Part shown: in pieces, positions 1 through 64,000 of the stretch
Numbering within the stretch: position 1 is the first letter of the stretch
Layout: the number at the start of each line of letters is the position of its first letter
DNA from: Acidimicrobiales bacterium
GTDB taxonomy: Bacteria > Actinomycetota > Acidimicrobiia > Acidimicrobiales > Aldehydirespiratoraceae
Assembly (NCBI GenBank): GCA_033344915.1
Contig: JAWPML010000001.1
Coordinates: 2,848,369-2,912,368 of the forward strand
Direction of reading: 5' to 3'
Length of the DNA: 64,000 nt
Made by a program: the position numbers and the translations under genes
The notes under the pieces: generated by a model
Database searches by the model: none
Told to the model about the DNA's origin: nothing
The model's input: the letters and a program-made list of their open reading frames with translations, nothing else

Positions 1-566
1 CCGACCCGCAGGCGATCACGACGGTCGTCGACCGGATCCGGGCGGACCTCGGCCCGGTCGACATCCTCGTGAACAACGCGGGCGTCTCCCTGGGGGGACC
101 GGTCGACGCCGACGACTTCGAGGACACCTGGGCGCTCGCCCTCGACGTTCTCCTCACGGCGCACCAGCGCATGGTGCGGGCCTGTCTGCCGGATCTTCGC
201 GCGAGCGGCGAGGGCCGCATCATCAACATCTCGTCGACCGAGGGACTCGGCGCCCAGCGGGGCACGCTGCCCTACACCACGGCCAAGCACGGGGTCATCG
301 GGCTCACCCGGGCGCTCGCGGTCGATCTCGCCACCGACGGCATCACGGTGAACGCGGTCTGCCCCGGCCCGATCCTCACCGGTATGACCGAGTTGATCCC
401 GCCGGAGCACCGCGAGAAGTTCGCCCGCCGCCGAACGGCACTGCGCCGTTACGGCGACCCGGAGGAGGTCGCGCACATGGTGCTCAACCTCGCCCTGCCC
501 GCCTCGTCCTACGTCACCGGCACGGTGATCCCCGTCGACGGCGGCCAGACGATGAAGAACGACTGA
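1..566 (+). CDS. SDR family oxidoreductase, 5'-truncated
   Basis: The reading frame is open from base 3, so the start and the N-terminal NAD(P)-binding glycine motif lie outside the window. Visible from the start are the DILVNNAG strand-4 motif, the catalytic Ser in INISSTEG, the YTTAKHG active-site Tyr and Lys, the CPGPILT segment after the active site, and the usual end VTGTVIPVDGGQTMKND. It should be a classical SDR, a NAD(P)-dependent alcohol or ketone oxidoreductase or a FabG-like reductase. The substrate cannot be told. A 91-base gap separates it from the next gene on the same strand. Family assignment is secure. Confidence 0.9.
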   Translation, partial: DPQAITTVVDRIRADLGPVDILVNNAGVSLGGPVDADDFEDTWALALDVLLTAHQRMVRACLPDLRASGEGRIINISSTEGLGAQRGTLPYTTAKHGVIGLTRALAVDLATDGITVNAVCPGPILTGMTELIPPEHREKFARRRTALRRYGDPEEVAHMVLNLALPASSYVTGTVIPVDGGQTMKND

Positions 567-657
567 TCCGCTCGGTTTCCACGGGTCCCGTCGTCGGGTA
601 CCGTTGCTCCCCGTTCATTACGTTTCTGTGACGACAGAACGTGTGCACCGCCTCGTC

Positions 658-1854
658 ATGACCGTCCGCCGTCGCTTCCGTCGCCCTCGTGCCTTCGTCG
701 TCATCGTCCTGGCGGCGTCCGCCTTCACGGCATCGCTCGCCGGCGCGGCCGACAGCCCGGACGAATTGCGCGAACAACGCCGCGAGGTCCAGGAGGACAC
801 GGCCGACATCGAGATCCTCGTCAACGCACTCACCGTCGACGCCGAGACGCTGACGGAGGAGCTCGACAAGCTCCGCGAGTCGATCGACGCGCAGCAGGCC
901 GCGCTCGATGCCGCCCAGCGGCGCGTCGACGCGGCGGTCAGGCAGGAGATCGCGGCCCAGCTCCGCATCGACGATCTCGAACGCGACGTCGGGCGGGTGC
1001 AACAGCTGCTCCAGGACACCGCGGTCAACGCGTTCGTCGGGTTCCAGGGTCCGAACTCCGACAACGCCGCCCTCGACGAGAACCCGTGGCAGTACGCCCG
1101 CACCGAAGCACTGATCGACTTCGGCACCGGCAACACGACGGAGATCATCGACGAGCTGCGCGCCCTCGGCGCCGAGCTCGACCGCCAGCGAGAGGAAGCG
1201 GCAGCCACGAGGGCGGAGCAGGAGGACCAGGCGGCCGAGGTCGCCCGCCACAAGGCAGCCCTCGACGAGGCGTACGCCACGGAGGAAGAGGCGTTGCGCG
1301 CGGTCGAGGACCGGCTGGACGCCCGACTCGCCGAGGTCGCCGCCCTCGAAGCGCTCGACGCCGAGCTGGCCGCCGAGATCAAGGCCGAGGAGCAACGGAT
1401 CGCCGACGCCATCGCCCAGCGCAACCGCGAACGCGGACCCGTCACCATTCCGAACGATGCGCCCGTCGAGCTCACCACGGTGCGGGGCATCGTCGTGAAC
1501 GCGCTCATCGCCGAGCAGGTCGAGGGGTTCCTCGCGGCCATGGAGGCCCGCGGCTACCCACTGTCCGGGGGCGGCTACCGCAGCTCCGATTCCCAGATCC
1601 GTCTCCGCCGCTCCCACTGCGGCACGTCGGACTACGCCATCTGGGAGATGCCCGCCTATCAGTGCAGTCCGCCGACCGCCCGGCCCGGCCGGTCCGCCCA
1701 CGAACGCGGACTCGCGATCGACTTCACCTACAACGGCTCCATCATCCGCAGTCGTAGCTCGTCGGTGTTCCAGGTCATGAGCGAGGTCGCCGGCGACTTC
1801 GGCCTCATCAACCTCCCCAGCGAGCCCTGGCACTGGTCGACCACCGGCGGCTGA
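658..1854 (+). CDS. Secreted coiled-coil protein with VanY-type D-Ala-D-Ala carboxypeptidase domain
   Basis: 398 residues. An Arg-rich N-terminus and a hydrophobic stretch (about residues 11-30, ending LAGAADS) form a signal peptide. A long Glu/Ala/Arg-rich coiled coil follows (about 33-125 and 165-260, NlpD/PcsB-like in style), then a C-terminal peptidase M15B/VanY-like domain. The zinc-site motif SAHERGLAIDF gives His348 and Asp355, and EPWHWS gives Glu389 and His392. It probably trims peptidoglycan stem peptides or binds the wall, outside the membrane. I chose the ATG at 658 because the signal peptide follows it directly; in-frame upstream starts would add 18 non-signal-like residues. Its stop overlaps the next start (TGATG), so the two are translationally coupled although functionally unrelated. 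Confidence 0.8.
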   Translation: MTVRRRFRRPRAFVVIVLAASAFTASLAGAADSPDELREQRREVQEDTADIEILVNALTVDAETLTEELDKLRESIDAQQAALDAAQRRVDAAVRQEIAAQLRIDDLERDVGRVQQLLQDTAVNAFVGFQGPNSDNAALDENPWQYARTEALIDFGTGNTTEIIDELRALGAELDRQREEAAATRAEQEDQAAEVARHKAALDEAYATEEEALRAVEDRLDARLAEVAALEALDAELAAEIKAEEQRIADAIAQRNRERGPVTIPNDAPVELTTVRGIVVNALIAEQVEGFLAAMEARGYPLSGGGYRSSDSQIRLRRSHCGTSDYAIWEMPAYQCSPPTARPGRSAHERGLAIDFTYNGSIIRSRSSSVFQVMSEVAGDFGLINLPSEPWHWSTTGG

Positions 1855-3356
1855 TGATCCTCGACCTCGCGGCGGCGGAGCCGGACACGCTCGCCCTGAC
1901 CGACGACCTCGGCGGACAACGGACCCGCGCCGAGTTCGTCGATCGGGCCACCCGGCTCGGCCATGCGTTGCGCGACGAGCTGGCGGTGCCCGCCGGCGGT
2001 CACATCGCGCTGCTCACCGACAATCGGGTCGAAGTGTTCGAGGTCTATCTCGCCGCCGTGCTCAGCGGCGTGTGGTTCGTGCCCGTCAACGGCCTGCTCG
2101 CGCCCCACGAGGTCGACTATGTCCTGCATGATGCAGAGGCCGCGCTCGTGATCGCGGAACCCGACCTGGCCCACCTCGTGCCCGACGAGATCCCGGTCGT
2201 CACCCTCGGCCCCGAACTGGACGCGCTCGTCGCCCGGGCCGATGACACGCCCTTCGCCCTCGACGGCCCGCCGGGCTCGCGCTTCAGCTACACCTCAGGG
2301 ACGACCGGGCACCCGAAAGGCGTCAAGCGCGCCGTCCCCGCGACGGTCGCAGAGATGCTCTCCCTCCAGGAACGCCTCGGACTCCAGGTCGGTTTCGACG
2401 GGACCGGCACCCAACTGATCACCGGACCCGCCTACCACGCCGCGGTCGGCGGCTACGGCTTCTTCGATCTGTGCAACGGGGCCCGGCTGCACCTCATGCG
2501 TCGCTTCGACGCGGCCCGCACGCTCGACCTCATCGGGGAGCTCCGGGTGCGCCGCACCCACCTCGTGCCGACGATGATGGTCCGCCTCCTCCGGCTGCCC
2601 GACGATGTCCGGGAGGCGTTCGATCCCTCGCCGCTCGACATCGTGCTGCACGGTGCGGCACCGATCAGCCCCACGGTGAAGCGGCAGATGATCGACTGGT
2701 TCGGCCCGATCCTCACCGAATACTGGGGCACGTCGGAGGCCGGTGTTTTCACCCGCGTCGACGCCGAGGACTGGCTCGCCAACCCGGGCACCGTCGGCCG
2801 CCCCGTGCCCGGCTTCGAGGTCTTCGCCGTCGACGACGAGGGGACGCGGCTTCCCGCCGGCGAGGTGGGCACGCTCTACTGCCACACCCCCGGGAGTGAC
2901 CGTCCGTTCGAATACTGGAACGCGCCGGAGAAGACGGAGGCGTCCTACCTCGCACCCGGCGTGTTCTCCCTCGGCGACATGGGTTCGGTCGACGCGGCGG
3001 GCTGGGTCCATCTCGCCGATCGGGCCACGAACATGATCATCTCGGGCGGCGTGAACATCTATCCGACCGAGGTCGAGCAGGCGCTGCTCGACCATCCGTC
3101 GGTCGTCGACGTCGCCGTCTTCGGCATTCCCGACGACGAGTGGGGCGAGCAGGTGAAGGCCGCGGTCGAGTTCACCGCCGACGCCGGACCGGGCGCGGTC
3201 GACGAACTCCTGGCCTTCGCCCGGGAGCGGTTGGGCCGCCACAAGGTGCCGCGTTCGGTCGATGTCCACGAGCAGCTACCCCGCCAACCCAACGGCAAGC
3301 TCTACACCCGCCAACTGCGTGACCCGTACTGGGCGGGGCGGGACCGGTCGATCTAG
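1854..3356 (+). CDS. AMP-binding acyl-CoA synthetase (FadD-like)
   Basis: 500 residues, the usual length for ANL ligases. The P-loop FSYTSGTTGHPKG is near residues 144-156, the mid motif EYWGTSEAG follows, then the hinge region GVNIYPTEVE near 400 and the C-terminal adenylation Lys in QPNGKLYTRQ near 480. The family forms acyl-AMP and then acyl-CoA from a carboxylic acid, ATP and CoA. The substrate is unknown; the gene belongs with the many fatty-acid or steroid-type ligases in this window. The start overlaps the stop of the peptidase gene by one base. The 3' end meets the convergent YeeE gene in a shared CTAG (3353-3356), where both stop codons are read from the same four bases. Confidence 0.9.
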   Translation: MILDLAAAEPDTLALTDDLGGQRTRAEFVDRATRLGHALRDELAVPAGGHIALLTDNRVEVFEVYLAAVLSGVWFVPVNGLLAPHEVDYVLHDAEAALVIAEPDLAHLVPDEIPVVTLGPELDALVARADDTPFALDGPPGSRFSYTSGTTGHPKGVKRAVPATVAEMLSLQERLGLQVGFDGTGTQLITGPAYHAAVGGYGFFDLCNGARLHLMRRFDAARTLDLIGELRVRRTHLVPTMMVRLLRLPDDVREAFDPSPLDIVLHGAAPISPTVKRQMIDWFGPILTEYWGTSEAGVFTRVDAEDWLANPGTVGRPVPGFEVFAVDDEGTRLPAGEVGTLYCHTPGSDRPFEYWNAPEKTEASYLAPGVFSLGDMGSVDAAGWVHLADRATNMIISGGVNIYPTEVEQALLDHPSVVDVAVFGIPDDEWGEQVKAAVEFTADAGPGAVDELLAFARERLGRHKVPRSVDVHEQLPRQPNGKLYTRQLRDPYWAGRDRSI

Positions 3357-3817
3357 ACCGGTTCGACCGAGACCGGTTCGAGCTCGCGGTGCTCACCGTC
3401 GCCGACATGCCCGGCCGTGCCGGCCGAACGTTCGTTGAGGTAGAGACCGAGGAAGATGCCCGGGATCGCGACGAGACCGAGCATGGCGCCGGACGACACC
3501 ATCACCAGCGCCGGCGCGGGGCAGGTGCCGGCGATGGCCCACCCGAGCCCGAACAACGCGCCCCCCTGCCAGTGGTGCCGCTCGGGCCGCGAACGCGACA
3601 GGCGCACGTCGCCCCCGAAGATCGAACGGGCTCGGCGCCGTTCGAGGACGTACAGCATCGGCGCCGACACGGCGATGGCCGACGCCATGATGAGGAAGAC
3701 GTCCGCCTCGTCGAGCCGGAGCATCGCGTGGATCGTGTCGTACTCGTGGAGCTGGGCACCGGCGAGCAGGCCGCCGAACAGGGCGCCGAAGAGGAGGCCG
3801 ACCAGGTTGAGTTTCAC
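3353..3817 (-). CDS. YeeE/YedE-type membrane protein (DUF6691-like), second half
   Basis: 154 residues with about four membrane segments: residues 3-20 (LVGLLFGALFGGLLAGA), about 38-58, and GGALFGLGWAIAGTCPAPAL followed by a final helix MLGLVAIPGIFLGLYL. The GxxxGxxWxxxGTCPAP signature, with its conserved Cys, is typical of YeeE/YedE sulfur-compound transporters. This half and the upstream gene overlap by four bases and probably form one pseudo-twofold channel for thiosulfate or another sulfane-sulfur ion. It shares an operon with the MBL/rhodanese gene. Confidence 0.82.
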   Translation of the reverse strand: MKLNLVGLLFGALFGGLLAGAQLHEYDTIHAMLRLDEADVFLIMASAIAVSAPMLYVLERRRARSIFGGDVRLSRSRPERHHWQGGALFGLGWAIAGTCPAPALVMVSSGAMLGLVAIPGIFLGLYLNERSAGTAGHVGDGEHRELEPVSVEPV

Positions 3818-4293
3818 AGGTCACCTCCGGTCGCGACGCGGAGGACGAAGGTGGTGGCGATGGCGACGGCCATGAACGTCGCCGTCACGGCCAGGCTGGC
3901 CGGCGACCGTTGCGCGGTGCCGCAGAGTCCGTGACCGCTGGTGCAACCCCCGGCGCGGCCGGCACCGAAGCCGAGCACCGTCGCGCCGCCGAAGACCATC
4001 GGGACGACGATCCAGAGCGGCCACACGTCGCGCAGGGCGTCGTAGCCGCTGCGGACCTCGGTCCCCTCGCGGAGCACCTGCGTCACCACGACGCCACCGG
4101 CGAACATGCCGACGAAGTACCAGACCCGCCAGACGGCGACGTCGGTGCGGCGCCGCAGCAGGCCCGAGGTCTGGACATAGGCGCCGCTCGCGCCGAGTGG
4201 CTGGTTGGCGATGAAGAAGAGGCCGACGATCAGGAGACCGAGGCCGGGTCCGACCACGTACCACGGCACGCGATCCGGAAGAACATCGAACAT
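3814..4293 (-). CDS. YeeE/YedE-type membrane protein, first half
   Basis: 159 residues with hydrophobic segments near 11-30, 55-75, 93-115 and 132-152. The GGCTSGHGLCG motif near residue 120, carrying two Cys, is the hallmark of YeeE/YedE proteins and lines the thiosulfate path in characterised members. Split two-gene YeeE/YedE systems next to a metallo-beta-lactamase/rhodanese are a recurrent bacterial arrangement. The gene lies 31 bases downstream of the MBL/rhodanese gene and overlaps the next half by ATGA. Function as a sulfur-compound importer is inferred from family and context. Confidence 0.85.
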   Translation of the reverse strand: MFDVLPDRVPWYVVGPGLGLLIVGLFFIANQPLGASGAYVQTSGLLRRRTDVAVWRVWYFVGMFAGGVVVTQVLREGTEVRSGYDALRDVWPLWIVVPMVFGGATVLGFGAGRAGGCTSGHGLCGTAQRSPASLAVTATFMAVAIATTFVLRVATGGDL

Positions 4294-4324
4294 GGAGTCC
4301 CCTTTCCCTCCTTGATCGTAGAGG

Positions 4325-5689
4325 TCAACCCTGGGCGGTCACCCACGCGCCATACCCGCCGAGCAGGTCACTCACGTCACGGAACCCCGCGGCGACGAGT
4401 CGGCTCGCGGCGATCGACGACCGGTATCCGCCGGCGCAATAGACCACCGTGGGCTTGGCGGCGTCGAGCGAGGCCAGTCGCTCGTTCAACCGGGTGAGCG
4501 GGATCTCGATGGCGCCCTCGATGGTGCCGATCGCCGTCTCACCGGGCTGGCGGACGTCGACCAACTGCACCTCGCCCTCGGCGCGGGCCCGAAGGAGGGC
4601 GTCGACATCGAGCCGGGAGCTCCCGACCACGTCGTCCGGGTTCGCCATGAAGGCGGCGAGCGGATCCGCGAGATGTCCGATCACATTGTCGAACCCGATC
4701 CGGGCCAGGCGGTTCTTGGCCTCCGTCTCCATCCCGGCGTCGGTCACGAGGACGATCGAGGCGCCCGGCTGGATGACACCACCGGCGAACTCCGCGTAGC
4801 GACCCTCGAGCCCGACATTGATCGCGCCGAGCAGGTGGCCCACGGCGAACTCGTTCGGGTCCCGCGTGTCGAGCACCACGGCACCCTGCCGTTGGGCGCG
4901 CACGATCTCCTCGATGCTCATCGCCGGCGGCGGCAACTCCTCGTCGAGCAGGGGTCGGTTCTCGCGATTCAGGTTGGCATCGAAGGAGAAGTACGCGGGC
5001 GGCGCGCTCTGACCGTCGGTCACCACCGCCACGAACTCCTCCCGGCTCATCGGCGCGACCGCGTAGTTGGTGGCCCGCTGGTCACCGATCGTGGACGTGG
5101 TCTCGGTCGAGAGGTTCTTGCCGCACGCCGATCCGGCACCGTGGGCGGGGAACACACGGGTGGCGTCCGGCAGGGTCATCAGCTGCTCGTGGAGTGAGTC
5201 GTAGAGCATCGATCCGAGGTCGTCGCTGGTGACCCCGCGCGATGCCAGCAGATCGGGGCGTCCGACGTCACCGATGAAGAGGGTGTCGCCGGTGAGCACG
5301 CCGTAGGGCACCTCCCCGCCGTCGTGGACGACGATCGAGATCGACTCCGGCGTGTGCCCGGGGGTGTGGCGGATCTCGAGCTCGACCGAGCCGAGATCGA
5401 TGCGCTCACCGTGTTCGAGTTTGCGGATGTCGAACTCCGCGTCGGCTCGGGACCCGTAGGCGATCTCCGCGCCCGTCGCAGCGGCGAGCTCCAGATGACC
5501 GGACAGGAAGTCGGCGTGGAAGTGGGTCTCGATCACCATCTCGATCGTGAGGCCGTGCTCCGCGGCCGACTCGAGATAGGGGGCGACATCCCGGCGCGGG
5601 TCCACGACGACGGCGCGGCCGGTGTCCTCGTCGCCGATCAGGTACGAGGCCTGCGACAGGCACTCGAGATAGTGCTGCTCGAAGATCAT
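4325..5689 (-). CDS. MBL-fold persulfide dioxygenase-like protein with two rhodanese domains
   Basis: 454 residues. The N-terminal metallo-beta-lactamase domain carries THFHADFLSGH (His56, His58, Asp60), GDVGRPDL and the HGAGSACGK loop, as in CstB/BlhA-type persulfide dioxygenases. Two rhodanese domains follow. The first (about 265-350) has VLVTDAGME where the catalytic Cys loop should be, so it looks inactive. The second has VVYCAGGYRSS with the active Cys near residue 418. Expected role: oxidation or transfer of sulfane sulfur imported by the adjacent YeeE/YedE proteins. I chose the ATG at 5689 because GGAGGA stands just upstream and the family begins MIFEQHYLECL; a longer frame back to 5815 runs through the palindrome and is not coding-like. 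Confidence 0.88.
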   Translation of the reverse strand: MIFEQHYLECLSQASYLIGDEDTGRAVVVDPRRDVAPYLESAAEHGLTIEMVIETHFHADFLSGHLELAAATGAEIAYGSRADAEFDIRKLEHGERIDLGSVELEIRHTPGHTPESISIVVHDGGEVPYGVLTGDTLFIGDVGRPDLLASRGVTSDDLGSMLYDSLHEQLMTLPDATRVFPAHGAGSACGKNLSTETTSTIGDQRATNYAVAPMSREEFVAVVTDGQSAPPAYFSFDANLNRENRPLLDEELPPPAMSIEEIVRAQRQGAVVLDTRDPNEFAVGHLLGAINVGLEGRYAEFAGGVIQPGASIVLVTDAGMETEAKNRLARIGFDNVIGHLADPLAAFMANPDDVVGSSRLDVDALLRARAEGEVQLVDVRQPGETAIGTIEGAIEIPLTRLNERLASLDAAKPTVVYCAGGYRSSIAASRLVAAGFRDVSDLLGGYGAWVTAQG

Positions 5690-5706
5690 CGTCGCCGCTC
5701 CTCCAA

Positions 5707-5727
5707 ATGTCCGTACATTCCGCATGT
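5707..5727 (-). promoter_or_regulatory. Possible operator of the sulfur operon: overlapping short dyads
   Basis: Read on the minus strand, ACAT-N5-ATGT-N4-ACAT appears just upstream of the Shine-Dalgarno of the MBL/rhodanese gene, giving two overlapping short dyads. ArsR-family sulfide or persulfide sensors often control such operons, but no such regulator is encoded in the window. The short arms could be chance. Confidence 0.3.
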
Positions 5728-5754
5728 TACACCGCGCCCCGACGGGCGACCGGA

Positions 5755-5816
5755 GGTGTCTCGTCAGTTTTGGTTGACGAATCGGCGCGCGCGTCAAGCA
5801 AAACTGACGAGACACC
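5755..5816. repeat. Long imperfect inverted repeat (25-base arms)
   Basis: Arms 5755-5779 and 5792-5816 match at 24 of 25 bases, starting GGTGTCTCGTCAGTTTTG on the left, with a 12-base loop. The element lies between PhyH (stop at 5827) and the sulfur operon (start at 5689), both on the minus strand. It has no poly-T tail, so it is not a canonical terminator. It resembles a REP-like palindrome, distinct in sequence from the other families in this window. It could still stop or stabilise the PhyH transcript. Confidence 0.85.
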
Positions 5817-5826
5817 CCACGCGAGG

Positions 5827-6639
5827 TCAGGCCCCGGGTCGCGGCGCGCGCTCGAGCACCGTGATCGGATCACGAAGATCGTCGATGTAGCCGAGGGCGT
5901 AGGCGCCCATCCGGTAGCCCATCAATCGCTGGAGCTCCTCGGGGAAGGTCGCGGCGACGGGCTGGGGCACCGACAGGTACTGGTTCTCCTCCTGGCGCAG
6001 GAAGCTCACGTTGTACGTGATGTTGATCGCGCGCCGGTGGGCGTCGGTCGTGTTGGGTCCGCCGCCGTGGTACACGGAGCCGCTGTAGAACAGCACCGAA
6101 CCCCGCGTCATCTCCGCCGGGACGGTGTCCTCGATGCCGAACCGGAGTCCGTCCTCGCGGCGACTGCTGCCGACGACGATGCGGGTCGCCCCGTTCGCCT
6201 CCGTGAAGTCGTCGCCGGCCCAGATGGTGTTGCACTGCACCTCGTATCCGGACGGGAACGGGAAGAAGTCGAACGCCCACTGGTCGCGGTGGATCTGCTG
6301 CTCGGCGGCCCCCGGTCCGATGTCGATGATCTGGGTGAGGTGGAGCTGGTAGCTGGTGACGTGGCCGAGGAAGTCATCACAGGTCGCCAGCACCGTGGGA
6401 TGCATCACGAACTCCCGGCTCGTGACGGATCGGGCGAGGAGGCCACCGGTGCGGCGGGTCGTGACACCGGTAAACGCGTCGGGGCCGACCGGGGTCGCGT
6501 CGACGAACGGCTGCATCTCGTCGAAGAACGCGTCGAGCTGCGCCTCGTCGGCCAGGTCGTCGACGATCACGCCCCCGTCCCGCCGGAGCACCTCGGCGAT
6601 CTCCGCGCCGGTGGCCGTCGGAGGCAGATGGGTGAGCAT
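5827..6639 (-). CDS. Phytanoyl-CoA dioxygenase (PhyH) family protein
   Basis: 270 residues, a normal size. The Fe(II)/2-oxoglutarate oxygenase fold is marked by the HRDQW facial-triad start (near 160), GSVLFYSGSVYHGGGPN with the second His, and RRAINITYNVSF with the Arg that binds 2-oxoglutarate. The protein should hydroxylate a small or CoA-linked substrate in the cytoplasm; members range from phytanoyl-CoA to ectoine hydroxylases. The gene stands alone, divergent by 43 bases from the DJ-1 gene. No substrate evidence. Confidence 0.85.
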   Translation of the reverse strand: MLTHLPPTATGAEIAEVLRRDGGVIVDDLADEAQLDAFFDEMQPFVDATPVGPDAFTGVTTRRTGGLLARSVTSREFVMHPTVLATCDDFLGHVTSYQLHLTQIIDIGPGAAEQQIHRDQWAFDFFPFPSGYEVQCNTIWAGDDFTEANGATRIVVGSSRREDGLRFGIEDTVPAEMTRGSVLFYSGSVYHGGGPNTTDAHRRAINITYNVSFLRQEENQYLSVPQPVAATFPEELQRLMGYRMGAYALGYIDDLRDPITVLERAPRPGA

Positions 6640-6682
6640 GACGGAACGGTAGTCGCGGCGCGATCCATGCGACCATGGCCCG

Positions 6683-7309
6683 ATGCGGATCGTCTTCTTC
6701 CTCTACGAGGGCCTGACCACGCTCGACGTGATCGGCCCCCACGACGTCCTCGCCCGGCTCCCGGGGGCAGAGGCGATCTCGGTCTCGAAGGACGGCGGCC
6801 CGGTCAACGCCGACACGGGCGCGCTCGGGCTCACCCCGACCCACGCGATGGCCGATGTCGAGGCCTGCGACGTCCTCGTAGTGCCCGGAGGCCTGGAGGG
6901 CACGTTCGCCGCCGCGGCCGACGAAGAGATCCTGGACTGGATCCGCGCGGTGACCGCCGAGGCCACCTGGATCACGTCGGTCTGCACCGGCTCGCTCATC
7001 CTGGGCGCGGCCGGTCTCCTGGCCGGGAAGCGGGCGACCACCCATTGGGCGGCGATCGACCTGCTCGCGAACTCGGGTGCCGAACCGGTACGCGAGCGGG
7101 TGGTGTTCGACGGGAACATCGTGACCGGTGCCGGCGTGTCCGCCGGGATCGACATGGCGCTCACCCTTGCCGCCGCGATCGCCGGCGACGACACCGCGAA
7201 AGCGCTCCAGCTCGGGATCGAATACGACCCCCACCCGCCGTTCGACTGCGGCTCGCCCGACAAGGCGTCCGACGAGCTGATCGCCCTCGCCGGTGCCGCG
7301 CTGAGCTGA
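6683..7309 (+). CDS. DJ-1/PfpI family protein (isonitrile hydratase-like)
   Basis: 208 residues. The N-terminal RIVFFLYEGLTTLDVIGPHDVL and the nucleophile elbow SVCTGSLILGAAGLL (Cys near residue 108) fit the DJ-1/PfpI superfamily, in the branch that holds isonitrile hydratases and the regulator-associated GATase1-like proteins. No AraC-type DNA-binding domain follows, so this is a stand-alone enzyme-like protein. The stop codon lies inside a CTGAG pentanucleotide array, so array length would change the C-terminus (now AALS). Activity is unknown. Confidence 0.82.
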   Translation: MRIVFFLYEGLTTLDVIGPHDVLARLPGAEAISVSKDGGPVNADTGALGLTPTHAMADVEACDVLVVPGGLEGTFAAAADEEILDWIRAVTAEATWITSVCTGSLILGAAGLLAGKRATTHWAAIDLLANSGAEPVRERVVFDGNIVTGAGVSAGIDMALTLAAAIAGDDTAKALQLGIEYDPHPPFDCGSPDKASDELIALAGAALS

Positions 7310-7325
7310 GCTGAGCTGAGCTGAG
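7301..7325 (+). repeat. CTGAG pentanucleotide tandem array
   Basis: Five perfect copies of CTGAG, followed by decayed copies up to about 7340. The array contains the stop codon of the DJ-1/PfpI gene (7307-7309) and ends close to the stop of the convergent nitronate monooxygenase gene (7341). A five-base unit shifts frame when copies are gained or lost. Confidence 0.9.
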
Positions 7326-7340
7326 CCCGACTGAGCCGAG

Positions 7341-8468
7341 CTACTCCATCGACATCATCTGGCGAGTGCGTTCGAGTGAATCGACGCACTCCTCGACCAT
7401 CTCGAAGATGACGTCCGCGCTGCGCTTGACCTTGTTCATCGTGCCCACGATCTGACCCACCGGATTGAACGCGACCTGCTGGGCCTTGTCCGGATAGCGG
7501 CCGCTGCGCACCATCGCCTCGCGGACGGCCATCATCTGCAACGGCATGCCGAGCGTGTCCGGCGTGTCGGCCCGCTCCCACGATTCCGTCCAGTCGTTGC
7601 GCAACATGCGGCACGGCTTGCCGGTGTAGCTCCGGCTGCGGACGGTGTCCTTGCTGGTGGCATCGAGGTACGACTGGATCTGGGCCGGGGTGCCGGCCGC
7701 CTCCTCGACCGCGAGCCACAGCGAGCCCGTCCACACGCCGGCCGCCCCCATCGACAGCGCAGCAGCCATCTGGCGCCCGTTGCCGATACCCCCGGCCGCG
7801 AGGACCGGGATCGGCGAGACCGCGTCGATGACCTGCGGCCACAGCACCACCGAGCCGATGTCGCCGGTGTGCCCTCCGCCCTCGTAGCCCTGGGCGATCA
7901 CGAAGTCGAGACCGGCCGCCGCGTGGCGGCTGGCCTGCGCCGGCGTGCCGCACAGCGCGCCCACCGCGCGTCCGGACGCCTGGATCTGCTCGACGAGATC
8001 AGGCGGCGGCGTGCCGAGGGCGTTGGCGACCATGACGACGTTGTCGTGGCGGAGGATCTCCTCGACCTGCGGAACCGCGGTGGCCGCGTTCCATCCCATG
8101 AGGCCGCTGCCCAGCTCCTCGTCCTCGGGCAGCTCGGGCACCCCGTGCTTGTCGAGCATGTCGCGCACGAAGTCCTTGTGCTCCTCCGGGATCATCCCCT
8201 GGAGGTCCTTGGTGAGCTTGCCGAGGTCCATCTCGCCGGCATCGCCGTCGTACTTCTGGGGCAGGACGATGTCGACGGCATAGGGCTTGTCGCCGATGTG
8301 CTCGTCGATCCAGTCGAGTTCGACCTTCAGCTGCTCGACGCTGAACCCGACCGCGCCGAGCACGCCGAGACCACCCGCCTTGCTGACCGCCACCACGACA
8401 TCGCGACAATGGGTGAAGGCGTAGATCGGAAACTCGATACCGAAGCGCTCGGTCAGTTCGTTCTGCAT
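7341..8468 (-). CDS. Nitronate monooxygenase / 2-nitropropane dioxygenase family protein
   Basis: 375 residues. A FMN-binding TIM barrel is supported by the N-terminal ERFGIEFPIYAF, AVSKAGGLGVLGA, GYEGGGHTGDIGS with the catalytic-type His, and the phosphate-binding AAGGIGNGRQMAAALSMGA. The family oxidises alkyl nitronates, but many actinobacterial members are annotated by homology only and may act as enoyl reductases or unknown flavoenzymes. I start at the ATG at 8468 (MQNELTERFG); the seven residues upstream in frame lack family similarity. A palindromic repeat lies just 5' of it. Confidence 0.85.
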   Translation of the reverse strand: MQNELTERFGIEFPIYAFTHCRDVVVAVSKAGGLGVLGAVGFSVEQLKVELDWIDEHIGDKPYAVDIVLPQKYDGDAGEMDLGKLTKDLQGMIPEEHKDFVRDMLDKHGVPELPEDEELGSGLMGWNAATAVPQVEEILRHDNVVMVANALGTPPPDLVEQIQASGRAVGALCGTPAQASRHAAAGLDFVIAQGYEGGGHTGDIGSVVLWPQVIDAVSPIPVLAAGGIGNGRQMAAALSMGAAGVWTGSLWLAVEEAAGTPAQIQSYLDATSKDTVRSRSYTGKPCRMLRNDWTESWERADTPDTLGMPLQMMAVREAMVRSGRYPDKAQQVAFNPVGQIVGTMNKVKRSADVIFEMVEECVDSLERTRQMMSME

Positions 8469-8499
8469 ACCGCCGACGCTACGCCTCACCCCGCCCCGC

Positions 8500-8536
8500 G
8501 AGAAAGTACGCCGGGGTCAGACCCCCGTACTTTCTC
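8500..8536. repeat. REP-like palindrome, family 1 copy a
   Basis: GAGAAAGTAC and GTACTTTCTC form the outer arms, with a GGGGTC/GACCCC core. The stop codon of the SCO6745-family gene (8517-8519, minus strand) is the TGA in the centre of the palindrome. It is the same element that flanks and ends the RAYT gene at 20303-21184. Confidence 0.85.
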
Positions 8537-9407
8537 CGTGCGTGTGGCGGGCGGCGGGCATCCAGTTCTTGCCGGCGGTGGCGTCGATGCGGGCGATGAA
8601 CGCGTCGTGGTGGGGTTCCAGCAGCTCGCAGAACGCGAGCGTGTTGGCCTCGCCGAACGCCTCCCACAGCTGCGCACAGATCTCGTCGGTCCGCTGCTCG
8701 ATGTCATGGCGGAGGGTGCGGGCTTCGTCGGTGAACACCCGGTCGACGGCGAGGCCCTTTCGTTCGAGGCGGGCCCATCCTCTCGCGATCTCCTCGTCCG
8801 TCGCGCCGCGACTGCGGACGATCCACTCGGCCTCCTCATAGTCGACCATCACGTTGTGGATCAGGCCGACCTCGGCCCCGTTCAGGTCCGCCGAGGCGTT
8901 CAGCGCCCAGTGGGTGTCGCCTCGCCACTCGCGGATGCAGTTGAAGGCGAGCCATGCCGACAGCGCGGGATCACCCGCGTGACGTTCGGCGCGGTCGCGA
9001 TGGGCGGCGAACAACACCCGCGCTCCGTTGTGCAGCCCGTCCACCACCTCCCACGCGTCGACGGCGAGGGGCGCGAGTCCCTCCGCGATCGCAGGCGAGA
9101 TCTCCGCGAGGCCGGGGAGCACCCGCGCGTCGCGGGCGAGCATCACGGACTCGGGGTCGGTGTGCTCGCGCATGAGGTCCATCCCCATGCCGAGAAACGG
9201 CTCGCTGATCGAATACGCCGTCGCCCCGAGGACCCCGTTGCTGGCACCGGCGAGGGGTGCGAACCGGGAGCCCACGTAGTAGCCGATGCCGTCGGGCACG
9301 CCGAGCTCGCCGTACATCTCGGCGGCCGTCGGATCGAAGTAGATCCACCCGATCAGGTCGTGGCACGCCCGTGACCCCCGTTGCGCGAGCGCGGCCCAGT
9401 CGGTCAT
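8517..9407 (-). CDS. SCO6745 family protein (function unknown)
   Basis: 296 residues, mostly helical, beginning MTDWAALAQRGSRACHDLIG. It resembles the actinobacterial SCO6745 family, proteins of unknown biochemistry often found near lipid or xenobiotic genes: the long helical N-terminus, the DPTAAEMYGELG segment and the conserved EEIARGWARLERKGL region support this. No catalytic motif is visible. The start sits one base after the stop of the LLM gene upstream (TGAGATG), so the two are coupled. The last residues, ESTGV, and the stop codon are encoded by the family-1 REP repeat, and the same ESTGV ends the RAYT protein. The original C-terminus has therefore probably been replaced. Confidence 0.65.
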   Translation of the reverse strand: MTDWAALAQRGSRACHDLIGWIYFDPTAAEMYGELGVPDGIGYYVGSRFAPLAGASNGVLGATAYSISEPFLGMGMDLMREHTDPESVMLARDARVLPGLAEISPAIAEGLAPLAVDAWEVVDGLHNGARVLFAAHRDRAERHAGDPALSAWLAFNCIREWRGDTHWALNASADLNGAEVGLIHNVMVDYEEAEWIVRSRGATDEEIARGWARLERKGLAVDRVFTDEARTLRHDIEQRTDEICAQLWEAFGEANTLAFCELLEPHHDAFIARIDATAGKNWMPAARHTHGESTGV

Positions 9408-9408
9408 C

Positions 9409-10389
9409 TCAGCCCTCCCCGACTGCGGGCAACACCTTGTCGACCACCATCTCCATCGACGACCACGCGGCATCGATCGGCATCCCGCCGCAGAGCGGAT
9501 GCAACGACAGGGCGCCGGTCTCCCGGATGCGATCGACGGCCTGCTCGGGGGTGAGGAACTGGTAGATGCCTTCGGCGCGTAGCTCCTCGACGGAGCTCGC
9601 ATGCGTGTGGACGGCCGAGGTCTGTCCGGGCGGTTGCCACGAGTCGTAGGTCGATGCCTCGAACCAGAAGTGTTCGCCCAACTCGGCCCATGCCTTGTCG
9701 GGATCCTCCACCACGTTGACCATCGCGACCTGCTCGGGCGCGATGCAGAACCCGGCGGTGCCGTGCTTCTCGCACTCCTCGTAGTACAGCGCCTCGATCT
9801 CCGGCAGGGGCGCGGGCAGCTGCAGCGGGAGTCCGAACCGGGCCGCTCGTTTCGCGGCGGCCGGGCTGGACCCGCCGACCATCACCATCGGGTGCGGGCG
9901 GGAGTACGGCATCGGACCCACCTGGATCGTCTCGCCGTTGATCTCGAACGGCTCACCGGACCAGACCTTCAGCATCGTCTCGAGACACTCGTCGAGGATC
10001 TTGCCCCGCCGCTTCCACTCGAGCCCGAGCGCCGCGTACTCCGCCGGCCGGTAGCCGATGCCCGTCGTGATCGAGAGCCGTCCCTTCGAGACCAGGTCGA
10101 TGACGCTCATCTGCTGGGCGAGGCGAACGGGGTCGTGGAGGGGGACGAGCAGCGCCGTGATGGCGACCGACAGGTTCTCGGTGCGGTTCAGGATCATCGC
10201 CGCGGTGAGCAGCGGCGTCGGGCTCCAGCCCATCGGCGTGGCCGTGTGTTCCTCGGTGCTGACCATCGCGAATCCGTGCCTGTCCGCGTACTCGGCGAGA
10301 TCGATGCCGGCCCGGTAGCGGTCGCTCATGTGCTGGGGATCCGTGGGGTCCGGGTGCACGAAGTTCAACCGCATCAACATGAACGCCAC
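9409..10389 (-). CDS. LLM class (luciferase-like) oxidoreductase
   Basis: 326 residues. A luciferase-like TIM barrel is shown by the EYADRHGFAMVSTEEH region, ITALLVPLHDPVRLAQQMSVIDLVSKGRLSITTGIGYRPAEYAALG (typical of the family), and PMVMVGGSSPAAAKRAARFG. In actinobacteria such proteins commonly use reduced F420 or FMNH2; the cofactor is inferred. It is the first gene of a two-gene unit with the SCO6745 protein. Confidence 0.85.
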   Translation of the reverse strand: MAFMLMRLNFVHPDPTDPQHMSDRYRAGIDLAEYADRHGFAMVSTEEHTATPMGWSPTPLLTAAMILNRTENLSVAITALLVPLHDPVRLAQQMSVIDLVSKGRLSITTGIGYRPAEYAALGLEWKRRGKILDECLETMLKVWSGEPFEINGETIQVGPMPYSRPHPMVMVGGSSPAAAKRAARFGLPLQLPAPLPEIEALYYEECEKHGTAGFCIAPEQVAMVNVVEDPDKAWAELGEHFWFEASTYDSWQPPGQTSAVHTHASSVEELRAEGIYQFLTPEQAVDRIRETGALSLHPLCGGMPIDAAWSSMEMVVDKVLPAVGEG

Positions 10390-10470
10390 AGGAGATCTCC
10401 TCGTAATTCCGCACGGCCGGACCCGGCCGTGGCGCGAGACTATGGCTCTCTCGAAGGAGAGTCATCATCC

Positions 10471-10998
10471 ATGCCTGCCCCGCTGATCATCCTCACCGGT
10501 CCTCCCGGCACCGGGAAGTCGACGGCCGCGGAGCGACTGTCCGCCACATTCGATCGGTCGGCCCTCGTCGGGGGGGACTTCTTCCTGGAGGCGCTGCGGG
10601 CCGGGAAGATCGAGCCGTGGTTACCCGCGTCGCACGATCAGAACACCCGGGTCATGGAGATCACCGCACGTACCGCGCGCGACTACGCCACCGCCGGCTG
10701 GACGACGGTGCTCGAGGGCATCGTGGGTCCCTGGTTCCTTCCGACCGTCCTCGCCGAAGTCGGCGCACTCGAGGTGCACTATCTGGTACTGACCGCACCG
10801 CTCGACGTGTGCCGGACGCGGGTGCGGATCCGCAGCCGCGGTTCGATGTCGGCCATCGTCGAGAAGATGCACGCGGAGTTCGAGACGCACGCGCCCGACG
10901 ATCGGCATCTCGTGGACGCGGACCGCCCCCGCGAGGAGATCGTCGCCGACCTCGCCGCCCGCGTCGCATCACGCGACGCGCTGGTGTCAGAAGGGTGA
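10471..10998 (+). CDS. P-loop AAA-type small-molecule kinase
   Basis: 175 residues. Walker A is GPPGTGKST near residues 10-18, followed by a hydrophobic strand and acidic residue (GGDFF). The segments VLEGIVGPWF and LEVHYLVLTAPLDVCRTRVRIRSRG resemble gluconate-kinase/Zeta-toxin-like proteins of the adenylate-kinase superfamily. The phosphate acceptor is unknown. GAAGGAGA stands about ten bases upstream of the ATG. No antitoxin-like small gene is adjacent, which argues against a toxin role. The 3' end overlaps the convergent P450 gene by 12 bases. Confidence 0.75.
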   Translation: MPAPLIILTGPPGTGKSTAAERLSATFDRSALVGGDFFLEALRAGKIEPWLPASHDQNTRVMEITARTARDYATAGWTTVLEGIVGPWFLPTVLAEVGALEVHYLVLTAPLDVCRTRVRIRSRGSMSAIVEKMHAEFETHAPDDRHLVDADRPREEIVADLAARVASRDALVSEG

Positions 10999-12231
10999 CG
11001 CGACGCCGGATCGACCGGCCGGGGTGAAGATCACCGGCATCGTCACCACGCCCGTCATCAGGAGGTTGCCGGGATAGGGCCGGAAGCCGTCCGGATCGAT
11101 CTCGTAGTCGGGCATCCGGTCCAACACGTCGGCGATCATCAGCTCGGACTCGATGCGGGCGATGCTCGAGCCGATGCAGCGGTGGCCGCCGAGGCCGAAC
11201 GCGAGATGCTTGTTCTCGGGCCGGTCGATCACGACCCGATCGGCCTCGGGGAACGCATCGGGGTCGTGGTTCGCCGCGACCCACGAGATGAACACCACAT
11301 CGCCCCGCTTGATCTGCCGACCACCGAGCTCGACGTCGCGGGTGGCGGTTCGCGTGAGCGATTCACTGGGGCTGTAGAAGCGGAGGAACTCCTCGACGGC
11401 GCCCGGGATCAGCGCGGGGTCCTCGATCAGCCGCCGTCGGTCGTCGGGATGGGTCCCGAGGTGGTGCAGACCCCAGCTCACGAGCGATGTGGTGGTGTCC
11501 AGGCCGCCGGCCACGAGGTTCCACAGGATCCCGGCGACCTCATCGTCGGTCAGCAGACGCCCGTCGATCTCGCTGGTGACGATGGCCGACGTGAGGTCGT
11601 CGCCCGGGTTCTCACGCCGATGCCGGGCGATCTCACCGAGCTCGCCGAACATGTCACCCACCCGCGCGATCGCCTGCTGGAACTCGTCGTCGCTCGGCTT
11701 GAACGACGACGTCGCGTGGAAGAAGTCCGCGTAGTACTTCCAGTTGGTGGACGGCATCCCCATCATCTCGAGGGTCATGACGCCCGGCACCGGCGACGCG
11801 TAGTCGTTCACGAGATCGCCGGAGCCGGCCTCGATCATCTCGTCGAGGAACCAGGCGGACACGTGGGCCAGCCGCTCACGCTTCGCCATCACGGCCTTGG
11901 TCACCATGTGCGGATTGATGACCCTCCGCAGGTCGGCGTGTTCGGGACCGTCGATCTCGGAGACACCCATGCGGGGGGTGCCCGCCTTGCGGGGAACGCC
12001 ACAGATGCCGTGGTAGTCGATGCCGTCCGCGGCACCGAGCTCGTACTTGTGGGCGAACGTCTCGTTGTCCCGGGCGACCTCGGCGACCGACGCGTAGTCG
12101 GTCACCATCCAGAATCCCCCGTGGGCCTCGTTGAACACCACCGGGCAGCCGGCCCGCAGCTCGGCGTAGTGCTCGTGGCGGTTGCGGACCCAGTCCCGGT
12201 CGTGGTGGTCGACGTGGATCGTCTCGGTCAT
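10987..12231 (-). CDS. Cytochrome P450
   Basis: 414 residues, a class I bacterial P450. The I-helix oxygen-binding motif is AGGLDTTTSL, ExxR is in EEFLRFYSP, and the heme-ligand loop is FGLGGHRCIGSSIARIE with Cys near residue 351. It monooxygenates a hydrophobic substrate with electrons from a ferredoxin; no ferredoxin is encoded in this operon, the nearest being at 34597. It is the last gene of a three-gene operon with an SDR and a ketol-acid-reductoisomerase-like protein, each pair overlapping by ATGA. The SDR may oxidise the alcohol formed. Confidence 0.95.
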   Translation of the reverse strand: MTETIHVDHHDRDWVRNRHEHYAELRAGCPVVFNEAHGGFWMVTDYASVAEVARDNETFAHKYELGAADGIDYHGICGVPRKAGTPRMGVSEIDGPEHADLRRVINPHMVTKAVMAKRERLAHVSAWFLDEMIEAGSGDLVNDYASPVPGVMTLEMMGMPSTNWKYYADFFHATSSFKPSDDEFQQAIARVGDMFGELGEIARHRRENPGDDLTSAIVTSEIDGRLLTDDEVAGILWNLVAGGLDTTTSLVSWGLHHLGTHPDDRRRLIEDPALIPGAVEEFLRFYSPSESLTRTATRDVELGGRQIKRGDVVFISWVAANHDPDAFPEADRVVIDRPENKHLAFGLGGHRCIGSSIARIESELMIADVLDRMPDYEIDPDGFRPYPGNLLMTGVVTMPVIFTPAGRSGVASPF

Positions 12232-13076
12232 GCGTCCTCCTCGGTCTGCAGCGCGGCGAAGAACTCGAAATCGGCGGCGAGCGTCTCGGCCCGGTTCTCG
12301 ACGAAACGCCAGGCTCGCGGATGGGTCAGGACCGTGCCCCGGTCGGCCTCGATGCCGGCGACGACATAGCGACCGACGTCCTCCTGCGCCATCGCGTGGG
12401 GCATCTGCCCCTTGCTCTCGGGGAACTCCTCGGGGCCGCCGAACCGCTCCGGTCGATTGCGCATCGACGTGGCCATCAGGTTCGAGTCGACCGTGCCGGG
12501 GCACAGACACGACACGCCGATCCCCTCCGCCGCCAGCTCGCCCCGCAGCGTGTCGGTGTAGCCGACGACAGCGTGCTTCGTCGTCGTGTAGAGCCCGAGC
12601 AGCGCGCCCGAGACCTCCTCGGGCCGCGAGGCCCAGAGACCCGCCATCGAGGCCGTGTTGACGACGTGTCCCCCACCCCCGTGCGCCCGGATCCGGGGAA
12701 CGATCGTTGCGCACGATCGCACGATCGTCATCAGGTTGAACTCGATGACCCAACCCCACTCGGCCTCGGACGCGTCGAGGAGGCCGCCGATCTGCACGAC
12801 GCCCACATTGTTCGACAGGATGTGGATCCCGCCGAACCGGCGCTCGGCCTCGTCCGCGAGCGCGGCCAGCGACGCCGCGTCCGTCGCGTCGACCGGCGCG
12901 GCGACGGCCTCCACGCCGAGCCCGGCCACCTCGTCCGCGACCGCCGACGCCGTGTCGATCTCGATGTCCGCGATGACACAGCGCACGCCGCGTGACGCGA
13001 GCCCGAGGGCGGTGCCGCGGCCGACGCCACCTCCTCCGCCGACGATGACGGCGACGTGCTCGGGACCGAGCTTCAT
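12228..13076 (-). CDS. SDR family oxidoreductase
   Basis: 282 residues. The cofactor-binding motif VGGGGGVGRGTALGL is unusual in its run of Gly in place of TGxxxGxG. Then come HILSNNVGV in place of the usual NNAG, NTASMAG with the catalytic Ser, YTTTKHAVVGY with Tyr and Lys, and CLCPGTVDSNL. The C-terminal extension (about 225-282) is longer than in FabG types, as in steroid or hydroxy-acid SDRs. The ATG at 13076 overlaps the KARI-like stop, and its own stop overlaps the P450 start. Confidence 0.88.
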   Translation of the reverse strand: MKLGPEHVAVIVGGGGGVGRGTALGLASRGVRCVIADIEIDTASAVADEVAGLGVEAVAAPVDATDAASLAALADEAERRFGGIHILSNNVGVVQIGGLLDASEAEWGWVIEFNLMTIVRSCATIVPRIRAHGGGGHVVNTASMAGLWASRPEEVSGALLGLYTTTKHAVVGYTDTLRGELAAEGIGVSCLCPGTVDSNLMATSMRNRPERFGGPEEFPESKGQMPHAMAQEDVGRYVVAGIEADRGTVLTHPRAWRFVENRAETLAADFEFFAALQTEEDA

Positions 13077-14068
13077 GCGTCCGCCGGGGCCGGGCCGGCG
13101 GGCGTGACCTGCTCGCCGAGCCGCCGCCGCAGGTCCATCTCGAAGGCGGCGACCGTGTCGTTGGCGTGCTGCTCCCACAGTTCGGCGAGGCGGGGATGGC
13201 CGGCGTCGCGTTGCTCGTCCCACTCGTCGGCGAAGCGACCGGAGGTGATGTCCTCGAGGAGCTCCCCCATCCGGGCATGGAGGTCGATGTCGTCGAACGT
13301 GCCCCGCCGACTGAGCTGCCCGTACTGGCTCGTCGGCGAGTGGAATCCGAGTTGGCCGACGAACCCGAGCTTGCGCACGAGCGTGTAGCTCCGCTCGACC
13401 TCACCGCTCAGCATCAGCTCGGTGATGATCGCCTCGATCGGGATGTCGTTCTCCATCATGAGCCGGACGAACGCGTTGTTGACATGGGTGAGCGCGGGCG
13501 ACAAGACCTGCTCGACGGCGAGGTCGAGCACGGCCTCCTGGCGGGGCGACATCTCCAGCCCGCCCTGTTTCAGCCCGCCGATGCCGTGGGCGACGGCGAG
13601 GGTCCGGGCGAGCGCGGTGCCGGTCCGGTCTTTGTGCACGCCCACCCCCGTGATGAACCCCCAGCCCTCCTCGTAGCAACTCCGCACTTCCGGGCCGAGC
13701 ATGCGGGGCGCGACCATCGCCTGGTCGCCGGGCGGATCGAACCGGTCGAACGCGAGCGTGTAGCCGGACGCAACGATCGACAGGGCGTCGTCGCTCGGCG
13801 TGATCGGGAGTTCCGGGATCGCGTCGTCGGGCACGAGCAGGCAGAGCACGTCGGCGTCACTCGCGTCCTCCAGCTCGGCCGCGTCGAACCCGTCGTCGAT
13901 CGCCTGCGCCCGCGATTCGTCGTTGCGGACGCAGACGGTCGGGGCGACACCGCTGTCGCGGAGGTTGAGCGCCCAACTGCGGCCCTGGTTGCCGTAGCCG
14001 ACGACCGCGACGGTCTGATCGGCGAGTACGGCGAGGTCGGCATCGGCCTCGTAGTGGATCGTCGTCAT
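13073..14068 (-). CDS. Ketol-acid reductoisomerase-like protein (IlvC paralogue, altered active site)
   Basis: 331 residues, the class I KARI length. The N-terminal Rossmann motif is GYGNQG (24-29) followed by ALNLRDSG. In the C-terminal knotted domain the metal ligands are kept: Asp182 and Glu186 in DLAVEQ, Glu in ITEL, Glu in GEVE, and SPTSQYG with the conserved Ser. The catalytic segment APKGPG of true KARI reads APRMLG here (120-125), so the active-site Lys is replaced by Arg. It heads an operon with an SDR and a P450 instead of ilvB/ilvN or leu genes. Either a divergent KARI recruited to catabolism or a 2-ketoacid/beta-hydroxyacid enzyme of new specificity is possible. The ATG lies eight bases after the TGAC...TTAGA motif, so the mRNA may be leaderless. 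Confidence 0.75.
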   Translation of the reverse strand: MTTIHYEADADLAVLADQTVAVVGYGNQGRSWALNLRDSGVAPTVCVRNDESRAQAIDDGFDAAELEDASDADVLCLLVPDDAIPELPITPSDDALSIVASGYTLAFDRFDPPGDQAMVAPRMLGPEVRSCYEEGWGFITGVGVHKDRTGTALARTLAVAHGIGGLKQGGLEMSPRQEAVLDLAVEQVLSPALTHVNNAFVRLMMENDIPIEAIITELMLSGEVERSYTLVRKLGFVGQLGFHSPTSQYGQLSRRGTFDDIDLHARMGELLEDITSGRFADEWDEQRDAGHPRLAELWEQHANDTVAAFEMDLRRRLGEQVTPAGPAPADA

Positions 14069-14076
14069 GAACGTTT

Positions 14077-14092
14077 TCTAACATCCGTGTCA
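14077..14092 (-). promoter_or_regulatory. TGAC[AG]CNNNTGTTAGA motif, copy 1 (KARI/PhoD)
   Basis: TGACACGGATGTTAGA on the minus strand, between the divergent KARI-like and PhoD genes. The extended -10-like TGTTAGAAA is placed six bases before the KARI ATG, which suits a leaderless transcript. The imperfect dyad TGACA-N4-TGTTA suggests an operator overlapping the promoter. Confidence 0.6.
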
Positions 14093-15765
14093 TGTCTCCT
14101 CCCAACGGTCCGGTGAGTCGCCGGACGTTCCTCGCCGCGTCGGCCGGGATCGTGGTCGCGGCGTGCAGCGGCGACGACGCCGGCGACACGGCCGAGGCGA
14201 CGACCACGACGACCGGATCGACGTCGACGTCGCCGCCGACAACGGCATCCACGACGACCACGACGGTGCCGGTTCCGGCGATGACCGGAGACCCCTTCAC
14301 CCTCGGTGTGGCATCGGGTGACCCGCTGGCCGACGCCGTGGTGATCTGGACGCGCGTGGCGCCGGACCCGTTCGCCGACGATGCCGGCGTCGACGGCGAC
14401 CAAGTGCCGGTCCAGTGGGCCGTGGCGACCGACGAAGCGTTCACCGAGATCATCGCCGACGGCACCTTCGTGACGACGGCGGCGCACGGTCACTCCGTGC
14501 ATGTCGACGTCACCGATCTCGACCCGGCGACGAGCTATTGGTACCAGTTCGCCGTCGGCGACTGGGCGAGCCCGGTCGGGCGCACCCGGACGGCACCGGC
14601 GCCGGGCGCGCCGACCGAGCAACTGTCGTTCGCCGTCGCCAACTGCGCGGCGTATCTGTCCGGCTACTTCACCGCCTATGCGCATCTCGCCGAGGAGGAA
14701 GACCTCGACGCGGTCGTCTTCGTGGGCGACTACATCTACGAATTGGAGGGCGGCACCACCCGCAGCCACGGGCTCGACCTGAACCCGACGACCCTGGCGG
14801 AGTACCGGGCGTTCTATGTCGTGGCGAGGCTGGAGGAGCCGCTCGCCCTCGCCCACGCCAACCATCCGTGGATCGTGATGTGGGACGACCACGAGGTGGA
14901 GGACAACTACGCGGGCTGGAACCCCGGCGGCATCGGCTTGCTCGTCGACCCGAACGCGGCGGACACGTTCCGGGATCGCCGCACCGCTGCGTACCAGGCG
15001 TGGTGGGAGTTCATGCCGGTGCGCACCGGGCCGCCGATCGACGGCGTCCTGCAGGTGTACCGGGACTTCACGTTCGGCGACCTGGCGAAGCTGACGATGA
15101 TCGACGACCGCCAGTACCGCTCCGCCATCGTGCAGGGCGACGGCGACGGCGACCTCCCCCGCCCGTTCGGCGGCGGGCCCCAACTCGAAGGCACGTTCGA
15201 CGAGAGTCGCACCATGCTCGGCGAGGAGCAGGAGGCGTGGTTCGAGTCGTCGATCGTCCACGGAGCGACGTGGGCGCTCCTCGGACAGCAGACGATCATG
15301 GCCGAGGTCGACCGCGCCCCCGACGACCCGACGAGGGGCTTCTCGATGGACGCGTGGGACGGCTACGCCGCGCCTCGTGAACGTCTGCTCGGCTACGTCC
15401 ACGATCAGGGGGTCGAGAACTTCGTCGTGCTCGGCGGCGACATCCACACGAGCGCCGTCGCCGACCTGCACGTGTCGTACCGGGAGCCCGGTTCGCCGAT
15501 GGTCGGCACCGAATTCGTCGCACCCTCGATCACGAGCCTGGAGCTGTTGCTCCCGGAGTTCGTGGAGGGGTCACGGTCGAACCCGCACGTCCACCTCTAC
15601 GAGAAGGAGCATCGCGGCTACCTGCGGGTCGACATGACCCACGAGGAGCTGCTCGCCCACTACCGCTGGGTGGACACCACGGCCGAGCCGACGTCGCCCA
15701 TCTCGACCGCGTCGACGTGGCGCGTACGATCGGGCGAGGTCGGGGTCGAGGAGGTGACCGCGTGA
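14092..15765 (+). CDS. phoD: PhoD-like alkaline phosphatase/phosphodiesterase, Tat-exported
   Basis: 557 residues. The N-terminus SRRTFLAASAGIVVAACSG is a twin-arginine signal with a lipobox-like VAAC, followed by a low-complexity Thr/Ser spacer (about 35-65), so it is probably a Tat-exported lipoprotein. The PhoD_N domain begins FTLGVASGDPLADAVVIWTRVAP. Metal-site motifs are VVFVGDYIYE, MWDDHEVEDNYAG and VLGGDIHTSAV. The family hydrolyses phosphodiesters and monoesters with Fe/Ca. The ATG at 14092 directly abuts the shared operator motif; GTG at 14113 is an alternative start that still keeps the RR motif. The stop overlaps the P450 start (GTGA). Confidence 0.9.
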   Translation: MSPPNGPVSRRTFLAASAGIVVAACSGDDAGDTAEATTTTTGSTSTSPPTTASTTTTTVPVPAMTGDPFTLGVASGDPLADAVVIWTRVAPDPFADDAGVDGDQVPVQWAVATDEAFTEIIADGTFVTTAAHGHSVHVDVTDLDPATSYWYQFAVGDWASPVGRTRTAPAPGAPTEQLSFAVANCAAYLSGYFTAYAHLAEEEDLDAVVFVGDYIYELEGGTTRSHGLDLNPTTLAEYRAFYVVARLEEPLALAHANHPWIVMWDDHEVEDNYAGWNPGGIGLLVDPNAADTFRDRRTAAYQAWWEFMPVRTGPPIDGVLQVYRDFTFGDLAKLTMIDDRQYRSAIVQGDGDGDLPRPFGGGPQLEGTFDESRTMLGEEQEAWFESSIVHGATWALLGQQTIMAEVDRAPDDPTRGFSMDAWDGYAAPRERLLGYVHDQGVENFVVLGGDIHTSAVADLHVSYREPGSPMVGTEFVAPSITSLELLLPEFVEGSRSNPHVHLYEKEHRGYLRVDMTHEELLAHYRWVDTTAEPTSPISTASTWRVRSGEVGVEEVTA

Positions 15766-16976
15766 ACAAGGTCGAGGACTGGTTCACCATGCCGCCCTAC
15801 GACGAGTGGCCGATCGCCCAGCCCTACCCGATGTGGGGGCGGGCCCGGCGGGAGTGCCCCGTGGTCGAGACACCCGGGAACGAGTGGGCGCCACTGCCGA
15901 CGTACTCGACGACGAACTTCGCCGACGGTGATCGGGTGCTGCGCGACAGCGCCACGTTCTCCGCATCGATCAACGCCGAGTCGATGGCGCCCTACATGGG
16001 CGAGTTGATGCTCGGGATGGACGGCGAGGAGCATCGGCGGTACCGCAGCATCGTCGCCCAGGCGTTCAAGCGGTCGTCGATCGAACGCTGGAAGCCCGAG
16101 TTGATCGACGGCGTGCTCGCCCGCCTGCTCGACGACATCGCGCCGCGCGGCCGCGGCGACCTCGTCGCGCTCCTGACAGCGCGCTACCCGGTGCAGGTGA
16201 TCTGCGGCATCGTCGGCGTGCCGATCGAGGACCACGAGCGCTTCGCGATGTGGGGCGAGCAGATCAGCGCGGGACCGCTCGAGCCCGAGACCGGACTCGC
16301 GGCGAGCGCGGCGATGATGGCGTACCTCGAGCCGCTCGTCGCGGCCCGGCGGGCCGAGCCGACGGGCGACCTGCTGAGCGAGCTCGTCCACGCCGAGGTG
16401 GACGGGGAGCAGCTCACCGACGGCAAGCTCTACGGCTTCCTGCGCCTTCTCCTCCCCGCCGGGGCCGAGACGACCTATCGCCTCTTCGGGTCGTGTCTGC
16501 TCGCGTTGCTCACCCACCCCGACGTGCTGAAGAGGGTGCGGGCGGACCGGTCGTTGATCATGCCGCTCATCGAGGAGACACTGCGCTGGGAGACCGCGGT
16601 CACGATGGTGAGCCGGCGCGCCACCACCGACACCGAGATCGGCGGATGCCCCGTGCCGGCCGGCTCGCCGGTCACCGTCTACAACGGCTCGGCCAACCAC
16701 GACGAGCAACGTTGGGACGATCCCACGACGTGGGACATCGACCGGGAGCCGATGTCGCATCTCGCGTTCGGCACCGGCGCCCACCAGTGCCTCGGCATGC
16801 ACCTCGCCCGCGTCGAGCTGGACGCGGGCATCAACGCCGTCCTCGACCGGCTTCCCGATCTCCGCCTCGACCGCGACGCCGACCCGCCTGTCGTCTCCGG
16901 CTACGCCTTCCGCTCGCCGCTCACCCTCCCCACCACCTGGACCACACCTTCTGGTGCCATACCTTCTGGTGTCTGA
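15762..16976 (+). CDS. Cytochrome P450
   Basis: 404 residues from a GTG overlapping the phoD stop. Motifs: LPAGAETTYRL (I-helix; Ala-Glu replaces the usual Gly-x-Asp before Thr), ExxR in EETLRWE, heme loop FGTGAHQCLGMHLARVE with Cys343. The protein ends PSGAIPSGV, encoded by a repeat with two copies of ACCTTCTGGTG, and the stop is the TGA in the centre of a perfect 35-base palindrome. The terminus was therefore acquired from a mobile palindrome. Coupling to phoD is positional; no shared pathway is evident. Confidence 0.93.
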   Translation: MNKVEDWFTMPPYDEWPIAQPYPMWGRARRECPVVETPGNEWAPLPTYSTTNFADGDRVLRDSATFSASINAESMAPYMGELMLGMDGEEHRRYRSIVAQAFKRSSIERWKPELIDGVLARLLDDIAPRGRGDLVALLTARYPVQVICGIVGVPIEDHERFAMWGEQISAGPLEPETGLAASAAMMAYLEPLVAARRAEPTGDLLSELVHAEVDGEQLTDGKLYGFLRLLLPAGAETTYRLFGSCLLALLTHPDVLKRVRADRSLIMPLIEETLRWETAVTMVSRRATTDTEIGGCPVPAGSPVTVYNGSANHDEQRWDDPTTWDIDREPMSHLAFGTGAHQCLGMHLARVELDAGINAVLDRLPDLRLDRDADPPVVSGYAFRSPLTLPTTWTTPSGAIPSGV

Positions 16977-16991
16977 CACCAGAAGGTATGG
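16941..16991. repeat. REP-like palindrome, family 1 variant (copy b)
   Basis: 16957-16991 is a perfect inverted repeat with 17-base arms (CCATACCTTCTGGTGTC and its complement) around a single T, preceded at 16941-16956 by a direct copy of one half. The core GGTGTCTGACACC varies on the GGGGTCTGACCCC of family 1. It contains the P450 stop codon and ends five bases before the convergent acyl-CoA dehydrogenase stop (16997), so it could also serve as a bidirectional terminator. Confidence 0.9.
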
Positions 16992-16996
16992 GGACC

Positions 16997-18181
16997 TCAG
17001 CTGCGAGGGAGGCCGAGGACGCGTTCGGCGATGATGTTGCGCTGGATCTCCGAACTCCCGGCGCTGATCGTCGAGCCGAACGTCGTGAAGTAGGCCTCCA
17101 GTGAGCCGACCGATCCGTGGCGGACCGTGGAGGTCAACAGCGAGTCCGGACCGGCCAACTCCGCGGCGACGCGGGCGAGGTCCTGGCGGATCTCGGTCGA
17201 GTACACCTTCATGAGCGCCTGCTCGGGGGCGGATCCAGTCTTCACGTAGCGGGCGAACCCGCGGTAGCCCAGGCAGCGCGACGCGACGGTGTCGACATAG
17301 AGACCGGCGATGTCGTCGGCGACGATCGCCTGCTCGGCCTCCGGGAGCGCCTCGAGCCGCGCCGGCGCCGTGTCGAGCAGTTCGCGCATCGACGACTCCA
17401 TCCCCATCACCCCCATCAGCCAGACCATCGACCGCTCGTGGGCGAGTGAGCCGTTCGCCATCGCCCACCCGTTGTTCTCGTCGCCGACGAGATTGCTCGC
17501 GGGCAGGATCACGTCGTCGAGGAACACCTCGTTGAGGTCGGGATGCTCCGGCGACACGATCTCCTTGAGGGGCCGGACGGTGACGCCCGGCGTGTCCATC
17601 GGCATGAGGATGATCGAGATGCCCTTGTGCTTGGGCGCGTCCGGATCGGTGCGGCAGAAGAGGAAGCAGAAGTCGGCGAAGTTCGCACCGGACGTCCAGA
17701 CCTTCTGCCCGTTGATCACATAGTTGTCGCCGTCGCGCACCGCTCGGGTCTTGAGGTTGGCGAGATCGCTCCCGGCATCGGGCTCGCTCATGCCGAGACA
17801 GGCCGACGTCTCGCCCCGCAGCAGCGGCATCGCGTACTGCTCGATCTGTTCGGGCGTGCCGAAGTCCAGCAGCGACGGCGCGATGATTCCGAGCCCCTGC
17901 GGGTTGGTGGTGCGGGGAATGTCGGCCTTGTTGAGTTCCTCGAGATAGACGAGCGTCTCGATCGGGCCGGCGTTGCGTCCACCGCGCTCCGGCGGCCAGC
18001 CGGGCACCAGCCAGCCGTCGTCGAACATGCGCTTGGTGAACGAGCGCGACCACTCCGGCACGTAGGCACTCGAGATCGGCGGGTCGGCCGCGATCTCCTC
18101 CGGCGTCGGCCGGTTGACGTCGAGCCACGCCAGGAACTCGGCGCGGAACGCCTCCACCTCGTCGTCGAACCGCAGCTTCAT
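16997..18181 (-). CDS. Acyl-CoA dehydrogenase
   Basis: 394 residues, full ACAD length. Flavin and substrate motifs: MSEPDAGSDLANLKTRAVRDGDNYVINGQKVWTS (written here in part: MSEPDAGSDLA, INGQKVWTS), RTDPDAPKHKGIS, and the C-terminal STISAGSSEIQRNIIAERVLG. It resembles FadE proteins of mycobacterial steroid side-chain oxidation that work as alpha2beta2 heteromers with a shorter partner. The start overlaps the stop of such a partner (ATGA). Substrate is inferred only as an acyl-CoA. Confidence 0.92.
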   Translation of the reverse strand: MKLRFDDEVEAFRAEFLAWLDVNRPTPEEIAADPPISSAYVPEWSRSFTKRMFDDGWLVPGWPPERGGRNAGPIETLVYLEELNKADIPRTTNPQGLGIIAPSLLDFGTPEQIEQYAMPLLRGETSACLGMSEPDAGSDLANLKTRAVRDGDNYVINGQKVWTSGANFADFCFLFCRTDPDAPKHKGISIILMPMDTPGVTVRPLKEIVSPEHPDLNEVFLDDVILPASNLVGDENNGWAMANGSLAHERSMVWLMGVMGMESSMRELLDTAPARLEALPEAEQAIVADDIAGLYVDTVASRCLGYRGFARYVKTGSAPEQALMKVYSTEIRQDLARVAAELAGPDSLLTSTVRHGSVGSLEAYFTTFGSTISAGSSEIQRNIIAERVLGLPRS

Positions 18182-19284
18182 GCCGACGCCCCGAGGAGTC
18201 CGAGCCGCCCCGCGAGCTGGGCACGGTGATGGGTGCGTCCGCCGCACAGGACCTCGCCGGCCTTCGCCCGTTTGAGGAGGAAGTGCAGATCGTTCTCCCA
18301 CGTGAAGCCGATGCCGCCGTGGAGTTGGAGGCCGTCCTCGGCGACGAGCTTCTGGCAGTCGCCGGCCGCGGCCTTGGCGACGTTGACCGCCTCCGCCCTC
18401 GCCTCGTCGTCCTCCGCGATCGCGAGCGCCGCGTAGTACCCGACAGCGTTGGCTCGCTCGACGGCCAGGAACATGTCCGCAAACCGGTGCTTGAGCGCCT
18501 GGAACGAGCCGATCACCTTGTCGTACTGCTCGCGCACCTTGGCGTATTCGAGGGTCACCTCGAATATCCGGCGGCACGCGCCGACCGTGTGGAGCGCCAT
18601 GGCGACGGTCGCCTGTTCGATCACCCGGGTCAGCGCCTCGGTGGTGGCCGGACCCGGAGCAAGCAGCAACGTCGCGGGCGCGTCCTCGAACGCCACGTCG
18701 GCGAGACCGAGGCCCGGGTCGATCACGTCGGTGATCGTGACGGCGCTGTTCGCCGCATCGACGAGCCAGGCGCCGATGCCCGAGTCGGTCCGGGCGACGA
18801 CGGCGAACCGGTCGGCGTGCGCACCCGCCAGCACGGCGGCCTTGGTCCCGGACACGCGCCAGCCGCCGTTCGCTTCGGTCGCGGTCGCGTCCACGGCATC
18901 GAGATCCCAGCGGCCGTTCTCGGCCAACGCCAACGCGCCGACCGACTCGCCGGCGGCCGCGGCGGCAAGCTCATCCTCCGCGCCCGCCTCGGTGAGCACC
19001 GGGATGAACTGGCTGACGACGGCCAGCAGCGGCCCGGGCGCGGCGACCCGTCCGAGCTCCTCCGCCAGCAGGCCGAGTTCGACGAAGCCGAGTCCGAGAC
19101 CGCCCGCGTCCTCGGCGACCCCGAGGGCCGGCCAGTACAGCTCGACCATCTGCGTCCACAGCGCGTCGGCGCTCCCTCCGCCGTCGTAGATCGACCGGAC
19201 GAGAGCCGGTTGACACGCCCCCTCGAGCACCGATCGGATGTTGTCGCGGAGGTCGAACTGGTCGTCGGAGAGTTCGAGATCCAT
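18178..19284 (-). CDS. Acyl-CoA dehydrogenase, probable heteromer partner
   Basis: 368 residues, shorter and more divergent than its neighbour. The N-terminal ELSDDQFDLRDNIRSVLEGACQPALVR is ACAD-like. The middle beta domain is degenerate, lacking the usual SEPxAGSD. The C-terminal helices are clear: YAKVREQYDKVIGSFQALKHRFADM and LQLHGGIGFTWENDLHFLLKRA. Paired long/short ACADs with overlapping genes are typical of heterotetrameric enzymes acting on bulky CoA esters. The gene is the first of the operon and lies downstream of copy 2 of the shared operator motif. Confidence 0.9.
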   Translation of the reverse strand: MDLELSDDQFDLRDNIRSVLEGACQPALVRSIYDGGGSADALWTQMVELYWPALGVAEDAGGLGLGFVELGLLAEELGRVAAPGPLLAVVSQFIPVLTEAGAEDELAAAAAGESVGALALAENGRWDLDAVDATATEANGGWRVSGTKAAVLAGAHADRFAVVARTDSGIGAWLVDAANSAVTITDVIDPGLGLADVAFEDAPATLLLAPGPATTEALTRVIEQATVAMALHTVGACRRIFEVTLEYAKVREQYDKVIGSFQALKHRFADMFLAVERANAVGYYAALAIAEDDEARAEAVNVAKAAAGDCQKLVAEDGLQLHGGIGFTWENDLHFLLKRAKAGEVLCGGRTHHRAQLAGRLGLLGASA

Positions 19285-19311
19285 ACTTCCCTGTCCGTTC
19301 CGTTGACAGCT

Positions 19312-19327
19312 TCTAACAGTGGCGTCA
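19312..19327 (-). promoter_or_regulatory. TGAC[AG]CNNNTGTTAGA motif, copy 2 (ACAD pair/SDR)
   Basis: TGACGCCACTGTTAGA on the minus strand, 28 bases from the ACAD start at 19284 and 34 bases from the divergent SDR start at 19361. The orientation points to the ACAD operon, and TGTTAGAAG could be its extended -10. Confidence 0.6.
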
Positions 19328-19360
19328 CCGTAATCAGCGACCGTCACCGAGAGGAAACCC

Positions 19361-20212
19361 ATGACCATCGATCTGTTCCGATACGAGGGAAAGCGGGTTG
19401 TCGTCGTCGGCGGCGCGACCGGCATGGGCGCCGCGACCGCACGCATGGCCGCTGATCTCGGCGCCGAGGTGATCGTGCTCGACGTCGCACCGGTCGAGTA
19501 CGACTGCGCGCAGTCGATCGAGGTCGACCTGCGGAACCAGGCGAGCGTCGACGCGGCTGCCGATGCGATCGACGGCGGTGTCGACGCGATCTTCGCGTGC
19601 GCCGGCGTCGCCGACGGCACCGCCGGGATCATGCTGATCAACTTCACGGCGCAGCGACATTTCATCGACCGCATCCGGTCGCAGGGGAAGTTGAACGCCG
19701 GTGGCTCGATCGCGTTCATCTCGTCCACGGCCGGGCTGGGCTGGAAGAACAATCGGGAGCGGGTCGCCGACTTCCTGTCGAACGCGGACTGGGCCTCGGC
19801 CGCGGCCTGGACCGAGGAGAACCCCGACACCGACAGCTACGGGTTCAGCAAGGAAGCGATCAACCTCTACGTCGTGCAGCAGGCGTTCCCCATGCTCAAG
19901 GCCGGTCATCGCATCAACGCGATCTGCCCCGGTCCGACGGTCACGCCCCTCGCCGAGGCCAACGCCGACATGTGGCTCACGTTCGCCGCCGACTATCGCG
20001 AGGAGGCCGGGGTCGACACGCTCCAGCCGGAGCAGATGGCGAGCACGCTGATCTTCCTGTGCAGCGCGGCGGCGAGTGGCATCAACGGCGAGATGCTCCA
20101 GGTCGATCAGGGCCACACCAACGCGTCGCTGTACGACGCCTACGACGCTCCCATCGTGAAGATGATCGCCGGCGACATCGAATGGGACTTCGCCGCCCTC
20201 GGCTTCGAATAG
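19361..20212 (+). CDS. SDR family oxidoreductase (3-alpha-hydroxysteroid dehydrogenase-like)
   Basis: 283 residues. Motifs: VVVGGATGMGAATARMA (cofactor), FACAGVADGT in place of NNAG, FISSTAGLGWKNN, then an insertion, SYGFSKEAINLYVVQQA with the catalytic Tyr/Lys, and INAICPGPTVTPL. The insertion between the catalytic Ser and Tyr and the ACAGVAD motif resemble 3-alpha-hydroxysteroid/carbonyl-reductase type SDRs. It diverges from an ACAD pair across the shared operator motif. The stop is two bases from the REP array that precedes the RAYT gene. Confidence 0.85.
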   Translation: MTIDLFRYEGKRVVVVGGATGMGAATARMAADLGAEVIVLDVAPVEYDCAQSIEVDLRNQASVDAAADAIDGGVDAIFACAGVADGTAGIMLINFTAQRHFIDRIRSQGKLNAGGSIAFISSTAGLGWKNNRERVADFLSNADWASAAAWTEENPDTDSYGFSKEAINLYVVQQAFPMLKAGHRINAICPGPTVTPLAEANADMWLTFAADYREEAGVDTLQPEQMASTLIFLCSAAASGINGEMLQVDQGHTNASLYDAYDAPIVKMIAGDIEWDFAALGFE

Positions 20213-20214
20213 CC

Positions 20215-20270
20215 ATACTTTCTGGGGTCAGACCCCCGCACTTTCTGGGGTCAGACCCCCGTACGTTCTT
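20215..20270. repeat. REP-like tandem, family 1 copy c (5' flank of RAYT)
   Basis: Two direct copies, 23 bases apart, of ACTTTCTGGGGTCAGACCCC (20217 and 20240), followed by a degenerate third edge (GTACGTTCT). Each has the GGGGTC-A-GACCCC hairpin. The array lies 33 bases upstream of the RAYT start codon. Confidence 0.88.
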
Positions 20271-20302
20271 GGGCGTCACACCCTCTCCGTAGCTTCGGTC
20301 GC

Positions 20303-21184
20303 ATGGCACGAATGCGGAGACGGGAAGTCGGCGGCGGGTGGCACCATGTGCTGAACCGGGGAGCGCGAAGACTCCCGGTCTTCGGCGACGAGGCCGACTA
20401 CCGAGCCTTCCTGCGCATCCTCGGCCAGTCGCTCGCAGCGTCGGACGCCCGAGCGCACGCCTACGCGCTCATGCCGAACCACTTTCATCTCGTGCTCGAG
20501 GCCACGGTGGACCAAATGGCGACGACGATGAAATCGCTGGCGGCGTCGTACACCCGGAGGTTCAACGCGCGCTACGGCTACGACGGCGCTCTCTTCCGCG
20601 GTCGCTATCGATCCAAGCCGATCGCTTCGGAGCGACAACTGCGCGAGACCGTCCGCTATGTCCATCGCAACCCCGTCGGCGACGGTCCGCTCGACCCGAC
20701 GCGGCTCCGTTGGACCAGCCACCTGGCATACACGGGAGTCGTCAGCGGGCCGTCCTGGCTGAAGACGGCGACGGTGCTGCATCGGTTCGCGGACGACGTC
20801 GCAACCTTCGACGCCTTCGTCTCCTCCGGCACCGCCGAGGGTCACGGACCACGCCTCCTCGACCCGGTCCTCAACGTCTCCGGCATTCGGCGGATCGAGG
20901 CTGCCCTCGGTGTGGAGTCCGACGCCGAGCGTGAAGTCCTTCGAGCCGGTGGACGAGGGGTACGCAACGACGTCCGGCTGGCCGCACTCCTCCTCGGCCA
21001 CCTCCGCGGCGTCGAAGATGTCGGTTCGCTGGCCGAGCGCTACGGGTACCGCAACATTGCGACGGCTCGCAGCGCCATCGCTCGCGCCCGGGCCCGAGTG
21101 GATCGCGATCCCGGCTTCCGCGCGTTGGTGTCCGACGCCGCAGCTCGGCTCGACCAATGGCGCAGAGAAAGTACGGGGGTCTGA
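20303..21184 (+). CDS. REP-associated tyrosine transposase (RAYT, Y1/HUH nuclease)
   Basis: 293 residues. The Y1 transposase domain (about 1-160) begins RREVGGGWHHVLNRG and has the HUH pair in MPNHFHLVLE (His60, His62) and the catalytic Tyr119 in YVHRNPVGDG. FNARYGYDGALFRGRYRSKPI is typical of TnpA_REP proteins. A DnaA/HTH-like C-terminal region (about 205-285) contains a helix-turn-helix-like stretch around LAERYGYRNIATARSAI. RAYTs are single-copy housekeeping relatives of IS200 that recognise REP hairpins. This gene is flanked by matching hairpins on both sides, and its stop and last residues (RRESTGV) lie inside the downstream REP. It appears intact. Confidence 0.93.
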   Translation: MARMRRREVGGGWHHVLNRGARRLPVFGDEADYRAFLRILGQSLAASDARAHAYALMPNHFHLVLEATVDQMATTMKSLAASYTRRFNARYGYDGALFRGRYRSKPIASERQLRETVRYVHRNPVGDGPLDPTRLRWTSHLAYTGVVSGPSWLKTATVLHRFADDVATFDAFVSSGTAEGHGPRLLDPVLNVSGIRRIEAALGVESDAEREVLRAGGRGVRNDVRLAALLLGHLRGVEDVGSLAERYGYRNIATARSAIARARARVDRDPGFRALVSDAAARLDQWRRESTGV

Positions 21185-21188
21185 CCCC
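21165..21188. repeat. REP-like hairpin, family 1 copy d (3' flank of RAYT)
   Basis: GAGAAAGTAC followed by GGGGGTCTGACCCC. It contains the RAYT stop codon, and its last C is the first base of the stop codon (CTA, minus strand) of the convergent acyl-CoA ligase, so both genes end in one repeat. Confidence 0.9.
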
Positions 21189-22759
21189 TACATACCTTCG
21201 CGGAGGACGGTCTTCTTGATCTTGCCCATGGGGGTGCGGGCGAAGCCGTCGACGAAGGTGATGGCATCGGGAACCTTGTAGCGGGCGAGGTGTTGGCCGC
21301 ACAGGGCGATCAGATCGGCATCGCTCACCGCGCTGTCCTCCATCAGCTCGACGAAGGCGACCACACGCTCACCGAGACGGTCGTCCGGCACGCCGATCAC
21401 CGCGCAGGCCGCGACGGCCGGACTCTCGTGGAGTACCCGTTCGACCTCGGCCGGGTACACGTTGGCGCCGCCTCGGATGATGAGGTCGTTCTTGCGATCG
21501 TGGATGCGCAGGTTGCCGTCGGCATCGAGCGAACCGATGTCACCGGTGTGCAGCAACCCGCCCCGCAGTGCCTCGGCGGTCGCATCCGCCCGGTTCCAGT
21601 AGCCGAGCATCGGCCGCCAGACGTCGACGAACTCGCCGTCGGTCGCGGTGCCCACGCACACCTCACCCGGCTCACCCGGCGCGCAGTCGCCACCGTTCTC
21701 GTCGAGGATTCGCACCGAGCACTGGGGCAGCGCCTTGCCACACGAGCCCTCGACCGGCGGCTCCGTGACGTCCTCCACCGTCACCGCCGTCGGTGCCTCC
21801 GTGAGCCCGTACCCGGTGCCCACCCGCACGCCGAACCGCTCCTCGTACAGCCGACGAAATGCGTCGGGCATGTCCGCGCCGCCCACGCCGATTGCCTGGA
21901 TCGACGCGAGCATGTCGTCGGTCACTGCCGGATTCGTGAGCAGGTCGTGGACCATCGCGGGGACCGCGGAGAACGTCGTGATCCGCTCCGCCGCGATCCA
22001 CTCGGCCATGCCGACCCCGTCCACGCGATCCATGCAGACGAGACTGAGCCCGCACTGGTATGACACACAGGGGCCGAGCACGACCAGGTTGAGAATCGTC
22101 AGCGGCAGGGCGACACCCATGACACCGCCGTCCGGATGGGTCCCCCGCACCGCACTCACGCGGCCCGGGACGAGCATGTTGTGCTGCGAGTGGACCGCAC
22201 CCTTCGGGAACCCGGTCGTGCCGGACGTGTACGCGATCGCGGCCGGCGCGAGCGGGTCGATCGTCGCCCGCGTCGCGGCGTCCGCGCTCGCGACGCGCTC
22301 GCGCCACTCCCCCACCTCGACGATCTCCCGAAGCTCGGGGACCTCGCCATGTTGTCGCTGCGCGGCGGCCACGTCCGCGTCAGCGAGCAGCACCCCGGCC
22401 TGCGCGTCGCGCAGCATGTACGCCTTCTCCGGCGGCGCCAGCGGACGATTGATCCCGAGCCAGATCGCACCGAGTCGCATCGCGGCGAAGAACGCGATGA
22501 CGATGTCGACGTCGTTCGGCAGCGACATCGCGACCCGGTCACCGGACCCCACACCGAGCGCCACCAACGCGCCCGCCGCACGGTCCACCTCCGCGTCGAG
22601 TTCCGCCAGCGTGAAGCGGCCACCCCGCCCGACGAGGGCGAGGGCGTCGGGCGAAGCCACGACCGCATCGTCCAGCAGCGCGGCGACCGTCCCCGGCCCT
22701 CCGACATCGCGGGGAGCCGTCGCTGGCGCGATGAGGCCGTGAGCCGCGAGGCCGATCAC
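21188..22759 (-). CDS. AMP-binding acyl-CoA ligase (FadD-like)
   Basis: 523 residues. Motifs: P-loop IAYTSGTTGFPKGAVHS near 180, GYGLTEAPTAVTVE, GGANVYPAEVERVLHES (hinge), and the C-terminal ARTPMGKIKKTVLREGM with the catalytic Lys. The family activates carboxylic acids to CoA thioesters. Its start overlaps the stop of the amidohydrolase gene (22756-22759, ATGA), so the two are coupled; an amidohydrolase-fold decarboxylase or hydrolase beside a CoA ligase fits degradation of an aromatic or branched acid. The stop is placed in the RAYT-linked REP. Confidence 0.9.
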   Translation of the reverse strand: MIGLAAHGLIAPATAPRDVGGPGTVAALLDDAVVASPDALALVGRGGRFTLAELDAEVDRAAGALVALGVGSGDRVAMSLPNDVDIVIAFFAAMRLGAIWLGINRPLAPPEKAYMLRDAQAGVLLADADVAAAQRQHGEVPELREIVEVGEWRERVASADAATRATIDPLAPAAIAYTSGTTGFPKGAVHSQHNMLVPGRVSAVRGTHPDGGVMGVALPLTILNLVVLGPCVSYQCGLSLVCMDRVDGVGMAEWIAAERITTFSAVPAMVHDLLTNPAVTDDMLASIQAIGVGGADMPDAFRRLYEERFGVRVGTGYGLTEAPTAVTVEDVTEPPVEGSCGKALPQCSVRILDENGGDCAPGEPGEVCVGTATDGEFVDVWRPMLGYWNRADATAEALRGGLLHTGDIGSLDADGNLRIHDRKNDLIIRGGANVYPAEVERVLHESPAVAACAVIGVPDDRLGERVVAFVELMEDSAVSDADLIALCGQHLARYKVPDAITFVDGFARTPMGKIKKTVLREGM

Positions 22760-23925
22760 GCGGGCGCGGCGGCCAGCGAGGCGAGCGTCTCGCCCATGAT
22801 CAGCGCCTGTTCGTCGTCCGTCAGCCCGGTCAGTCCGTCGCGGAACGTCAGCGGTTCGGCGAGCCCCTCGGCATGCGGGTAATCCGACCCGAACAGCACC
22901 TGCGACGCCCCGATGACGTCACACAGCGCCGGGATGTCCTCCTCGTGATACGGCGAGACGAACACCTTGTCCTTCACCACCTCGCTCGGGCGGCCGGACA
23001 CATACCCGCCGGGCCACGGCCCGTTGCGCCCCATGCCCTTCATCTTGTCCATCGCCGCCAGGAGATAGGGCACCCACAGCGAGCCGTTCTCCACCGACAT
23101 GATCCGGATGTTCGGGAACCGGCCGAAGAAGTTCATGAACGTCAGGCCCGAGATCGTCTGCATGATCGGCAGGTCGCCGTAGAAGCTCGTCCACTGGAAG
23201 GCCGACTGCTGATGCGACGACGGGTTCGCCTCCTCGCCCCACGCCACCGAGAACAGCTCGTTGTAGCCGGACTCGGAGATGTGGAACGTGACGGTCACGC
23301 CGGCCTCGTCGACGCGCGACCAGAACGGGTCGAACACGGGGTCGGCGGGATTGCGCCCGCCCTGTGGTCCGGGGCGGAGGTGGATGAAGCGGGCGCCCCG
23401 TTCGAGCACGGACTCGAGCTCGGCCACGGCGGCGTCCACGTCGATGAGCGACATCAGCGGCACGCCGTAGATCCGGCCGTCGGCGCCGAAGCCCCAGTCC
23501 TCCTCGAGCCAGCGGTTGAACGAGTGCACGTTGAGGTACGTCCGCTCCGGATCGTCCTTCATGAAGTGTTCGACACAGACGGCAACCGTCGGGAAGAGCA
23601 CCATCGCATCGACTCCCTGCTCGTCCATCCGCGCCAGGCGAGCCTCACGATTCTGGTACTCGGGCTGGACCGGCTCGATCGCGTCGTTCTCCTCGATCGG
23701 TAGGCCCGACTTCATGTTGCGCAGCATCTCGCGCAGCGAGCCCGGCTTCGTGTGGACCTCGGAGAACGGCTCGCTCAGGAACGTGAACGGACGGTCGCCG
23801 ATCAGCACCTCCGAGCGATCGCCCGACTCCACCACCCGAACCGCCTCCTCCATCCGGGACGCCGGCATGAACCGGGTGAAACAGTCCTGCGGCTCGTAGT
23901 AGTGGTTGTCGGCGTCGAAGATCAC
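22756..23925 (-). CDS. Amidohydrolase family protein (amidohydrolase-2 fold)
   Basis: 389 residues from a GTG. The N-terminus MIFDADNHYYEPQDCF carries DADNHYYE in place of the usual HxH zinc motif. Further motifs are FHISESGYN and the C-terminal LFGSDYPHAEGLAEP. This is the PF04909 family, with hydrolases and decarboxylases such as ACMS-decarboxylase relatives; the DxDNHxYE subgroup is common in actinobacterial steroid and terpenoid gene sets and its reaction is unknown. The Shine-Dalgarno GGAG is contributed by the edge of a family-2 repeat directly upstream. Confidence 0.87.
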   Translation of the reverse strand: MIFDADNHYYEPQDCFTRFMPASRMEEAVRVVESGDRSEVLIGDRPFTFLSEPFSEVHTKPGSLREMLRNMKSGLPIEENDAIEPVQPEYQNREARLARMDEQGVDAMVLFPTVAVCVEHFMKDDPERTYLNVHSFNRWLEEDWGFGADGRIYGVPLMSLIDVDAAVAELESVLERGARFIHLRPGPQGGRNPADPVFDPFWSRVDEAGVTVTFHISESGYNELFSVAWGEEANPSSHQQSAFQWTSFYGDLPIMQTISGLTFMNFFGRFPNIRIMSVENGSLWVPYLLAAMDKMKGMGRNGPWPGGYVSGRPSEVVKDKVFVSPYHEEDIPALCDVIGASQVLFGSDYPHAEGLAEPLTFRDGLTGLTDDEQALIMGETLASLAAAPA

Positions 23926-23985
23926 GAACGCTCCGGATCTGCGTTGAGTTGTGGTCGTCCTGCAACCACAACTTGGTTAAGAAGC
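23926..23985 (-). repeat. Family-2 palindromic repeat, copy A
   Basis: Read on the minus strand: GCTTCTTAACCAAG, then AGTTGTGGTTG paired with CGACCACAACT, then CAACGCAGATCCGGAG just before the GTG start at 23925. It matches copy B (52746-52804) almost base for base in the same orientation relative to its downstream gene, including the Shine-Dalgarno. Confidence 0.85.
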
Positions 23986-24007
23986 ATCCTGGTCTGGATC
24001 GCGGACC

Positions 24008-24023
24008 TGACGCTGGTGTTAGA
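24008..24023 (+). promoter_or_regulatory. TGAC[AG]CNNNTGTTAGA motif, copy 3 (amidohydrolase/SDR operon)
   Basis: TGACGCTGGTGTTAGA followed by TTT gives a good extended -10 (TGTTAGATT). It lies 38 bases before the GTG at 24062, between two divergent amidohydrolase genes. Confidence 0.62.
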
Positions 24024-24061
24024 TTTCCGTCAACGAGACCCGTAGGTCAAGGGGGACCCCC

Positions 24062-25348
24062 GTGGACAAGAACGACATGATCCTCGTCAGCGTCGATGAT
24101 CACCTGTGTGAGCCACCCGACATGTTCGATCAGCACCTTCCCGCGAAGTGGAAGGACGAGGCGCCGAAGCTGATCCGCACCGAGACCGGCGACGACGTCT
24201 GGACCTTCAACGGCGCGGTGATCCCCAACGTCGGGCTCAACGCGGTCGCCGGTCGCCCCAAGGAGGAGTACGGCCTCGAGCCGACCTGCTTCGAGGAGAT
24301 GCGGCCCGGTTGCTACAGCGTCGACGACCGCATCAAGGACATGGACGCGGGCGGCGTGCTCGGGTCGATGTGCTTCCCGTCGTTCCCCGGCTTCGCGGGG
24401 CGGCTCTTCGCCGACCACCCCGACAAGGAGTTCGCGGCCGACCTGATCCGGGCCTACAACGACTGGCACATCGACGAGTGGTGTGGGGCCCATCCCGGCC
24501 GCTTCATCCCGATGATCCTGCCGATGATCTGGTCCGCGGAGGAGACCGCCGCCGAGATCCGCCGGGTCGCCGACAAGGGCTGCCACTCGATCACCTTCAC
24601 CGAGAACCCCGTGCCCCTCGGGCAGCCGAGCTGGCACGACGAGGACTACTGGGACCCGATGTTCCACGCGCTCGTCGACTGCGACACCGTGCTGTCGATC
24701 CACCTCGGGTCGTCGGGCCAGATGGTCGTCACCGCACCGGACGCCCCGATGGACGTCATGATCCAGATGCAGCCGATGAACATCTCCACAGCCGCGGCCG
24801 ACCTGATCTGGTCGACCATCCCCCGCCGTCATTCCGACATCAAGATCGCGCTCTCCGAGGGTGGCACCGGCTGGGTCCCCTACTTCATGGACCGGGCCGA
24901 CAAGACCTACGACATGCACCACCTCTGGACCGGTCAGGACTTCGGCGACCTCAAGCCGAGCGACGTGTTCCGCCGCAACTTCCTGACGTGCTTCATCACC
25001 GATCCGGTCGGCATCAAGATGCGCCACGAGATCGGCATCGACAACATCACCTGGGAGATGGACTACCCCCACTCCGACTCGAACTGGCCGTGGGCTCCGG
25101 AGGAACTCGAGGAGCACCTCGCCGATGTTCCCGACGACGAGATCCACAAGATCACCCATCGCAACGCGATGGAGTGGTTCTCCTACGACCCCTTCTCGGT
25201 GATCCCCCGCGAGGAGTGCACGGTGGGTGCGCTCCGGGCCCGAGCCGGCGACCACGACGTGTCGGAGAAGTCGATGCTCACCGGGCGCCACGACCGAGAC
25301 GACAAGATCTCGCTGGCGGAGTTCGCGGGTCGCACCTCGGCCCGCTGA
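24062..25348 (+). CDS. Amidohydrolase family protein (amidohydrolase-2 fold)
   Basis: 428 residues from a GTG with AAGGGGGA upstream. N-terminal LVSVDDHLCEPPDMF (VDDHLxEP, the motif of another amidohydrolase-2 subgroup), SIHLGSSGQM mid-protein, ALSEGGTGWVP, and the C-terminal WEMDYPHSDSNWPWAP with the Asp near residue 340 that usually binds the metal or water. The C-terminal 60 residues are polar and extended beyond the barrel. It is the first gene of an operon with an SDR two bases downstream. Reaction unknown; a decarboxylase or hydrolase on a ring-derived acid is possible. Confidence 0.87.
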   Translation: MDKNDMILVSVDDHLCEPPDMFDQHLPAKWKDEAPKLIRTETGDDVWTFNGAVIPNVGLNAVAGRPKEEYGLEPTCFEEMRPGCYSVDDRIKDMDAGGVLGSMCFPSFPGFAGRLFADHPDKEFAADLIRAYNDWHIDEWCGAHPGRFIPMILPMIWSAEETAAEIRRVADKGCHSITFTENPVPLGQPSWHDEDYWDPMFHALVDCDTVLSIHLGSSGQMVVTAPDAPMDVMIQMQPMNISTAAADLIWSTIPRRHSDIKIALSEGGTGWVPYFMDRADKTYDMHHLWTGQDFGDLKPSDVFRRNFLTCFITDPVGIKMRHEIGIDNITWEMDYPHSDSNWPWAPEELEEHLADVPDDEIHKITHRNAMEWFSYDPFSVIPREECTVGALRARAGDHDVSEKSMLTGRHDRDDKISLAEFAGRTSAR

Positions 25349-25350
25349 GG

Positions 25351-26106
25351 ATGTACGACCTCGGCGGGCGCACCGCGCTCGTCACCGGCGCGGCCGGCGG
25401 CGGCATCGGCAAGGCCACCGCTCGCCGCCTTCTCCTCGAAGGAGCCAACGTGGTCGTCACCGATCCGCACGAGCGCCGCACCGACGAGACGGTCGCCGCG
25501 TTCGCCGACGAGTTCGGGGCCGACCGGGTGATGGGCGCGTACCTCGACGCCGGTGACCGCGACCAGATCGACGAGGTCCTCGCCGCCGCCCGCGACCGGT
25601 TCGGCATCGTCGACGTGCTCGTCAACAACGCCGCTGTCAATGCCCTCAATCCGGTGGGCGACATGACGCCCGAGGAGTGGGACTGGGCGATCGGGGTCAA
25701 CCTCTCCGGCCCCTGGTACCTGTGCCGCGCCGTTCTCCCGGCGATGGCCGAACAGGGCTGGGGTTCGATCGTCAACATCACGTCCGTCGCCGGCTGGATC
25801 CACGGCACCAACGAGGGCCCCTACGCCGGGGCCAAGGCCGCGCTGCATCAGCTCACGCGGACGATAGCGACCGAGTACGGACCTCAGGGCATCCGCTGCA
25901 ACGGCGTCGCCCCGGGAATCATCCACACGTGGTTCGTCGACGCCAAGGCGCCGCAGTTGCTGGACGAAGCGCCGAAGACGCCGGTGCGGCGCCTCGGCAC
26001 GCCGGAGGACATCGCCAACGTCGTCGCCTGGCTGGTGAGCGACGAGTCGAGCTTCGTCACCGGCGAGACGATCAACGCCAGCGGGGGCTGGTACATGCGG
26101 CCCTAG
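25351..26106 (+). CDS. SDR family oxidoreductase (FabG-like)
   Basis: 251 residues. Motifs: ALVTGAAGGGIGKATARRL, VDVLVNNAAVN, NITSVAGWIHG, YAGAKAALHQLTR, CNGVAPGIIHT and VTGETINASGGWYMRP. A standard short SDR with a complete Ser-Tyr-Lys set. It lies two bases after the amidohydrolase stop and should be co-transcribed under the copy-3 motif. Its stop and that of the convergent amidoligase-like gene share the bases CTAG (26103-26106). Confidence 0.9.
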   Translation: MYDLGGRTALVTGAAGGGIGKATARRLLLEGANVVVTDPHERRTDETVAAFADEFGADRVMGAYLDAGDRDQIDEVLAAARDRFGIVDVLVNNAAVNALNPVGDMTPEEWDWAIGVNLSGPWYLCRAVLPAMAEQGWGSIVNITSVAGWIHGTNEGPYAGAKAALHQLTRTIATEYGPQGIRCNGVAPGIIHTWFVDAKAPQLLDEAPKTPVRRLGTPEDIANVVAWLVSDESSFVTGETINASGGWYMRP

Positions 26107-28796
26107 CGGACGGCATCCACGAGCGCTTGGTCGAGACAGGTCGTCGCGGTCTCGTCGGCAGCCCGGACCGTCGTGGCCAGGGTGACGGTGAAGCTGTCCG
26201 CCCCCGCGAAGGTCGACAGGGCCGGGAACTCGATCTCGATCGCGCCGTCGACCCACCGCGCCGTCGCGGTTCCTTCGGGGGGCCGCTCGCCCGTGCCGAA
26301 GGGGAGGGCGGTGACCGGCGCGCCGTCCCGACGAATGGTCGGGAACGACCACTGCCACTCCGCACCGCCCAGGAACGCCCCGTCGTCGGTCTCGATGAAC
26401 TCGCCGAACAGAACGGTGAGGCCGAACTCGAGGTCCCAGCCACCCGGGAGCGCGGCCGCGGTCGGGTCGTCGAACTCGATGTCCATGATGCCTCCGGGCG
26501 CGAACCCGTCGACCACCGAGTCGAGGTCGGGGCGGAAGTACACCTCCTCGATGTTGACCATGCGGATGGCGTCGACATCGGGCGTCGCGACGTCGCGATC
26601 GGTCGCCGTGCACGCGTTCTCCTGGAACTCGTTGCGCACGTCGCTCGCGTCGGACGGCTCCTGCGACGACGCCGCGATGGGTGACGGAGCGGCCTCGACC
26701 TCGGGCTCCGTGTGCGAGAAGCCGATCCGCGACCCGTCGGGCCGGTTGCCGAGCGCGTCGACCTGTCGACCCGTGAAGATGACATCGACCTCCTCACCCT
26801 CGTCGAGCCGCTCGCAGCGCGTGAAGCCGAAGTCCGGCACCCGTTCGAAGAAGAACCATCGCCCGCTCCCGAACGCATCGAGGTCGTACACGATGTCGCC
26901 GACGAAGCTCTCCGCCGTGCGCGAGTTCGCGCCGCCCTGCGGGTCGCCGGTGCACAGCGAGAGTTGACCCCAGAGATCGATTCCCGTGTTGCGCGACGGC
27001 GTCACCACCCGCCCGATGATGCGGTCCCCCTCGTAGGCGAACTCGAGCACGCCGTCGCCGATGAGGGTGAACTGCCCGAGCAGATCCGGCGAGATGCCTC
27101 CATCGACGGGCGAGGGGGTCATCGTCGGACCGTCGTTGCCGAGCGGGTCGTCGGGCGGCTCACCCGGGATGCCGTCGATCGGTTCGCCGGGCCCGCCGCC
27201 ATCGTCGGCGCCGGGCACCACATCGTCTCCGGGCAGGTCGCCCACGTCATCGATGACCGCGGGCGGATCGCTGGAGACGCCGTCGTCGCCGCCGATCACG
27301 CCCGTGCCGACCAGGACCGCGCCGCCGAGGCCGATGCCGACCCCGATGACCGCGGCCGGGACCCAGCGAGGGAGTCCGTTGCCCGACGAGATGAGGGGCG
27401 GCTCGGGCGGGCCGATGTTCTTGCCGAATCGCGGCGTCTCGGCCACGACCGGAGCGGGGGACGCGTGATCGGCGCCACCGGACACGCGGGGCGGTGCCGC
27501 GTCGATCGCCACCATCTCACCCAGCGTGTCGCCGACCGCGAGCACGCGTTCCGGCCCGACCTCCGCCCGCGGCCAGTCGAGCGCGGGATCCGCCGGCTGG
27601 CGCTGGGGAACGCCACAGACGTCCCGTTCGGGCGGCGCGAGATGTTCCACCGGTCCGATCGTGTCGAACCAGCCCCCGCGCGCCGCATCGGCGTGATCCC
27701 GAAGGACTCTCGAGCCGGGGGTGCGGAGCCGAGCGGCGATCAGGCGGTCGAGCCGCCCGGCGTCGAGGTCCGCCACGAACCGGGCGAGACCCGACCGGGG
27801 CACGGCCGCGAAGATCCGGTCGTTCCGATCCGCGATCTCCAGAACCGACGCGTCCCAGGTGAGCGCGTACGGCCGGATCCGGAGGTCGGCGCGAACGCGG
27901 GTGGCGACGACCGCGCCCTCCGCCACGACCCCGTTCGGACGCGCGGCCGGTGCCGGTGCGCGATCCACGCCGCGCTCGCAGGGCAGCGGGCGCGCCCCGG
28001 CGACGATCTCGTCCGCGGCCGCGAGGTCGGGCGCCCCGACCACTCCGTCCAGGCGTTCCCGCGCCGCCGCCCAGGCGCGCTCGAGCAGGTCCTGCGCTCG
28101 GAGCCGACCCCGCCGTTCGCCCCGGAGCTTCGCGCGCCGGCCACCTTCGAGGAGATCGATGCCGAAGGCGCCTCGATCCAAATACCAGCCCCATCGATCG
28201 ACAGCCGGCTCGATCTGCATCCGCGCGGCCCGCGGGAGGTCGGCGAGGAGACGCTCGCCCGACACGATGTCGCGACACAGGAGAACACCGCCGAGCGCGA
28301 GTGCCGTGGCCGCCTCGAGGTCGTGCTCACGCACGTACTCCGCTCCGAGCTCGACGCGGCCGGCGCGGGGGCGAACCAGGAGGCCCGGCGAGTCGACGTC
28401 GTCCATCAACAGCATCAGGGCCGGCCCGAAGGCGCGGGCGAAGAGGCCACCGACCTCCTCACAGGCGTCGTCGGACACCGAGACGGAGAGATGGGTGGAC
28501 TCACCGACGAACGAACACTCCGGGTAGAGACCGGCGAGGGTGCCGGCCCCCAACCCCGTCCAGGCGACCACGGTCTCGACGACGCCCCGGAGCACTTCGA
28601 GGGGCGGCGTCGCGATCTCGGCCTCCGCCCCGTCGCAGGTGAGCTTCAGGCCGCTGTGCAGGCGATAGGCATGGATGTCGCCCGGATCGAGACGCCGGCC
28701 GGGCACCGCCCGGCGGTGAATGAGCCGACGAAAATCGACGCGGGCGCCGTCCCGCCACACCTGGTACTCGTGCTCGACACCGATCTGATCCGCCAT
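26103..28796 (-). CDS. Large membrane protein with amidoligase/GCS-like N-terminal domain
   Basis: 897 residues; not a family I can name with certainty. The N-terminal region (about 1-270) begins DQIGVEHEYQVW and has AEIATPPLEVL, STHLSVSV and GRVELGAEYVREHD, the order GxExE, ExxTPP, H-x-S-V, RxExGxxY seen in glutamate-cysteine-ligase/amidoligase (COOH-NH2 ligase) folds. A second cytoplasmic part follows. A single membrane segment lies near 479-502 (WVPAAVIGVGIGLGGAVLVG), then a Gly/Asp/Pro linker (about 505-560) and an extracellular beta-rich domain with several Cys to the end. Four bases separate it from the charged protein upstream. The amidoligase reading is inference; sensor or scaffold roles are possible. 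Confidence 0.55.
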   Translation of the reverse strand: MADQIGVEHEYQVWRDGARVDFRRLIHRRAVPGRRLDPGDIHAYRLHSGLKLTCDGAEAEIATPPLEVLRGVVETVVAWTGLGAGTLAGLYPECSFVGESTHLSVSVSDDACEEVGGLFARAFGPALMLLMDDVDSPGLLVRPRAGRVELGAEYVREHDLEAATALALGGVLLCRDIVSGERLLADLPRAARMQIEPAVDRWGWYLDRGAFGIDLLEGGRRAKLRGERRGRLRAQDLLERAWAAARERLDGVVGAPDLAAADEIVAGARPLPCERGVDRAPAPAARPNGVVAEGAVVATRVRADLRIRPYALTWDASVLEIADRNDRIFAAVPRSGLARFVADLDAGRLDRLIAARLRTPGSRVLRDHADAARGGWFDTIGPVEHLAPPERDVCGVPQRQPADPALDWPRAEVGPERVLAVGDTLGEMVAIDAAPPRVSGGADHASPAPVVAETPRFGKNIGPPEPPLISSGNGLPRWVPAAVIGVGIGLGGAVLVGTGVIGGDDGVSSDPPAVIDDVGDLPGDDVVPGADDGGGPGEPIDGIPGEPPDDPLGNDGPTMTPSPVDGGISPDLLGQFTLIGDGVLEFAYEGDRIIGRVVTPSRNTGIDLWGQLSLCTGDPQGGANSRTAESFVGDIVYDLDAFGSGRWFFFERVPDFGFTRCERLDEGEEVDVIFTGRQVDALGNRPDGSRIGFSHTEPEVEAAPSPIAASSQEPSDASDVRNEFQENACTATDRDVATPDVDAIRMVNIEEVYFRPDLDSVVDGFAPGGIMDIEFDDPTAAALPGGWDLEFGLTVLFGEFIETDDGAFLGGAEWQWSFPTIRRDGAPVTALPFGTGERPPEGTATARWVDGAIEIEFPALSTFAGADSFTVTLATTVRAADETATTCLDQALVDAVR

Positions 28797-28800
28797 GGAC

Positions 28801-29433
28801 TCAGAGGGCCGGTGGCCCGTCGTCGAGCCCCTCGAGCGCAGGAGGCTCCGGAGCATTCGACTGCCCGCCAATGGAGTCCATGGACAGGCTCGTCGGGTCG
28901 ACCTTCGGCATGGCGCCTTCCTTCCTCTCGCGCCGGCGGTCGCGGTCTTCCTCGCGGCGCTCGCGTGCCTTCTCCTCACGCTCTCGGGCCTTGCGCTTCG
29001 CCTCTCGCTCGCCCGCGGCCTTGGCATCCGCGTCGCGTTGTTCCTGTTCGAGACGGTCGGTCTCGCGCTTCAGCTCCTCCCACGACGGCTCGGGCTCCTT
29101 CGCCGCGGGATCCCCGGAGGTCGGCGGCGCTTCTTCGGTCGTCTCCGCGGGGCTCGCCGATTCATCCCCGGCGCCCGCGCCGGAGGGCGGCGGCGACATG
29201 GTGCGTCGTGCCGTCTCGTTCCCGTCCGCATCGCGTTCGGTCACCTGCGTTCCGTCCGCGGTCGTCTCGTAGTCGGTGGTCGAACCGTCCGGGTTCTCCT
29301 TCGTCATCGTCGCCCGACCGCTTCCCTGGGGACGCGCCGCCTCCGGCTGCACCTCGGTCGCGGTCGGCGCGGAAGCACCACCGACGGTCTCGGCCGATCC
29401 CGTGCCGGCGGGGACGTTGAACTTCTCGGACAT
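28801..29433 (-). CDS. Charged, probably disordered protein with long Arg/Glu helix
   Basis: 210 residues; no family recognised. Residues 1-100 are polar and low complexity with a DGSTTDYETTADGTQVTE stretch like RHS/beta-solenoid fragments. About 110-175 form a highly charged single helix or coiled coil (KRKAREREEKARERREED). The tail is Ser/Gly/Pro-rich (SLSMDSIGGQSN to the end GLDDGPPAL). GGAGAGAGGG stands upstream of the ATG. It is co-transcribed with the amidoligase-like membrane protein, of which it could be a peptide substrate or cytoplasmic partner. It diverges by 112 bases from the BTAD-type regulator. Confidence 0.6.
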   Translation of the reverse strand: MSEKFNVPAGTGSAETVGGASAPTATEVQPEAARPQGSGRATMTKENPDGSTTDYETTADGTQVTERDADGNETARRTMSPPPSGAGAGDESASPAETTEEAPPTSGDPAAKEPEPSWEELKRETDRLEQEQRDADAKAAGEREAKRKAREREEKARERREEDRDRRRERKEGAMPKVDPTSLSMDSIGGQSNAPEPPALEGLDDGPPAL

Positions 29434-29545
29434 GGTTGGCCCTCTCTCCGTGGTGTGGTCGTCGCTCGCGACCATGCAGGGCGCCCGTCAGCGGCGCGTC
29501 AGTCACGGCGCTGGCGGGCCATCGCGAAGCGGGCGATCATGGCCC

Positions 29546-32521
29546 ATGGCCAAGTGGGGCACGGGTGGCGCAACGCCGAGGCGGCCGCGGGTCGAGGAGC
29601 TGCTCGTCCAGCGTTGGAACGTCCGCGCGATGCAGCTCGCCGCCGGCGCCGGCTGCGGCAAGACGACCGCGCTCCGCCGCACGATCGAGGCGAATCGCAC
29701 CGACCCGATGGGCGTCGACCTCTTCGCCTCGGTCGGCGATCACGGCAGCCTGGCGGAGGCGATCGAGCGGCTCGGTAACCAGCTCGCCCAGTCGAGAAGC
29801 GACGCGTCGTCCTTGATTCGGGCGATCACGGCCCTCGCACCGCGGCACGTGTGCCTGATCGTGGATGACGCCCACAAGCTCGACGATCCGGCGGCGCTCG
29901 CCGCCTTCGGTGCGCAGCTGCCGAGCAACGCCCACCTGCTGGTCGGCACCCGGAGTCGCCTCGACATCGACGGCGCGGTCCTGGTGCTCGAGGACGACCT
30001 CGCGTTCGACGACTCGGAGATCGCCGCCCTGGCCGCCGCGACCGGCCGACCCGCGGACGAGCTGGCCCGCGTCGGTCGCTGGCCGGCAGGGGTCGATCTC
30101 GCGGCGACCTCCGGTCGCGCGGCTGCGGACCGGGCTGTGGCGGAGACACTCGTCGGCGAGCTCGGCGCCGACACCCGAGCCGCGGTGGAAGCCGTCGCGG
30201 TGCTCGGCCGGGCGAGCGATGCCGTGCTGCACTCGCTCGGCGTGCGGATCAGCGCTTCCGCGCTGGCCGAGGCCGTCCCCCTGCTGCGCCGCGAGGACGA
30301 CGACGTGGTCGCCCACGACCTGCTCCGCGGCGCGCTCACCGATCAGGTGGAGCACGCCACATCGACCCGCCGGACGGCCGCCGCGGCACTCCTCGCGAGC
30401 GGGGACATCGAGCCGGCGGCGTCCCATCTCGCCGACGCCGGCGACTGGGACGCGGCGCTCGATGCCCTCGCCACCCGCACCATCGGTGGTCTCAGCGCCA
30501 GCGGTCACGCGACGGCCCGGCGCTGGCTCGACCGGGTTCCCCCGACGCACCTCGACCACCCGACCTGCGGGTTGTTCCGCGCCGCGATCGCCCGACGCCA
30601 GGATCCGGCGCTCCCCGAGGTCCGTGAGCAGCTCGAGCGCGTCACCCGGGCGTTCGAGGAACGCGGTCACCAGGAGGGCGAACTCGCGGGGCTCACCATG
30701 CTCGGCTACATCCACTCTCGGGTGACCGGCGACCTGCTCGGTCTCGCAGGCGTGCATGCCCGGGTGGTCGAGCTCCACGCCGCCGGTTGTGATGCCGCGA
30801 CCGGACTGGCGATGCTCGGCGATGCCGTCATCGCCCACATCAGTGGCGACGTCGCCGACGCGGCACGGCGCCTGGATGCACTGCCGCGGAGCACGCTCAC
30901 CGATGAATGGCAGGGGATCGCGGACTGGTACCACGGGATGGCGCTGCTCGACCTCGGCCGCCCGGCCGACGCCCTCGCCGTCCGGGACGCGCCCCGCGAG
31001 GAAGCCAAGATCCCGATGGAGGAGTCGCTGCACGGCGCGACATGGGCGCGATGGGCGTCCGGCGACGTGCGGCCCATCACCGCGGCGTTGCGCGCTGCGC
31101 TCGACAGCCCGGTGCCCGCCCTTCCGCGCGAGCGGGTGGACACGGGGCTGTACTCCCTCGGCTTCCTGAGCGCCACCGGCGATCTCGAGAGCGCCCGACG
31201 CGCCGAGCGGATGGTGCTCGACAACATCGGGCCGGACGACCACACGATTCGCGACAACCTCCTCGTCGCCCAGTCGATGTTCGCGGTTGCGGACGACGAC
31301 GAAGCGCTCGCGGCGGACCTCCTCCACCGCCGGTTCCCGACCGGCCTCACCACGGCCGCAGAGCGCCGCGCGACCATACGCCTGCTCCCGATCCCCTATG
31401 TGGTCGACGCCGAACTCCGCGCCGACATCGATGCGCAGGACTGGCCGGGGGTGTGGGCGGCCGGGCTCACGCTCGCTCGGAGCCTGGTCGCGGCGCGCGA
31501 CGGCGCGCCGGTCGAGTGGACGACGCTGCCGTGGCACGAGCCGGACATGCTGGTCTCGCATCTCGGGTTGCGATGGGCGATCGAGCTCTGTGCCCGCGCC
31601 CATCAGCTCGGCGTCGGTCCGGCGCGCGAGTCCTGTTCCGCGCTGCTCGAGCACTTCCCGACCGCGTCGATCCGGCTTCTCGACGCGATGCGCGAGGGCG
31701 GCGATCCCGGTCTCGCGAAGGGGGCTGCGTCGCTGCTCACGGAGCTGCCGGCCCCGCCGCCGGTCGCCGTGCGGGTGGCGATGCTCGGCCCGACGACGAT
31801 GCATCGCGGGGACACCGAGGTCGCGGACAAGGACTGGCGGCGGGAACGGGTCCGGGCCCTCCTCACCCTGCTGGTGGTCGAACGCCGGGTCACGCGTGAG
31901 GTCGCGGCGACTCAGCTGTGGCCCGACCTCGAAGCCGACCGGGCGGCGGCGAATCTGCGGACGACGCTGAACTATCTCCAGCGGGTTCTCGAACCGGATC
32001 GACCGCGCAACGCGGCATCGTGGCTACTGCGGACCGACGGCACCCTGTTGCGTATCGTCGACGACGACTGTCTCGCGATCGACGTGTGGGACTTCGAGGC
32101 GGCGACGGAACGCGCCGAGGACCTCGAACGAGCCGGCGACGCCGAGGGAGCGGTCACCCACCGGCTGGCCGCCATCGAGCTGTGGCAGGGCGATCCGTTC
32201 ACCGAATGCCGCTACGAGGACTGGGCGATGCCGGAGATCGAGCGGCTCCGCCTTCTGCTGTTCCGCCAACTCGTGCGAGCGGCGGAGGTGCTCGCGGCGA
32301 CCGGTCGGGTCGACGAGGCGATCACGCTCGCCGGTCGGGCGCTCACGCTCGAGCCGACGGCCGAGAACGCGGCGCGGGCGCTGGTGACCGCCCACCTCCA
32401 GCGCGACGACATCGGGTCGGCGCGGGCCGCGTACCGCCAGGCGCTCACCGGTATCGAGACGATGGGTTTCGCGCCCGAACCGGCCACCCTCGAACTCGGA
32501 CGCCGTCTCGGCCTGAGCTGA
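29546..32521 (+). CDS. Large AAA/LuxR-like ATPase with C-terminal winged-helix and BTAD domain
   Basis: 991 residues. An N-terminal NTPase domain has Walker A GAGCGKTT (34-41) and a Walker B-like HVCLIVDDAHKL; a long TPR-like helical region fills about 220-740. The C-terminal 240 residues start VRVAMLGPTTMHRG and contain a winged helix (WRRERVRALLTLLVVERRVTREVAATQLWPD) and a bacterial transcriptional activator domain (IDVWDFEAATERAEDLERAG to PEPATLELGRRLG). MalT-like signalling ATPases often have LuxR HTHs at the C-terminus; here it is a SARP-type HTH-BTAD. It probably activates the divergent amidoligase-like operon. The start at 29546 gives a short lead to Walker A. Confidence 0.82.
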   Translation: MAKWGTGGATPRRPRVEELLVQRWNVRAMQLAAGAGCGKTTALRRTIEANRTDPMGVDLFASVGDHGSLAEAIERLGNQLAQSRSDASSLIRAITALAPRHVCLIVDDAHKLDDPAALAAFGAQLPSNAHLLVGTRSRLDIDGAVLVLEDDLAFDDSEIAALAAATGRPADELARVGRWPAGVDLAATSGRAAADRAVAETLVGELGADTRAAVEAVAVLGRASDAVLHSLGVRISASALAEAVPLLRREDDDVVAHDLLRGALTDQVEHATSTRRTAAAALLASGDIEPAASHLADAGDWDAALDALATRTIGGLSASGHATARRWLDRVPPTHLDHPTCGLFRAAIARRQDPALPEVREQLERVTRAFEERGHQEGELAGLTMLGYIHSRVTGDLLGLAGVHARVVELHAAGCDAATGLAMLGDAVIAHISGDVADAARRLDALPRSTLTDEWQGIADWYHGMALLDLGRPADALAVRDAPREEAKIPMEESLHGATWARWASGDVRPITAALRAALDSPVPALPRERVDTGLYSLGFLSATGDLESARRAERMVLDNIGPDDHTIRDNLLVAQSMFAVADDDEALAADLLHRRFPTGLTTAAERRATIRLLPIPYVVDAELRADIDAQDWPGVWAAGLTLARSLVAARDGAPVEWTTLPWHEPDMLVSHLGLRWAIELCARAHQLGVGPARESCSALLEHFPTASIRLLDAMREGGDPGLAKGAASLLTELPAPPPVAVRVAMLGPTTMHRGDTEVADKDWRRERVRALLTLLVVERRVTREVAATQLWPDLEADRAAANLRTTLNYLQRVLEPDRPRNAASWLLRTDGTLLRIVDDDCLAIDVWDFEAATERAEDLERAGDAEGAVTHRLAAIELWQGDPFTECRYEDWAMPEIERLRLLLFRQLVRAAEVLAATGRVDEAITLAGRALTLEPTAENAARALVTAHLQRDDIGSARAAYRQALTGIETMGFAPEPATLELGRRLGLS

Positions 32522-32532
32522 TCAGCCCCGCC

Positions 32533-32566
32533 GAGAAAGTATGACGGTGTCAGACACCAGAACGCG
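32533..32566. repeat. REP-like palindrome, family 1 copy e
   Basis: GAGAAAGTAT followed by GGTGTCAGACACC and CAGAACG: a hybrid of the two core variants (outer arm like copies a and d, core like copy b). It lies between the convergent BTAD regulator stop (32521) and SDR stop (32572). Confidence 0.8.
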
Positions 32567-32571
32567 CGGGG

Positions 32572-33333
32572 TCAGCGCAGGCCGCCGTCCATGCGCAGGA
32601 TCGCGCCGGTGGTGAATGATGACGCGTCGGTGGCGAAGTAAAGGGCGGCACCGACGACCTCGCCGGGCTCGCCGGCCCGGCCCAGGGAAAGGGCCGAACC
32701 GATGCCGGCCAACGCCTGTTCGTCCCACGCCTTCGCGATGTCGGTGAGGAACGGACCGGGCTGGATGCAGTTGACCCGCACCTCCGGGCCGTACGCCTTC
32801 GAGAGCATCTCCGTCATGTTGTGGAGACCGGCCTTCGCCATCGCGTAGACCGCCTCCCCCGGCGTGGGCTTCACCGCCGCCGTCGAGCTGACGGAGATGA
32901 TCGACCCCTTGCCGTTGGCCTTCATGTGGTCGCCCATCAGGATGGACAGGCGGAACGTTCCCTTCAGGTTGACGTCCATCGTCTTGTCGTAGAGCGCCTC
33001 GGTGATCTCGGCGAGCGACGGGTAGAGCGGCGACATCCCCGCGTTGTTGACGAGGACGTCGATCGTCCCGAACTCGGCGATGGCCGCCTCGGCGAGCGCG
33101 TCCGCCTGCTCCCAGTAGCCGATGTGGCATTCGACCGGGAGCGCCCGCACGCCATGGGCGGCCTCGACCTCGGCGGCCAGCGTCTCGCAGTTGTCGAGCT
33201 TGCGGCTCGCGATGACGACGTTGGCTCCCTGGGCCGCGAATGCACGAACCGTCTCGGCGCCGAGGCCGCGGCTTCCCCCCGTGACGATCGCCGTCCGCCC
33301 GGAGAGATCGAACAGGTCGGTGGGCGCGGTCAT
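32572..33333 (-). CDS. SDR family oxidoreductase
   Basis: 253 residues from the ATG at 33333. Motifs: AIVTGGSRGLGAETVRAFA, VLVNNAGMSPL, SVSSTAAVKPT, YAMAKAGLHNMTEML, VNCIQPGPFLT and TTGAILRMDGGLR. A complete classical SDR. An upstream in-frame ATG at 33351 is possible but leaves little room for a leader. It diverges from the amidohydrolase/ferredoxin/P450/ALDH operon across copy 4 of the shared motif, which might control both. Confidence 0.9.
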   Translation of the reverse strand: MTAPTDLFDLSGRTAIVTGGSRGLGAETVRAFAAQGANVVIASRKLDNCETLAAEVEAAHGVRALPVECHIGYWEQADALAEAAIAEFGTIDVLVNNAGMSPLYPSLAEITEALYDKTMDVNLKGTFRLSILMGDHMKANGKGSIISVSSTAAVKPTPGEAVYAMAKAGLHNMTEMLSKAYGPEVRVNCIQPGPFLTDIAKAWDEQALAGIGSALSLGRAGEPGEVVGAALYFATDASSFTTGAILRMDGGLR

Positions 33334-33381
33334 GCGCGGGATCGTAGCCATGTGGACATGGGACCACCCGACGAGAAATAC

Positions 33382-33397
33382 TGACACGACTGTTAGA
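33382..33397 (+). promoter_or_regulatory. TGAC[AG]CNNNTGTTAGA motif, copy 4 (amidohydrolase-P450 operon)
   Basis: TGACACGACTGTTAGA, 18 bases before the ATG at 33416, with CCGGAGG in between. As an extended -10, it would give a very short leader that still contains the Shine-Dalgarno. Confidence 0.62.
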
Positions 33398-33415
33398 TCC
33401 GCTCCGGAGGCCACC

Positions 33416-34594
33416 ATGGCGCGCACGATCGACTACCCCGTCTTCGATGCCGACAACCACATGTACGAAACGGAGGAGGCCTTCACCCGCTACCTCCCCG
33501 ACGCGCACAAGGGCGCGATCAAGTACGTCCAGGTGAACGGACGCACGAAGATCGCGATCAACAACACCATCTCGGACTACATCCCGAATCCGACCTTCGA
33601 GGTCGTCGCCCAACCGGGCGCCCAGGAGGAGTACTTCCGCACCGGCAACCCCGACGGCAAGAGCCTTCGCGAGATCTTCGGCGAACCGATGAAATGCCCG
33701 GATTGGGCCCGCAACGCCGCGGCCCGCCTCCCCCACCTCGACGAACTGGGGCTCGACGGCTCGCTCATGTTCCCCACCCTCGCCAGCCTCCTCGAGGAGC
33801 GCATGCGCGACGACCCGGACCTCTGCCACGCCGCGATCCACTCGCTCAACCAGTGGATCTACGACGAGTGGACGTTCAACCACGAGGACCGCATCTTCGC
33901 CACACCGGTGATCGCTCTGCCGATCGTGGAGAAGGCGATCGAGGAGCTCGAGTGGGTCCTCGATCGAGGCGCCCGCTGCATCCTCATCCGCCCGGCTCCC
34001 GCCTGGGGCCTGCGAGGCCCGCGCTCGCCGGGGCTCGAGGAGTTCGACCCGTTCTGGGCCCGCGTACAGGAGGCCGGTGTCTTCGTCGGCATGCATTCGT
34101 CCGACTCGGGCTACGCCGATCTGGCGAGCGTCTGGGAAGGCCGGGGCGAGTTCCTCCCGTTCCAGCCGAACCCGTTCCGGAGCCTCGTCATGAGCAATCG
34201 GCCGATCACCGACATGATGAACGCGATGATCTGCCATGGCGCGTTCACCCGGTTCCCCGACATGCGGTTCGGCACGATCGAGAACGGCGGCACCTGGGTG
34301 AAGCCCCTCGTCGAGGGCCTCGAGGCGATCTACAAGAAGATGCCCCACGAGTTCGACGAGCACCCGGTGAACACCTTCCGGCGCAACGTCTACGTCAACC
34401 CGTTCTGGGAGGACGCCATCGAGGGGCTGATCGAGATCATGACGCCGGACCGACTCCTCTTCGGCTCCGACTATCCGCACCCGGAGGGGCTCGCGAACCC
34501 GATCTCGTTCGCGGACGATCTCCCCGACAGCCTGTCCGATGCCGACGTGGCGAAGATCATGGGCGGCAACCTCAAGGAACTGCTGAAGGTCTGA
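33416..34594 (+). CDS. Amidohydrolase family protein (DADNHxYE subgroup)
   Basis: 392 residues. N-terminal YPVFDADNHMYETEEAF matches the 22756-23925 and 63784 proteins. Also GMHSSDSGYADL, TIENGGTWVKPL and LLFGSDYPHPEGLANPISF. GGAGG is placed six bases before the ATG. It heads an operon with a ferredoxin (GTG two bases after its stop), a P450 and an aldehyde dehydrogenase. In this setting it may remove a carboxyl or acyl group from the oxidised substrate; the reaction is not known. Confidence 0.88.
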   Translation: MARTIDYPVFDADNHMYETEEAFTRYLPDAHKGAIKYVQVNGRTKIAINNTISDYIPNPTFEVVAQPGAQEEYFRTGNPDGKSLREIFGEPMKCPDWARNAAARLPHLDELGLDGSLMFPTLASLLEERMRDDPDLCHAAIHSLNQWIYDEWTFNHEDRIFATPVIALPIVEKAIEELEWVLDRGARCILIRPAPAWGLRGPRSPGLEEFDPFWARVQEAGVFVGMHSSDSGYADLASVWEGRGEFLPFQPNPFRSLVMSNRPITDMMNAMICHGAFTRFPDMRFGTIENGGTWVKPLVEGLEAIYKKMPHEFDEHPVNTFRRNVYVNPFWEDAIEGLIEIMTPDRLLFGSDYPHPEGLANPISFADDLPDSLSDADVAKIMGGNLKELLKV

Positions 34595-34596
34595 CG

Positions 34597-34791
34597 GTGA
34601 AGGTCCAACTCGACCGCGACCGCTGCCAGGGGCACGGTCGCTGCTATGTGCTCGCCTCATCCGTCTTCGAATCGGACGACGACGGCTACGGCCTCGTCGT
34701 CTCGGACTCGGTGCCGGTGGAGCTCCACGAACCGGCGCGCAAGGGCGCCGGCAACTGTCCGGAAGACGCCATCACCATCATCGAGGATTGA
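34597..34791 (+). CDS. [3Fe-4S] ferredoxin, P450 partner
   Basis: 64 residues from a GTG. Three cluster Cys are visible: Cys10 and Cys16 in CQGHGRC and Cys54 in GNCPEDAI, the pattern of single-cluster actinobacterial P450 ferredoxins in which the second Cys of a CxxCxxC set is replaced. It should pass electrons from a ferredoxin reductase (none in the window) to the P450 encoded two bases downstream and perhaps to the other three P450s here. The acidic composition fits. Confidence 0.92.
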   Translation: MKVQLDRDRCQGHGRCYVLASSVFESDDDGYGLVVSDSVPVELHEPARKGAGNCPEDAITIIED

Positions 34792-34793
34792 CT

Positions 34794-35984
34794 GTGCCCG
34801 ACGAGAACACTGTGCCAGACGAGAACGAGATCCCCGAGGCCGGTGCGGCCGGCGACGACAGCATCCAAGCCGTCTACAGGATCCTGCGCGACACGATGCC
34901 CGTGATGGCGATCGAGCACGAGATGATGACCGGCACCACCGTCGCGCTCCAGGACGACGTCATGACCGTCCTGCAGAATCCCGACGTCTTCTCGTCGCTC
35001 GGCGCCGCGGAGATCGGTCAGATCCGTCCGCTGATCCCGCTCGAGATCGACCCCCCGGAACATTCGAAGTACCGCAAGCTGCTCGACCCCCTCTTCGCGC
35101 CCCGCCGGGTCGCGGAGCTCGAGGGTTCGACGCGGTCGCTGGTGAACACCCTCATCGACCGGGTGATCGACGCCGGTGAGGCCAACTTCCATCACGCGAT
35201 CGCCGAGCCGCTCCCGAGCCAGGTCTTCCTCACGATGTTCGGCCTCGATGTCGGACGCACGCCCGAGTTCATCGAGTTGAAGGACGGCATCATCCGCCCG
35301 CCGGTCGAGTCACCGGCCGAGGCGACCGCGTATCGCAACGAGACGGGGCGACGGATCTACGCCGTTCTCGCCGAGGCGATCGAGGAGAAGAAGCAGGCGC
35401 GCACCGACGACTTCATCTCACAGTTCCTCGACGCGGAGGTGGACGGCCATCGGCTCACCGAGGAGGACGTGCAGGACATCGGCTACCTCTTCTTCCTCGC
35501 CGGGCTCGACACCGTCACCGCCTCGCTCGACTGCATGCTCGCGTACCTCGCCCAGCACCCGAACCAGCGGCAGCGCCTCGTGGACCGTCCCGACGACATC
35601 CCGGCCGCGGTCGAGGAGCTCTTGCGGTGGGAGTCGCCGGTCGCCGGGGTTGTCCGCGTCGCGACGCAGGACACCGAGCTGTCCGGCTGCCCGATCAAGG
35701 CGGGCGAGACGGTGTCGGTCAACATCGGCTCAGCGAACACCGACGAGCGCTTCTGGGCCGACGCCGACTCGGTCGACTTCGACCGCGAGATCAACAAGCA
35801 CATCGCCTTCGGCGGCGGCGTGCACCGCTGTCTCGGGTCGCACCTCGCCCGCATGGAGCTGCGGGTGTGTCTCGAGGAATGGCACAAGCGGGTGCCCTCG
35901 TATGAACTCAAGCCGGGCACGGTGCCCGAGTACACGATGGGGTTGCGCAGCGTCGACAACCTCGAACTGATCTGGGAGACGTGA
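34794..35984 (+). CDS. Cytochrome P450
   Basis: 396 residues from a GTG. I-helix LAGLDTVTASLD, ExxR in EELLRWESP, heme loop FGGGVHRCLGSHLARME with Cys346. The gene begins with an 18-base near-duplication (GTGCCCGACGAGAAC then GTGCCAGACGAGAAC), so GTG at 34812 is an equally good start and the N-terminus reads VPDEN twice; TTG at 34788 is less likely. It is next to its ferredoxin and an aldehyde dehydrogenase, suggesting hydroxylation of a terminal carbon followed by oxidation to the acid. Confidence 0.94.
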   Translation: MPDENTVPDENEIPEAGAAGDDSIQAVYRILRDTMPVMAIEHEMMTGTTVALQDDVMTVLQNPDVFSSLGAAEIGQIRPLIPLEIDPPEHSKYRKLLDPLFAPRRVAELEGSTRSLVNTLIDRVIDAGEANFHHAIAEPLPSQVFLTMFGLDVGRTPEFIELKDGIIRPPVESPAEATAYRNETGRRIYAVLAEAIEEKKQARTDDFISQFLDAEVDGHRLTEEDVQDIGYLFFLAGLDTVTASLDCMLAYLAQHPNQRQRLVDRPDDIPAAVEELLRWESPVAGVVRVATQDTELSGCPIKAGETVSVNIGSANTDERFWADADSVDFDREINKHIAFGGGVHRCLGSHLARMELRVCLEEWHKRVPSYELKPGTVPEYTMGLRSVDNLELIWET

Positions 35985-37441
35985 TGGACCAGAAGCTGCT
36001 GATCGACGGCGAACTCGTCGATGCCGAGAACGGCGCGTTGTTCGACAACATCAACCCGGCGACGGAGGAAGTGATCGGCCAGGTCGCCGACGGCAGCAAG
36101 GCCGACATGGAGCGGGCCGTCGCCGCGGCTCGTCGCGCCTTCGACACCACCGACTGGTCGACGAACCACGCGTTCCGCAAGGCGTGCCTACTGCAGCTCC
36201 AGGAGGCGATCGAGAGCGAGCAGGAGGAGTTCCGCCAGGACCTCGTCGCCGAGGTCGGGTGCCCGCTCCTCATCACCTACGGCCCCCAACTCGACGCACC
36301 GCTGCGCGAAGCCCTGCGCTGGCCGGCCGAGATGATCGACACGTTCGAGTGGAAGCGCTCGATCGGCGGGGCGGACGCGATGGGCGTCGGCTACCAGACC
36401 GAGCGCGAGGTCTGGAAGGAGCCGATCGGTGTGGTGGGCGTGATCGTGCCGTGGAACTTCCCGATGGAGATCACCCTCAACAAGCTGGGTCCGGTCCTCG
36501 CGATGGGAAACACCTGCGTGATCAAGCCCGCGCCCGACACGTCCGCCACGTCCGCACGGCTCGGACGCCTGATCGCCGAGAAGACCGACATTCCCGCGGG
36601 CGTCGTCAACATCGTGTCGAGTGAGGACCACCTCACCGGCGAGGTGCTCACGACGTCGCCGGACGTCGACCTAGTCGCGTTCACCGGGTCGAGCGCGACC
36701 GGCAAGCGGATCATGGAGGCGGCGGCGGCCACGCTGAAGCCGGTGTTCCTCGAGCTCGGCGGCAAGTCCGCCAACATCTATCTCGACGACGTCGACCTCT
36801 CCCAGGCGCTCGCGAGCGCGGTCACCTCGTGCATGCACGGCGGCCAGGGCTGCGCCATCCCGACCCGACTGCTCGTGCCCCGCGATCGCTACGACGAGGC
36901 GGTCGCGGCGGCAACGGAGAGCTTCGCCAACTGGAACTACGGCGACCCGACCGATGCCAACAACCTGCAGGGCCCCCAGGTGTCGAAGAAGCAGCACGAC
37001 CGGGTGCTCGGCTACATCCAGAAGGGCATCGACGAGGGCGCCCGCGTCGCCATCGGTGGCGGTGTCCCGGCCCATCTCGAGAAGGGGTACTACGTCGAGC
37101 CGACGCTCTTCGTGGACGTCGACAACTCGATGACGATCGCCCAGGAGGAGATCTTCGGGCCCGTGATCTGTCTCATCGCCTATGACGACGAAGAGGACGC
37201 GATCCGGATCGCCAACGACTCGCCGTTCGGGCTGTCCGGCAACATCTTCAGCGCGGACCTCGAGCGGGCCAAGCGCGTCGCGGCGCGCATCCGCACCGGC
37301 ACGCTCGGCATCAACGGCGGCGTCTGGTACGGCGCGGACGCCCCGTTCGGCGGCTACAAGGGATCCGGCATCGGCCGCCAGTGCGGCATCGAGGGCCTCG
37401 AGATCTTCACCGAGACCAAAACCGTCGGCTGGCCCGCCTAG
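35984..37441 (+). CDS. Aldehyde dehydrogenase (NAD-dependent)
   Basis: 485 residues. VPWNFPMEITLNKLGP, VAFTGSSATGKRIM (cofactor site), the general base Glu257 in ELGGKSANIYL and the nucleophile Cys290 in GQGCAIPTRLL, then EEIFGPVI and the PFGGYKGSGIGRQCG end. The ATG overlaps the P450 stop (TGATG). It likely oxidises an aldehyde formed from P450 hydroxylation and alcohol oxidation to the acid for CoA activation. A tandem repeat and palindrome follow its stop. Confidence 0.93.
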   Translation: MDQKLLIDGELVDAENGALFDNINPATEEVIGQVADGSKADMERAVAAARRAFDTTDWSTNHAFRKACLLQLQEAIESEQEEFRQDLVAEVGCPLLITYGPQLDAPLREALRWPAEMIDTFEWKRSIGGADAMGVGYQTEREVWKEPIGVVGVIVPWNFPMEITLNKLGPVLAMGNTCVIKPAPDTSATSARLGRLIAEKTDIPAGVVNIVSSEDHLTGEVLTTSPDVDLVAFTGSSATGKRIMEAAAATLKPVFLELGGKSANIYLDDVDLSQALASAVTSCMHGGQGCAIPTRLLVPRDRYDEAVAAATESFANWNYGDPTDANNLQGPQVSKKQHDRVLGYIQKGIDEGARVAIGGGVPAHLEKGYYVEPTLFVDVDNSMTIAQEEIFGPVICLIAYDDEEDAIRIANDSPFGLSGNIFSADLERAKRVAARIRTGTLGINGGVWYGADAPFGGYKGSGIGRQCGIEGLEIFTETKTVGWPA

Positions 37442-37453
37442 CCGAGCAATCTG

Positions 37454-37543
37454 CCCAACACGAGGAACCTGCCCAACACGAGCAACCTGCCCAACACGAG
37501 GAACCTGCCCAACACGAGGAACCTGCCCAACACGAGGAATCTA
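37454..37543 (+). repeat. 18-base tandem array, five units
   Basis: Five contiguous copies of CCCAACACGAGGAACCTG with few substitutions (GAGCAAC in unit 2, GGAATCTA in unit 5), plus a partial copy before them. The array lies after the ALDH stop, in the 196-base ALDH/CaiB gap. The unit is a multiple of three and has no spacers, so it is not a CRISPR. Its last unit is also the start of the palindrome at 37534-37605. Confidence 0.92.
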
Positions 37544-37605
37544 TGGTCACGAAAGGGTCGCAAATCCCGGCGTTTTCGTGACCCTTTCATGACCAGAGAT
37601 TCCTC
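37534..37605. repeat. Imperfect inverted repeat with 26-base arms
   Basis: Arms 37534-37559 and 37580-37605 match at 24 of 26 bases (inner part GGTCACGAAAGGGTC), with a 20-base loop. A second GAGG/CCTCC-rich fold follows up to the CaiB Shine-Dalgarno. It may end the ALDH transcript or mark a mobile palindrome; it has no poly-T tail on the plus strand. Confidence 0.85.
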
Positions 37606-37637
37606 CCTCGGAGGGGGGTCTCGGAGGGAGACGTGCG

Positions 37638-38858
37638 ATGACGAAGCCACTCGAGGGGATTCGGGTCGTCGAACTGGCGAGCTGGATGTTCGTACCGTCG
37701 GCGGGGTCGGTCCTGGCGGACTGGGGTGCGGACGTGTTGAAGGTCGAGCCGCCGAACGGAGGTGACCCCCAGCGGGGGCTGATCACCAGCGGACTCGTTC
37801 CCGGTGGTCCCGGCGGGGTGAACTTCATGATCGAGCAGCCGAACCGCTCGAAGCGGAGCCTCGCCATCAACCTGACGAACGACGACGGGCGCGAGGTCTT
37901 CCTGAAGCTGATCGAGACCGCCGACGTGTTCCTGACGAACTATCTGCCCGACGTCCGCGAGAAGCTCGGCGTCGACACCGACGACATCCGGGCACGGAAC
38001 GCGAACATCATCATCGCCCGGGGTTCGGGGCAGGGTCCCCTGGGGCCGGACGCGCCGAAGGGCGGCTACGACGGCGCCTCGTTCTGGGCCCGCGGTGGCA
38101 TGGGGGCCGTCTTCCCGCCCGGCGAGGACGGCTGGCCGGCCAACCAGTCGTCGCCCGCGTTCGGCGACGTGATCGGCGGCCTGTCGGTGGCCGGCGCGAT
38201 CGCGGCGGCACTCGTGAAGCGCGAACGCACCGGCGAGGGAAGCGTCGTCGACGTCTCCCTGCTCGCCACGGCGATGTGGCAGATCTCGCCACTCGTCGTC
38301 GCGTCGAAGCTGTTCGGCATGAGTTCGCTGCCCCGGGGCGACCGCCGCATGTCGCCCAACCCGGGCGTCGGTGTGTACCGCACCAAGGACGACCGCTTCA
38401 TCAGCCTCATCCTGTTGCAGAGCGACAAGCACTGGGACGATTTCGCGGCCCGGCTCGAGCGTCCTGTCCTCGTGGACGACGAGCGGTTCAACCACTCCTC
38501 GGCGCGAGCCCAGAACGGCCCCGAGTGCATCGACATCCTCGACGAGGCCTTCGCCGAGCGGACGCTGGACGAGTGGAAGGAACGGCTCGAGACCTTCGAC
38601 GGTGTCTGGACTCCGTTCCAGACGCTCGACGAGCTGTACTCCGACCCCCAGGTGATCGCCAACGGATACCTCCCGTCGATGACCCACGGCTCGGGCGACG
38701 AGGTCCAGCTCGTCGCGAGCCCGGCCCAGTTCGACGAGCAACCGATCGAGGTGGAGCGGGCGCCGGAACTCGGCGAACACACCGAGTTGGTACTCAACGA
38801 ACTGGGCATCGATTGGGACGAGATCGGCGCGCTGAAGGAGTCAGGGGCCATCCTGTAA
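37638..38858 (+). CDS. CaiB/BaiF family (class III) CoA-transferase
   Basis: 406 residues. PLEGIRVVELASWMFVPSAGSVLADWGADVLKVEPP is the signature N-terminus (Rossmann start with PSAG in place of the usual PxAT/GP). LAINLTNDDGREVFLKL and the catalytic-type Asp region GYDGASFWARGGMG follow. The family moves CoA between acids or acts as a racemase. GGAGGG stands about nine bases upstream. It is followed by a double TetR four bases downstream, which may sense the CoA ester. Separated from the ALDH operon by repeats, it may have its own transcript. Confidence 0.9.
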   Translation: MTKPLEGIRVVELASWMFVPSAGSVLADWGADVLKVEPPNGGDPQRGLITSGLVPGGPGGVNFMIEQPNRSKRSLAINLTNDDGREVFLKLIETADVFLTNYLPDVREKLGVDTDDIRARNANIIIARGSGQGPLGPDAPKGGYDGASFWARGGMGAVFPPGEDGWPANQSSPAFGDVIGGLSVAGAIAAALVKRERTGEGSVVDVSLLATAMWQISPLVVASKLFGMSSLPRGDRRMSPNPGVGVYRTKDDRFISLILLQSDKHWDDFAARLERPVLVDDERFNHSSARAQNGPECIDILDEAFAERTLDEWKERLETFDGVWTPFQTLDELYSDPQVIANGYLPSMTHGSGDEVQLVASPAQFDEQPIEVERAPELGEHTELVLNELGIDWDEIGALKESGAIL

Positions 38859-38861
38859 CGG

Positions 38862-40106
38862 ATGGAGGAGATCAACTCGTCGCGACGGGCGCCCTTCGGC
38901 GCCAATCCTGTGGTCGGCGACGCGGGCCGGGCGACGCAGCAGCGCATCCTGACCGCAGCCGCCGAGGTGTTCGCGTCCGAGGGCTACGCCCGCACGAGTG
39001 TCGAAGCGATCACCGACAAGGCCGGCTGTAGTCGGCCGACCTTCTACCAGTACTTCTCGGGCAAGGAGGACCTTCATCGCCGTCTCGCCGCCCGTCTGGG
39101 CACCGAACTCGCCGCCCTCGTCGACGACCTCGGGCCCGTCGATGCGGGGCGGGAGGGTCGCGACGCACTCGTCGTCTGGCTGACCGGCCTCGCGGCCACG
39201 TACGACCGCTATCGCGCGGTGACCGACAGCTTCTCGGCCTCCGTTCGCACCGACGACCGCATGGTCCGCGGGGCCGCGACCCTCAGCGATCGCTATCGCT
39301 CGACACTGGCCGACGCGATCGTGGGGACGCCCGCGGCGGGGGTCGACGTGCCCGCGGTCGCGGCCGTGGTGAACTCGGTCGCGTTCGGCGCGTGCACGTT
39401 CCGTCAGCGGATGGGCGGCGTCTCCCCCGAGCGGCTGACCGACGCCCTCGCCGACGCCGTGCACCGCTCGTTCTTCGGCCCGCTCGAGGGCATCAACGTG
39501 GGCGCACGGAAGCGATCCCGCATCCCGAAGCGACCGCCGCCGCTCACCACGCAGACCCCGGAACTCCCACCCCGCCGGGGCCTCCAGACGCGGGCCCGAC
39601 TCCTGACGGCCGCCACCATCGCGTTCGCCACCCTCGGCTACGACGCCGTGCGCGTCGACGACATCGCCCGCGAAGCCGGCGTGTCGCACGGGAGCTTCTA
39701 CCGCTACTTCGCGGACAAGGAGGCGATCTACGCGGAGCACCTCCTTGCGGCCATCGCCGAGGTCGTCGACCTCGTGGACGAACTCCCGACCGCGCATCCC
39801 CACCAGTGGATGGACCGCTACTTCGAGATGTACAGCCGAGCCGGCGGGATCCTCTCCAATCTCCCGGAGGCCTACGCCGCCGGGGTACGCGGCGCGATCG
39901 AGGCCCGGGGCGCCGGTGCTGCGGCCCTGGCCCGGGCTCTCGGACGACGCTCCTTCGGCGACACGGACGCGGACATCTACATCGCGTTCGCGCTCCTCGA
40001 TGTCGTTCCGGCGACCGCGTTTCGTCGCGGCGCGGCCGCATCGGAGAGCACGCTCCACGCCGCCGCCCGCGTCCTCGATCGTGGCCTGTTCGGCCGGACC
40101 GGTTGA
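38862..40106 (+). CDS. Tandem TetR-family regulator (two complete TetR modules)
   Basis: 414 residues, twice the TetR size. First HTH (about 22-70): RILTAAAEVFASEGYARTSVEAITDKAGCSRPTFYQYFSGKEDL (in part EVFASEGYARTSVEAI and GCSRPTFYQYFSGKE). A linker of basic and Pro residues near 210-240 (GARKRSRIPKRPPP) joins a second HTH (about 243-292): ATLGYDAVRVDDIAREAG, VSHGSFYRYFADKEA. Each is followed by a ligand-binding helical core. Such fusions act as single-chain pseudo-dimers. It is placed four bases after CaiB. A candidate regulator of the TGAC...TGTTAGA motif, but only by proximity. Confidence 0.9.
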   Translation: MEEINSSRRAPFGANPVVGDAGRATQQRILTAAAEVFASEGYARTSVEAITDKAGCSRPTFYQYFSGKEDLHRRLAARLGTELAALVDDLGPVDAGREGRDALVVWLTGLAATYDRYRAVTDSFSASVRTDDRMVRGAATLSDRYRSTLADAIVGTPAAGVDVPAVAAVVNSVAFGACTFRQRMGGVSPERLTDALADAVHRSFFGPLEGINVGARKRSRIPKRPPPLTTQTPELPPRRGLQTRARLLTAATIAFATLGYDAVRVDDIAREAGVSHGSFYRYFADKEAIYAEHLLAAIAEVVDLVDELPTAHPHQWMDRYFEMYSRAGGILSNLPEAYAAGVRGAIEARGAGAAALARALGRRSFGDTDADIYIAFALLDVVPATAFRRGAAASESTLHAAARVLDRGLFGRTG

Positions 40107-40122
40107 TCCGCCGAGGCGGCGA

Positions 40123-40677
40123 TCAGGCGACCGAGGCGGCAACCGACACGGCGAGCGACTGCAGGCGCTTGCGGAATCGGGTGGTCGTCGGATCGTCGTA
40201 CTTGAAGCCGATCGGCGCGAGCAGCAACAGGTCGACGGCGGCGCCGGGGTCGTCGGCGCCGGCGGACGACAGATGCTTGTGGAGCGCCTTGCGGATGCGT
40301 CCGTTGACCGCGTCCGACACCGGTTTCGCGTACCCGGCCTTGGCCTCCACCAGGTCGCCGCCGTGTTCGGTGGCTCGCAACTGCTCGGTCAGGTCACCGG
40401 TCCAGCGCTGGAGGAACCCGTCCAACTGCGCCTCCAAGTCGCTCTCCGACTGCAGTGCGGCGATCGCTTTGTCCGCCGCGGACTCGAGGATCCGGCCGAG
40501 CATCGCCCGGAAGATGTCCTCCTTGTTGGCGAAGTGCTGATACAGCGCCGGCCGGGACATCTCGGCCGCTTCGGCGATGTCCGCCATGGACGTGCGAGCG
40601 AACCCGTAGGCGGCGAACTTCCCGAGCGCAGCGTCGAGGATCAGGTTGCGCTTCTCGTCGTCCTGTGGCCCGGCCAT
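40123..40677 (-). CDS. TetR/AcrR family transcriptional regulator
   Basis: 184 residues. HTH near 10-55: LILDAALGKFAAYGFARTSM, ADIAEAAEMSRPALYQHFANKED. The C-terminal ligand domain is short and helical. It diverges from an LLM oxidoreductase gene, with a TGACACT...AGTGTCA dyad in the 83-base gap, the usual arrangement for a self-regulating TetR controlling its neighbour. It ends 16 bases from the convergent double TetR. Confidence 0.92.
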   Translation of the reverse strand: MAGPQDDEKRNLILDAALGKFAAYGFARTSMADIAEAAEMSRPALYQHFANKEDIFRAMLGRILESAADKAIAALQSESDLEAQLDGFLQRWTGDLTEQLRATEHGGDLVEAKAGYAKPVSDAVNGRIRKALHKHLSSAGADDPGAAVDLLLLAPIGFKYDDPTTTRFRKRLQSLAVSVAASVA

Positions 40678-40714
40678 GACACCGAGTGTACCGATGTCGC
40701 CACGGTAGACAAGC

Positions 40715-40738
40715 TGACACTTTCTGCTTAGAGTGTCA
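40715..40738. promoter_or_regulatory. Probable TetR operator dyad
   Basis: TGACACT and its exact complement AGTGTCA, separated by ten bases (TTCTGCTTAG), in the gap between the divergent TetR (40677) and LLM (40761) genes. The half-site TGACA is shared with the window-wide 16-base motif, though spacing differs. Position fits repression of both genes. Confidence 0.65.
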
Positions 40739-40760
40739 CAACGTCAGCGAACGGAGCACC

Positions 40761-41723
40761 ATGACCCGCCTCGGCTACCAGATTCCGAACTTCGACTACC
40801 CGGGCGTCGCGCCGTCGGGCATCTTCGACACCGTCGTCGCCCAGGCGAAGGCCGCGGAGGCCTCCGGCTTCGACCGCGTCTTCGTGATGGATCACTTTTA
40901 CCAATTGCCCGGGATCGGCAATCCGGACGACACCATGTTCGAGTGCTACACGCTGCTCGCGGCGCTGGCCCAGCACACCGAACGGGTGCGGCTCTCGGCC
41001 CTCGTCACCGGCAACACCTACCGCAACCCGGCGGTGCTCGCGAAGACGATCACCGCGCTCGACCACGTCTCGCACGGCAGAGCCACGCTCGGGATCGGCT
41101 CGGGCTGGTTCGAGCTCGAACACGACTCGTTCGGCATCCCGTTCAACACCTTCTCCGAACGCTTCGAGAAGCTCGAGGAGGCGTTGAACATCATCCTTCC
41201 CATGCTGCGGGGCGAGCGGCCGTCACTCGACGGGAAGCACTACACGGTGAGCGACGCGATCAACGAGCCCCAGCCGCTGTCGAAGATTCCGGTCATGATC
41301 GGTGGCAGTGGTGAGAAGAAGACGCTGCGGATGGTCGCCCAGTACGCCGACGAGTCGAACCTCACGTGCTCGACCGAGGAGATCCCCCGCAAGCTCGAGG
41401 CGCTCGACGCCCATTGCGAACGTCTCGGGCGCGACCGGTCCGAGATCAAGGTCACCAAGCTCGTGATGATGGCGATCGGCGAGACGCACGACCAGTGCGT
41501 GGCCGACCTCAAGGCCTTCGCCGAGTTCAAGGGCTGGCCGGAGAGCGTCGTGGACATGATGCTCGGCATGCTCACCTACGGCGGCCCCGACGAGGTCGCC
41601 GAGCAGGTCCGCGAGATGATCGACGCGGGCATCGACGGCGTCACGGTGAACCTCGTGAGCAACGGCCACAACCCGGAGATGGTCGAGCTCGCGGGCCGCA
41701 CGCTCGACGCGGCGATCGGCTGA
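40761..41723 (+). CDS. LLM class oxidoreductase, probably F420-dependent
   Basis: 320 residues. RLGYQIPNFDYPG start, GFDRVFVMDHFYQLPGIG, RVRLSALVTGNTYRNPAVLAKTITALDHVSHGRATLGIGSGW (in part TALDHVSHGRATLGIGSGW), KIPVMIGGSGEKKTLRMVAQYAD. Typical of F420-dependent luciferase-like enzymes of actinobacteria. AACGGAGC precedes the ATG. It is likely controlled by the divergent TetR. Its stop TGA abuts the TCA of the convergent gene with no gap. Confidence 0.9.
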   Translation: MTRLGYQIPNFDYPGVAPSGIFDTVVAQAKAAEASGFDRVFVMDHFYQLPGIGNPDDTMFECYTLLAALAQHTERVRLSALVTGNTYRNPAVLAKTITALDHVSHGRATLGIGSGWFELEHDSFGIPFNTFSERFEKLEEALNIILPMLRGERPSLDGKHYTVSDAINEPQPLSKIPVMIGGSGEKKTLRMVAQYADESNLTCSTEEIPRKLEALDAHCERLGRDRSEIKVTKLVMMAIGETHDQCVADLKAFAEFKGWPESVVDMMLGMLTYGGPDEVAEQVREMIDAGIDGVTVNLVSNGHNPEMVELAGRTLDAAIG

Positions 41724-42797
41724 TCAGCCGGCGGCGAACCGCTCGATGGCGTCGACCGTGTCGAGGTCGTCCACCGCCTGCTCCGCCCGATCGACGAACG
41801 CCGCCGAGAACGCACGCCGGCCCGGGCTGTCGGTCGGCCTCGCGACGATCGACTGACACGAGGCGACCACCGTGTAGGCGGCCTGGAGCCGGTGCCAGAA
41901 CCACGCGTCGTCCGGATCGATCGGCGCGGCACCGAGCGCAGTCCGCGCGTCCAGGTACTCGTCGATGAGCGCCCGCTCCGTCGACCGTCGATCCGCCGGC
42001 GACAGCGTCATGGCGATCAGGTAGGACACGTCCCGCATCGGGGAGCCGATCGTCATCAACCCGAAGTCGTAGAACCCGAGCCGCGCCGGGTCGACCCGCT
42101 CGTCCACGAAGACGTTGCCGATGTGGGCGTCACCGTGCAGGACGGTCGCGGGCCCGAGCTCCCACGCGTCCTGGAGCAGGTCCCGGTCGGCGATGTAGCG
42201 CTCGGCCACGGCGACGAACGCCGCACCGAGCCGAGCGCCACTGTCGATGCCCTCGCGCAGGAGGCGCGCCCCGTAGTCGCTCGTCCGGCCGGACGGGGCC
42301 AGCCAGGCCGCGGATCGAGCCCGTGCGGACGGGTCCTCGAACCGCGCGTGGAGCTCGGCGAGGTCTCGCACCGCGTCGGCGAGCAGCGCCGGGTCGAGTC
42401 CACCGACGAGATCCGGAAGGCGGGTGCCGGCCTCGCCGAGGTGTTCGAGGACGAGCACGAACTCGCCCGACGCGTCGTCGACCTCGGCCACGAACGCGGC
42501 CGGCGCCTGCAGGCCGATGTCCGTCGCCATCTCGCGATAGAAGCGCACCTCGCGGGCGCCCATCGACGCCCAGTCCAGTCGCTGCCGTCGCTGCGGATCG
42601 AGCGGTGGCAGCTTGACGAACAGGCGGTTCGGGAGTCGGTCCGGGGCGTCGTGGCGGACGGCGATCGTGGCGTTGACGTTCGTTGCGTCCACGACCCGCT
42701 CGACCGCCACGTCGTCGACCGCGACGCCGGGGGCCGCCGCCTGGAGTGCCTCGGTCAGCCACGATGCCGAGATGTCGTCGGGGTGACGGGGAATCAC
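41724..42797 (-). CDS. APH/ChoK-like phosphotransferase
   Basis: 357 residues from a GTG that overlaps the ACAD stop. NRLFVKLPP supplies the ATP-binding Lys near 67; VLHGDAHIGNVFVDE holds the catalytic Asp and Asn of the Brenner loop, and GFYDFGLMTIGSPMRDVSY the metal-binding Asp. The family phosphorylates hydroxyl groups of small molecules. In actinobacterial and human (ACAD10/11) systems, APH-like kinases pair with acyl-CoA dehydrogenases to remove 4-hydroxy groups from hydroxyacyl-CoAs, and this gene is coupled to an ACAD. That role is an inference. A second APH-like gene sits at 50705. Confidence 0.85.
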   Translation of the reverse strand: MIPRHPDDISASWLTEALQAAAPGVAVDDVAVERVVDATNVNATIAVRHDAPDRLPNRLFVKLPPLDPQRRQRLDWASMGAREVRFYREMATDIGLQAPAAFVAEVDDASGEFVLVLEHLGEAGTRLPDLVGGLDPALLADAVRDLAELHARFEDPSARARSAAWLAPSGRTSDYGARLLREGIDSGARLGAAFVAVAERYIADRDLLQDAWELGPATVLHGDAHIGNVFVDERVDPARLGFYDFGLMTIGSPMRDVSYLIAMTLSPADRRSTERALIDEYLDARTALGAAPIDPDDAWFWHRLQAAYTVVASCQSIVARPTDSPGRRAFSAAFVDRAEQAVDDLDTVDAIERFAAG

Positions 42798-43933
42798 ACC
42801 TTGGGCTCCCGGGGCAAACCGAGCACCCGCTCCCCCACGATGTTCTTGTTCACCTCGGTGGTGCCCCCGGCGATCGTCAACGACCGACTGCCCGCGAGGC
42901 GCTCTCCCCACGCACCGGACAAGGCGTCGAGCCCGAGCACGTCCATGGCGCTCTCCGCGACCCGCTGTTCCATCTGCGACCACGCCAGCTTCACCACGCT
43001 CGCCTCGGCGCCCGGCGTGCGGCCGTTCATGACGGCCGAGATCGTGCGCTGGGACAGGAGCCGGAGCAGCACCGCATCGGTGTGGCGGGCGGCGAGGAGT
43101 TGGCGCACGATCGGGTCCTCGCGCCGGTCGGCACCGGCGTCGGCCAGGAGTCGGTCCACGTTCTCCTGGAGCATCAGCGCGAGCTTCGCGACACCTGCCC
43201 GTTCGAAGCCGAGCGTGCGCGTGGCGACATGCCAGCCCGAGCCGACCTCGCCGAGCACGGCCTCCACCGGCACCTCGACATCGGTGAAGAACACGTCCGC
43301 GAAGTCGAGTGACCCGCCCATGGTTCGGATCGGCCGCGCGTCCACACCGGCCGAGCGCATGTCGACGAGCAGGCACGTCATCCCCTCGTGCTTCGGCGCG
43401 GCCGGGTCGGTGCGCACGTAGAGCTGGCACCAGTCGGCGCGATGACCGAGCGAGTTCCACGTCTTCTGCCCGTTGACGATGAAGCGGTCACCGTCGCGCA
43501 CGGCACGACACGACAGGGCGGCGAGGTCCGAGCCGGCGTCGGGCTCCGACATGCCCTGGCTCCAGATCTCCTCGCCCCGCAGCATCGGCTTGAGGAAGCG
43601 CTCCTTCTGCTCCTGCGTGCCGATGGTCATGATCGCCGGTGCGATGTTGGCAACGCCGATCGCGTTCACCGGACCCGGGGCGCCGGCGCGGGCCATCTCT
43701 TCGATGTAGATGAGCTGCTCGAGCACCGAGGCACCGCGACCGCCGTATTCCGTGGGCCAGTCGATCGCGGCCCAGCCGGACTCGAACAGGGTCGCGTTCC
43801 AGTCCCGGCGCCGCTCGAACAGGGCGTCGGCGTCGCCGTCGTCCTCGTTCAGGTCGGCCGGGAGGTTGTCCGCGAGCCAGCCGCGGATGACGGATCGAAA
43901 CGCATCACCCTCCGGTCCGATGGACAGATCCAC
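42794..43933 (-). CDS. Acyl-CoA dehydrogenase
   Basis: 379 residues. MSEPDAGSDLAALSCRAV, VNGQKTWNSLGHRADWCQLYVRTDPAAPKHEGM (in part), and the C-terminal RSLTIAGGTTEVNKNIVGERVLGLPRE. Standard FAD-dependent alpha,beta-desaturation of an acyl-CoA. Operon with the APH-like kinase. Upstream is motif copy 5, 54 bases from its ATG, in the gap shared with the Liv-type transporter operon, so uptake and oxidation may be co-regulated. Confidence 0.93.
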   Translation of the reverse strand: MDLSIGPEGDAFRSVIRGWLADNLPADLNEDDGDADALFERRRDWNATLFESGWAAIDWPTEYGGRGASVLEQLIYIEEMARAGAPGPVNAIGVANIAPAIMTIGTQEQKERFLKPMLRGEEIWSQGMSEPDAGSDLAALSCRAVRDGDRFIVNGQKTWNSLGHRADWCQLYVRTDPAAPKHEGMTCLLVDMRSAGVDARPIRTMGGSLDFADVFFTDVEVPVEAVLGEVGSGWHVATRTLGFERAGVAKLALMLQENVDRLLADAGADRREDPIVRQLLAARHTDAVLLRLLSQRTISAVMNGRTPGAEASVVKLAWSQMEQRVAESAMDVLGLDALSGAWGERLAGSRSLTIAGGTTEVNKNIVGERVLGLPREPKV

Positions 43934-43986
43934 ACAACCTCCGTTCGGCGTCTGGAGCAGTCTCGCGCCCCGCGCTAACGTCGCTT

Positions 43987-44002
43987 TCTAACACCGGCGT
44001 CA
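43987..44002 (-). promoter_or_regulatory. TGAC[AG]CNNNTGTTAGA motif, copy 5 (ACAD / Liv operon)
   Basis: TGACGCCGGTGTTAGA on the minus strand, between the ACAD start (43933) and the ABC substrate-binding protein start (44047). The orientation favours the ACAD operon with TGTTAGAAA as extended -10; an operator function could affect both directions. Confidence 0.62.
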
Positions 44003-44046
44003 GGTGTGCCACCGCATCCGACGCCAACGTCATCCTTGGGGGAACG

Positions 44047-45519
44047 ATGCACCGACGTACGCAGGGCTTCATGGCCGTCCTACTCGCTTTCGGCCTGCTC
44101 GCCGCAGCCTGTGGCAACAGCGGTGATTCCGAAACGAGCGACACGACCACGACCACCACGACCGCGGCCCCCGATGACGGCGGCGACGACGGCGACGACC
44201 CCGGCACCGACGACGGCGGCGATGACGGAACCGACGACGGCACCGACGGCTCGAGCGATGCCGACGGCACGGACGACACCCCGTCGGAGCCCGACCGCGA
44301 CACGTTCGTCCCCCTCGACGGCGTGCCCGGCGTGAGCGACGAGGAGATCGCGGTGGCGATCCTCAGTCTCAAGGAGGGCAACATCCTGGGCACCTGCATC
44401 CTCGACTGCTACCAGACCGGCATCCAGGCGTACTTCGACTACCAGAACTCGCTGGGAGGCGTGTTCGGTCGCCAGCTGGTGATCGGCGACGTCTTCGACG
44501 ACGAACTCGTGCAGAACCAGGCGAAGGCGCTCGAGATCATCGCCGACGAGGACACCTTCGTGACGTTCGCCGCGACGCTCAACCCGACGGGGTTCGGCGA
44601 TCTCGACGACGCCGGCGTGCCGACGTTCAACTGGGGGATCCAGGCACCGAAGAACAACGAGCGCTTCAATCTCTTCCCCCACCTCGGGGTGCTGTGCGGC
44701 GACTGCACGGGGCGGGCCGTGCCGTACCAGATGAGCTTGAAGGGAGCGACGACCGCCGTCGCGCTGGGCTACAAGATCTCGCCGGAGTCCCAGACGTGCT
44801 CGCGCACCGTCGGTGCCGCGATCGACTTCTACGGTGACGACCTCGGGATCGGTACCGCCCGGGTCTACGACGACCTCGACTTCGGCCTGCCGAACGGCAT
44901 CGCGCCACAGGTCACGGAGTGGATCGAGCTCGGCGTCGACTTCGTGGCCTCGTGCCTCGACCTCAACGCGATGAAGAAGATCGCGGAGGAGTTGGTGCGC
45001 CAAGGGGCGCGGGACCAGATCACCCTGCAGCACCCGAACACCTACGACGCGGCGTTCGTCGCCGAAGCAGGCGACCTGTTCGACGGCGACTTCGTCTCCG
45101 CCCAGTTCACGCCCTTCGAGTTCACCGACCACCCGCAGATCCAGCTCTACAACGAGTGGGTCGATGCCCACGGCGGCCAGACCGCGGAGCAGACGATGAT
45201 CGGCTGGATGAACGCCATGCTCTTCGTCGACGGCCTCATCGCGACCGGCCCGGAGTTCGACCGGGCCTCGCTGGTCGACACCATCAACACCGAGTTCACG
45301 GCGCACACCTACGGCGGACTCACGCTGCCGCTCGACTGGAGCCGGCAGCACGTCGCACCGACGAACGACGACCGCCTCACGAACGGTGCCGTGCAGGAGT
45401 GCACGACGCTCGTCCAGATGCAGGACGGAGCGTTCGTCACCGTGTCCGACCAACCGTGGTTGTGCTGGCCCCAGGACGACCTCAGCTGGCAGGAGCCGGT
45501 CGAGACGACGTTCGACTGA
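44047..45519 (+). CDS. ABC transporter substrate-binding lipoprotein (Liv/HAAT family)
   Basis: 490 residues. Signal peptide with lipobox LLAAACGN (Cys near residue 22), then a Thr/Asp/Gly-rich low-complexity spacer (about 25-95), then a periplasmic-binding type 1 fold: VSDEEIAVAILSLKEGN, GGVFGRQLVIGDVFDDE, NPTGFGDLDDAGVPTFNWG. GGGGGA stands upstream of the ATG. It is the first gene of an eight-gene operon with permease, two ATPases and CoA-ester enzymes, so the ligand is probably a carboxylic acid of the catabolised compound rather than leucine. Confidence 0.92.
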   Translation: MHRRTQGFMAVLLAFGLLAAACGNSGDSETSDTTTTTTTAAPDDGGDDGDDPGTDDGGDDGTDDGTDGSSDADGTDDTPSEPDRDTFVPLDGVPGVSDEEIAVAILSLKEGNILGTCILDCYQTGIQAYFDYQNSLGGVFGRQLVIGDVFDDELVQNQAKALEIIADEDTFVTFAATLNPTGFGDLDDAGVPTFNWGIQAPKNNERFNLFPHLGVLCGDCTGRAVPYQMSLKGATTAVALGYKISPESQTCSRTVGAAIDFYGDDLGIGTARVYDDLDFGLPNGIAPQVTEWIELGVDFVASCLDLNAMKKIAEELVRQGARDQITLQHPNTYDAAFVAEAGDLFDGDFVSAQFTPFEFTDHPQIQLYNEWVDAHGGQTAEQTMIGWMNAMLFVDGLIATGPEFDRASLVDTINTEFTAHTYGGLTLPLDWSRQHVAPTNDDRLTNGAVQECTTLVQMQDGAFVTVSDQPWLCWPQDDLSWQEPVETTFD

Positions 45520-45550
45520 CTGACCGACCGGAGCCGCAGGGACATCTGAC

Positions 45551-47632
45551 GTGACGTTCGCGTTCATCGGCGAAGACTTCATCCGCGCCCTGTTGCAGGG
45601 AACGCCACCCGGCACGGTCTACGCGTTGATCGGGTTGGGCTTCGTCCTGACGTACAAGACATCGGGCGTCTTCAACCTCGCATTCGGTGCGCAGGCCTAC
45701 ATCTCGGCCGCGATGTTCTTCAAGGCTCGCCAGGACTGGAACTGGAGCATCGTCCCCGCGCTCATCCTGTCGGTGTTCGTGCTGGCACCGGCGATCGGGC
45801 TCGTGCTGGAGCGGCTGATCTTCCGCAACCTGCGGACGGCGTCCGCCGTGTCGAAGCTCGTTATCGCGATCGGGCTGAGCGTCGCGCTGCCGGCACTCTT
45901 CGAGCTGCTGGCGAGCTACAAGCCGGTGGCCGGACGGTCCCCGACCGGCATCGTGCCGGACGGATCGTCGGTGTTCTACGACCCGATCGGTGTTTACCCC
46001 TTCAGCCGCGACGAGCTCGCCCAGATGGCGGTCGCGCTCGTCGGCATGCTGGCGTTGGGTGCGCTCTTCCGGTTCACCGCGATCGGTCTCGCGATGCGAG
46101 GCGTCGTGGAGAGTCCCCGCCTCACCGAGCTCGCCGGCATCCCGGCGGACCGCGTCTCGGCGTTCGCCTGGGCCGTCTCCAGCACGTTCGCCGGGATGGC
46201 CGGTGTCCTGATCGCTCCTCGACTCCCGACTCTCGTCAACACGGACTTCCTGACCCTGGTCATCGTCGCGATGGCCGCCGCGGCCATCGGGCGCCTCGTG
46301 AGTCTCCCCCGCGCGCTCGCCGGCGGTCTCGGACTCGGATGGCTCATCGCCGTCAGCAACACGTACCTCCCTCGGTGGGCCGACGACTACACGTGGCTCG
46401 AGCCGTTCAAGGACAACCTGACGCCGGCTCTCCCGTTCCTGGTCCTGTTCGGAATCCTCGTCTTCTGGCCGGCGATCCGGCGATCGATCGATGCCACCGA
46501 CCCGCTCTCCGGGGTCGATCCGCCGCCGCCGGCGCTCGCCTCCAGCACTCGACATCCGCTCCTGACGCTGCAGACCCGCCTCTTCGGCGTGTTCTTCTTC
46601 GCGCTCGTCGGCTTCCTCGCGTTCACGCAAGCCGACATCCGCTGGCTGTTCCTGATCACCCAGGCGGTGATCCTCGCGACGATCTACCTCTCCATCACCG
46701 TGATCACCGGTCTCGCCGGCCAGATCTCGCTGTGTCAGGGCGCCTTCGCGGCGATCGGCGGCTTCACCGTCTTCCAGATGGCCGACCGCTACGAGATGTC
46801 GGTGCTGCTCGCCGCGGTCATCGGCGCCTTCGTCGCCGCCCTCGTCGGGGCGCTGCTCTCCCTCCCCGTTCTGCGCCTCGGTGGCGTCTGGCTCGCGATC
46901 GCGACGTTGGCGTTCGCCTTCTTCTTCGACGCGGTGATGGTGCAGTTCTCCTGGGTCGGCGGTGGCGGCACGGCACTGCTCAGCGGCACGGAGGTGCCCC
47001 GACCGGTGCTGGGCCCCTTGGACTTCGGGGCGTCCGAGCGATCGTTCCTCGCGCTCGCGCTGGTCGTCTTCGCCATCGTCTCGGTCGCCGTGATCCAGCT
47101 TCGCGAAGGCACCATCGGTCGCTCGCTCCGGGCGCTCCGGGGAAGCGAGGTGGCGGCGGAATCGATCGGCATCTCGCCGGCCCGGGCGCGGATCATCGCC
47201 TTTGCCGTGTCCGCCTTCATCGCCGGCCTCGGCGGCGCGATGCTGTCGATTCACCAGGAGAACGTCAACTACGCAACGAACTTCACCCCGTTCGCGGCGA
47301 TGTTCTGGCTGGTGCTCGTCGTGTCGCTCAGCGCTCGCACGGTCGAGGGTGCGGGCCAAGCCGGCGCGGCGTTCGCCCTGTTCGGACCACTGGTCCTGGA
47401 GGGTTCGTTCCTCGCATGGATCCTGCGGTCCGAGGAACGGGTTCCCGGCATCTTCCCCATCTCGGCGAAGTGGCGGTTCGTCCTCTTCGGACTCACCGCC
47501 ATCCAGTTCGCCCGCCACCCCGAGGGCATGGTCGAGTTCGGCAAGCGACGGGCGACCCGCAAACGCAACGAGCGCTACTTCGCCCGCGACGCGCTCGACG
47601 CGGCGTCACCGGACGCGGAGGCGACGACATGA
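45551..47632 (+). CDS. Fused LivH-LivM ABC permease
   Basis: 693 residues from a GTG. The N-terminal half (about 1-310) is LivH-like: GTVYALIGLGFVLTYKTSGVFNLAFGAQ, then LAGIPADRVSAFAWAVSSTFAGMAGVL. A Pro-rich linker (LSGVDPPPPALASS) near 320-330 leads to the LivM-like half with VITGLAGQISLCQGAFAAIGGF and RGSEVAAESIGISPARARIIAFAVSAF. Both EAA-like loops are present. Fusion of the two permeases in one chain replaces the usual livH and livM genes. The stop overlaps the ATPase start (ATGA). Confidence 0.92.
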   Translation: MTFAFIGEDFIRALLQGTPPGTVYALIGLGFVLTYKTSGVFNLAFGAQAYISAAMFFKARQDWNWSIVPALILSVFVLAPAIGLVLERLIFRNLRTASAVSKLVIAIGLSVALPALFELLASYKPVAGRSPTGIVPDGSSVFYDPIGVYPFSRDELAQMAVALVGMLALGALFRFTAIGLAMRGVVESPRLTELAGIPADRVSAFAWAVSSTFAGMAGVLIAPRLPTLVNTDFLTLVIVAMAAAAIGRLVSLPRALAGGLGLGWLIAVSNTYLPRWADDYTWLEPFKDNLTPALPFLVLFGILVFWPAIRRSIDATDPLSGVDPPPPALASSTRHPLLTLQTRLFGVFFFALVGFLAFTQADIRWLFLITQAVILATIYLSITVITGLAGQISLCQGAFAAIGGFTVFQMADRYEMSVLLAAVIGAFVAALVGALLSLPVLRLGGVWLAIATLAFAFFFDAVMVQFSWVGGGGTALLSGTEVPRPVLGPLDFGASERSFLALALVVFAIVSVAVIQLREGTIGRSLRALRGSEVAAESIGISPARARIIAFAVSAFIAGLGGAMLSIHQENVNYATNFTPFAAMFWLVLVVSLSARTVEGAGQAGAAFALFGPLVLEGSFLAWILRSEERVPGIFPISAKWRFVLFGLTAIQFARHPEGMVEFGKRRATRKRNERYFARDALDAASPDAEATT

Positions 47633-48402
47633 GCACCGTCTTGGAGGCCAGGAACATCACCAAGTCCTTCTCCGGCATCCAGGCACTCAGCGGCGTGAAC
47701 CTCGATGTCCACGAGGGCGAGCGCGTGGGGCTCATCGGGCCGAACGGCGCGGGCAAGACGACCTTCTTCAACTGCCTGCTCGGCATCCTCACCCCGGATG
47801 ACGGGGACGTGCGGTTCCTCGGTCGGGACATCTCCACCTTCCCGGTGCACAAGCGGGCACGAGCCGGCATCGGCCGGACATTCCAACGAATCGAGCTCTT
47901 CACGGACACGACCGTTCGCGAACACCTGCTCATCGCCGAACGAATCCACAACGGGACCGGTTCGTTCTGGAAGGACCTGATCGGTCGCGGTCGGCCCACC
48001 GCAATCGAGATCGACCGCTGCGACAGCGTGCTCGACATGCTCGGACTGCTCGATCTCGCCACCGAACCGATCGAAGCCCTCAGCCTCGGGCAGGGACGCC
48101 TCGTCGAGGTCGGACGGGCGTTGATGACCGAGCCGAGCCTCCTGCTGCTCGACGAGCCGTCGTCGGGACTCGATCCCGACGAGACGGAAACCCTCGCGGC
48201 GACTCTGCGCAGCATCCAGGCGGAGAAGGAGTTCGCCATCCTCCTCGTCGAGCACGACGTCGAGCTGGTGTCGACGTTCACCGAGCGGTTGTACGTCCTC
48301 GACTTCGGTTCCCTGATCGCGCAGGGAGAGACACGCGAGACGCTCGCGCATCCGGCCGTTCGCCACGCCTATCTCGGCACCATGGAGGTGTCCGATGGCT
48401 GA
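47629..48402 (+). CDS. ABC transporter ATP-binding protein (LivG-like)
   Basis: 257 residues. Walker A IGPNGAGKTTFFNCL near 39, Q-loop GRTFQRIELF, signature LSLGQGRLVEVGRAL, Walker B LLLLDEPSSGLDP and the switch EHDVEL. The LivG-type long helical insertion is present between Q-loop and signature. It overlaps both neighbours (4 and 8 bases). Together with LivF it powers the fused permease. Confidence 0.94.
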   Translation: MSTVLEARNITKSFSGIQALSGVNLDVHEGERVGLIGPNGAGKTTFFNCLLGILTPDDGDVRFLGRDISTFPVHKRARAGIGRTFQRIELFTDTTVREHLLIAERIHNGTGSFWKDLIGRGRPTAIEIDRCDSVLDMLGLLDLATEPIEALSLGQGRLVEVGRALMTEPSLLLLDEPSSGLDPDETETLAATLRSIQAEKEFAILLVEHDVELVSTFTERLYVLDFGSLIAQGETRETLAHPAVRHAYLGTMEVSDG

Positions 48403-49120
48403 CACTCCGCTCCTCGAGCTGCGCGACGTGAGTGCCGAGTACGGACCGTTCCGGGCCCTCTTCGGGGTCTCGCTCACGATCATGCCCGGCGGCGCGGTCG
48501 CACTGCTCGGCGCGAACGGTGCGGGGAAAACGACGGTTGCCCGTGTCGCGAGCGGGCTCGTCCCGGCGGCGAGCGGCGCCGTCCTCGTCGACGGCGAGGA
48601 CATGACCTCACGCCGCACGTACGAGTTCGCACGCACCGGCATCGCCCACGCACCGGAGGGCCGCTCCGTGTTCGCGACGTTCACCGTCGAGGAGAACCTC
48701 GTCCTCTCGTTTCGCCAGGCCCTCGGCAAGTCACGGGTGTCCGACGCGTTGACGGAGGCGTACGGCCTGTTCCCGCGGTTGGGTGAGCGACGCCGCCAGA
48801 TCGCCGGCACCCTCTCCGGCGGCGAGCAGCGGATGCTGTCACTCGCTCGGGTTCTCGTCGAGAAGCCACGTCTCCTGATCGCCGATGAGCTCTCACTCGG
48901 CCTCGCGCCGATCGTCGTCGACGAGGTGTACGAGACCCTTGCGTCCATCCGCTCCAGCGGCACGGCGCTGCTGATCGTCGAGCAGCATGTGCAGCACGCG
49001 CTCGCGCTGTGTGATCGCGTCGCGATCCTCGATCATGGCCGGGTTGCGTGGGAGGGCGACGCCGCCGACGCCGCCGACGTGGTCGTCAACCATCTCTTCG
49101 AGACAGGATCGTCGTCGTGA
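48395..49120 (+). CDS. ABC transporter ATP-binding protein (LivF-like)
   Basis: 241 residues. Walker A LGANGAGKTTVARV, GIAHAPEGRSVFATFTVEENL (the PEGRxxF motif of LivF), signature LSGGEQRMLSLARVL, Walker B-like LLIADELSLGLAP and EQHVQHAL. In Walker B the catalytic Glu is kept (ADE). It starts inside the end of the LivG gene and its stop overlaps the next GTG. Confidence 0.94.
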   Translation: MADTPLLELRDVSAEYGPFRALFGVSLTIMPGGAVALLGANGAGKTTVARVASGLVPAASGAVLVDGEDMTSRRTYEFARTGIAHAPEGRSVFATFTVEENLVLSFRQALGKSRVSDALTEAYGLFPRLGERRRQIAGTLSGGEQRMLSLARVLVEKPRLLIADELSLGLAPIVVDEVYETLASIRSSGTALLIVEQHVQHALALCDRVAILDHGRVAWEGDAADAADVVVNHLFETGSSS

Positions 49121-50289
49121 ACGAGCCGATCGAGCGTCAGGCGATCATCAGCGGCGCCGCGCAGTCGCAGATCGGACGGCGCCTGTACCGCTCCGGCCTC
49201 GATCTCACCATCGAGGCGTCACTGCGGGCGATCGAGGACGCCGGGCTCACCGTCGACGACATCGACGGGATCTCGACCTACCCGGGCTCGGGCGGCCCGT
49301 TCGGCGGCATCTCCGGTGCCGAGCTGCACGACGCGCTGCGCTTCTCGCTCAACTGGCGCGACGGCGCGCTCGAGACCAGCGGTCAGCTCGGCGCCGTCCA
49401 CAAGGCGGTGCTCGCGGTAGCCGCGGGCCTGGCCCGTCATGTGCTCGTCTTCCGCACCGTCGTCGAGGGCAGCGGCGGGCCGGTGCGAGCCGGCGGCGGC
49501 GGGGGCATGGGTGGCGGCATGCCGCCGACGTTCCAGTACCTCATCCCCTACGGCGTCACCTCGGCCGCGAACTGGATCGCCTGCTACGCCCAACGCCACA
49601 TGCACGAGTACGGCACGACCCGCGAGCAGCTCGGGGCGATCGCGATCAACGCCCGCACCAACGCGGCGAGCAACCCCCAGGCGATCTACACCGACCCGAT
49701 GACGATGGACGACTATCTCGGCATCCGCATGATCAGCGAGCCGTTCGGGCTCTACGACTGCGACGTGCCGTGCGACGGTTCCACGGTCGTCATCGTCTCG
49801 CACCGCGACTACGCGCCGGACGCGCCCAACGGCGCCGTGCACGTCAACGCGATGGGCACCGCATTGCGGGGCCGCCCGTCCTGGGACCAGTTCGACGATC
49901 TGACGACGATGGCGATGCGCGACTCCGCCGCGTCCATGTGGGAACGCACGGAGCTCAAAGCGGCGGACGTCGACACGGCGCAGCTCTACGACGGGTTCTC
50001 GTGGCTCGCGATGGCATGGATCGAAGCGCTCGGGTTCTGCGGCAAGGGCGAAGGCGGCCCGTTCGTCGAGGGCGGCGCCCGCATCGCGCCCGACGGCGAG
50101 CTGCCGCTCAACACCTGGGGCGGCCAGCTCTCCGGGGGCAGGCTCCACGGCTTCGGGTTCCTCCACGAAGGCGTGATGCAGCTGCGGGGCACGGCGAACG
50201 TCCAGATCGCCGACTGCGAGGTCGCCGCGGTCGGAGCCGGCGGCGGCCCCGAATCGGGATGCCTGCTGCTGACGAAGGAGATCCGATGA
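49117..50289 (+). CDS. Thiolase-like protein without nucleophilic Cys (probable Ltp2-type retro-aldolase)
   Basis: 390 residues from a GTG overlapping livF. The thiolase fold is clear (AIISGAAQSQIGRRLYRSG, AVHKAVLAVAAGLARHVLVF, LNTWGGQLSGGRLHGFGFLHEG), but the position of the nucleophilic Cys reads ETSGQLG (86-92), with no Cys. Tyr291 is in the LYDGFSW motif used by steroid side-chain aldolases of the Ltp2 type, which work with a DUF35 protein. Such a protein is encoded directly downstream with a four-base overlap. I therefore favour carbon-carbon cleavage by a thiolase-fold aldolase over beta-ketothiolysis. Confidence 0.8.
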   Translation: MNEPIERQAIISGAAQSQIGRRLYRSGLDLTIEASLRAIEDAGLTVDDIDGISTYPGSGGPFGGISGAELHDALRFSLNWRDGALETSGQLGAVHKAVLAVAAGLARHVLVFRTVVEGSGGPVRAGGGGGMGGGMPPTFQYLIPYGVTSAANWIACYAQRHMHEYGTTREQLGAIAINARTNAASNPQAIYTDPMTMDDYLGIRMISEPFGLYDCDVPCDGSTVVIVSHRDYAPDAPNGAVHVNAMGTALRGRPSWDQFDDLTTMAMRDSAASMWERTELKAADVDTAQLYDGFSWLAMAWIEALGFCGKGEGGPFVEGGARIAPDGELPLNTWGGQLSGGRLHGFGFLHEGVMQLRGTANVQIADCEVAAVGAGGGPESGCLLLTKEIR

Positions 50290-50702
50290 GCGACGGCCCA
50301 CCGCCCCGCTTCATCAGCTCCCACGCCGAGGGGGAGTTCTACTGGACGGCCGGCGCCGACGGCCGGCTCCGGATCCAGCGCTGCGGTGATTGTCGCCGCT
50401 GGATCCACCCACCGGGGCCCGTGTGCCCCTACTGCCACTCGCGCGAGCTCGCACCGGAGGCGGTCGCCGGGACCGGCACGATCGCGACCTTCACGATCAA
50501 CCACAAGGAATGGATCCCCGGGTTCGAGCCGCCCTACGCGTTCGCCCTCGTCGAGCTGGACGAGGATCCGACGATCCGGATCGGCACGAACATCGTCGGC
50601 TGCGCGGTGGACGCGGTGCGGATCGGCATGCGGGTCGAGGTCGAGTTCGAGGAGAACGGCGAGTTCTTCGTGCCCCTGTTCCACCCGATCGAGAGCGGCT
50701 GA
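50286..50702 (+). CDS. DUF35/OB-fold zinc-ribbon protein, partner of the thiolase-like protein
   Basis: 138 residues. The rubredoxin-like zinc ribbon has Cys33, Cys36, Cys47 and Cys50 (CGDCRRW and CPYCHS), then an OB fold with AGTGTIATFTINHKEWIPGF and PYAFALVELDEDPTIRI. DUF35 proteins bind CoA thioesters and stabilise partner thiolase-like aldolases, as the ChsH2 C-terminal part does for Ltp2. Position and size fit that role. No MaoC hydratase (ChsH1-like) is encoded nearby. Confidence 0.88.
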   Translation: MSDGPPPRFISSHAEGEFYWTAGADGRLRIQRCGDCRRWIHPPGPVCPYCHSRELAPEAVAGTGTIATFTINHKEWIPGFEPPYAFALVELDEDPTIRIGTNIVGCAVDAVRIGMRVEVEFEENGEFFVPLFHPIESG

Positions 50703-50704
50703 CC

Positions 50705-51922
50705 GTGGCGAAGCGCGGACTCGCCGAGTTCATCCCCCAACGCCCCGAGCACCTCACGAACGAGTGGCTCACCGACACCCTCGGCGACGGGGAGGCTCGC
50801 GTCACCGGCTTCACGACCGGCGCGCCGGGCTCGGGCGTCGGCTTCTCCGGCATCACCACCAAGGTGACGCTCGAGTGGGACCGCGACGACCCGGCGCTGC
50901 CCCGCCAGATCGTCGCCAAGTTCCCCACCGACTCGGTCCACCGGGGGGTCACCGAGGGGGAAGGCGCCTACGAACGGGAGATCTGGTTCTACCAGGGGCT
51001 CGGGACGGACATGCCGCTGCGCATTCCCCGCTGCCACTACGCCGAGATGGACCCGGGGCCGGCTCTGGCGAAGCGCCGCAAGTCGGCCCAGCGGGTCAAT
51101 CGCACGCCGGCCCCGATCGCCCGGTTCATCGCGAAACGGGCCAACAAGCTCATCCGGCCGACGAAGCGGCGCTACGTCGTGCTGATGGAATACATCCCCG
51201 ACGCTCGGGTCACCCCGCTCGATCAGGAAGTCCCCCGCGACGACATCGAGGCGATCCTGCGGGCGCTGGCCCGCATGCACGCCAGGTTCTGGCGTGACCC
51301 GCGCCTCGCGACCGATCCCGCCACGAGCTACGACACGGCGTCGCAGAACTTCACCTTCCTGCGCGCCGGCTACGACCTGTGGGTCGACGAGACCTTCGCC
51401 CGCACACCGGCGTTGCAGGACTCGCATCGCCGGATCATGGACTGGACCCAGGAGCACCTCCCCGCCGTGCTCGACCGCCTCAACGAGCCGTACACACTGC
51501 TCCACGGCGACGCCCGCACGGACAACATGCTGTTTCTCGAGGACGGCGAACTCGTCGTGATCGACTTCGGCACGACGAGCAGCGGGCCGCCGGCGTGGGA
51601 CGTGGGCTACGCGCTGTCCGCTGCGCTCGAACCCGGCCCCGATGCCCGCTCGGTTCTCGCGGACCTCGCCGACGTGTACCACGCCGCGCTCGTCGCCGAG
51701 GGGGTCACCGAGTACTCCCGGGAGACGCTCGGCAACGACATCGACGTCGTCCTCGGCTTCCTCGGCCACCGCCAGGTCCTGACCGCGATGGTGATGGAGG
51801 GTGGCTACGACACTGAGGGAGCCGGCGCGGAAACGAACATCGGTGACGTGTGGATGCGCAAGATCATCGACCTCCTCCCGCCCGACCCGCCGACCCTGGA
51901 GGCCACCGATGGCGCTCGTTGA
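50705..51922 (+). CDS. APH-like phosphotransferase (ecdysteroid-kinase-like group)
   Basis: 405 residues from GTG two bases after the DUF35 stop. TGAPGSGVGFSGITTKVTLEW glycine-rich start, IVAKFP with the ATP-site Lys, YVVLMEYIPDAR hinge, LLHGDARTDNMLF catalytic loop and VVIDFGTTSSGPPAWDVGYALS metal site. Kinases of this kind phosphorylate hydroxyls on sterols or hydroxyacyl groups. Its place in a transport/CoA operon suggests a step in substrate processing. It overlaps the thioesterase start by 14 bases. Confidence 0.85.
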   Translation: MAKRGLAEFIPQRPEHLTNEWLTDTLGDGEARVTGFTTGAPGSGVGFSGITTKVTLEWDRDDPALPRQIVAKFPTDSVHRGVTEGEGAYEREIWFYQGLGTDMPLRIPRCHYAEMDPGPALAKRRKSAQRVNRTPAPIARFIAKRANKLIRPTKRRYVVLMEYIPDARVTPLDQEVPRDDIEAILRALARMHARFWRDPRLATDPATSYDTASQNFTFLRAGYDLWVDETFARTPALQDSHRRIMDWTQEHLPAVLDRLNEPYTLLHGDARTDNMLFLEDGELVVIDFGTTSSGPPAWDVGYALSAALEPGPDARSVLADLADVYHAALVAEGVTEYSRETLGNDIDVVLGFLGHRQVLTAMVMEGGYDTEGAGAETNIGDVWMRKIIDLLPPDPPTLEATDGAR

Positions 51923-52754
51923 ACTCGACGCCGTCCTCGGCTGCCTCGCCGTCGAACAGACCGGCCCCGCCACCTGGACCGCGCCCAACATCGAGATGGA
52001 CTATCGCCGCATCTTCGGCGGCCAGCTCCTCGCCCAGGCGATCGCGCTCGGCGCGGCGACAAGCGACGGGAAGACGGTGCGCTCGGTCACCTGCCTGTTC
52101 CCCCGCGAGGGTTCGCTCGACGAGGCGCTCGAGTTCGAGGTCGAGGAGACGCAGACCGGCCGGGCGTTCGCGACCCGTCGGATCAGCGCCGCGCAGAACG
52201 GCAAGACGTTCTTCGTCGCCCAGCTGTCGATGCACGACAGCTCCGAGGCGAGTCCGCACGACCATCACGACGCGATGCCCGACGTCGGCTCGCCCGACGA
52301 CGCCGCCCCGGACGAGTCGACGATGATCCCCTGGGACAACCGGGTGGTCGGCGGCGTCGACCTCGCCGACCGGGGCACAGCTGACGCGGACTTCGCCTTC
52401 TGGTCACGCATCTCGGACCGCGACCTGCCCGACGACCTCACGACCCATCAGGCGCTCGCCGCCTACGCCACGGACCTCAACGTGATCGCCACGTTGCTCC
52501 GACCGATCGACGGGGTGAGCGTCGCCGATGCCCACGTGACGCTGCACACCGCAGTCACGAGCCACTCGCTGTCGTTTCACCGTCCGTTCCGCATGGACGA
52601 TTGGTGCCTGATCGGTCAGCACGGCGTCAGCCTCTCCGGCGCCCGCGGCTACGGCACCGGCACCGTCCACACGATCGACGGCACCCTCGCCGCCAGCTTC
52701 ACCCAGGAATCCATGATCCGCCCCCTCCCCCCCGCTCCACCCAACGCTTCTTAA
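51909..52754 (+). CDS. tesB: Acyl-CoA thioesterase II (TesB-like double hotdog)
   Basis: 281 residues. IFGGQLLAQAIALGAAT (hotdog 1), and the catalytic trio of TesB is recognisable: Asp in YATDLNVIATLLRP, Ser/Thr in HTAVTSHSLSFHRPF, Gln in FTQESMIRP. It releases free acids from acyl-CoA, perhaps to recycle CoA. The last residues NAS and the stop TAA are encoded by a family-2 repeat (GCTTCTTAA), so the C-terminus has been trimmed or replaced by the element. Confidence 0.92.
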   Translation: MALVELDAVLGCLAVEQTGPATWTAPNIEMDYRRIFGGQLLAQAIALGAATSDGKTVRSVTCLFPREGSLDEALEFEVEETQTGRAFATRRISAAQNGKTFFVAQLSMHDSSEASPHDHHDAMPDVGSPDDAAPDESTMIPWDNRVVGGVDLADRGTADADFAFWSRISDRDLPDDLTTHQALAAYATDLNVIATLLRPIDGVSVADAHVTLHTAVTSHSLSFHRPFRMDDWCLIGQHGVSLSGARGYGTGTVHTIDGTLAASFTQESMIRPLPPAPPNAS

Positions 52755-52797
52755 CCAAGTTGTGGTCGTCAGACGACCACAACCCAACGCAGATCCG
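52746..52797 (+). repeat. Family-2 palindromic repeat, copy B
   Basis: GCTTCTTAACCAAG, then GTTGTGGTCGTC and GACGACCACAAC as arms around A, then CCAACGCAGATCCGAGGAGG. It fills the whole gap between the thioesterase (its TAA stop is inside) and the P450, and the right edge makes the P450 Shine-Dalgarno. Copy A at 23926-23985 has the same order in front of an amidohydrolase. Confidence 0.9.
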
Positions 52798-52811
52798 AGG
52801 AGGGCATCACG

Positions 52812-54011
52812 ATGACCGTCGAGTTCGATCCGTTCAGCCGTGAGTATTTCGACGACCCGACGGAGATGTACGCCGGGCTCCGGGAGCACGCGCCGTGCTT
52901 TCACAGCGAGACTTACGACTTCTACGCGTTCAGCCGGTTCGACGACTGCGTCGCCGTGCACCGCGACACGGAGAACTTCACGTCGACGCACGGGCTGACG
53001 TACGAGCAGCTCAGCGACCCGGATTTCGACATGAGCATGGCCAACTCCATGATCATGATGGATCCGCCCGAGCACACGCGGTACCGCAAGCTCGTCTCCC
53101 GTTCGTTCACCCCGCGGGCCATGGCTCGCTACGGCGATCTCATCCGCGCCGGCATCACCAAGTATCTGGACCCACTGATGGATCGCCGGGAATTCGACCT
53201 CGTCGGCGACTTCTCCGGTCCGTTCCCGGTGGAGATCATCTGCGCGATCCTCGGCGTTCCCGAGGCCGACTGGCAGATGATCCGCCATCAGACCGACGCG
53301 ATGTTGCACCGCGAGGAAGGGCAGGCGCTCGGCAGCCCCGCGCAGGCCGAGGCGGCGATCAACCAGGCCGTCTACTTCATCGAGTTCGTCCAGGACAAGC
53401 GACGCCATCCCGGCGACGACCTGACGTCGACCCTCGTCGAGGCGCAGGTCGAGACCGACGACGGCGAGCTGGCGAACCTCACCGACAACGACATCGCCGG
53501 GTTCGCCTCGTTGCTCGCCGCGGCCGGCAGCGAGACGGTGACCAAAGCCGTGGCCAATGGCGCGGTGCTGTTCCATCGCTGGCCTGACGAATGGGCGAAG
53601 CTCCAGGCAGATCCGACCAAAACGACGGCAGCCGTCGAGGAGGTGCTGCGTTACTGGGCGCCGTCGCAGTACCAGGGCCGGCTCTCGGTCAACGAGACCG
53701 AGTGGCACGGCGTGACCGTCGAGGCCGGCAAGCCCGTCTTCATCGTGACCGGAGCGGCGAATCACGACGAGCGCGAGTTCGGGCCGACCGCCACGAGGTT
53801 CGACATCGACCGTGAGCAACGCCTCGCCCTGTCGCTCGGCCATGGCATCCACACCTGCCTCGGCGCCGCCCTCGCCCGCATGGAGTGCGCCGTGGCGTTC
53901 GACGAGATCCGTCGCCGCTGGCCCTCCTACGAAATCGACGAATCCCGCTGCGAGCGCGTTCAGATGTCCAACGTCGCGGGCTACGCCAGCGTCCCCTTCT
54001 CGGCTTCTTAG
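52812..54011 (+). CDS. Cytochrome P450
   Basis: 399 residues. I-helix LAAAGSETVTKAVANG, ExxR in EEVLRYWAPSQ, heme loop LGHGIHTCLGAALARME with Cys349. LGHGIHTCLG, with Leu-Gly in place of Phe-Gly, is a recurring variant. GAGGAGGG stands eight bases upstream, supplied by repeat copy B; the end SAS plus stop TAG is inside repeat copy C. The whole gene is therefore bracketed by family-2 repeats, as in a cassette. It follows the Liv operon closely and may be co-transcribed. Confidence 0.93.
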   Translation: MTVEFDPFSREYFDDPTEMYAGLREHAPCFHSETYDFYAFSRFDDCVAVHRDTENFTSTHGLTYEQLSDPDFDMSMANSMIMMDPPEHTRYRKLVSRSFTPRAMARYGDLIRAGITKYLDPLMDRREFDLVGDFSGPFPVEIICAILGVPEADWQMIRHQTDAMLHREEGQALGSPAQAEAAINQAVYFIEFVQDKRRHPGDDLTSTLVEAQVETDDGELANLTDNDIAGFASLLAAAGSETVTKAVANGAVLFHRWPDEWAKLQADPTKTTAAVEEVLRYWAPSQYQGRLSVNETEWHGVTVEAGKPVFIVTGAANHDEREFGPTATRFDIDREQRLALSLGHGIHTCLGAALARMECAVAFDEIRRRWPSYEIDESRCERVQMSNVAGYASVPFSAS

Positions 54012-54053
54012 TTGAGTTGTGGTCGTCTCACGACCACAACTCGGTTAAGAAGC
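54003..54053. repeat. Family-2 palindromic repeat, copy C (full palindrome)
   Basis: A 51-base near-palindrome from GCTTCTTA to TAAGAAGC, with inner arms GAGTTGTGGTCGT and ACGACCACAACTC. It contains the P450 stop codon. It lies between convergent genes (enoyl-CoA hydratase stop at 54066) and may also end transcription in both directions. Confidence 0.9.
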
Positions 54054-54065
54054 CCGAAGTCGGGG

Positions 54066-54929
54066 TCAGCTGTTTTGTTCTTTCATCTGGGAGAGGTTCA
54101 CGAGGACGGGGTAGCCGTTGATGGTCATGGCGTTGCCGTGGCCGACCGTGTGCATGTCGAAACCGGACTGGAGGGCGTTGTAGAAGCCCTGGATGTCCTG
54201 GGTCTGGTTGACGATGCGCTTCGCCTGGGTGAGGGCGAACGGATGCATCTCCGCGATCTCGCGGGCGAGGGTCATCGTCTCGTCGAGGAGGTCGTCGAGC
54301 GGGACGACCCGGTTGACCATGCCGAGCTTCTCCGCCTCCTCGGCGGGGAAGCGCCGCGCCGTGAACAGCATCTCCTTGGCCTTGCGCGGGCCGACCTCCC
54401 AGGTGTGACCGTGGTACTCGACCCCGCCGATCCCCATCCGCAGCACCGGGTCGGAGAAGTGGGCGTTGTCCGCCGCGATGATCAGGTCCATCGGCCAGCA
54501 CAGCATCAGCCCACCGGCGATGCACGCGCCCTGAACGGCGGCGATGGTCGGCTTCGGGATGTCCCGCCAGCGGCGGCTGTAGCCGAGATAGTGGATGCGC
54601 TCCCACTCGAAGATCGCCTGGAGACCGCGCTCCTCCCAGTCGAGCTGTGACGACTGGCGAGCCTTCTCGGGGTCGGCGTTGTCGCCGATCGCGTCGTCCG
54701 AGCCGGACATGTCGTGGCCCGACGAGAAGTGCTTCCCCTCCGCCCGCAGGACGATGACCTTCACGTCAATGTCTTCCTCGGCGGCGCGGAAGCACGCGTC
54801 CATCTCGTCGAGGGTCTGCTGGTTGACGGCGTTCGCCTTGTCGGCGCGATCGATGGTGACGATCCCGATGGGACCGTCGACCTCGTAGGTCGTGTGGCCG
54901 AGGTCGTTCATGTCGACGGGGTTGGGCAT
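54066..54929 (-). CDS. Enoyl-CoA hydratase/isomerase family protein (crotonase)
   Basis: 287 residues. GIVTIDRADKANAVNQQTLDEM start, HFSSGHDMSGSD as the first oxyanion-hole segment, PTIAAVQGACIAGGLMLCWPMDLIIAADNAHFSDPV (in part GACIAGGLML) as the second, then RFPAEEAEKLGMVNRVVP. The insertion after HDMSGSD (about 30 residues, DWEERGLQAIFEW) is longer than in EchA-type enzymes. It hydrates or isomerises an enoyl-CoA. The downstream P450 side is separated by a repeat; the aldolase gene upstream is 21 bases away. Confidence 0.9.
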   Translation of the reverse strand: MPNPVDMNDLGHTTYEVDGPIGIVTIDRADKANAVNQQTLDEMDACFRAAEEDIDVKVIVLRAEGKHFSSGHDMSGSDDAIGDNADPEKARQSSQLDWEERGLQAIFEWERIHYLGYSRRWRDIPKPTIAAVQGACIAGGLMLCWPMDLIIAADNAHFSDPVLRMGIGGVEYHGHTWEVGPRKAKEMLFTARRFPAEEAEKLGMVNRVVPLDDLLDETMTLAREIAEMHPFALTQAKRIVNQTQDIQGFYNALQSGFDMHTVGHGNAMTINGYPVLVNLSQMKEQNS

Positions 54930-54950
54930 GGTTCTCTCCGGTTTGCGGGG

Positions 54951-55625
54951 TCAGGACGCTGCGGCGAGATGCGGTGGCTGCCAGGCGCCACGGATCATGC
55001 CGTAGATGTTGGTGAAGTTCTCGATGATCTCGTCGGGCAACGGGACGACGCCGCCCAACGCCTCGGCGCCGGCGACGATCTTCGCCGTGTGTTCGACGAC
55101 GGCCGCCGTGTGCAGGGCGTCCTCGGGGGACTTCCCGACGCAGAGCAGGCCGTGGTTCGCCATCAGCACCGCGCCCCGCGCGCCGAGATGACGCACGACC
55201 TCGTCGGCCAGTTCGTCACTGCCGGTCGTGCGGTACTCGGCAACCGGGATGTCGCCGCCGATGTAGACGATGACCTCCTCGATGCACGCCGGGATCGCCC
55301 GGCGGGCGATCGCGAACATCGACGCGTGGGCCGGATGGCAGTGCACGACCCCGCCCACCTCGGGGAAGGAGCGGTAGCAGTTCAGATGCATCGCCTTCTC
55401 GCTCGACGGCCGGGCGGATCCCTCGACGATCTCGCCGTCGAGGTCCACGATTGCGAGACCGGGCACGGTGATCTCCGGGTACGGCACAGACGACGGGGTC
55501 ATGGCCACGGACCCGTCGGCGAGTCGGCCCGACACGTTGCCGGCCGTGCCGACGACGAGGCCGGTCGTGAACATCTCCAGGGCGGTGTCGACCACCGCCT
55601 GGCGGACGTCGGGGTTCGTGCTCAC
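54951..55625 (-). CDS. Class II aldolase/adducin family protein
   Basis: 224 residues. TAGNVSGRLADGSVAMTPSSVPY (phosphate-site loop GNVSxR), SSEKAMHLNCYR with the catalytic-type Glu, HCHPAHASM with the zinc His pair and ANHGLLCVG with the third zinc His. L-fuculose-phosphate or L-ribulose-phosphate 4-epimerase-like enzymes. It overlaps the 2-hydroxyacid dehydrogenase upstream by ATGA. With that dehydrogenase and the divergent FGGY kinase it suggests a small sugar-acid or branched-polyol pathway. Confidence 0.9.
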   Translation of the reverse strand: MSTNPDVRQAVVDTALEMFTTGLVVGTAGNVSGRLADGSVAMTPSSVPYPEITVPGLAIVDLDGEIVEGSARPSSEKAMHLNCYRSFPEVGGVVHCHPAHASMFAIARRAIPACIEEVIVYIGGDIPVAEYRTTGSDELADEVVRHLGARGAVLMANHGLLCVGKSPEDALHTAAVVEHTAKIVAGAEALGGVVPLPDEIIENFTNIYGMIRGAWQPPHLAAAS

Positions 55626-56593
55626 GCGAGGACCTCCGGGTTCTTGCAGTGGGTCGGCGTCTCGCCGTTCAGGATCGCCTTCACGTCCGCGACGATCATC
55701 TCGGTCTGGCGGATCTCGACGTCGTACGTCGCCCCGCCGATGTGGGGTGTGAGGACGACGTTCGGACGCCCGAGCAGCGGGTGCCCCTCGGGGAGCGTCT
55801 CGCCGTCCACATGGTCCAGCGCGGCGCCGGCGAGGCGGCCGGATTCGAGCGCGTCGACCAGCGCCTCCACGTCGTGGAGGCCGGCCCGGGCCGAGTTGAC
55901 GTAGACCGCGCCGCGCTTCATGAGCGCGAACTTCGGCGCGTTCATCATGCCGAACGTGTCCGGCGTGACGGCCGCGTGCATGGACACGACATCCGCCTCG
56001 GCCAACAGGTCGTCCAGCTCGTGGGTCGCGTCATCGGCGAACGGATCGGCTGCGATCACCTGCATGCCGAGTCCTTCGAGACGCCACTTCGTGGCCCGGC
56101 CGACCGCTCCGAGCCCGACGAGGCCGGCCGTCTGCCCGGCCACCTGCCACGCCCGATAGCGCTGATACGGCAGCGACTCGCCGTGCACGGTGCCCTCGCT
56201 CATGTCGCGATGCCCCGCAATGATGTGGCGGGTCAGGGCCATCAGCAGCGCGACGGTCATCTCCGCGACGGCGTCGGCGTTGCGACCCGGCGTGTGGACG
56301 ACGGGAATGCCGGCGGCCGTCGCTGCGTCGACGTCGACGTTCGTCGGATCGCCGCGGGTCGAGCCGATGACGGTCAGCGGCAGGTCGAGCACCGGCCCCA
56401 TGCAGAAGTCCGCCTCGCAGATCACGATCGACGCGCCGAGCTCCTCGATCCGCGCCGCGAGGTCGTCCGGGCCGTGCAGCTTGATCGGCCGGTACTCGAT
56501 CCACGGGTCGAACACGACGTCCGCGATCGTGCGCAGTTCCTCCAGCGCCGGCCCCCGAAGGGGAGCCGTCACGAGGGCTACCGGTCGCGCCAT
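55622..56593 (-). CDS. NAD-dependent D-isomer 2-hydroxyacid dehydrogenase family
   Basis: 323 residues. GLVGLGAVGRATKWRLEGLGMQVIAADPF is the NAD-binding motif; the active-site Arg is in NSARAGLHD, the Glu in DGETLPEG and the His in LTPHIGGAT. The family includes D-3-phosphoglycerate and glyoxylate reductases; here the aldolase partner points to oxidation or reduction of a sugar-acid derivative. I chose the ATG at 56593, where the family motif ARPVALVTAPL begins. A degenerate copy of the shared 16-base motif overlaps this start codon. Confidence 0.9.
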   Translation of the reverse strand: MARPVALVTAPLRGPALEELRTIADVVFDPWIEYRPIKLHGPDDLAARIEELGASIVICEADFCMGPVLDLPLTVIGSTRGDPTNVDVDAATAAGIPVVHTPGRNADAVAEMTVALLMALTRHIIAGHRDMSEGTVHGESLPYQRYRAWQVAGQTAGLVGLGAVGRATKWRLEGLGMQVIAADPFADDATHELDDLLAEADVVSMHAAVTPDTFGMMNAPKFALMKRGAVYVNSARAGLHDVEALVDALESGRLAGAALDHVDGETLPEGHPLLGRPNVVLTPHIGGATYDVEIRQTEMIVADVKAILNGETPTHCKNPEVLA

Positions 56594-56608
56594 GACACAG
56601 ACGTTAGT
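56593..56608 (+). promoter_or_regulatory. Degenerate copy of the TGAC[AG]CNNNTGTTAGA motif
   Basis: TGACACAGACGTTAGT differs from the consensus at two positions. It lies between the divergent dehydrogenase and FGGY kinase, 27 bases from the kinase GTG and overlapping the dehydrogenase ATG. Weaker than the five perfect copies and may be a chance match. Confidence 0.35.
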
Positions 56609-56634
56609 TTTGCGCCCGAGCAAGGGAGGAATCC

Positions 56635-57975
56635 GTGGGCCACGACGCCGACACCGCCATCTCCGTCGGCATCGACATCGGCACGACCTCGGTGAAGGCC
56701 GTGGCCGCCACGCCCGACGGGACGATCGTCGCCCGCACCCGGATCCCCCACGAACTGCGGGCGCCGGATGCCGACACGTTCGAACACGACGCCACGGCGG
56801 CATGGGTGGACGGCGTGCTCGCCGCGTGGGAGGCCGTCGCGGCCGACCGCCGCGTGGACGCCGCCATGGTGTCCGCCATGGTGCCGTCGCTGTGCGGGGT
56901 GGACGACCACGGCCGCCCGGTCACCCCCGGTCTGCTCTACGGCGATGCCCGGGGCCGAACCGACCACGCCGGCACGGCCGGCATGGGTGAGAGCGTCGGG
57001 TTCGCCGCCGCGCTCGCCGACCAGCCCGGGGTCGCTGCCCTCTGGCCCGCCCAGGCGGTGGCGAACCACGCCCTGTGCGGGGCCGGCACCATCGACACGT
57101 CCACCGCGATGACCATGACCCCGCTCTTCACAGGCACCGGATGGGACACCGATCACCTCGACCGGATCGGCCTGACCGACGACCAGCTCCCCGACTTCGT
57201 CGTCGGTGGCACCACGATCGGCACGAGAGACGGCGCCGCGATCGGCTGCGGCACGATCGACGCGCTCGCCGAGCAGGACGTCGGCGCGGCCACCGCACCC
57301 GGCGACGTGATGGTCATCTGTGGGACGACACTCATCCCCTGGGCGCTCACGACCGAGTGGATCGAGATCGACGGACTCTGGACGATCCCCTACTCGGTAC
57401 CCGGCGTGATCGCGATCGGCGGGGCGAGCAATGCCGGCGGGTTGTTCATCGACAGCGTCCGCCGCCTCACCGGCGACCCCGACCCGAACACCGTGCTCGC
57501 CGTCGACCCCGAGAAGCGGCCGGTGTGGCTGCCCTACATCCGCGGCGAACGGACCCCGTTCCACGATCCGACCCGACGGGCCCACCTGCGCGACGTCGAC
57601 AACAGCCACGGACCTGCCGCGGTCATGGCTGCGGCCTACGACGCGGCCGCGATGGTCGTGCGCCATCACCTCGATCTCGCCGGTGCCGAGTTGGCAGCGG
57701 CGGGCACGCCGCCGGCCCGGATCGTCGCTGCGGGCGGCGGCACCCGATCGGCCCCGTGGATGCAGTCGCTCGCCGATGTCATCGGTCTGCCCGTGGACGT
57801 CAGTGCCCAGCCCGAGGGCGCCGCCCTCGGCGCAGCCCGCGGCGCCCGCATCGCCGCCGGGCTCGACGTCGAGGGAGACTGGCGCGCGATCAGTCACCGG
57901 GTGGAGCCCCGTCCCGATCATGTCGCCGGTGCCGAACGCCGCTACGTCCGATTCCGCGAAGAGGTCGACCGATGA
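56635..57975 (+). CDS. FGGY-family carbohydrate kinase
   Basis: 446 residues from a GTG with GGGAGGA upstream. Actin-fold phosphate-1 motif VGIDIGTTSVKAVAATPDG, DARG near 105, adenosine motif AAGGGTRSAPWMQSLAD and the end EGAALGAARGARIAAG. Related to xylulose, gluconate or autoinducer-2 kinases; the canonical FGGY signature is partly divergent. It is coupled by ATGA to an LLM oxidoreductase. Substrate unknown; aldolase plus dehydrogenase suggests a C4-C6 sugar acid. Confidence 0.9.
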   Translation: MGHDADTAISVGIDIGTTSVKAVAATPDGTIVARTRIPHELRAPDADTFEHDATAAWVDGVLAAWEAVAADRRVDAAMVSAMVPSLCGVDDHGRPVTPGLLYGDARGRTDHAGTAGMGESVGFAAALADQPGVAALWPAQAVANHALCGAGTIDTSTAMTMTPLFTGTGWDTDHLDRIGLTDDQLPDFVVGGTTIGTRDGAAIGCGTIDALAEQDVGAATAPGDVMVICGTTLIPWALTTEWIEIDGLWTIPYSVPGVIAIGGASNAGGLFIDSVRRLTGDPDPNTVLAVDPEKRPVWLPYIRGERTPFHDPTRRAHLRDVDNSHGPAAVMAAAYDAAAMVVRHHLDLAGAELAAAGTPPARIVAAGGGTRSAPWMQSLADVIGLPVDVSAQPEGAALGAARGARIAAGLDVEGDWRAISHRVEPRPDHVAGAERRYVRFREEVDR

Positions 57976-58886
57976 AGTTCAGCGTGACGTACCCACTCGT
58001 CACCCATCCGTACAACCCCGAGTTCCTCACGAAGGACGCGGTCGTCCGCTTCGCGCGGGCCGCGGAGGACGCCGGCTTCTCCGGCATCGGGTTCACCGAC
58101 CACCCGGCCCCCACCCACCGCTGGCTGGAGGCCGGCGGTCACGACGCGCTCGACCCCTTCGCCGCGCTCGCCTTCGTGGCCGCGGTCACGGAGCGGATCC
58201 GGCTGATCCCGAACGTCGTCGTCCTCCCCTACCGGAACCCGTTCCTCGTCGCGAAGAGCGTCGCGACCATCGCCGCGCTCTCGGGCGACCGCTTCACGCT
58301 GGCCGTCGGCACCGGCTACCTCAAGGGCGAGTACAAGGCGTTGGGGGTGGACTTCGACGAGCGCAACGCGATCTTCGACGACGCGCTCGAGGTGCTGCGC
58401 GGCGTGTGGACGACCGACGACTTCGCCTACGAGGGCACCGGTTTCCTCGCCCACGGCCAGACCGCCAACCCGAAACCCGGCCATGTCCCGATCTGGATCG
58501 GCGGCAACAGCCGGCTCTCCCGGCGACGCGTCGCCCGGAAGGCGGACGGCTGGGTGCCGTTCCCCGCGCCCCGGAGCCTCGCCACGACTGCGAAGACGCC
58601 GCCGCTCGAGACAGTGGACGATCTCGCCGCGATGCTCGATGAACTCTGGCAACACGTCGACGAGGCCGGCCGTGACCGCTCCGACATCGATGTCAGCTTC
58701 GGCACACCGGCCGGCGGGTCGCCCGCCGACCACGACTTCGACGCCGTCGCCCATCTCGACGCGCTCGACGAACTCGCCCGCCTCGGCGTCACCTGGAGCG
58801 GCGTGAACGCGCCGGGGGACTCGCTCGACCACGCGATCGAAACGCTCGAGCGCTTTGGCGCGGACGTCATCGCCGCGCAGCCCTGA
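57972..58886 (+). CDS. LLM class oxidoreductase, probably F420-dependent
   Basis: 304 residues. KFSVTYPLVTHPYNPEFLTKD start, GFSGIGFTDHPAPTHRWLEAGG, RIRLIPNVVVLPYRNPFLVAKSVATIAALSGDRFTLAVGTGYLKGEY (in part), PIWIGGNSRLSRRRVARKADGW. It fits the TIGR03619-like group of F420-dependent enzymes. Unusually it sits in the sugar-kinase transcription unit, overlapping the kinase stop. A lipoprotein gene converges ten bases downstream. Confidence 0.9.
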   Translation: MKFSVTYPLVTHPYNPEFLTKDAVVRFARAAEDAGFSGIGFTDHPAPTHRWLEAGGHDALDPFAALAFVAAVTERIRLIPNVVVLPYRNPFLVAKSVATIAALSGDRFTLAVGTGYLKGEYKALGVDFDERNAIFDDALEVLRGVWTTDDFAYEGTGFLAHGQTANPKPGHVPIWIGGNSRLSRRRVARKADGWVPFPAPRSLATTAKTPPLETVDDLAAMLDELWQHVDEAGRDRSDIDVSFGTPAGGSPADHDFDAVAHLDALDELARLGVTWSGVNAPGDSLDHAIETLERFGADVIAAQP

Positions 58887-58895
58887 GCGAGCCGC

Positions 58896-59936
58896 TCAAA
58901 CGATGCCGCAGACCGTCTCGTCGTAGTTCTCGAGCACCTCGGTCGCCGCGTTCATCGGCTCGTTGAACTCCGGATCCGAGGTGAGCTCGGCGAGATCTTC
59001 GTCCGCCGCGTCCAGGTCGAATCCGTACTGTTCGAGCAGCACGTAGATGGTCGAGATCCCTTCACCGATCGTGTCGATGTGCGCCTTGAGCTCGTCGGGC
59101 GCGAGCTCCCACAGGCCGACGAGCGCATCGAGCACATCGTCGTAGAAGGCCTGGATCGCGTCCGGACCTTCACCGATCGGGATGCTGCGCGAGTCCTCCG
59201 AGAACGCGAACGCGAGCTGGCAGTACGGCGAATCGCTGAACCCGGCCTGCTCGTCGTCGCCGTTCGGGGCACCGTCGTCGCCGCCATCGCCGCCATCGTC
59301 CGACTCGATTCCGCAGATGTCCGCATCGAAGGCATCGAGTCGTTCGATCGCCGCCGCGAGGCCCGCGGACTCGAAGAGCGCGTCCACCTCGTCGATGACC
59401 GCGAAGTAGTTCCAGCCGTTGGCCTCGAGCAGGTCGACGAGCTCGCCGATCGCGCGGCCGAGCAGCGCGAAGTCGTCGCGGATCTGCGCGGGAACCACGT
59501 CGCGGGCCTGCTCGATCAGTGCGAGCTGTGTGCGCCAGTGATCCTCGACCTCGGCGACCGACATGGTGGCCGGGTTGAACCCGTCGCCCGCCTCGTCGGC
59601 CTGGACCGCGAGCGCGCAGTACGCCTCCGCGTCCGCGGTGCCGTCACCCATGTCACCGTCGTCGCCGTCGCTGCCCATGTCGTCGTCATCGGCGCTGCCC
59701 ATGTCGTCATCGGCGCTGCCGTCGACCACATCGCTGCCGTCGGTCTCGCGGCCCCCGTCGCCACCACCGTCATCGGCGCTGCCGTCGTCATCGTTCCCGT
59801 CGTCACCGCTGTCGTCGCTGACCGCGTCGTCGCCGGTGGCGGTGGAAGCGGGCGAGGCGTCATCGCCGCAGCCGGACGCGACGAGGGCGAACACGGCGAG
59901 GATCGCGAGGAGCACACGGGACAAGGGGGAGCGCAT
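58896..59936 (-). CDS. Secreted lipoprotein with two related helical modules
   Basis: 346 residues; no named family. Signal peptide with lipobox LVASGCGD (Cys near 23), an Asp/Gly/Ser low-complexity stalk (about 25-100), then two modules of about 100 residues: the first from YCALAVQ to DADICGIE, the second from YCQLAFAF to YDETVCGIV, joined by a DDGGDGG linker. Each begins with Tyr-Cys and ends with Cys-Gly-Ile, suggesting one disulfide per module and an internal duplication. Such acidic, Asp/Gly-stalked lipoproteins are common in Acidimicrobiia. Function unknown. Confidence 0.75.
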   Translation of the reverse strand: MRSPLSRVLLAILAVFALVASGCGDDASPASTATGDDAVSDDSGDDGNDDDGSADDGGGDGGRETDGSDVVDGSADDDMGSADDDDMGSDGDDGDMGDGTADAEAYCALAVQADEAGDGFNPATMSVAEVEDHWRTQLALIEQARDVVPAQIRDDFALLGRAIGELVDLLEANGWNYFAVIDEVDALFESAGLAAAIERLDAFDADICGIESDDGGDGGDDGAPNGDDEQAGFSDSPYCQLAFAFSEDSRSIPIGEGPDAIQAFYDDVLDALVGLWELAPDELKAHIDTIGEGISTIYVLLEQYGFDLDAADEDLAELTSDPEFNEPMNAATEVLENYDETVCGIV

Positions 59937-59971
59937 GCGGCGAGAGTAGCGGGCACCCGCGGCCGCAGGGC

Positions 59972-62083
59972 TCAGGGGTCGCGGGGCAGACCGAGCAGGC
60001 GTTCACCGATGACGTTGCGCTGCACCTCACTCGTTCCGCCGGCGATGGTGAGGCTTCGATTCCACAGGAAGCTGCTCACCCAGCCCGCGGCGATGCCCGA
60101 TGCTGCCGCCGCGCTCGCGCCGAGGAGTTCGACGCCGGTCTCCTGCACGTCCTGGTCGTGGATGACGCCGAGCAACTTCACGATGCTGGCCTCCGGGCCG
60201 GCGTCCGCACCGGCGAGTGAGCGGATCGTCATGCGCGCCCGCAGCGCGCCGAGTGCGGCGTCTCGCGCCAGCAACCCACCCACCAGCTCGACATCGTGCG
60301 CCGAACTCCCGTCGTCGAGCAGATCCACCAGCGCCGACACGCCGGCCCCGATCGACGCGCCCGAGCCCATCGACACGCGCTCGTTCGCCAGCGTCGTTCG
60401 CCCCGCCCGCCAGCCGTCGTCCACGGCGCCGATGATGCAGTCGTCCGGCACGAAGACGTCGTCGAAGAAGACCTCGTTGAACCAGGCATCGCCGTTGATC
60501 TCGCGCAGCGGCCGCACGTCGATGCCGTCGCTGGCCATGTCGACGAAGAAGCACGTGATGCCGTCGTGGTTCGGCTTGTCAGGCGACGTCCGGGCGAGGC
60601 AGATCCCCCAGTCGGCGGTGTGCGCCATCGACGTCCAGACCTTCTGGCCCGTCAGGCGCCAGCCGTCGCCGTCACGGACCGCCCGCATCCGCAGCGACGC
60701 GAGATCCGATCCCGCTTCGGGCTCGGAGAACAGCTGGCACCACATGATCTCCTGGCGCAGCGACGGGCCAACCCAGCGTTCCTGCTGCTCGGCGGAACCG
60801 TGGGCGATCAGCGTCGGCAATGCCCACGCCGCGACCTGGAGGTGCGGGCGCCGAATTCGCAGGCGCGCGAATTCCTGGTCGATCACGACCTGCTCGACGG
60901 CCGACGCGCCCCGCCCCCAGGGCTCGGGCCAGTGGGGCACGAGATAGCCGTCGTCGGCGATGCGCCGGTTCCAGGTCTCCTTCGGTTCGGACGCGAGTGC
61001 GTCGAGCCACGCAGCCACGCCGGCCCGGATCTCGTCGGCCTCCGGCGGGAGTTCGAGCGGCAGGGACCGCACGACGCCGGACCGCACGAGCGTCACGACC
61101 TCCGCCTTGCGAACGGAGGCCGAGGGCAGCAGCGACCGGGTGGCGAGGGCTCGCCGCAGGGCGAGGTGGGCGTCGTGCTCCCACGTGAACCCGATACCGC
61201 CGAGCACCTGGATGCAGTCCTTCGCCACGCCGACGACGGCGTCGGGCACGACTGCGCCGACGCTCGCGATCGCGAGCCGCTGTTCGTCGGGCGGGCCGCC
61301 CCGAGCGGCGTCCCAGGTGACCGCCCGCGCGAGTTCGAGCGCGGCGAGCATGTCCGCACAGCGATGCTTCACTCCCTGGAACTGGCCGATCGGGCGGCCG
61401 AACTGCACGCGGTCGGCGGCGTAGGTGGCGGCCGTCTCCACGCACCAGGCCGCGAGTCCGACCGCCTCGCTGCACAGCAGCAACGTGGCGAGGTCGGCCA
61501 CGCGGTGCGCGGCGATCGGCACCGCGACACCGGGTCCGGCGGGGCGCACCACGGACACGCCCCGCACGAGATCCACCCCGGTCGGCTCGTCGCACGCGAA
61601 CTCGTCGGCCGTCCACAGCGCCCAGCCGGCGCCCGAGGGTCCGATCAACAGGTCGGCGTCCGCCGCGCCGAGCACCGTGGCGAACGCGTCCGCGCCGGTC
61701 CCCGCGAAGGCGACCGCCGCCGTCGCCCCTGCCGCGATCCGACCGATCCATTCCCCGGCGAGGGCGCGGTCGTCGGCCTCGGCCAGCACGGCGACGGCCA
61801 ACGCGGTCGGCAGCAACGGACCGGGAACGCCGCCCCGCCCCGTCTCCTCCAGCACGACCGCCAGGTCCGCGAGATCGAAACCCTCGCCGCCGAATTCCTC
61901 CGGAGCATGGAGCGTCGGCCATCCCATCGCGACGATCTCGTCCCAGTGGGCGAACGCCGGAGCGTCGTCCAGACCGGCGCGTCGCCCGGCCTCGCCGACG
62001 ACGTCGTCGATCCACCGGCGAACGGTTTCGCCGAGCGCCTCGTGGTCGGCGCCCACCCCGAGGCTCGATCCGATGCCACTCAT
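59972..62083 (-). CDS. Fused two-domain acyl-CoA dehydrogenase (FadE34-like)
   Basis: 703 residues, close to mycobacterial FadE34 (about 711). The N-terminal ACAD module (about 1-330) is degenerate in the flavin region (PTLHAPEEFGGEGFDLADLAVV, FGRPIGQFQGVKHRCADM, QVLGGIGFTWEHDAHLALRR). The C-terminal module (about 345-703) has SEPEAGSDLASLRMRAV, TGQKVWTSMAHTADW and RSLTIAGGTSEVQRNVIGERLLG. It looks like a single-chain version of the heteromeric ACADs encoded at 16997-19284. Start ATG at 62083 overlaps the ligase stop. The pairing with a FadD19-like ligase fits steroid side-chain oxidation. Confidence 0.9.
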   Translation of the reverse strand: MSGIGSSLGVGADHEALGETVRRWIDDVVGEAGRRAGLDDAPAFAHWDEIVAMGWPTLHAPEEFGGEGFDLADLAVVLEETGRGGVPGPLLPTALAVAVLAEADDRALAGEWIGRIAAGATAAVAFAGTGADAFATVLGAADADLLIGPSGAGWALWTADEFACDEPTGVDLVRGVSVVRPAGPGVAVPIAAHRVADLATLLLCSEAVGLAAWCVETAATYAADRVQFGRPIGQFQGVKHRCADMLAALELARAVTWDAARGGPPDEQRLAIASVGAVVPDAVVGVAKDCIQVLGGIGFTWEHDAHLALRRALATRSLLPSASVRKAEVVTLVRSGVVRSLPLELPPEADEIRAGVAAWLDALASEPKETWNRRIADDGYLVPHWPEPWGRGASAVEQVVIDQEFARLRIRRPHLQVAAWALPTLIAHGSAEQQERWVGPSLRQEIMWCQLFSEPEAGSDLASLRMRAVRDGDGWRLTGQKVWTSMAHTADWGICLARTSPDKPNHDGITCFFVDMASDGIDVRPLREINGDAWFNEVFFDDVFVPDDCIIGAVDDGWRAGRTTLANERVSMGSGASIGAGVSALVDLLDDGSSAHDVELVGGLLARDAALGALRARMTIRSLAGADAGPEASIVKLLGVIHDQDVQETGVELLGASAAAASGIAAGWVSSFLWNRSLTIAGGTSEVQRNVIGERLLGLPRDP

Positions 62084-63690
62084 GCCTGCACCGCCTCGAG
62101 CGCGGCGCGCTTCGCCCATCCGTAGTCGCCCTTGCCGGTCACCTTGCGCACGACCTCCTCGACCACGATCAGCTCCCGCGGCACCTTGTAGCCCGCGATC
62201 ACGGTGCGGCAATGGTCGCCCAACTCCTGCACCGTGGGTGCCACCGCGCCTTCCTGCAGCGACACGACCGCGGCCACGCGGGACCCGAACCGATCGTCCG
62301 GCACACCGACCACGAGCGAGTCGAAGATCGCCGGATGGCCCTTCACCGCAGCCTCGACCTCCTCGGGGAAGACCTTCTCGCCGCCGGTGTTGATCACCAT
62401 CGACCCCCGTCCGAACACGGAGATCGTGCCGTCCGCCTCGATCGTCGCGAGGTCGCCCGGCACGGAGTAGCGCACGCCGTCGATCGTCGGGAACGTCGCC
62501 GCCGCCTTCTCCTCGTCCTTCCAGTAGCCGAGCGGGATCCACCCCGAACGGGCCAGCCGACCCCGTTCACCGGACCCGGGCGTCAAGGGGCGCCCGTCGT
62601 CGCCGATCACCGTCGTCTGCTCGTCGGCCAGCAGCTGGAGTGGGCCGGTGCCGTCGGCCGACCGTTTGATCCGACCCTGGCCCCCGGTCTCCGAGGCGCC
62701 GAACCGATCGATCACCTTCGTGGCCGGCAGGTACTCCTCGAGCGCCGCCTTCACGGCAGGCGACAGGATGGCTCCGGAAGACGACACGAGCCGCAGCGCG
62801 GACAGGTCGTAGAGCTCGTGGTTGCGGCGCAGCTCGTCGGCCAACGGACGGGCCACGGCATCGCCGATGATCATCAGGAACTCGGCCCGCTCGTCCGTCG
62901 CGAGCCGCAACGCCGATCCGGCGTCGAGCGAGGCGTCGACGGTCAACAGGCAGGTGCCGCCCGTGAGCAGCGCGGTGAGCGCGATCCATTGGGCGCCGCC
63001 GTGGATCAACGGACAGAGGGGTAGGCGACGGGTGATGCCGGTCCCCTGGGTGACGAACGCGCCGATGTCGTCCGGCGACGCGAGCTTCGGTAGACCCTGG
63101 CGGGGCGCGCCCGTTCCCCCGAGGGCGCCGAAGAACACGTCTTCGTGACGCCAGACGACACCCTTCGGCATCCCCGTCGTCCCTCCCGTGTAGAGGAGGT
63201 AGCGATCGTCCGAGGAGCGGGGGCCGACATCAACGGGGGTGGCCGGCGCGCCGGCGAGGGTGTCCTCGTAGTCCTCGCCGATCGTGATGAGCGGTCGGTC
63301 ACCGGCGGCCGCCGCGGCTTCGCCCCGGATCGCCGATTGGGTGAAGACGGCCGAGACCTCCGCGTCGTCGAACACGTACCGCAGCTCGTCGGTGGTGTAG
63401 CGGAAGTTCCCGTTGACGGGCACGGCCCGCAGCTTGAACACGCCGAGCGTGATCTCCATGAACTCCAGACAGTTCATGGCGTGGACGGCGACATGGTCGT
63501 GCGGGCCGACGCCGAGGTCCGCCAGCACGTGGGCGACCTGGTTCGCTCGGGCATCGAGCTCGGCGTAGGTGCACCGGCGGGTGGGCTCGTCCGCGCCGGC
63601 GGTGACCACGGCATCCTGATCGGGAAGCGCCTCGGCGGCGCCCTCGAACAGGTCGGCGAGGTTGAACGAGCGGCTCGGAACGCTGACCAT
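62080..63690 (-). CDS. Acyl-CoA ligase, FadD19-like
   Basis: 536 residues. P-loop LLYTGGTTGMPKGVVWRHED, where TGGTTG in place of TSGTTG plus WRHEDVFFGALGG resembles FadD19/FadD17, the ligases that activate C24-branched or intact steroid side chains in mycobacteria. DRFGASETGGQGRIK, INTGGEKVFPEEVEAAVKGHP (hinge) and KVTGKGDYGWAKR with the catalytic Lys follow. I start at the ATG at 63690, since upstream frame extension is Arg-rich and non-coding-like. It is first gene of a unit with the double ACAD. Substrate by homology only. Confidence 0.9.
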   Translation of the reverse strand: MVSVPSRSFNLADLFEGAAEALPDQDAVVTAGADEPTRRCTYAELDARANQVAHVLADLGVGPHDHVAVHAMNCLEFMEITLGVFKLRAVPVNGNFRYTTDELRYVFDDAEVSAVFTQSAIRGEAAAAAGDRPLITIGEDYEDTLAGAPATPVDVGPRSSDDRYLLYTGGTTGMPKGVVWRHEDVFFGALGGTGAPRQGLPKLASPDDIGAFVTQGTGITRRLPLCPLIHGGAQWIALTALLTGGTCLLTVDASLDAGSALRLATDERAEFLMIIGDAVARPLADELRRNHELYDLSALRLVSSSGAILSPAVKAALEEYLPATKVIDRFGASETGGQGRIKRSADGTGPLQLLADEQTTVIGDDGRPLTPGSGERGRLARSGWIPLGYWKDEEKAAATFPTIDGVRYSVPGDLATIEADGTISVFGRGSMVINTGGEKVFPEEVEAAVKGHPAIFDSLVVGVPDDRFGSRVAAVVSLQEGAVAPTVQELGDHCRTVIAGYKVPRELIVVEEVVRKVTGKGDYGWAKRAALEAVQA

Positions 63691-63783
63691 GGCGTCATCC
63701 TCCCGCGCCGCACGGCGCCGGTGCGAAACCACCGGCCGCCCACCGGCTTTCCACCTCAGCGACTCTTTCCTACGCTCGCGGAC

Positions 63784-64000
63784 ATGTCCGAGCTCCCGTA
63801 CCTCGCGTTCGACGCCGACAACCACTACTACGAGGCCGAGGACGCGTTCATCCGCCACATCGACCCGAAGATGAAGAAGCGGTGCATGCAGTGGGCCGAG
63901 ATCGACGGCAAGAAGCGCTTCCTCGTCGGCGGTCGGGTCAACAAGTTCATCCCGAACCCCACATTCGATCCGATCGCGCGGCCGGGCAGCCTCGAGGACT
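63784..64000 (+). CDS. Amidohydrolase family protein (DADNHxYE subgroup), 3'-truncated
   Basis: Only the first 72 residues are in the window. AFDADNHYYEAEDAFIRHID closely matches the starts of the 22756-23925 and 33416-34594 proteins, and IPNPTFDPIARPGS matches the IPNPTFEVVAQPGA of the latter. It diverges from the FadD19-like ligase by 93 bases, and that gap lacks the shared 16-base motif. Confidence 0.85.
   Translation, partial: MSELPYLAFDADNHYYEAEDAFIRHIDPKMKKRCMQWAEIDGKKRFLVGGRVNKFIPNPTFDPIARPGSLED

Follow-up and report, generated by a model that had tools for sequence, protein, structure and literature searches.

The locus

The window (the whole 64,000-nt stretch of Acidimicrobiales DNA that was analysed) contains six sets of genes that are each preceded by a copy of a short motif, TGACRCN3TGTTAGA (Table 1). 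When the window was scanned with this pattern, sites 1 to 5 were found to match it perfectly and site 6 to carry two mismatches; the six coordinates and mismatch counts given in an earlier note on this DNA were thereby reproduced exactly. The note had also placed the sites between divergent genes, and this holds for all six, each being situated in a gap between divergent ORFs, with one site per gap. The TTAGA end of every site is turned towards the gene named in Table 1, and the start codon of that gene follows the first motif base at a distance of 24 to 69 nt. Site 6 is in contact with the start codon of the divergent hydroxyacid dehydrogenase gene, and the same gap was found in two relatives. 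Among target genes 4, the coordinates reveal a gap of 196 nt between the ALDH and CoA transferase III genes, and the gene for a tandem TetR protein comes next.

Table 1. Motif sites, the genes that they precede, and TetR genes of the cluster
Feature	Position	Strand	Sequence	Description
Site 1	14077..14092	-	TGACACGGATGTTAGA	before KARI-SDR-P450; first motif base 24 nt from KARI ATG
Site 2	19312..19327	-	TGACGCCACTGTTAGA	before ACAD pair; SDR divergent
Site 3	24008..24023	+	TGACGCTGGTGTTAGA	before amidohydrolase-SDR; amidohydrolase-AMP ligase divergent
Site 4	33382..33397	+	TGACACGACTGTTAGA	before amidohydrolase-small ORF-P450-ALDH-CoA transferase-tandem TetR
Site 5	43987..44002	-	TGACGCCGGTGTTAGA	before ACAD-EcKL kinase; solute-binding protein divergent
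Site 6	56593..56608	+	TGACACAGACGTTAGT	before FGGY kinase; full match to relaxed consensus
Target genes 1	10987..14068	-		KARI-like, SDR, P450
Target genes 2	16997..19284	-		two acyl-CoA dehydrogenases
Target genes 3	24062..26106	+		amidohydrolase, SDR
Target genes 4	33416..38858	+		amidohydrolase, small ORF, P450, ALDH, CoA transferase III
Target genes 5	41724..43933	-		acyl-CoA dehydrogenase, EcKL/APH-like kinase
Target gene 6	56635..57975	+		FGGY kinase
Tandem (double) TetR	38862..40106	+		414 aa; two TetR_N domains; proposed cognate repressor
Ordinary TetR	40123..40677	-		184 aa; disfavoured as cognate regulator

The operon identities proposed earlier agree with the Pfam assignments of the gene products, except that the small ORF, which had been called a ferredoxin, gave no Pfam match. 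In an NCBIfam scan, the three amidohydrolases and the small ORF had no match, and the six other proteins scanned matched only below the cut-off. A further motif site was found outside the window, before an enoyl-CoA hydratase gene. The claim of one regulon is supported as regards a local regulon, but that regulon is not confined to the window.

Distribution and consensus of the motif

The genome-wide scan proposed in the earlier note yielded five matches to the perfect pattern in the 4.48-Mb genome, every one inside a single 30-kb stretch of the window, and none to a reversed control pattern. With up to three mismatches allowed, 15 matches were observed in the window versus 11.95 expected, so the signal resides only in near-perfect copies. 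With up to two, the genome contains 48 matches (the six sites included) versus 76 for the reversed control, and the loose copies elsewhere are therefore background.

Comparison with relatives gave the consensus TGACR-N4-YGTYAGW, in which positions 6, 10, 13 and 16 are variable. The consensus proposed at first was accordingly too narrow, and under the relaxed one site 6 is a full member. In a sample comprising the window and 60 further stretches (968,615 bases), the relaxed motif occurs at 129 sites, all with a spacer of 4, versus 0 for the reversed pattern; the other spacers from 0 to 11 gave five sites in total. Although 94% of this DNA is called coding, 121 of the 129 sites do not lie deep in a called ORF. 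A right-symmetric variant, TAACRN4YGTTA, was rejected, with 0 matches in the same sample. The 16-bp motif is an imperfect dyad, as had been suggested, and the accompanying suggestion of a TetR-type operator is likewise supported, binding being predicted.

Conservation before orthologous genes

Orthologues of three target genes were sought by protein alone in seven genomes of the genus, with a cut at 70% identity. The relaxed motif was found 31–64 nt before the start codon in 20 of 20 orthologues with at least 70% identity, and it faces the gene in all 20. It is present before seven of seven site-2 orthologues (at 31–45 nt), seven of seven site-3 orthologues and six of six site-4 orthologues. 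Paralogues of less than 70% identity carry it in three of 17 cases and lack it in 14; the three are 55–57% relatives of the site-4 amidohydrolase, and in them the motif is reversed. In orthologous gaps, identity was 92.9–100% in the motif columns versus 40.5–75.5% over the 40 bases upstream, but the rows had been selected for matching the motif, which by itself accounts for part of the motif identity, and the comparison was replaced by the protein-based test. In other families, the orthologue of the site-3 amidohydrolase faces a tandem TetR gene across a motif-bearing gap.

The tandem TetR protein

The protein encoded at 38862–40106 belongs to the TetR family, PF00440 matching it in two stretches (106.7 bits versus a cut-off of 24). 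Two TetR modules per polypeptide, the double-TFR architecture, are present in the 31 aligned members, and the predicted model (pLDDT 89.5, pTM 0.87) has two helical halves arranged as a single-chain asymmetric pseudo-dimer. The recognition regions of both halves are conserved but unlike each other (majority SRPxFYQYF and SHGxFYRYF among the aligned members), and R8 and R9 at the N-terminal arm are invariant.

KstR, KstR2 and BkaR-type TetR repressors are single-domain homodimers; they likewise govern acyl-CoA catabolism regulons through a short near-palindromic operator. Membership of the KstR regulon was rejected, the KstR equivalog scoring 41.6 bits versus a cut-off of 280. The best solved match of the model, and the only full-length one, is Mce3R, a double TFR of Mycobacterium tuberculosis (PDB 9b7y) that also has two TetR halves in one chain (VIA Z 24.0, rmsd 4.4 over 343 residues); the next entry scored 16.6 and covers one half. 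According to the available parts of PMC11667970, double TetR proteins are infrequent and poorly understood, and Mce3R provided the first solved structure. Further likenesses drawn from those parts are an arginine pair at the N-terminal arm (R10 and R11 of Mce3R, near DNA) and control over lipid-type catabolism (PMC11667970).

The two proteins nevertheless show low sequence likeness and are not collinear, phmmer and profile matches being partial and cross-half: the C-terminal half of the tandem TetR profile has its best alignment with the N-terminal half of Mce3R, and the N-terminal half with EthR. Orthology to Mce3R was rejected, neither phmmer nor the profile giving collinear full-length homology. 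The predicted operator, a 16-bp imperfect dyad, also appears to differ, the Mce3R sites being described, in the parts of PMC11667970 available, as asymmetric, of 25 bp and free of palindromes. The accessible portions of PMC2277422, PMC11667970, PMC9044949, PMC10843139 and PMC4482099 did not contain the sequence of the Mce3R operator, and PMC3511530, as far as available, only mentions Mce3R. EthR, which among solved structures matches the N-terminal half best (Z 16.6, 21% identity; E 1.4e–17), differs in being a single-TetR chain with a motif that is larger, more complex and present in multiple copies (PMC4482099, in part). For Nocardioides, PMC7593942 reports other motifs, Lcin1 and Lcin2, in its available part, where the letters of Lcin2 do not appear. 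No description of the operator or its regulator was recognised in open-access PubMed Central literature, as far as its texts were available.

Co-occurrence and linkage of motif and protein

Of 397 genomes from the order, 24 encode the tandem TetR, and the perfect motif is present in 17 of these versus 12 of the other 373 (Fisher p 5e–17, not corrected for kinship; the counts are not independent, as the genomes are related). The reversed control is present in 23 of the 397. The relaxed motif occurs in DNA around the tandem TetR gene in 23 of the 24 genomes. One of the 12 motif genomes with no detected protein (G111, 77% complete) is from the genus of a carrier. Among 100 relatives, the motif was found in five of the 90 that lack the protein, two of the five being incomplete genomes of the same genus.

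The relaxed motif lies within 400 nt before the tandem TetR's own gene in 17 of 33 stretches. In the window and four same-genus stretches with the TetR gene, no site was found within 400 nt before that gene; any autoregulation in these stretches would depend on read-through from site 4.

The motif also occurs near tandem TetR relatives in Mycobacterium, Streptomyces, Rhodococcus and Nocardioides. In other classes, a site was found at 43 of the 67 named loci with a tandem TetR gene, and the reversed control at one of the 67; the 24 loci without a site, as judged from the relaxed motif in the DNA examined around them, include all three Frankia/Parafrankia isolates, nine of 11 Pseudonocardia and four of six Nocardia. 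In 12 named genomes, 49 of 79 matches are within 100 kb of a tandem TetR gene versus 2.8 expected. The 28 background loci, most of them single-TetR matches and together 219,581 bases long, contain two relaxed sites. It is apparent that motif and protein co-occur and are linked across genomes, with the exceptions given above for named loci and for genomes of the order.

Proposed mechanism and alternatives

The motif is very probably the operator of the single-chain tandem TetR repressor encoded at 38862–40106. Computation shows the motif and its conservation, that it stands before genes, that it co-occurs and is linked with the protein, and what fold is predicted; from these we infer binding, repression rather than activation, a ligand, and the assignment of domains to half-sites. 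One polypeptide with two different TetR DNA-binding domains, folded as a pseudo-dimer like Mce3R, would read the half-sites TGACR and YGTYAG(A/T), the centres of which are 10 bp (one helical turn) apart. Occupying a site at the start of catabolic transcripts, the protein would repress them until released by a ligand, which may be an acyl-CoA or a pathway intermediate.

The protein might instead bind as an activator or loop pairs of sites. Mce3R is a homodimer of pseudo-dimers for which operator looping has been suggested (PMC11667970, in part), and some gaps have two sites 20–70 nt apart (L168, L174, L230). This is considered unlikely, as the sites lie close before starts, each window gap holds a single site, and own-gene sites suggest negative autoregulation.

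The earlier note had also read TGTTAGA as an extended –10, and a promoter element, perhaps for a special sigma factor, would account for the facing of the named genes by all six window sites and by the 20 orthologous sites of the genus, at 31–64 nt. At site 1, 24 nt separate the start codon from the beginning of the motif in five of five gaps compared (KARI being the gene in two and SDR in three), a geometry that fits a putative leaderless promoter. The extended –10 reading is weakly supported: TANNNT is at the predicted offset in 41 of 193 sites, a set in which 69% already have T at position 13 and all have A at position 14; only 30% have T at position 18. Moreover, position 13 is C in 31% of the 193 sites, bases after position 17 are not conserved, relatives of the site-4 amidohydrolase carry the motif in either orientation, and its presence tracks the TetR gene. 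Among T-type sites in relatives, nine have a start on the pointed-away side only, 18 on the pointed-to side only and 65 on both sides, some sites being near stretch ends. A promoter element in place of a repressor operator is thus highly improbable.

Equally little probability attaches to binding by either of two other regulators, the ordinary TetR (40123) and the BTAD/ATPase protein (29276). Both genes lie within the cluster, and in the nearest genomes the stretches that have the tandem TetR have 40123 orthologues too. Homologues of 40123 with more than 60% identity were found in four of 138 stretches, all from the same genus, with generic HTH matches only elsewhere, and homologues of the BTAD protein in two, which belong to the nearest relative. 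With the same E-value cut, 110 of the 138 give a match to the tandem TetR, in some of them limited to one domain. Both proteins were rejected as cognate regulators, neither tracking the motif across these stretches. Of the two TetR proteins to which the earlier note had pointed, then, that at 38862 tracks the motif across families and that at 40123 is kept only in close relatives.

The motif is real and not due to chance: although the window shows no excess at up to three mismatches, a chance or spread repeat is practically dismissed by 0 perfect matches outside the cluster, retention in all 20 orthologous gaps found by protein, and flanks that are not alike between sites.

A possible half-site code and its meaning

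Beyond the operator of the tandem TetR at this locus, a wider reading is offered tentatively, at somewhat less than even likelihood for the whole. Tandem TetR repressors across the Actinomycetota may share an operator grammar, TGACR-N4-YGTYAG(A/T), with its own half-site for each protein half, and operator symmetry may follow the internal symmetry of the protein. As parts of this reading, SHG in the second recognition helix would go with mostly lopsided TGAC/TTAGA operators, and (A/S)RG, which resembles the first helix, with a tendency to symmetric TGAC/GTCA operators. Position 276 (H or R) covaries with motif position 13 (T or C) at 64:15 versus 17:38 sites (Fisher 5e–9); this is kept only as a speculative reading, since it is confounded with clade and has counterexamples (L161 and mycobacterial loci).

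These results give a clade of double TetR proteins a defined short operator, a predicted local regulon and named genera. As the right half-site (T or C) varies along with a candidate residue of the recognition helix, how fused, unequal domains divide an operator can be tested directly. Uncharacterised P450, amidohydrolase, acyl-CoA dehydrogenase and thiolase clusters of the Acidimicrobiia and other actinobacteria are joined into one predicted regulated set.

Distribution and form of the motif

When the window was scanned, all six motif copies were found exactly where an earlier note had placed them, and all six gaps are divergent, as it had claimed (see table). In the genome-wide scan that it had suggested, the perfect pattern, TGACRCN3TGTTAGA, gave five matches in the organism's own genome (4,481,363 bases in one contig, 96% complete), every one inside the window, and the reversed pattern, used as a control, gave none across that genome. 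A relaxed form, TGACR-N4-YGTYAGW, gave eight matches: the six window sites and two others, at 140955 and 2985846. The latter lies 45 nt upstream of the ATG of an enoyl-CoA hydratase gene (ECH_1 match, 184 bits), with an M24 peptidase gene divergent across the same gap; the hydratase gene is probably a seventh member of the regulon.

Positions of the motif copies and other features (window coordinates unless indicated)
Feature	Position	Associated genes or remarks
Site 1	14077	KARI-SDR-P450
Site 2	19312	ACAD pair
Site 3	24008	Amidohydrolase
Site 4	33382	Amidohydrolase
Site 5	43987	ACAD-kinase
Site 6	56593	FGGY kinase
Relaxed site outside the window (locus L272)	G000:C1:2985846-2985861 (own genome)	Enoyl-CoA hydratase
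KARI-like protein	13073-14068	
IS200-like Y1 transposase domain ORF	20303-21184	Inside cluster
974-aa ORF without Pfam match and adjoining 1081-aa BTAD/ATPase regulator	26103-32521	
Tandem TetR ORF	38862-40106	Two TetR_N domains
Second conserved block, site-5 gap	43934-43986	

The motif was also searched for in 100 relatives and then in 397 genomes of the order, and 60 stretches were taken around protein or motif matches. With the window, these comprised 968,615 bases, in which the motif occurred 59 times without a mismatch, 50 times with one and 44 times with two, as against 0, 0 and 14 times, respectively, for the reversed pattern. The mismatches clustered at four positions, and the relaxed consensus was therefore adopted. 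It occurred at 129 non-redundant sites, always with a 4-base spacer, and its reversal at none; since the stretches were selected for motif or protein, this count informs on form and position, not presence. Both lopsided TGAC...GTTA and symmetric TGAC...GTCA sites were present in this set, in which no TAAC...GTTA variant was found. Of the 129 sites, 121 were not deep in a called ORF (ORF calling was heuristic and wrongly put window site 2 inside one); a same-strand start was situated 20-300 nt beyond the site in 96 of those 121. Downstream of the motif in the site-5 gap, another stretch of sequence (near ACGTTAGCGCGG ... CTCCAGA) is conserved among orthologous gaps.

Because gaps should not be picked by motif, the site-2, site-4 and site-3 proteins were searched in seven genomes of the genus, and the 250 nt before each match with a locus were read. 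Matches of at least 70% identity carried the relaxed motif in 7/7, 6/6 and 7/7 cases, respectively, 31-64 nt ahead of the start. Below 70% identity, it was found before none of five ACADs, none of six site-3-like amidohydrolases and three of six site-4-like amidohydrolases, all three in reversed orientation. One locus (L145, genome G003) was left out, having matched another amidohydrolase, the one sharing the site-3 gap.

Co-occurrence with a tandem TetR protein

Relatives of the tandem TetR, the cognate repressor proposed on comparative grounds, were detected in 10 of the 100 relatives (E <=1e-30) and in 24 of the 397 order genomes (E <=1e-25; some matches partial). The perfect motif was present in 17 of those 24 genomes vs 12 of the 373 others (Fisher 5e-17, kinship inflating such p-values; to judge by their identifiers, the protein and motif scans covered one and the same set of genomes), and, in the first 100 relatives, in 9/10 vs 5/90. 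The seven carriers in the order that lack a perfect copy all show a relaxed one no more than 400 nt ahead of the TetR gene itself, and 23 of the 24 have one in the DNA around that gene; in the sole exception, a 6.4-kb contig ends within the gene. Sites were assigned to the TetR's own gene in 17 of 33 TetR-bearing stretches, its start codon being placed from alignments. Across many families, a motif gap lies between the TetR gene and a facing orthologue of the site-3 amidohydrolase (identity mostly 53-57%).

Among the best 80 matches in named genomes, tandem TetRs were found in Mycobacterium, Nocardia, Pseudonocardia, Rhodococcus, Williamsia, Gordonia, Nocardioides, Frankia, Streptomyces and others; of the named relatives among the matches listed, the closest was the MAG Acidimicrobiales bacterium DHS20C19 (90% identity). 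A relaxed site was found in 43 of the 67 tandem-TetR loci examined (reversed control, 1/67) and was absent from 24; some of the 67 are truncated or repeat carrier genomes of the order survey, and three weaker Bipolaricaulota loci were excluded. Two relaxed sites occurred in 28 background loci (219,581 bases). In 12 named genomes picked from the tandem-TetR loci, 49 of 79 matches were within 100 kb of the gene, the expectation being 2.8; among these genomes G432, chosen from a locus lacking a site nearby, had 0/7.

Predicted structure of the proposed regulator and asymmetry of the motif

The AlphaFold model of the tandem TetR (37 sequences) had a pLDDT of 89.5 and a pTM of 0.87. Mce3R was the sole full-length solved match listed (Z 24.0 over 343 residues), and the entries below it covered one half of the model at Z <=16.6. 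Mce3R is described in PMC11667970 as a single-chain pseudo-dimer on an asymmetric operator. The two recognition regions of the tandem TetR are each conserved and differ from one another, and the half-site centres of the motif are 10 bp apart, the spacing that two domains on one DNA face would need. At loci L209, L240 and L249, the tandem TetR gene, which encodes (A/S)RG in its second recognition helix, is preceded by a palindrome (TCTGAC...GTCAGA) that matches the motif on both strands.

The earlier note had read TGTTAGA as an extended -10 promoter element. It is apparent that all window sites do face their gene, and the start codons at site 1 are compatible with a leaderless transcript. Among sites with T at motif position 13, however, a called start was found only on the side pointed to in 18, on both sides in 65 and only on the side pointed away from in nine; on these figures, a -10 element does not by itself account for the asymmetry.

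Proposed target genes and their neighbours

The BTAD/ATPase regulator was present only in the nearest relative among 138 stretches searched. The KARI-like protein scored 164.9 bits vs an NCBIfam cut-off of 336 (ilvC, 151.2 vs 226) and is thus unlikely to be a genuine ketol-acid reductoisomerase; three relatives have an SDR in its place, beginning at the same start codon after site 1. Recurrent neighbours of the sites were relatives of the site-4 amidohydrolase, P450, ALDH, CoA transferase and ACADs, and sites in M. scrofulaceum are close to P450 and CoA-transferase genes; of 194 sites, 51 had no window-like gene downstream and 62 none upstream. The window genes include paired ACADs, SDRs, P450s, ALDH, CoA transferase and thiolase, and one relative has a thiolase with a ChsH2-like partner and an AMP ligase. 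Together these genes look like a route by which a branched or cyclic acid would be oxidised and its side chain shortened.
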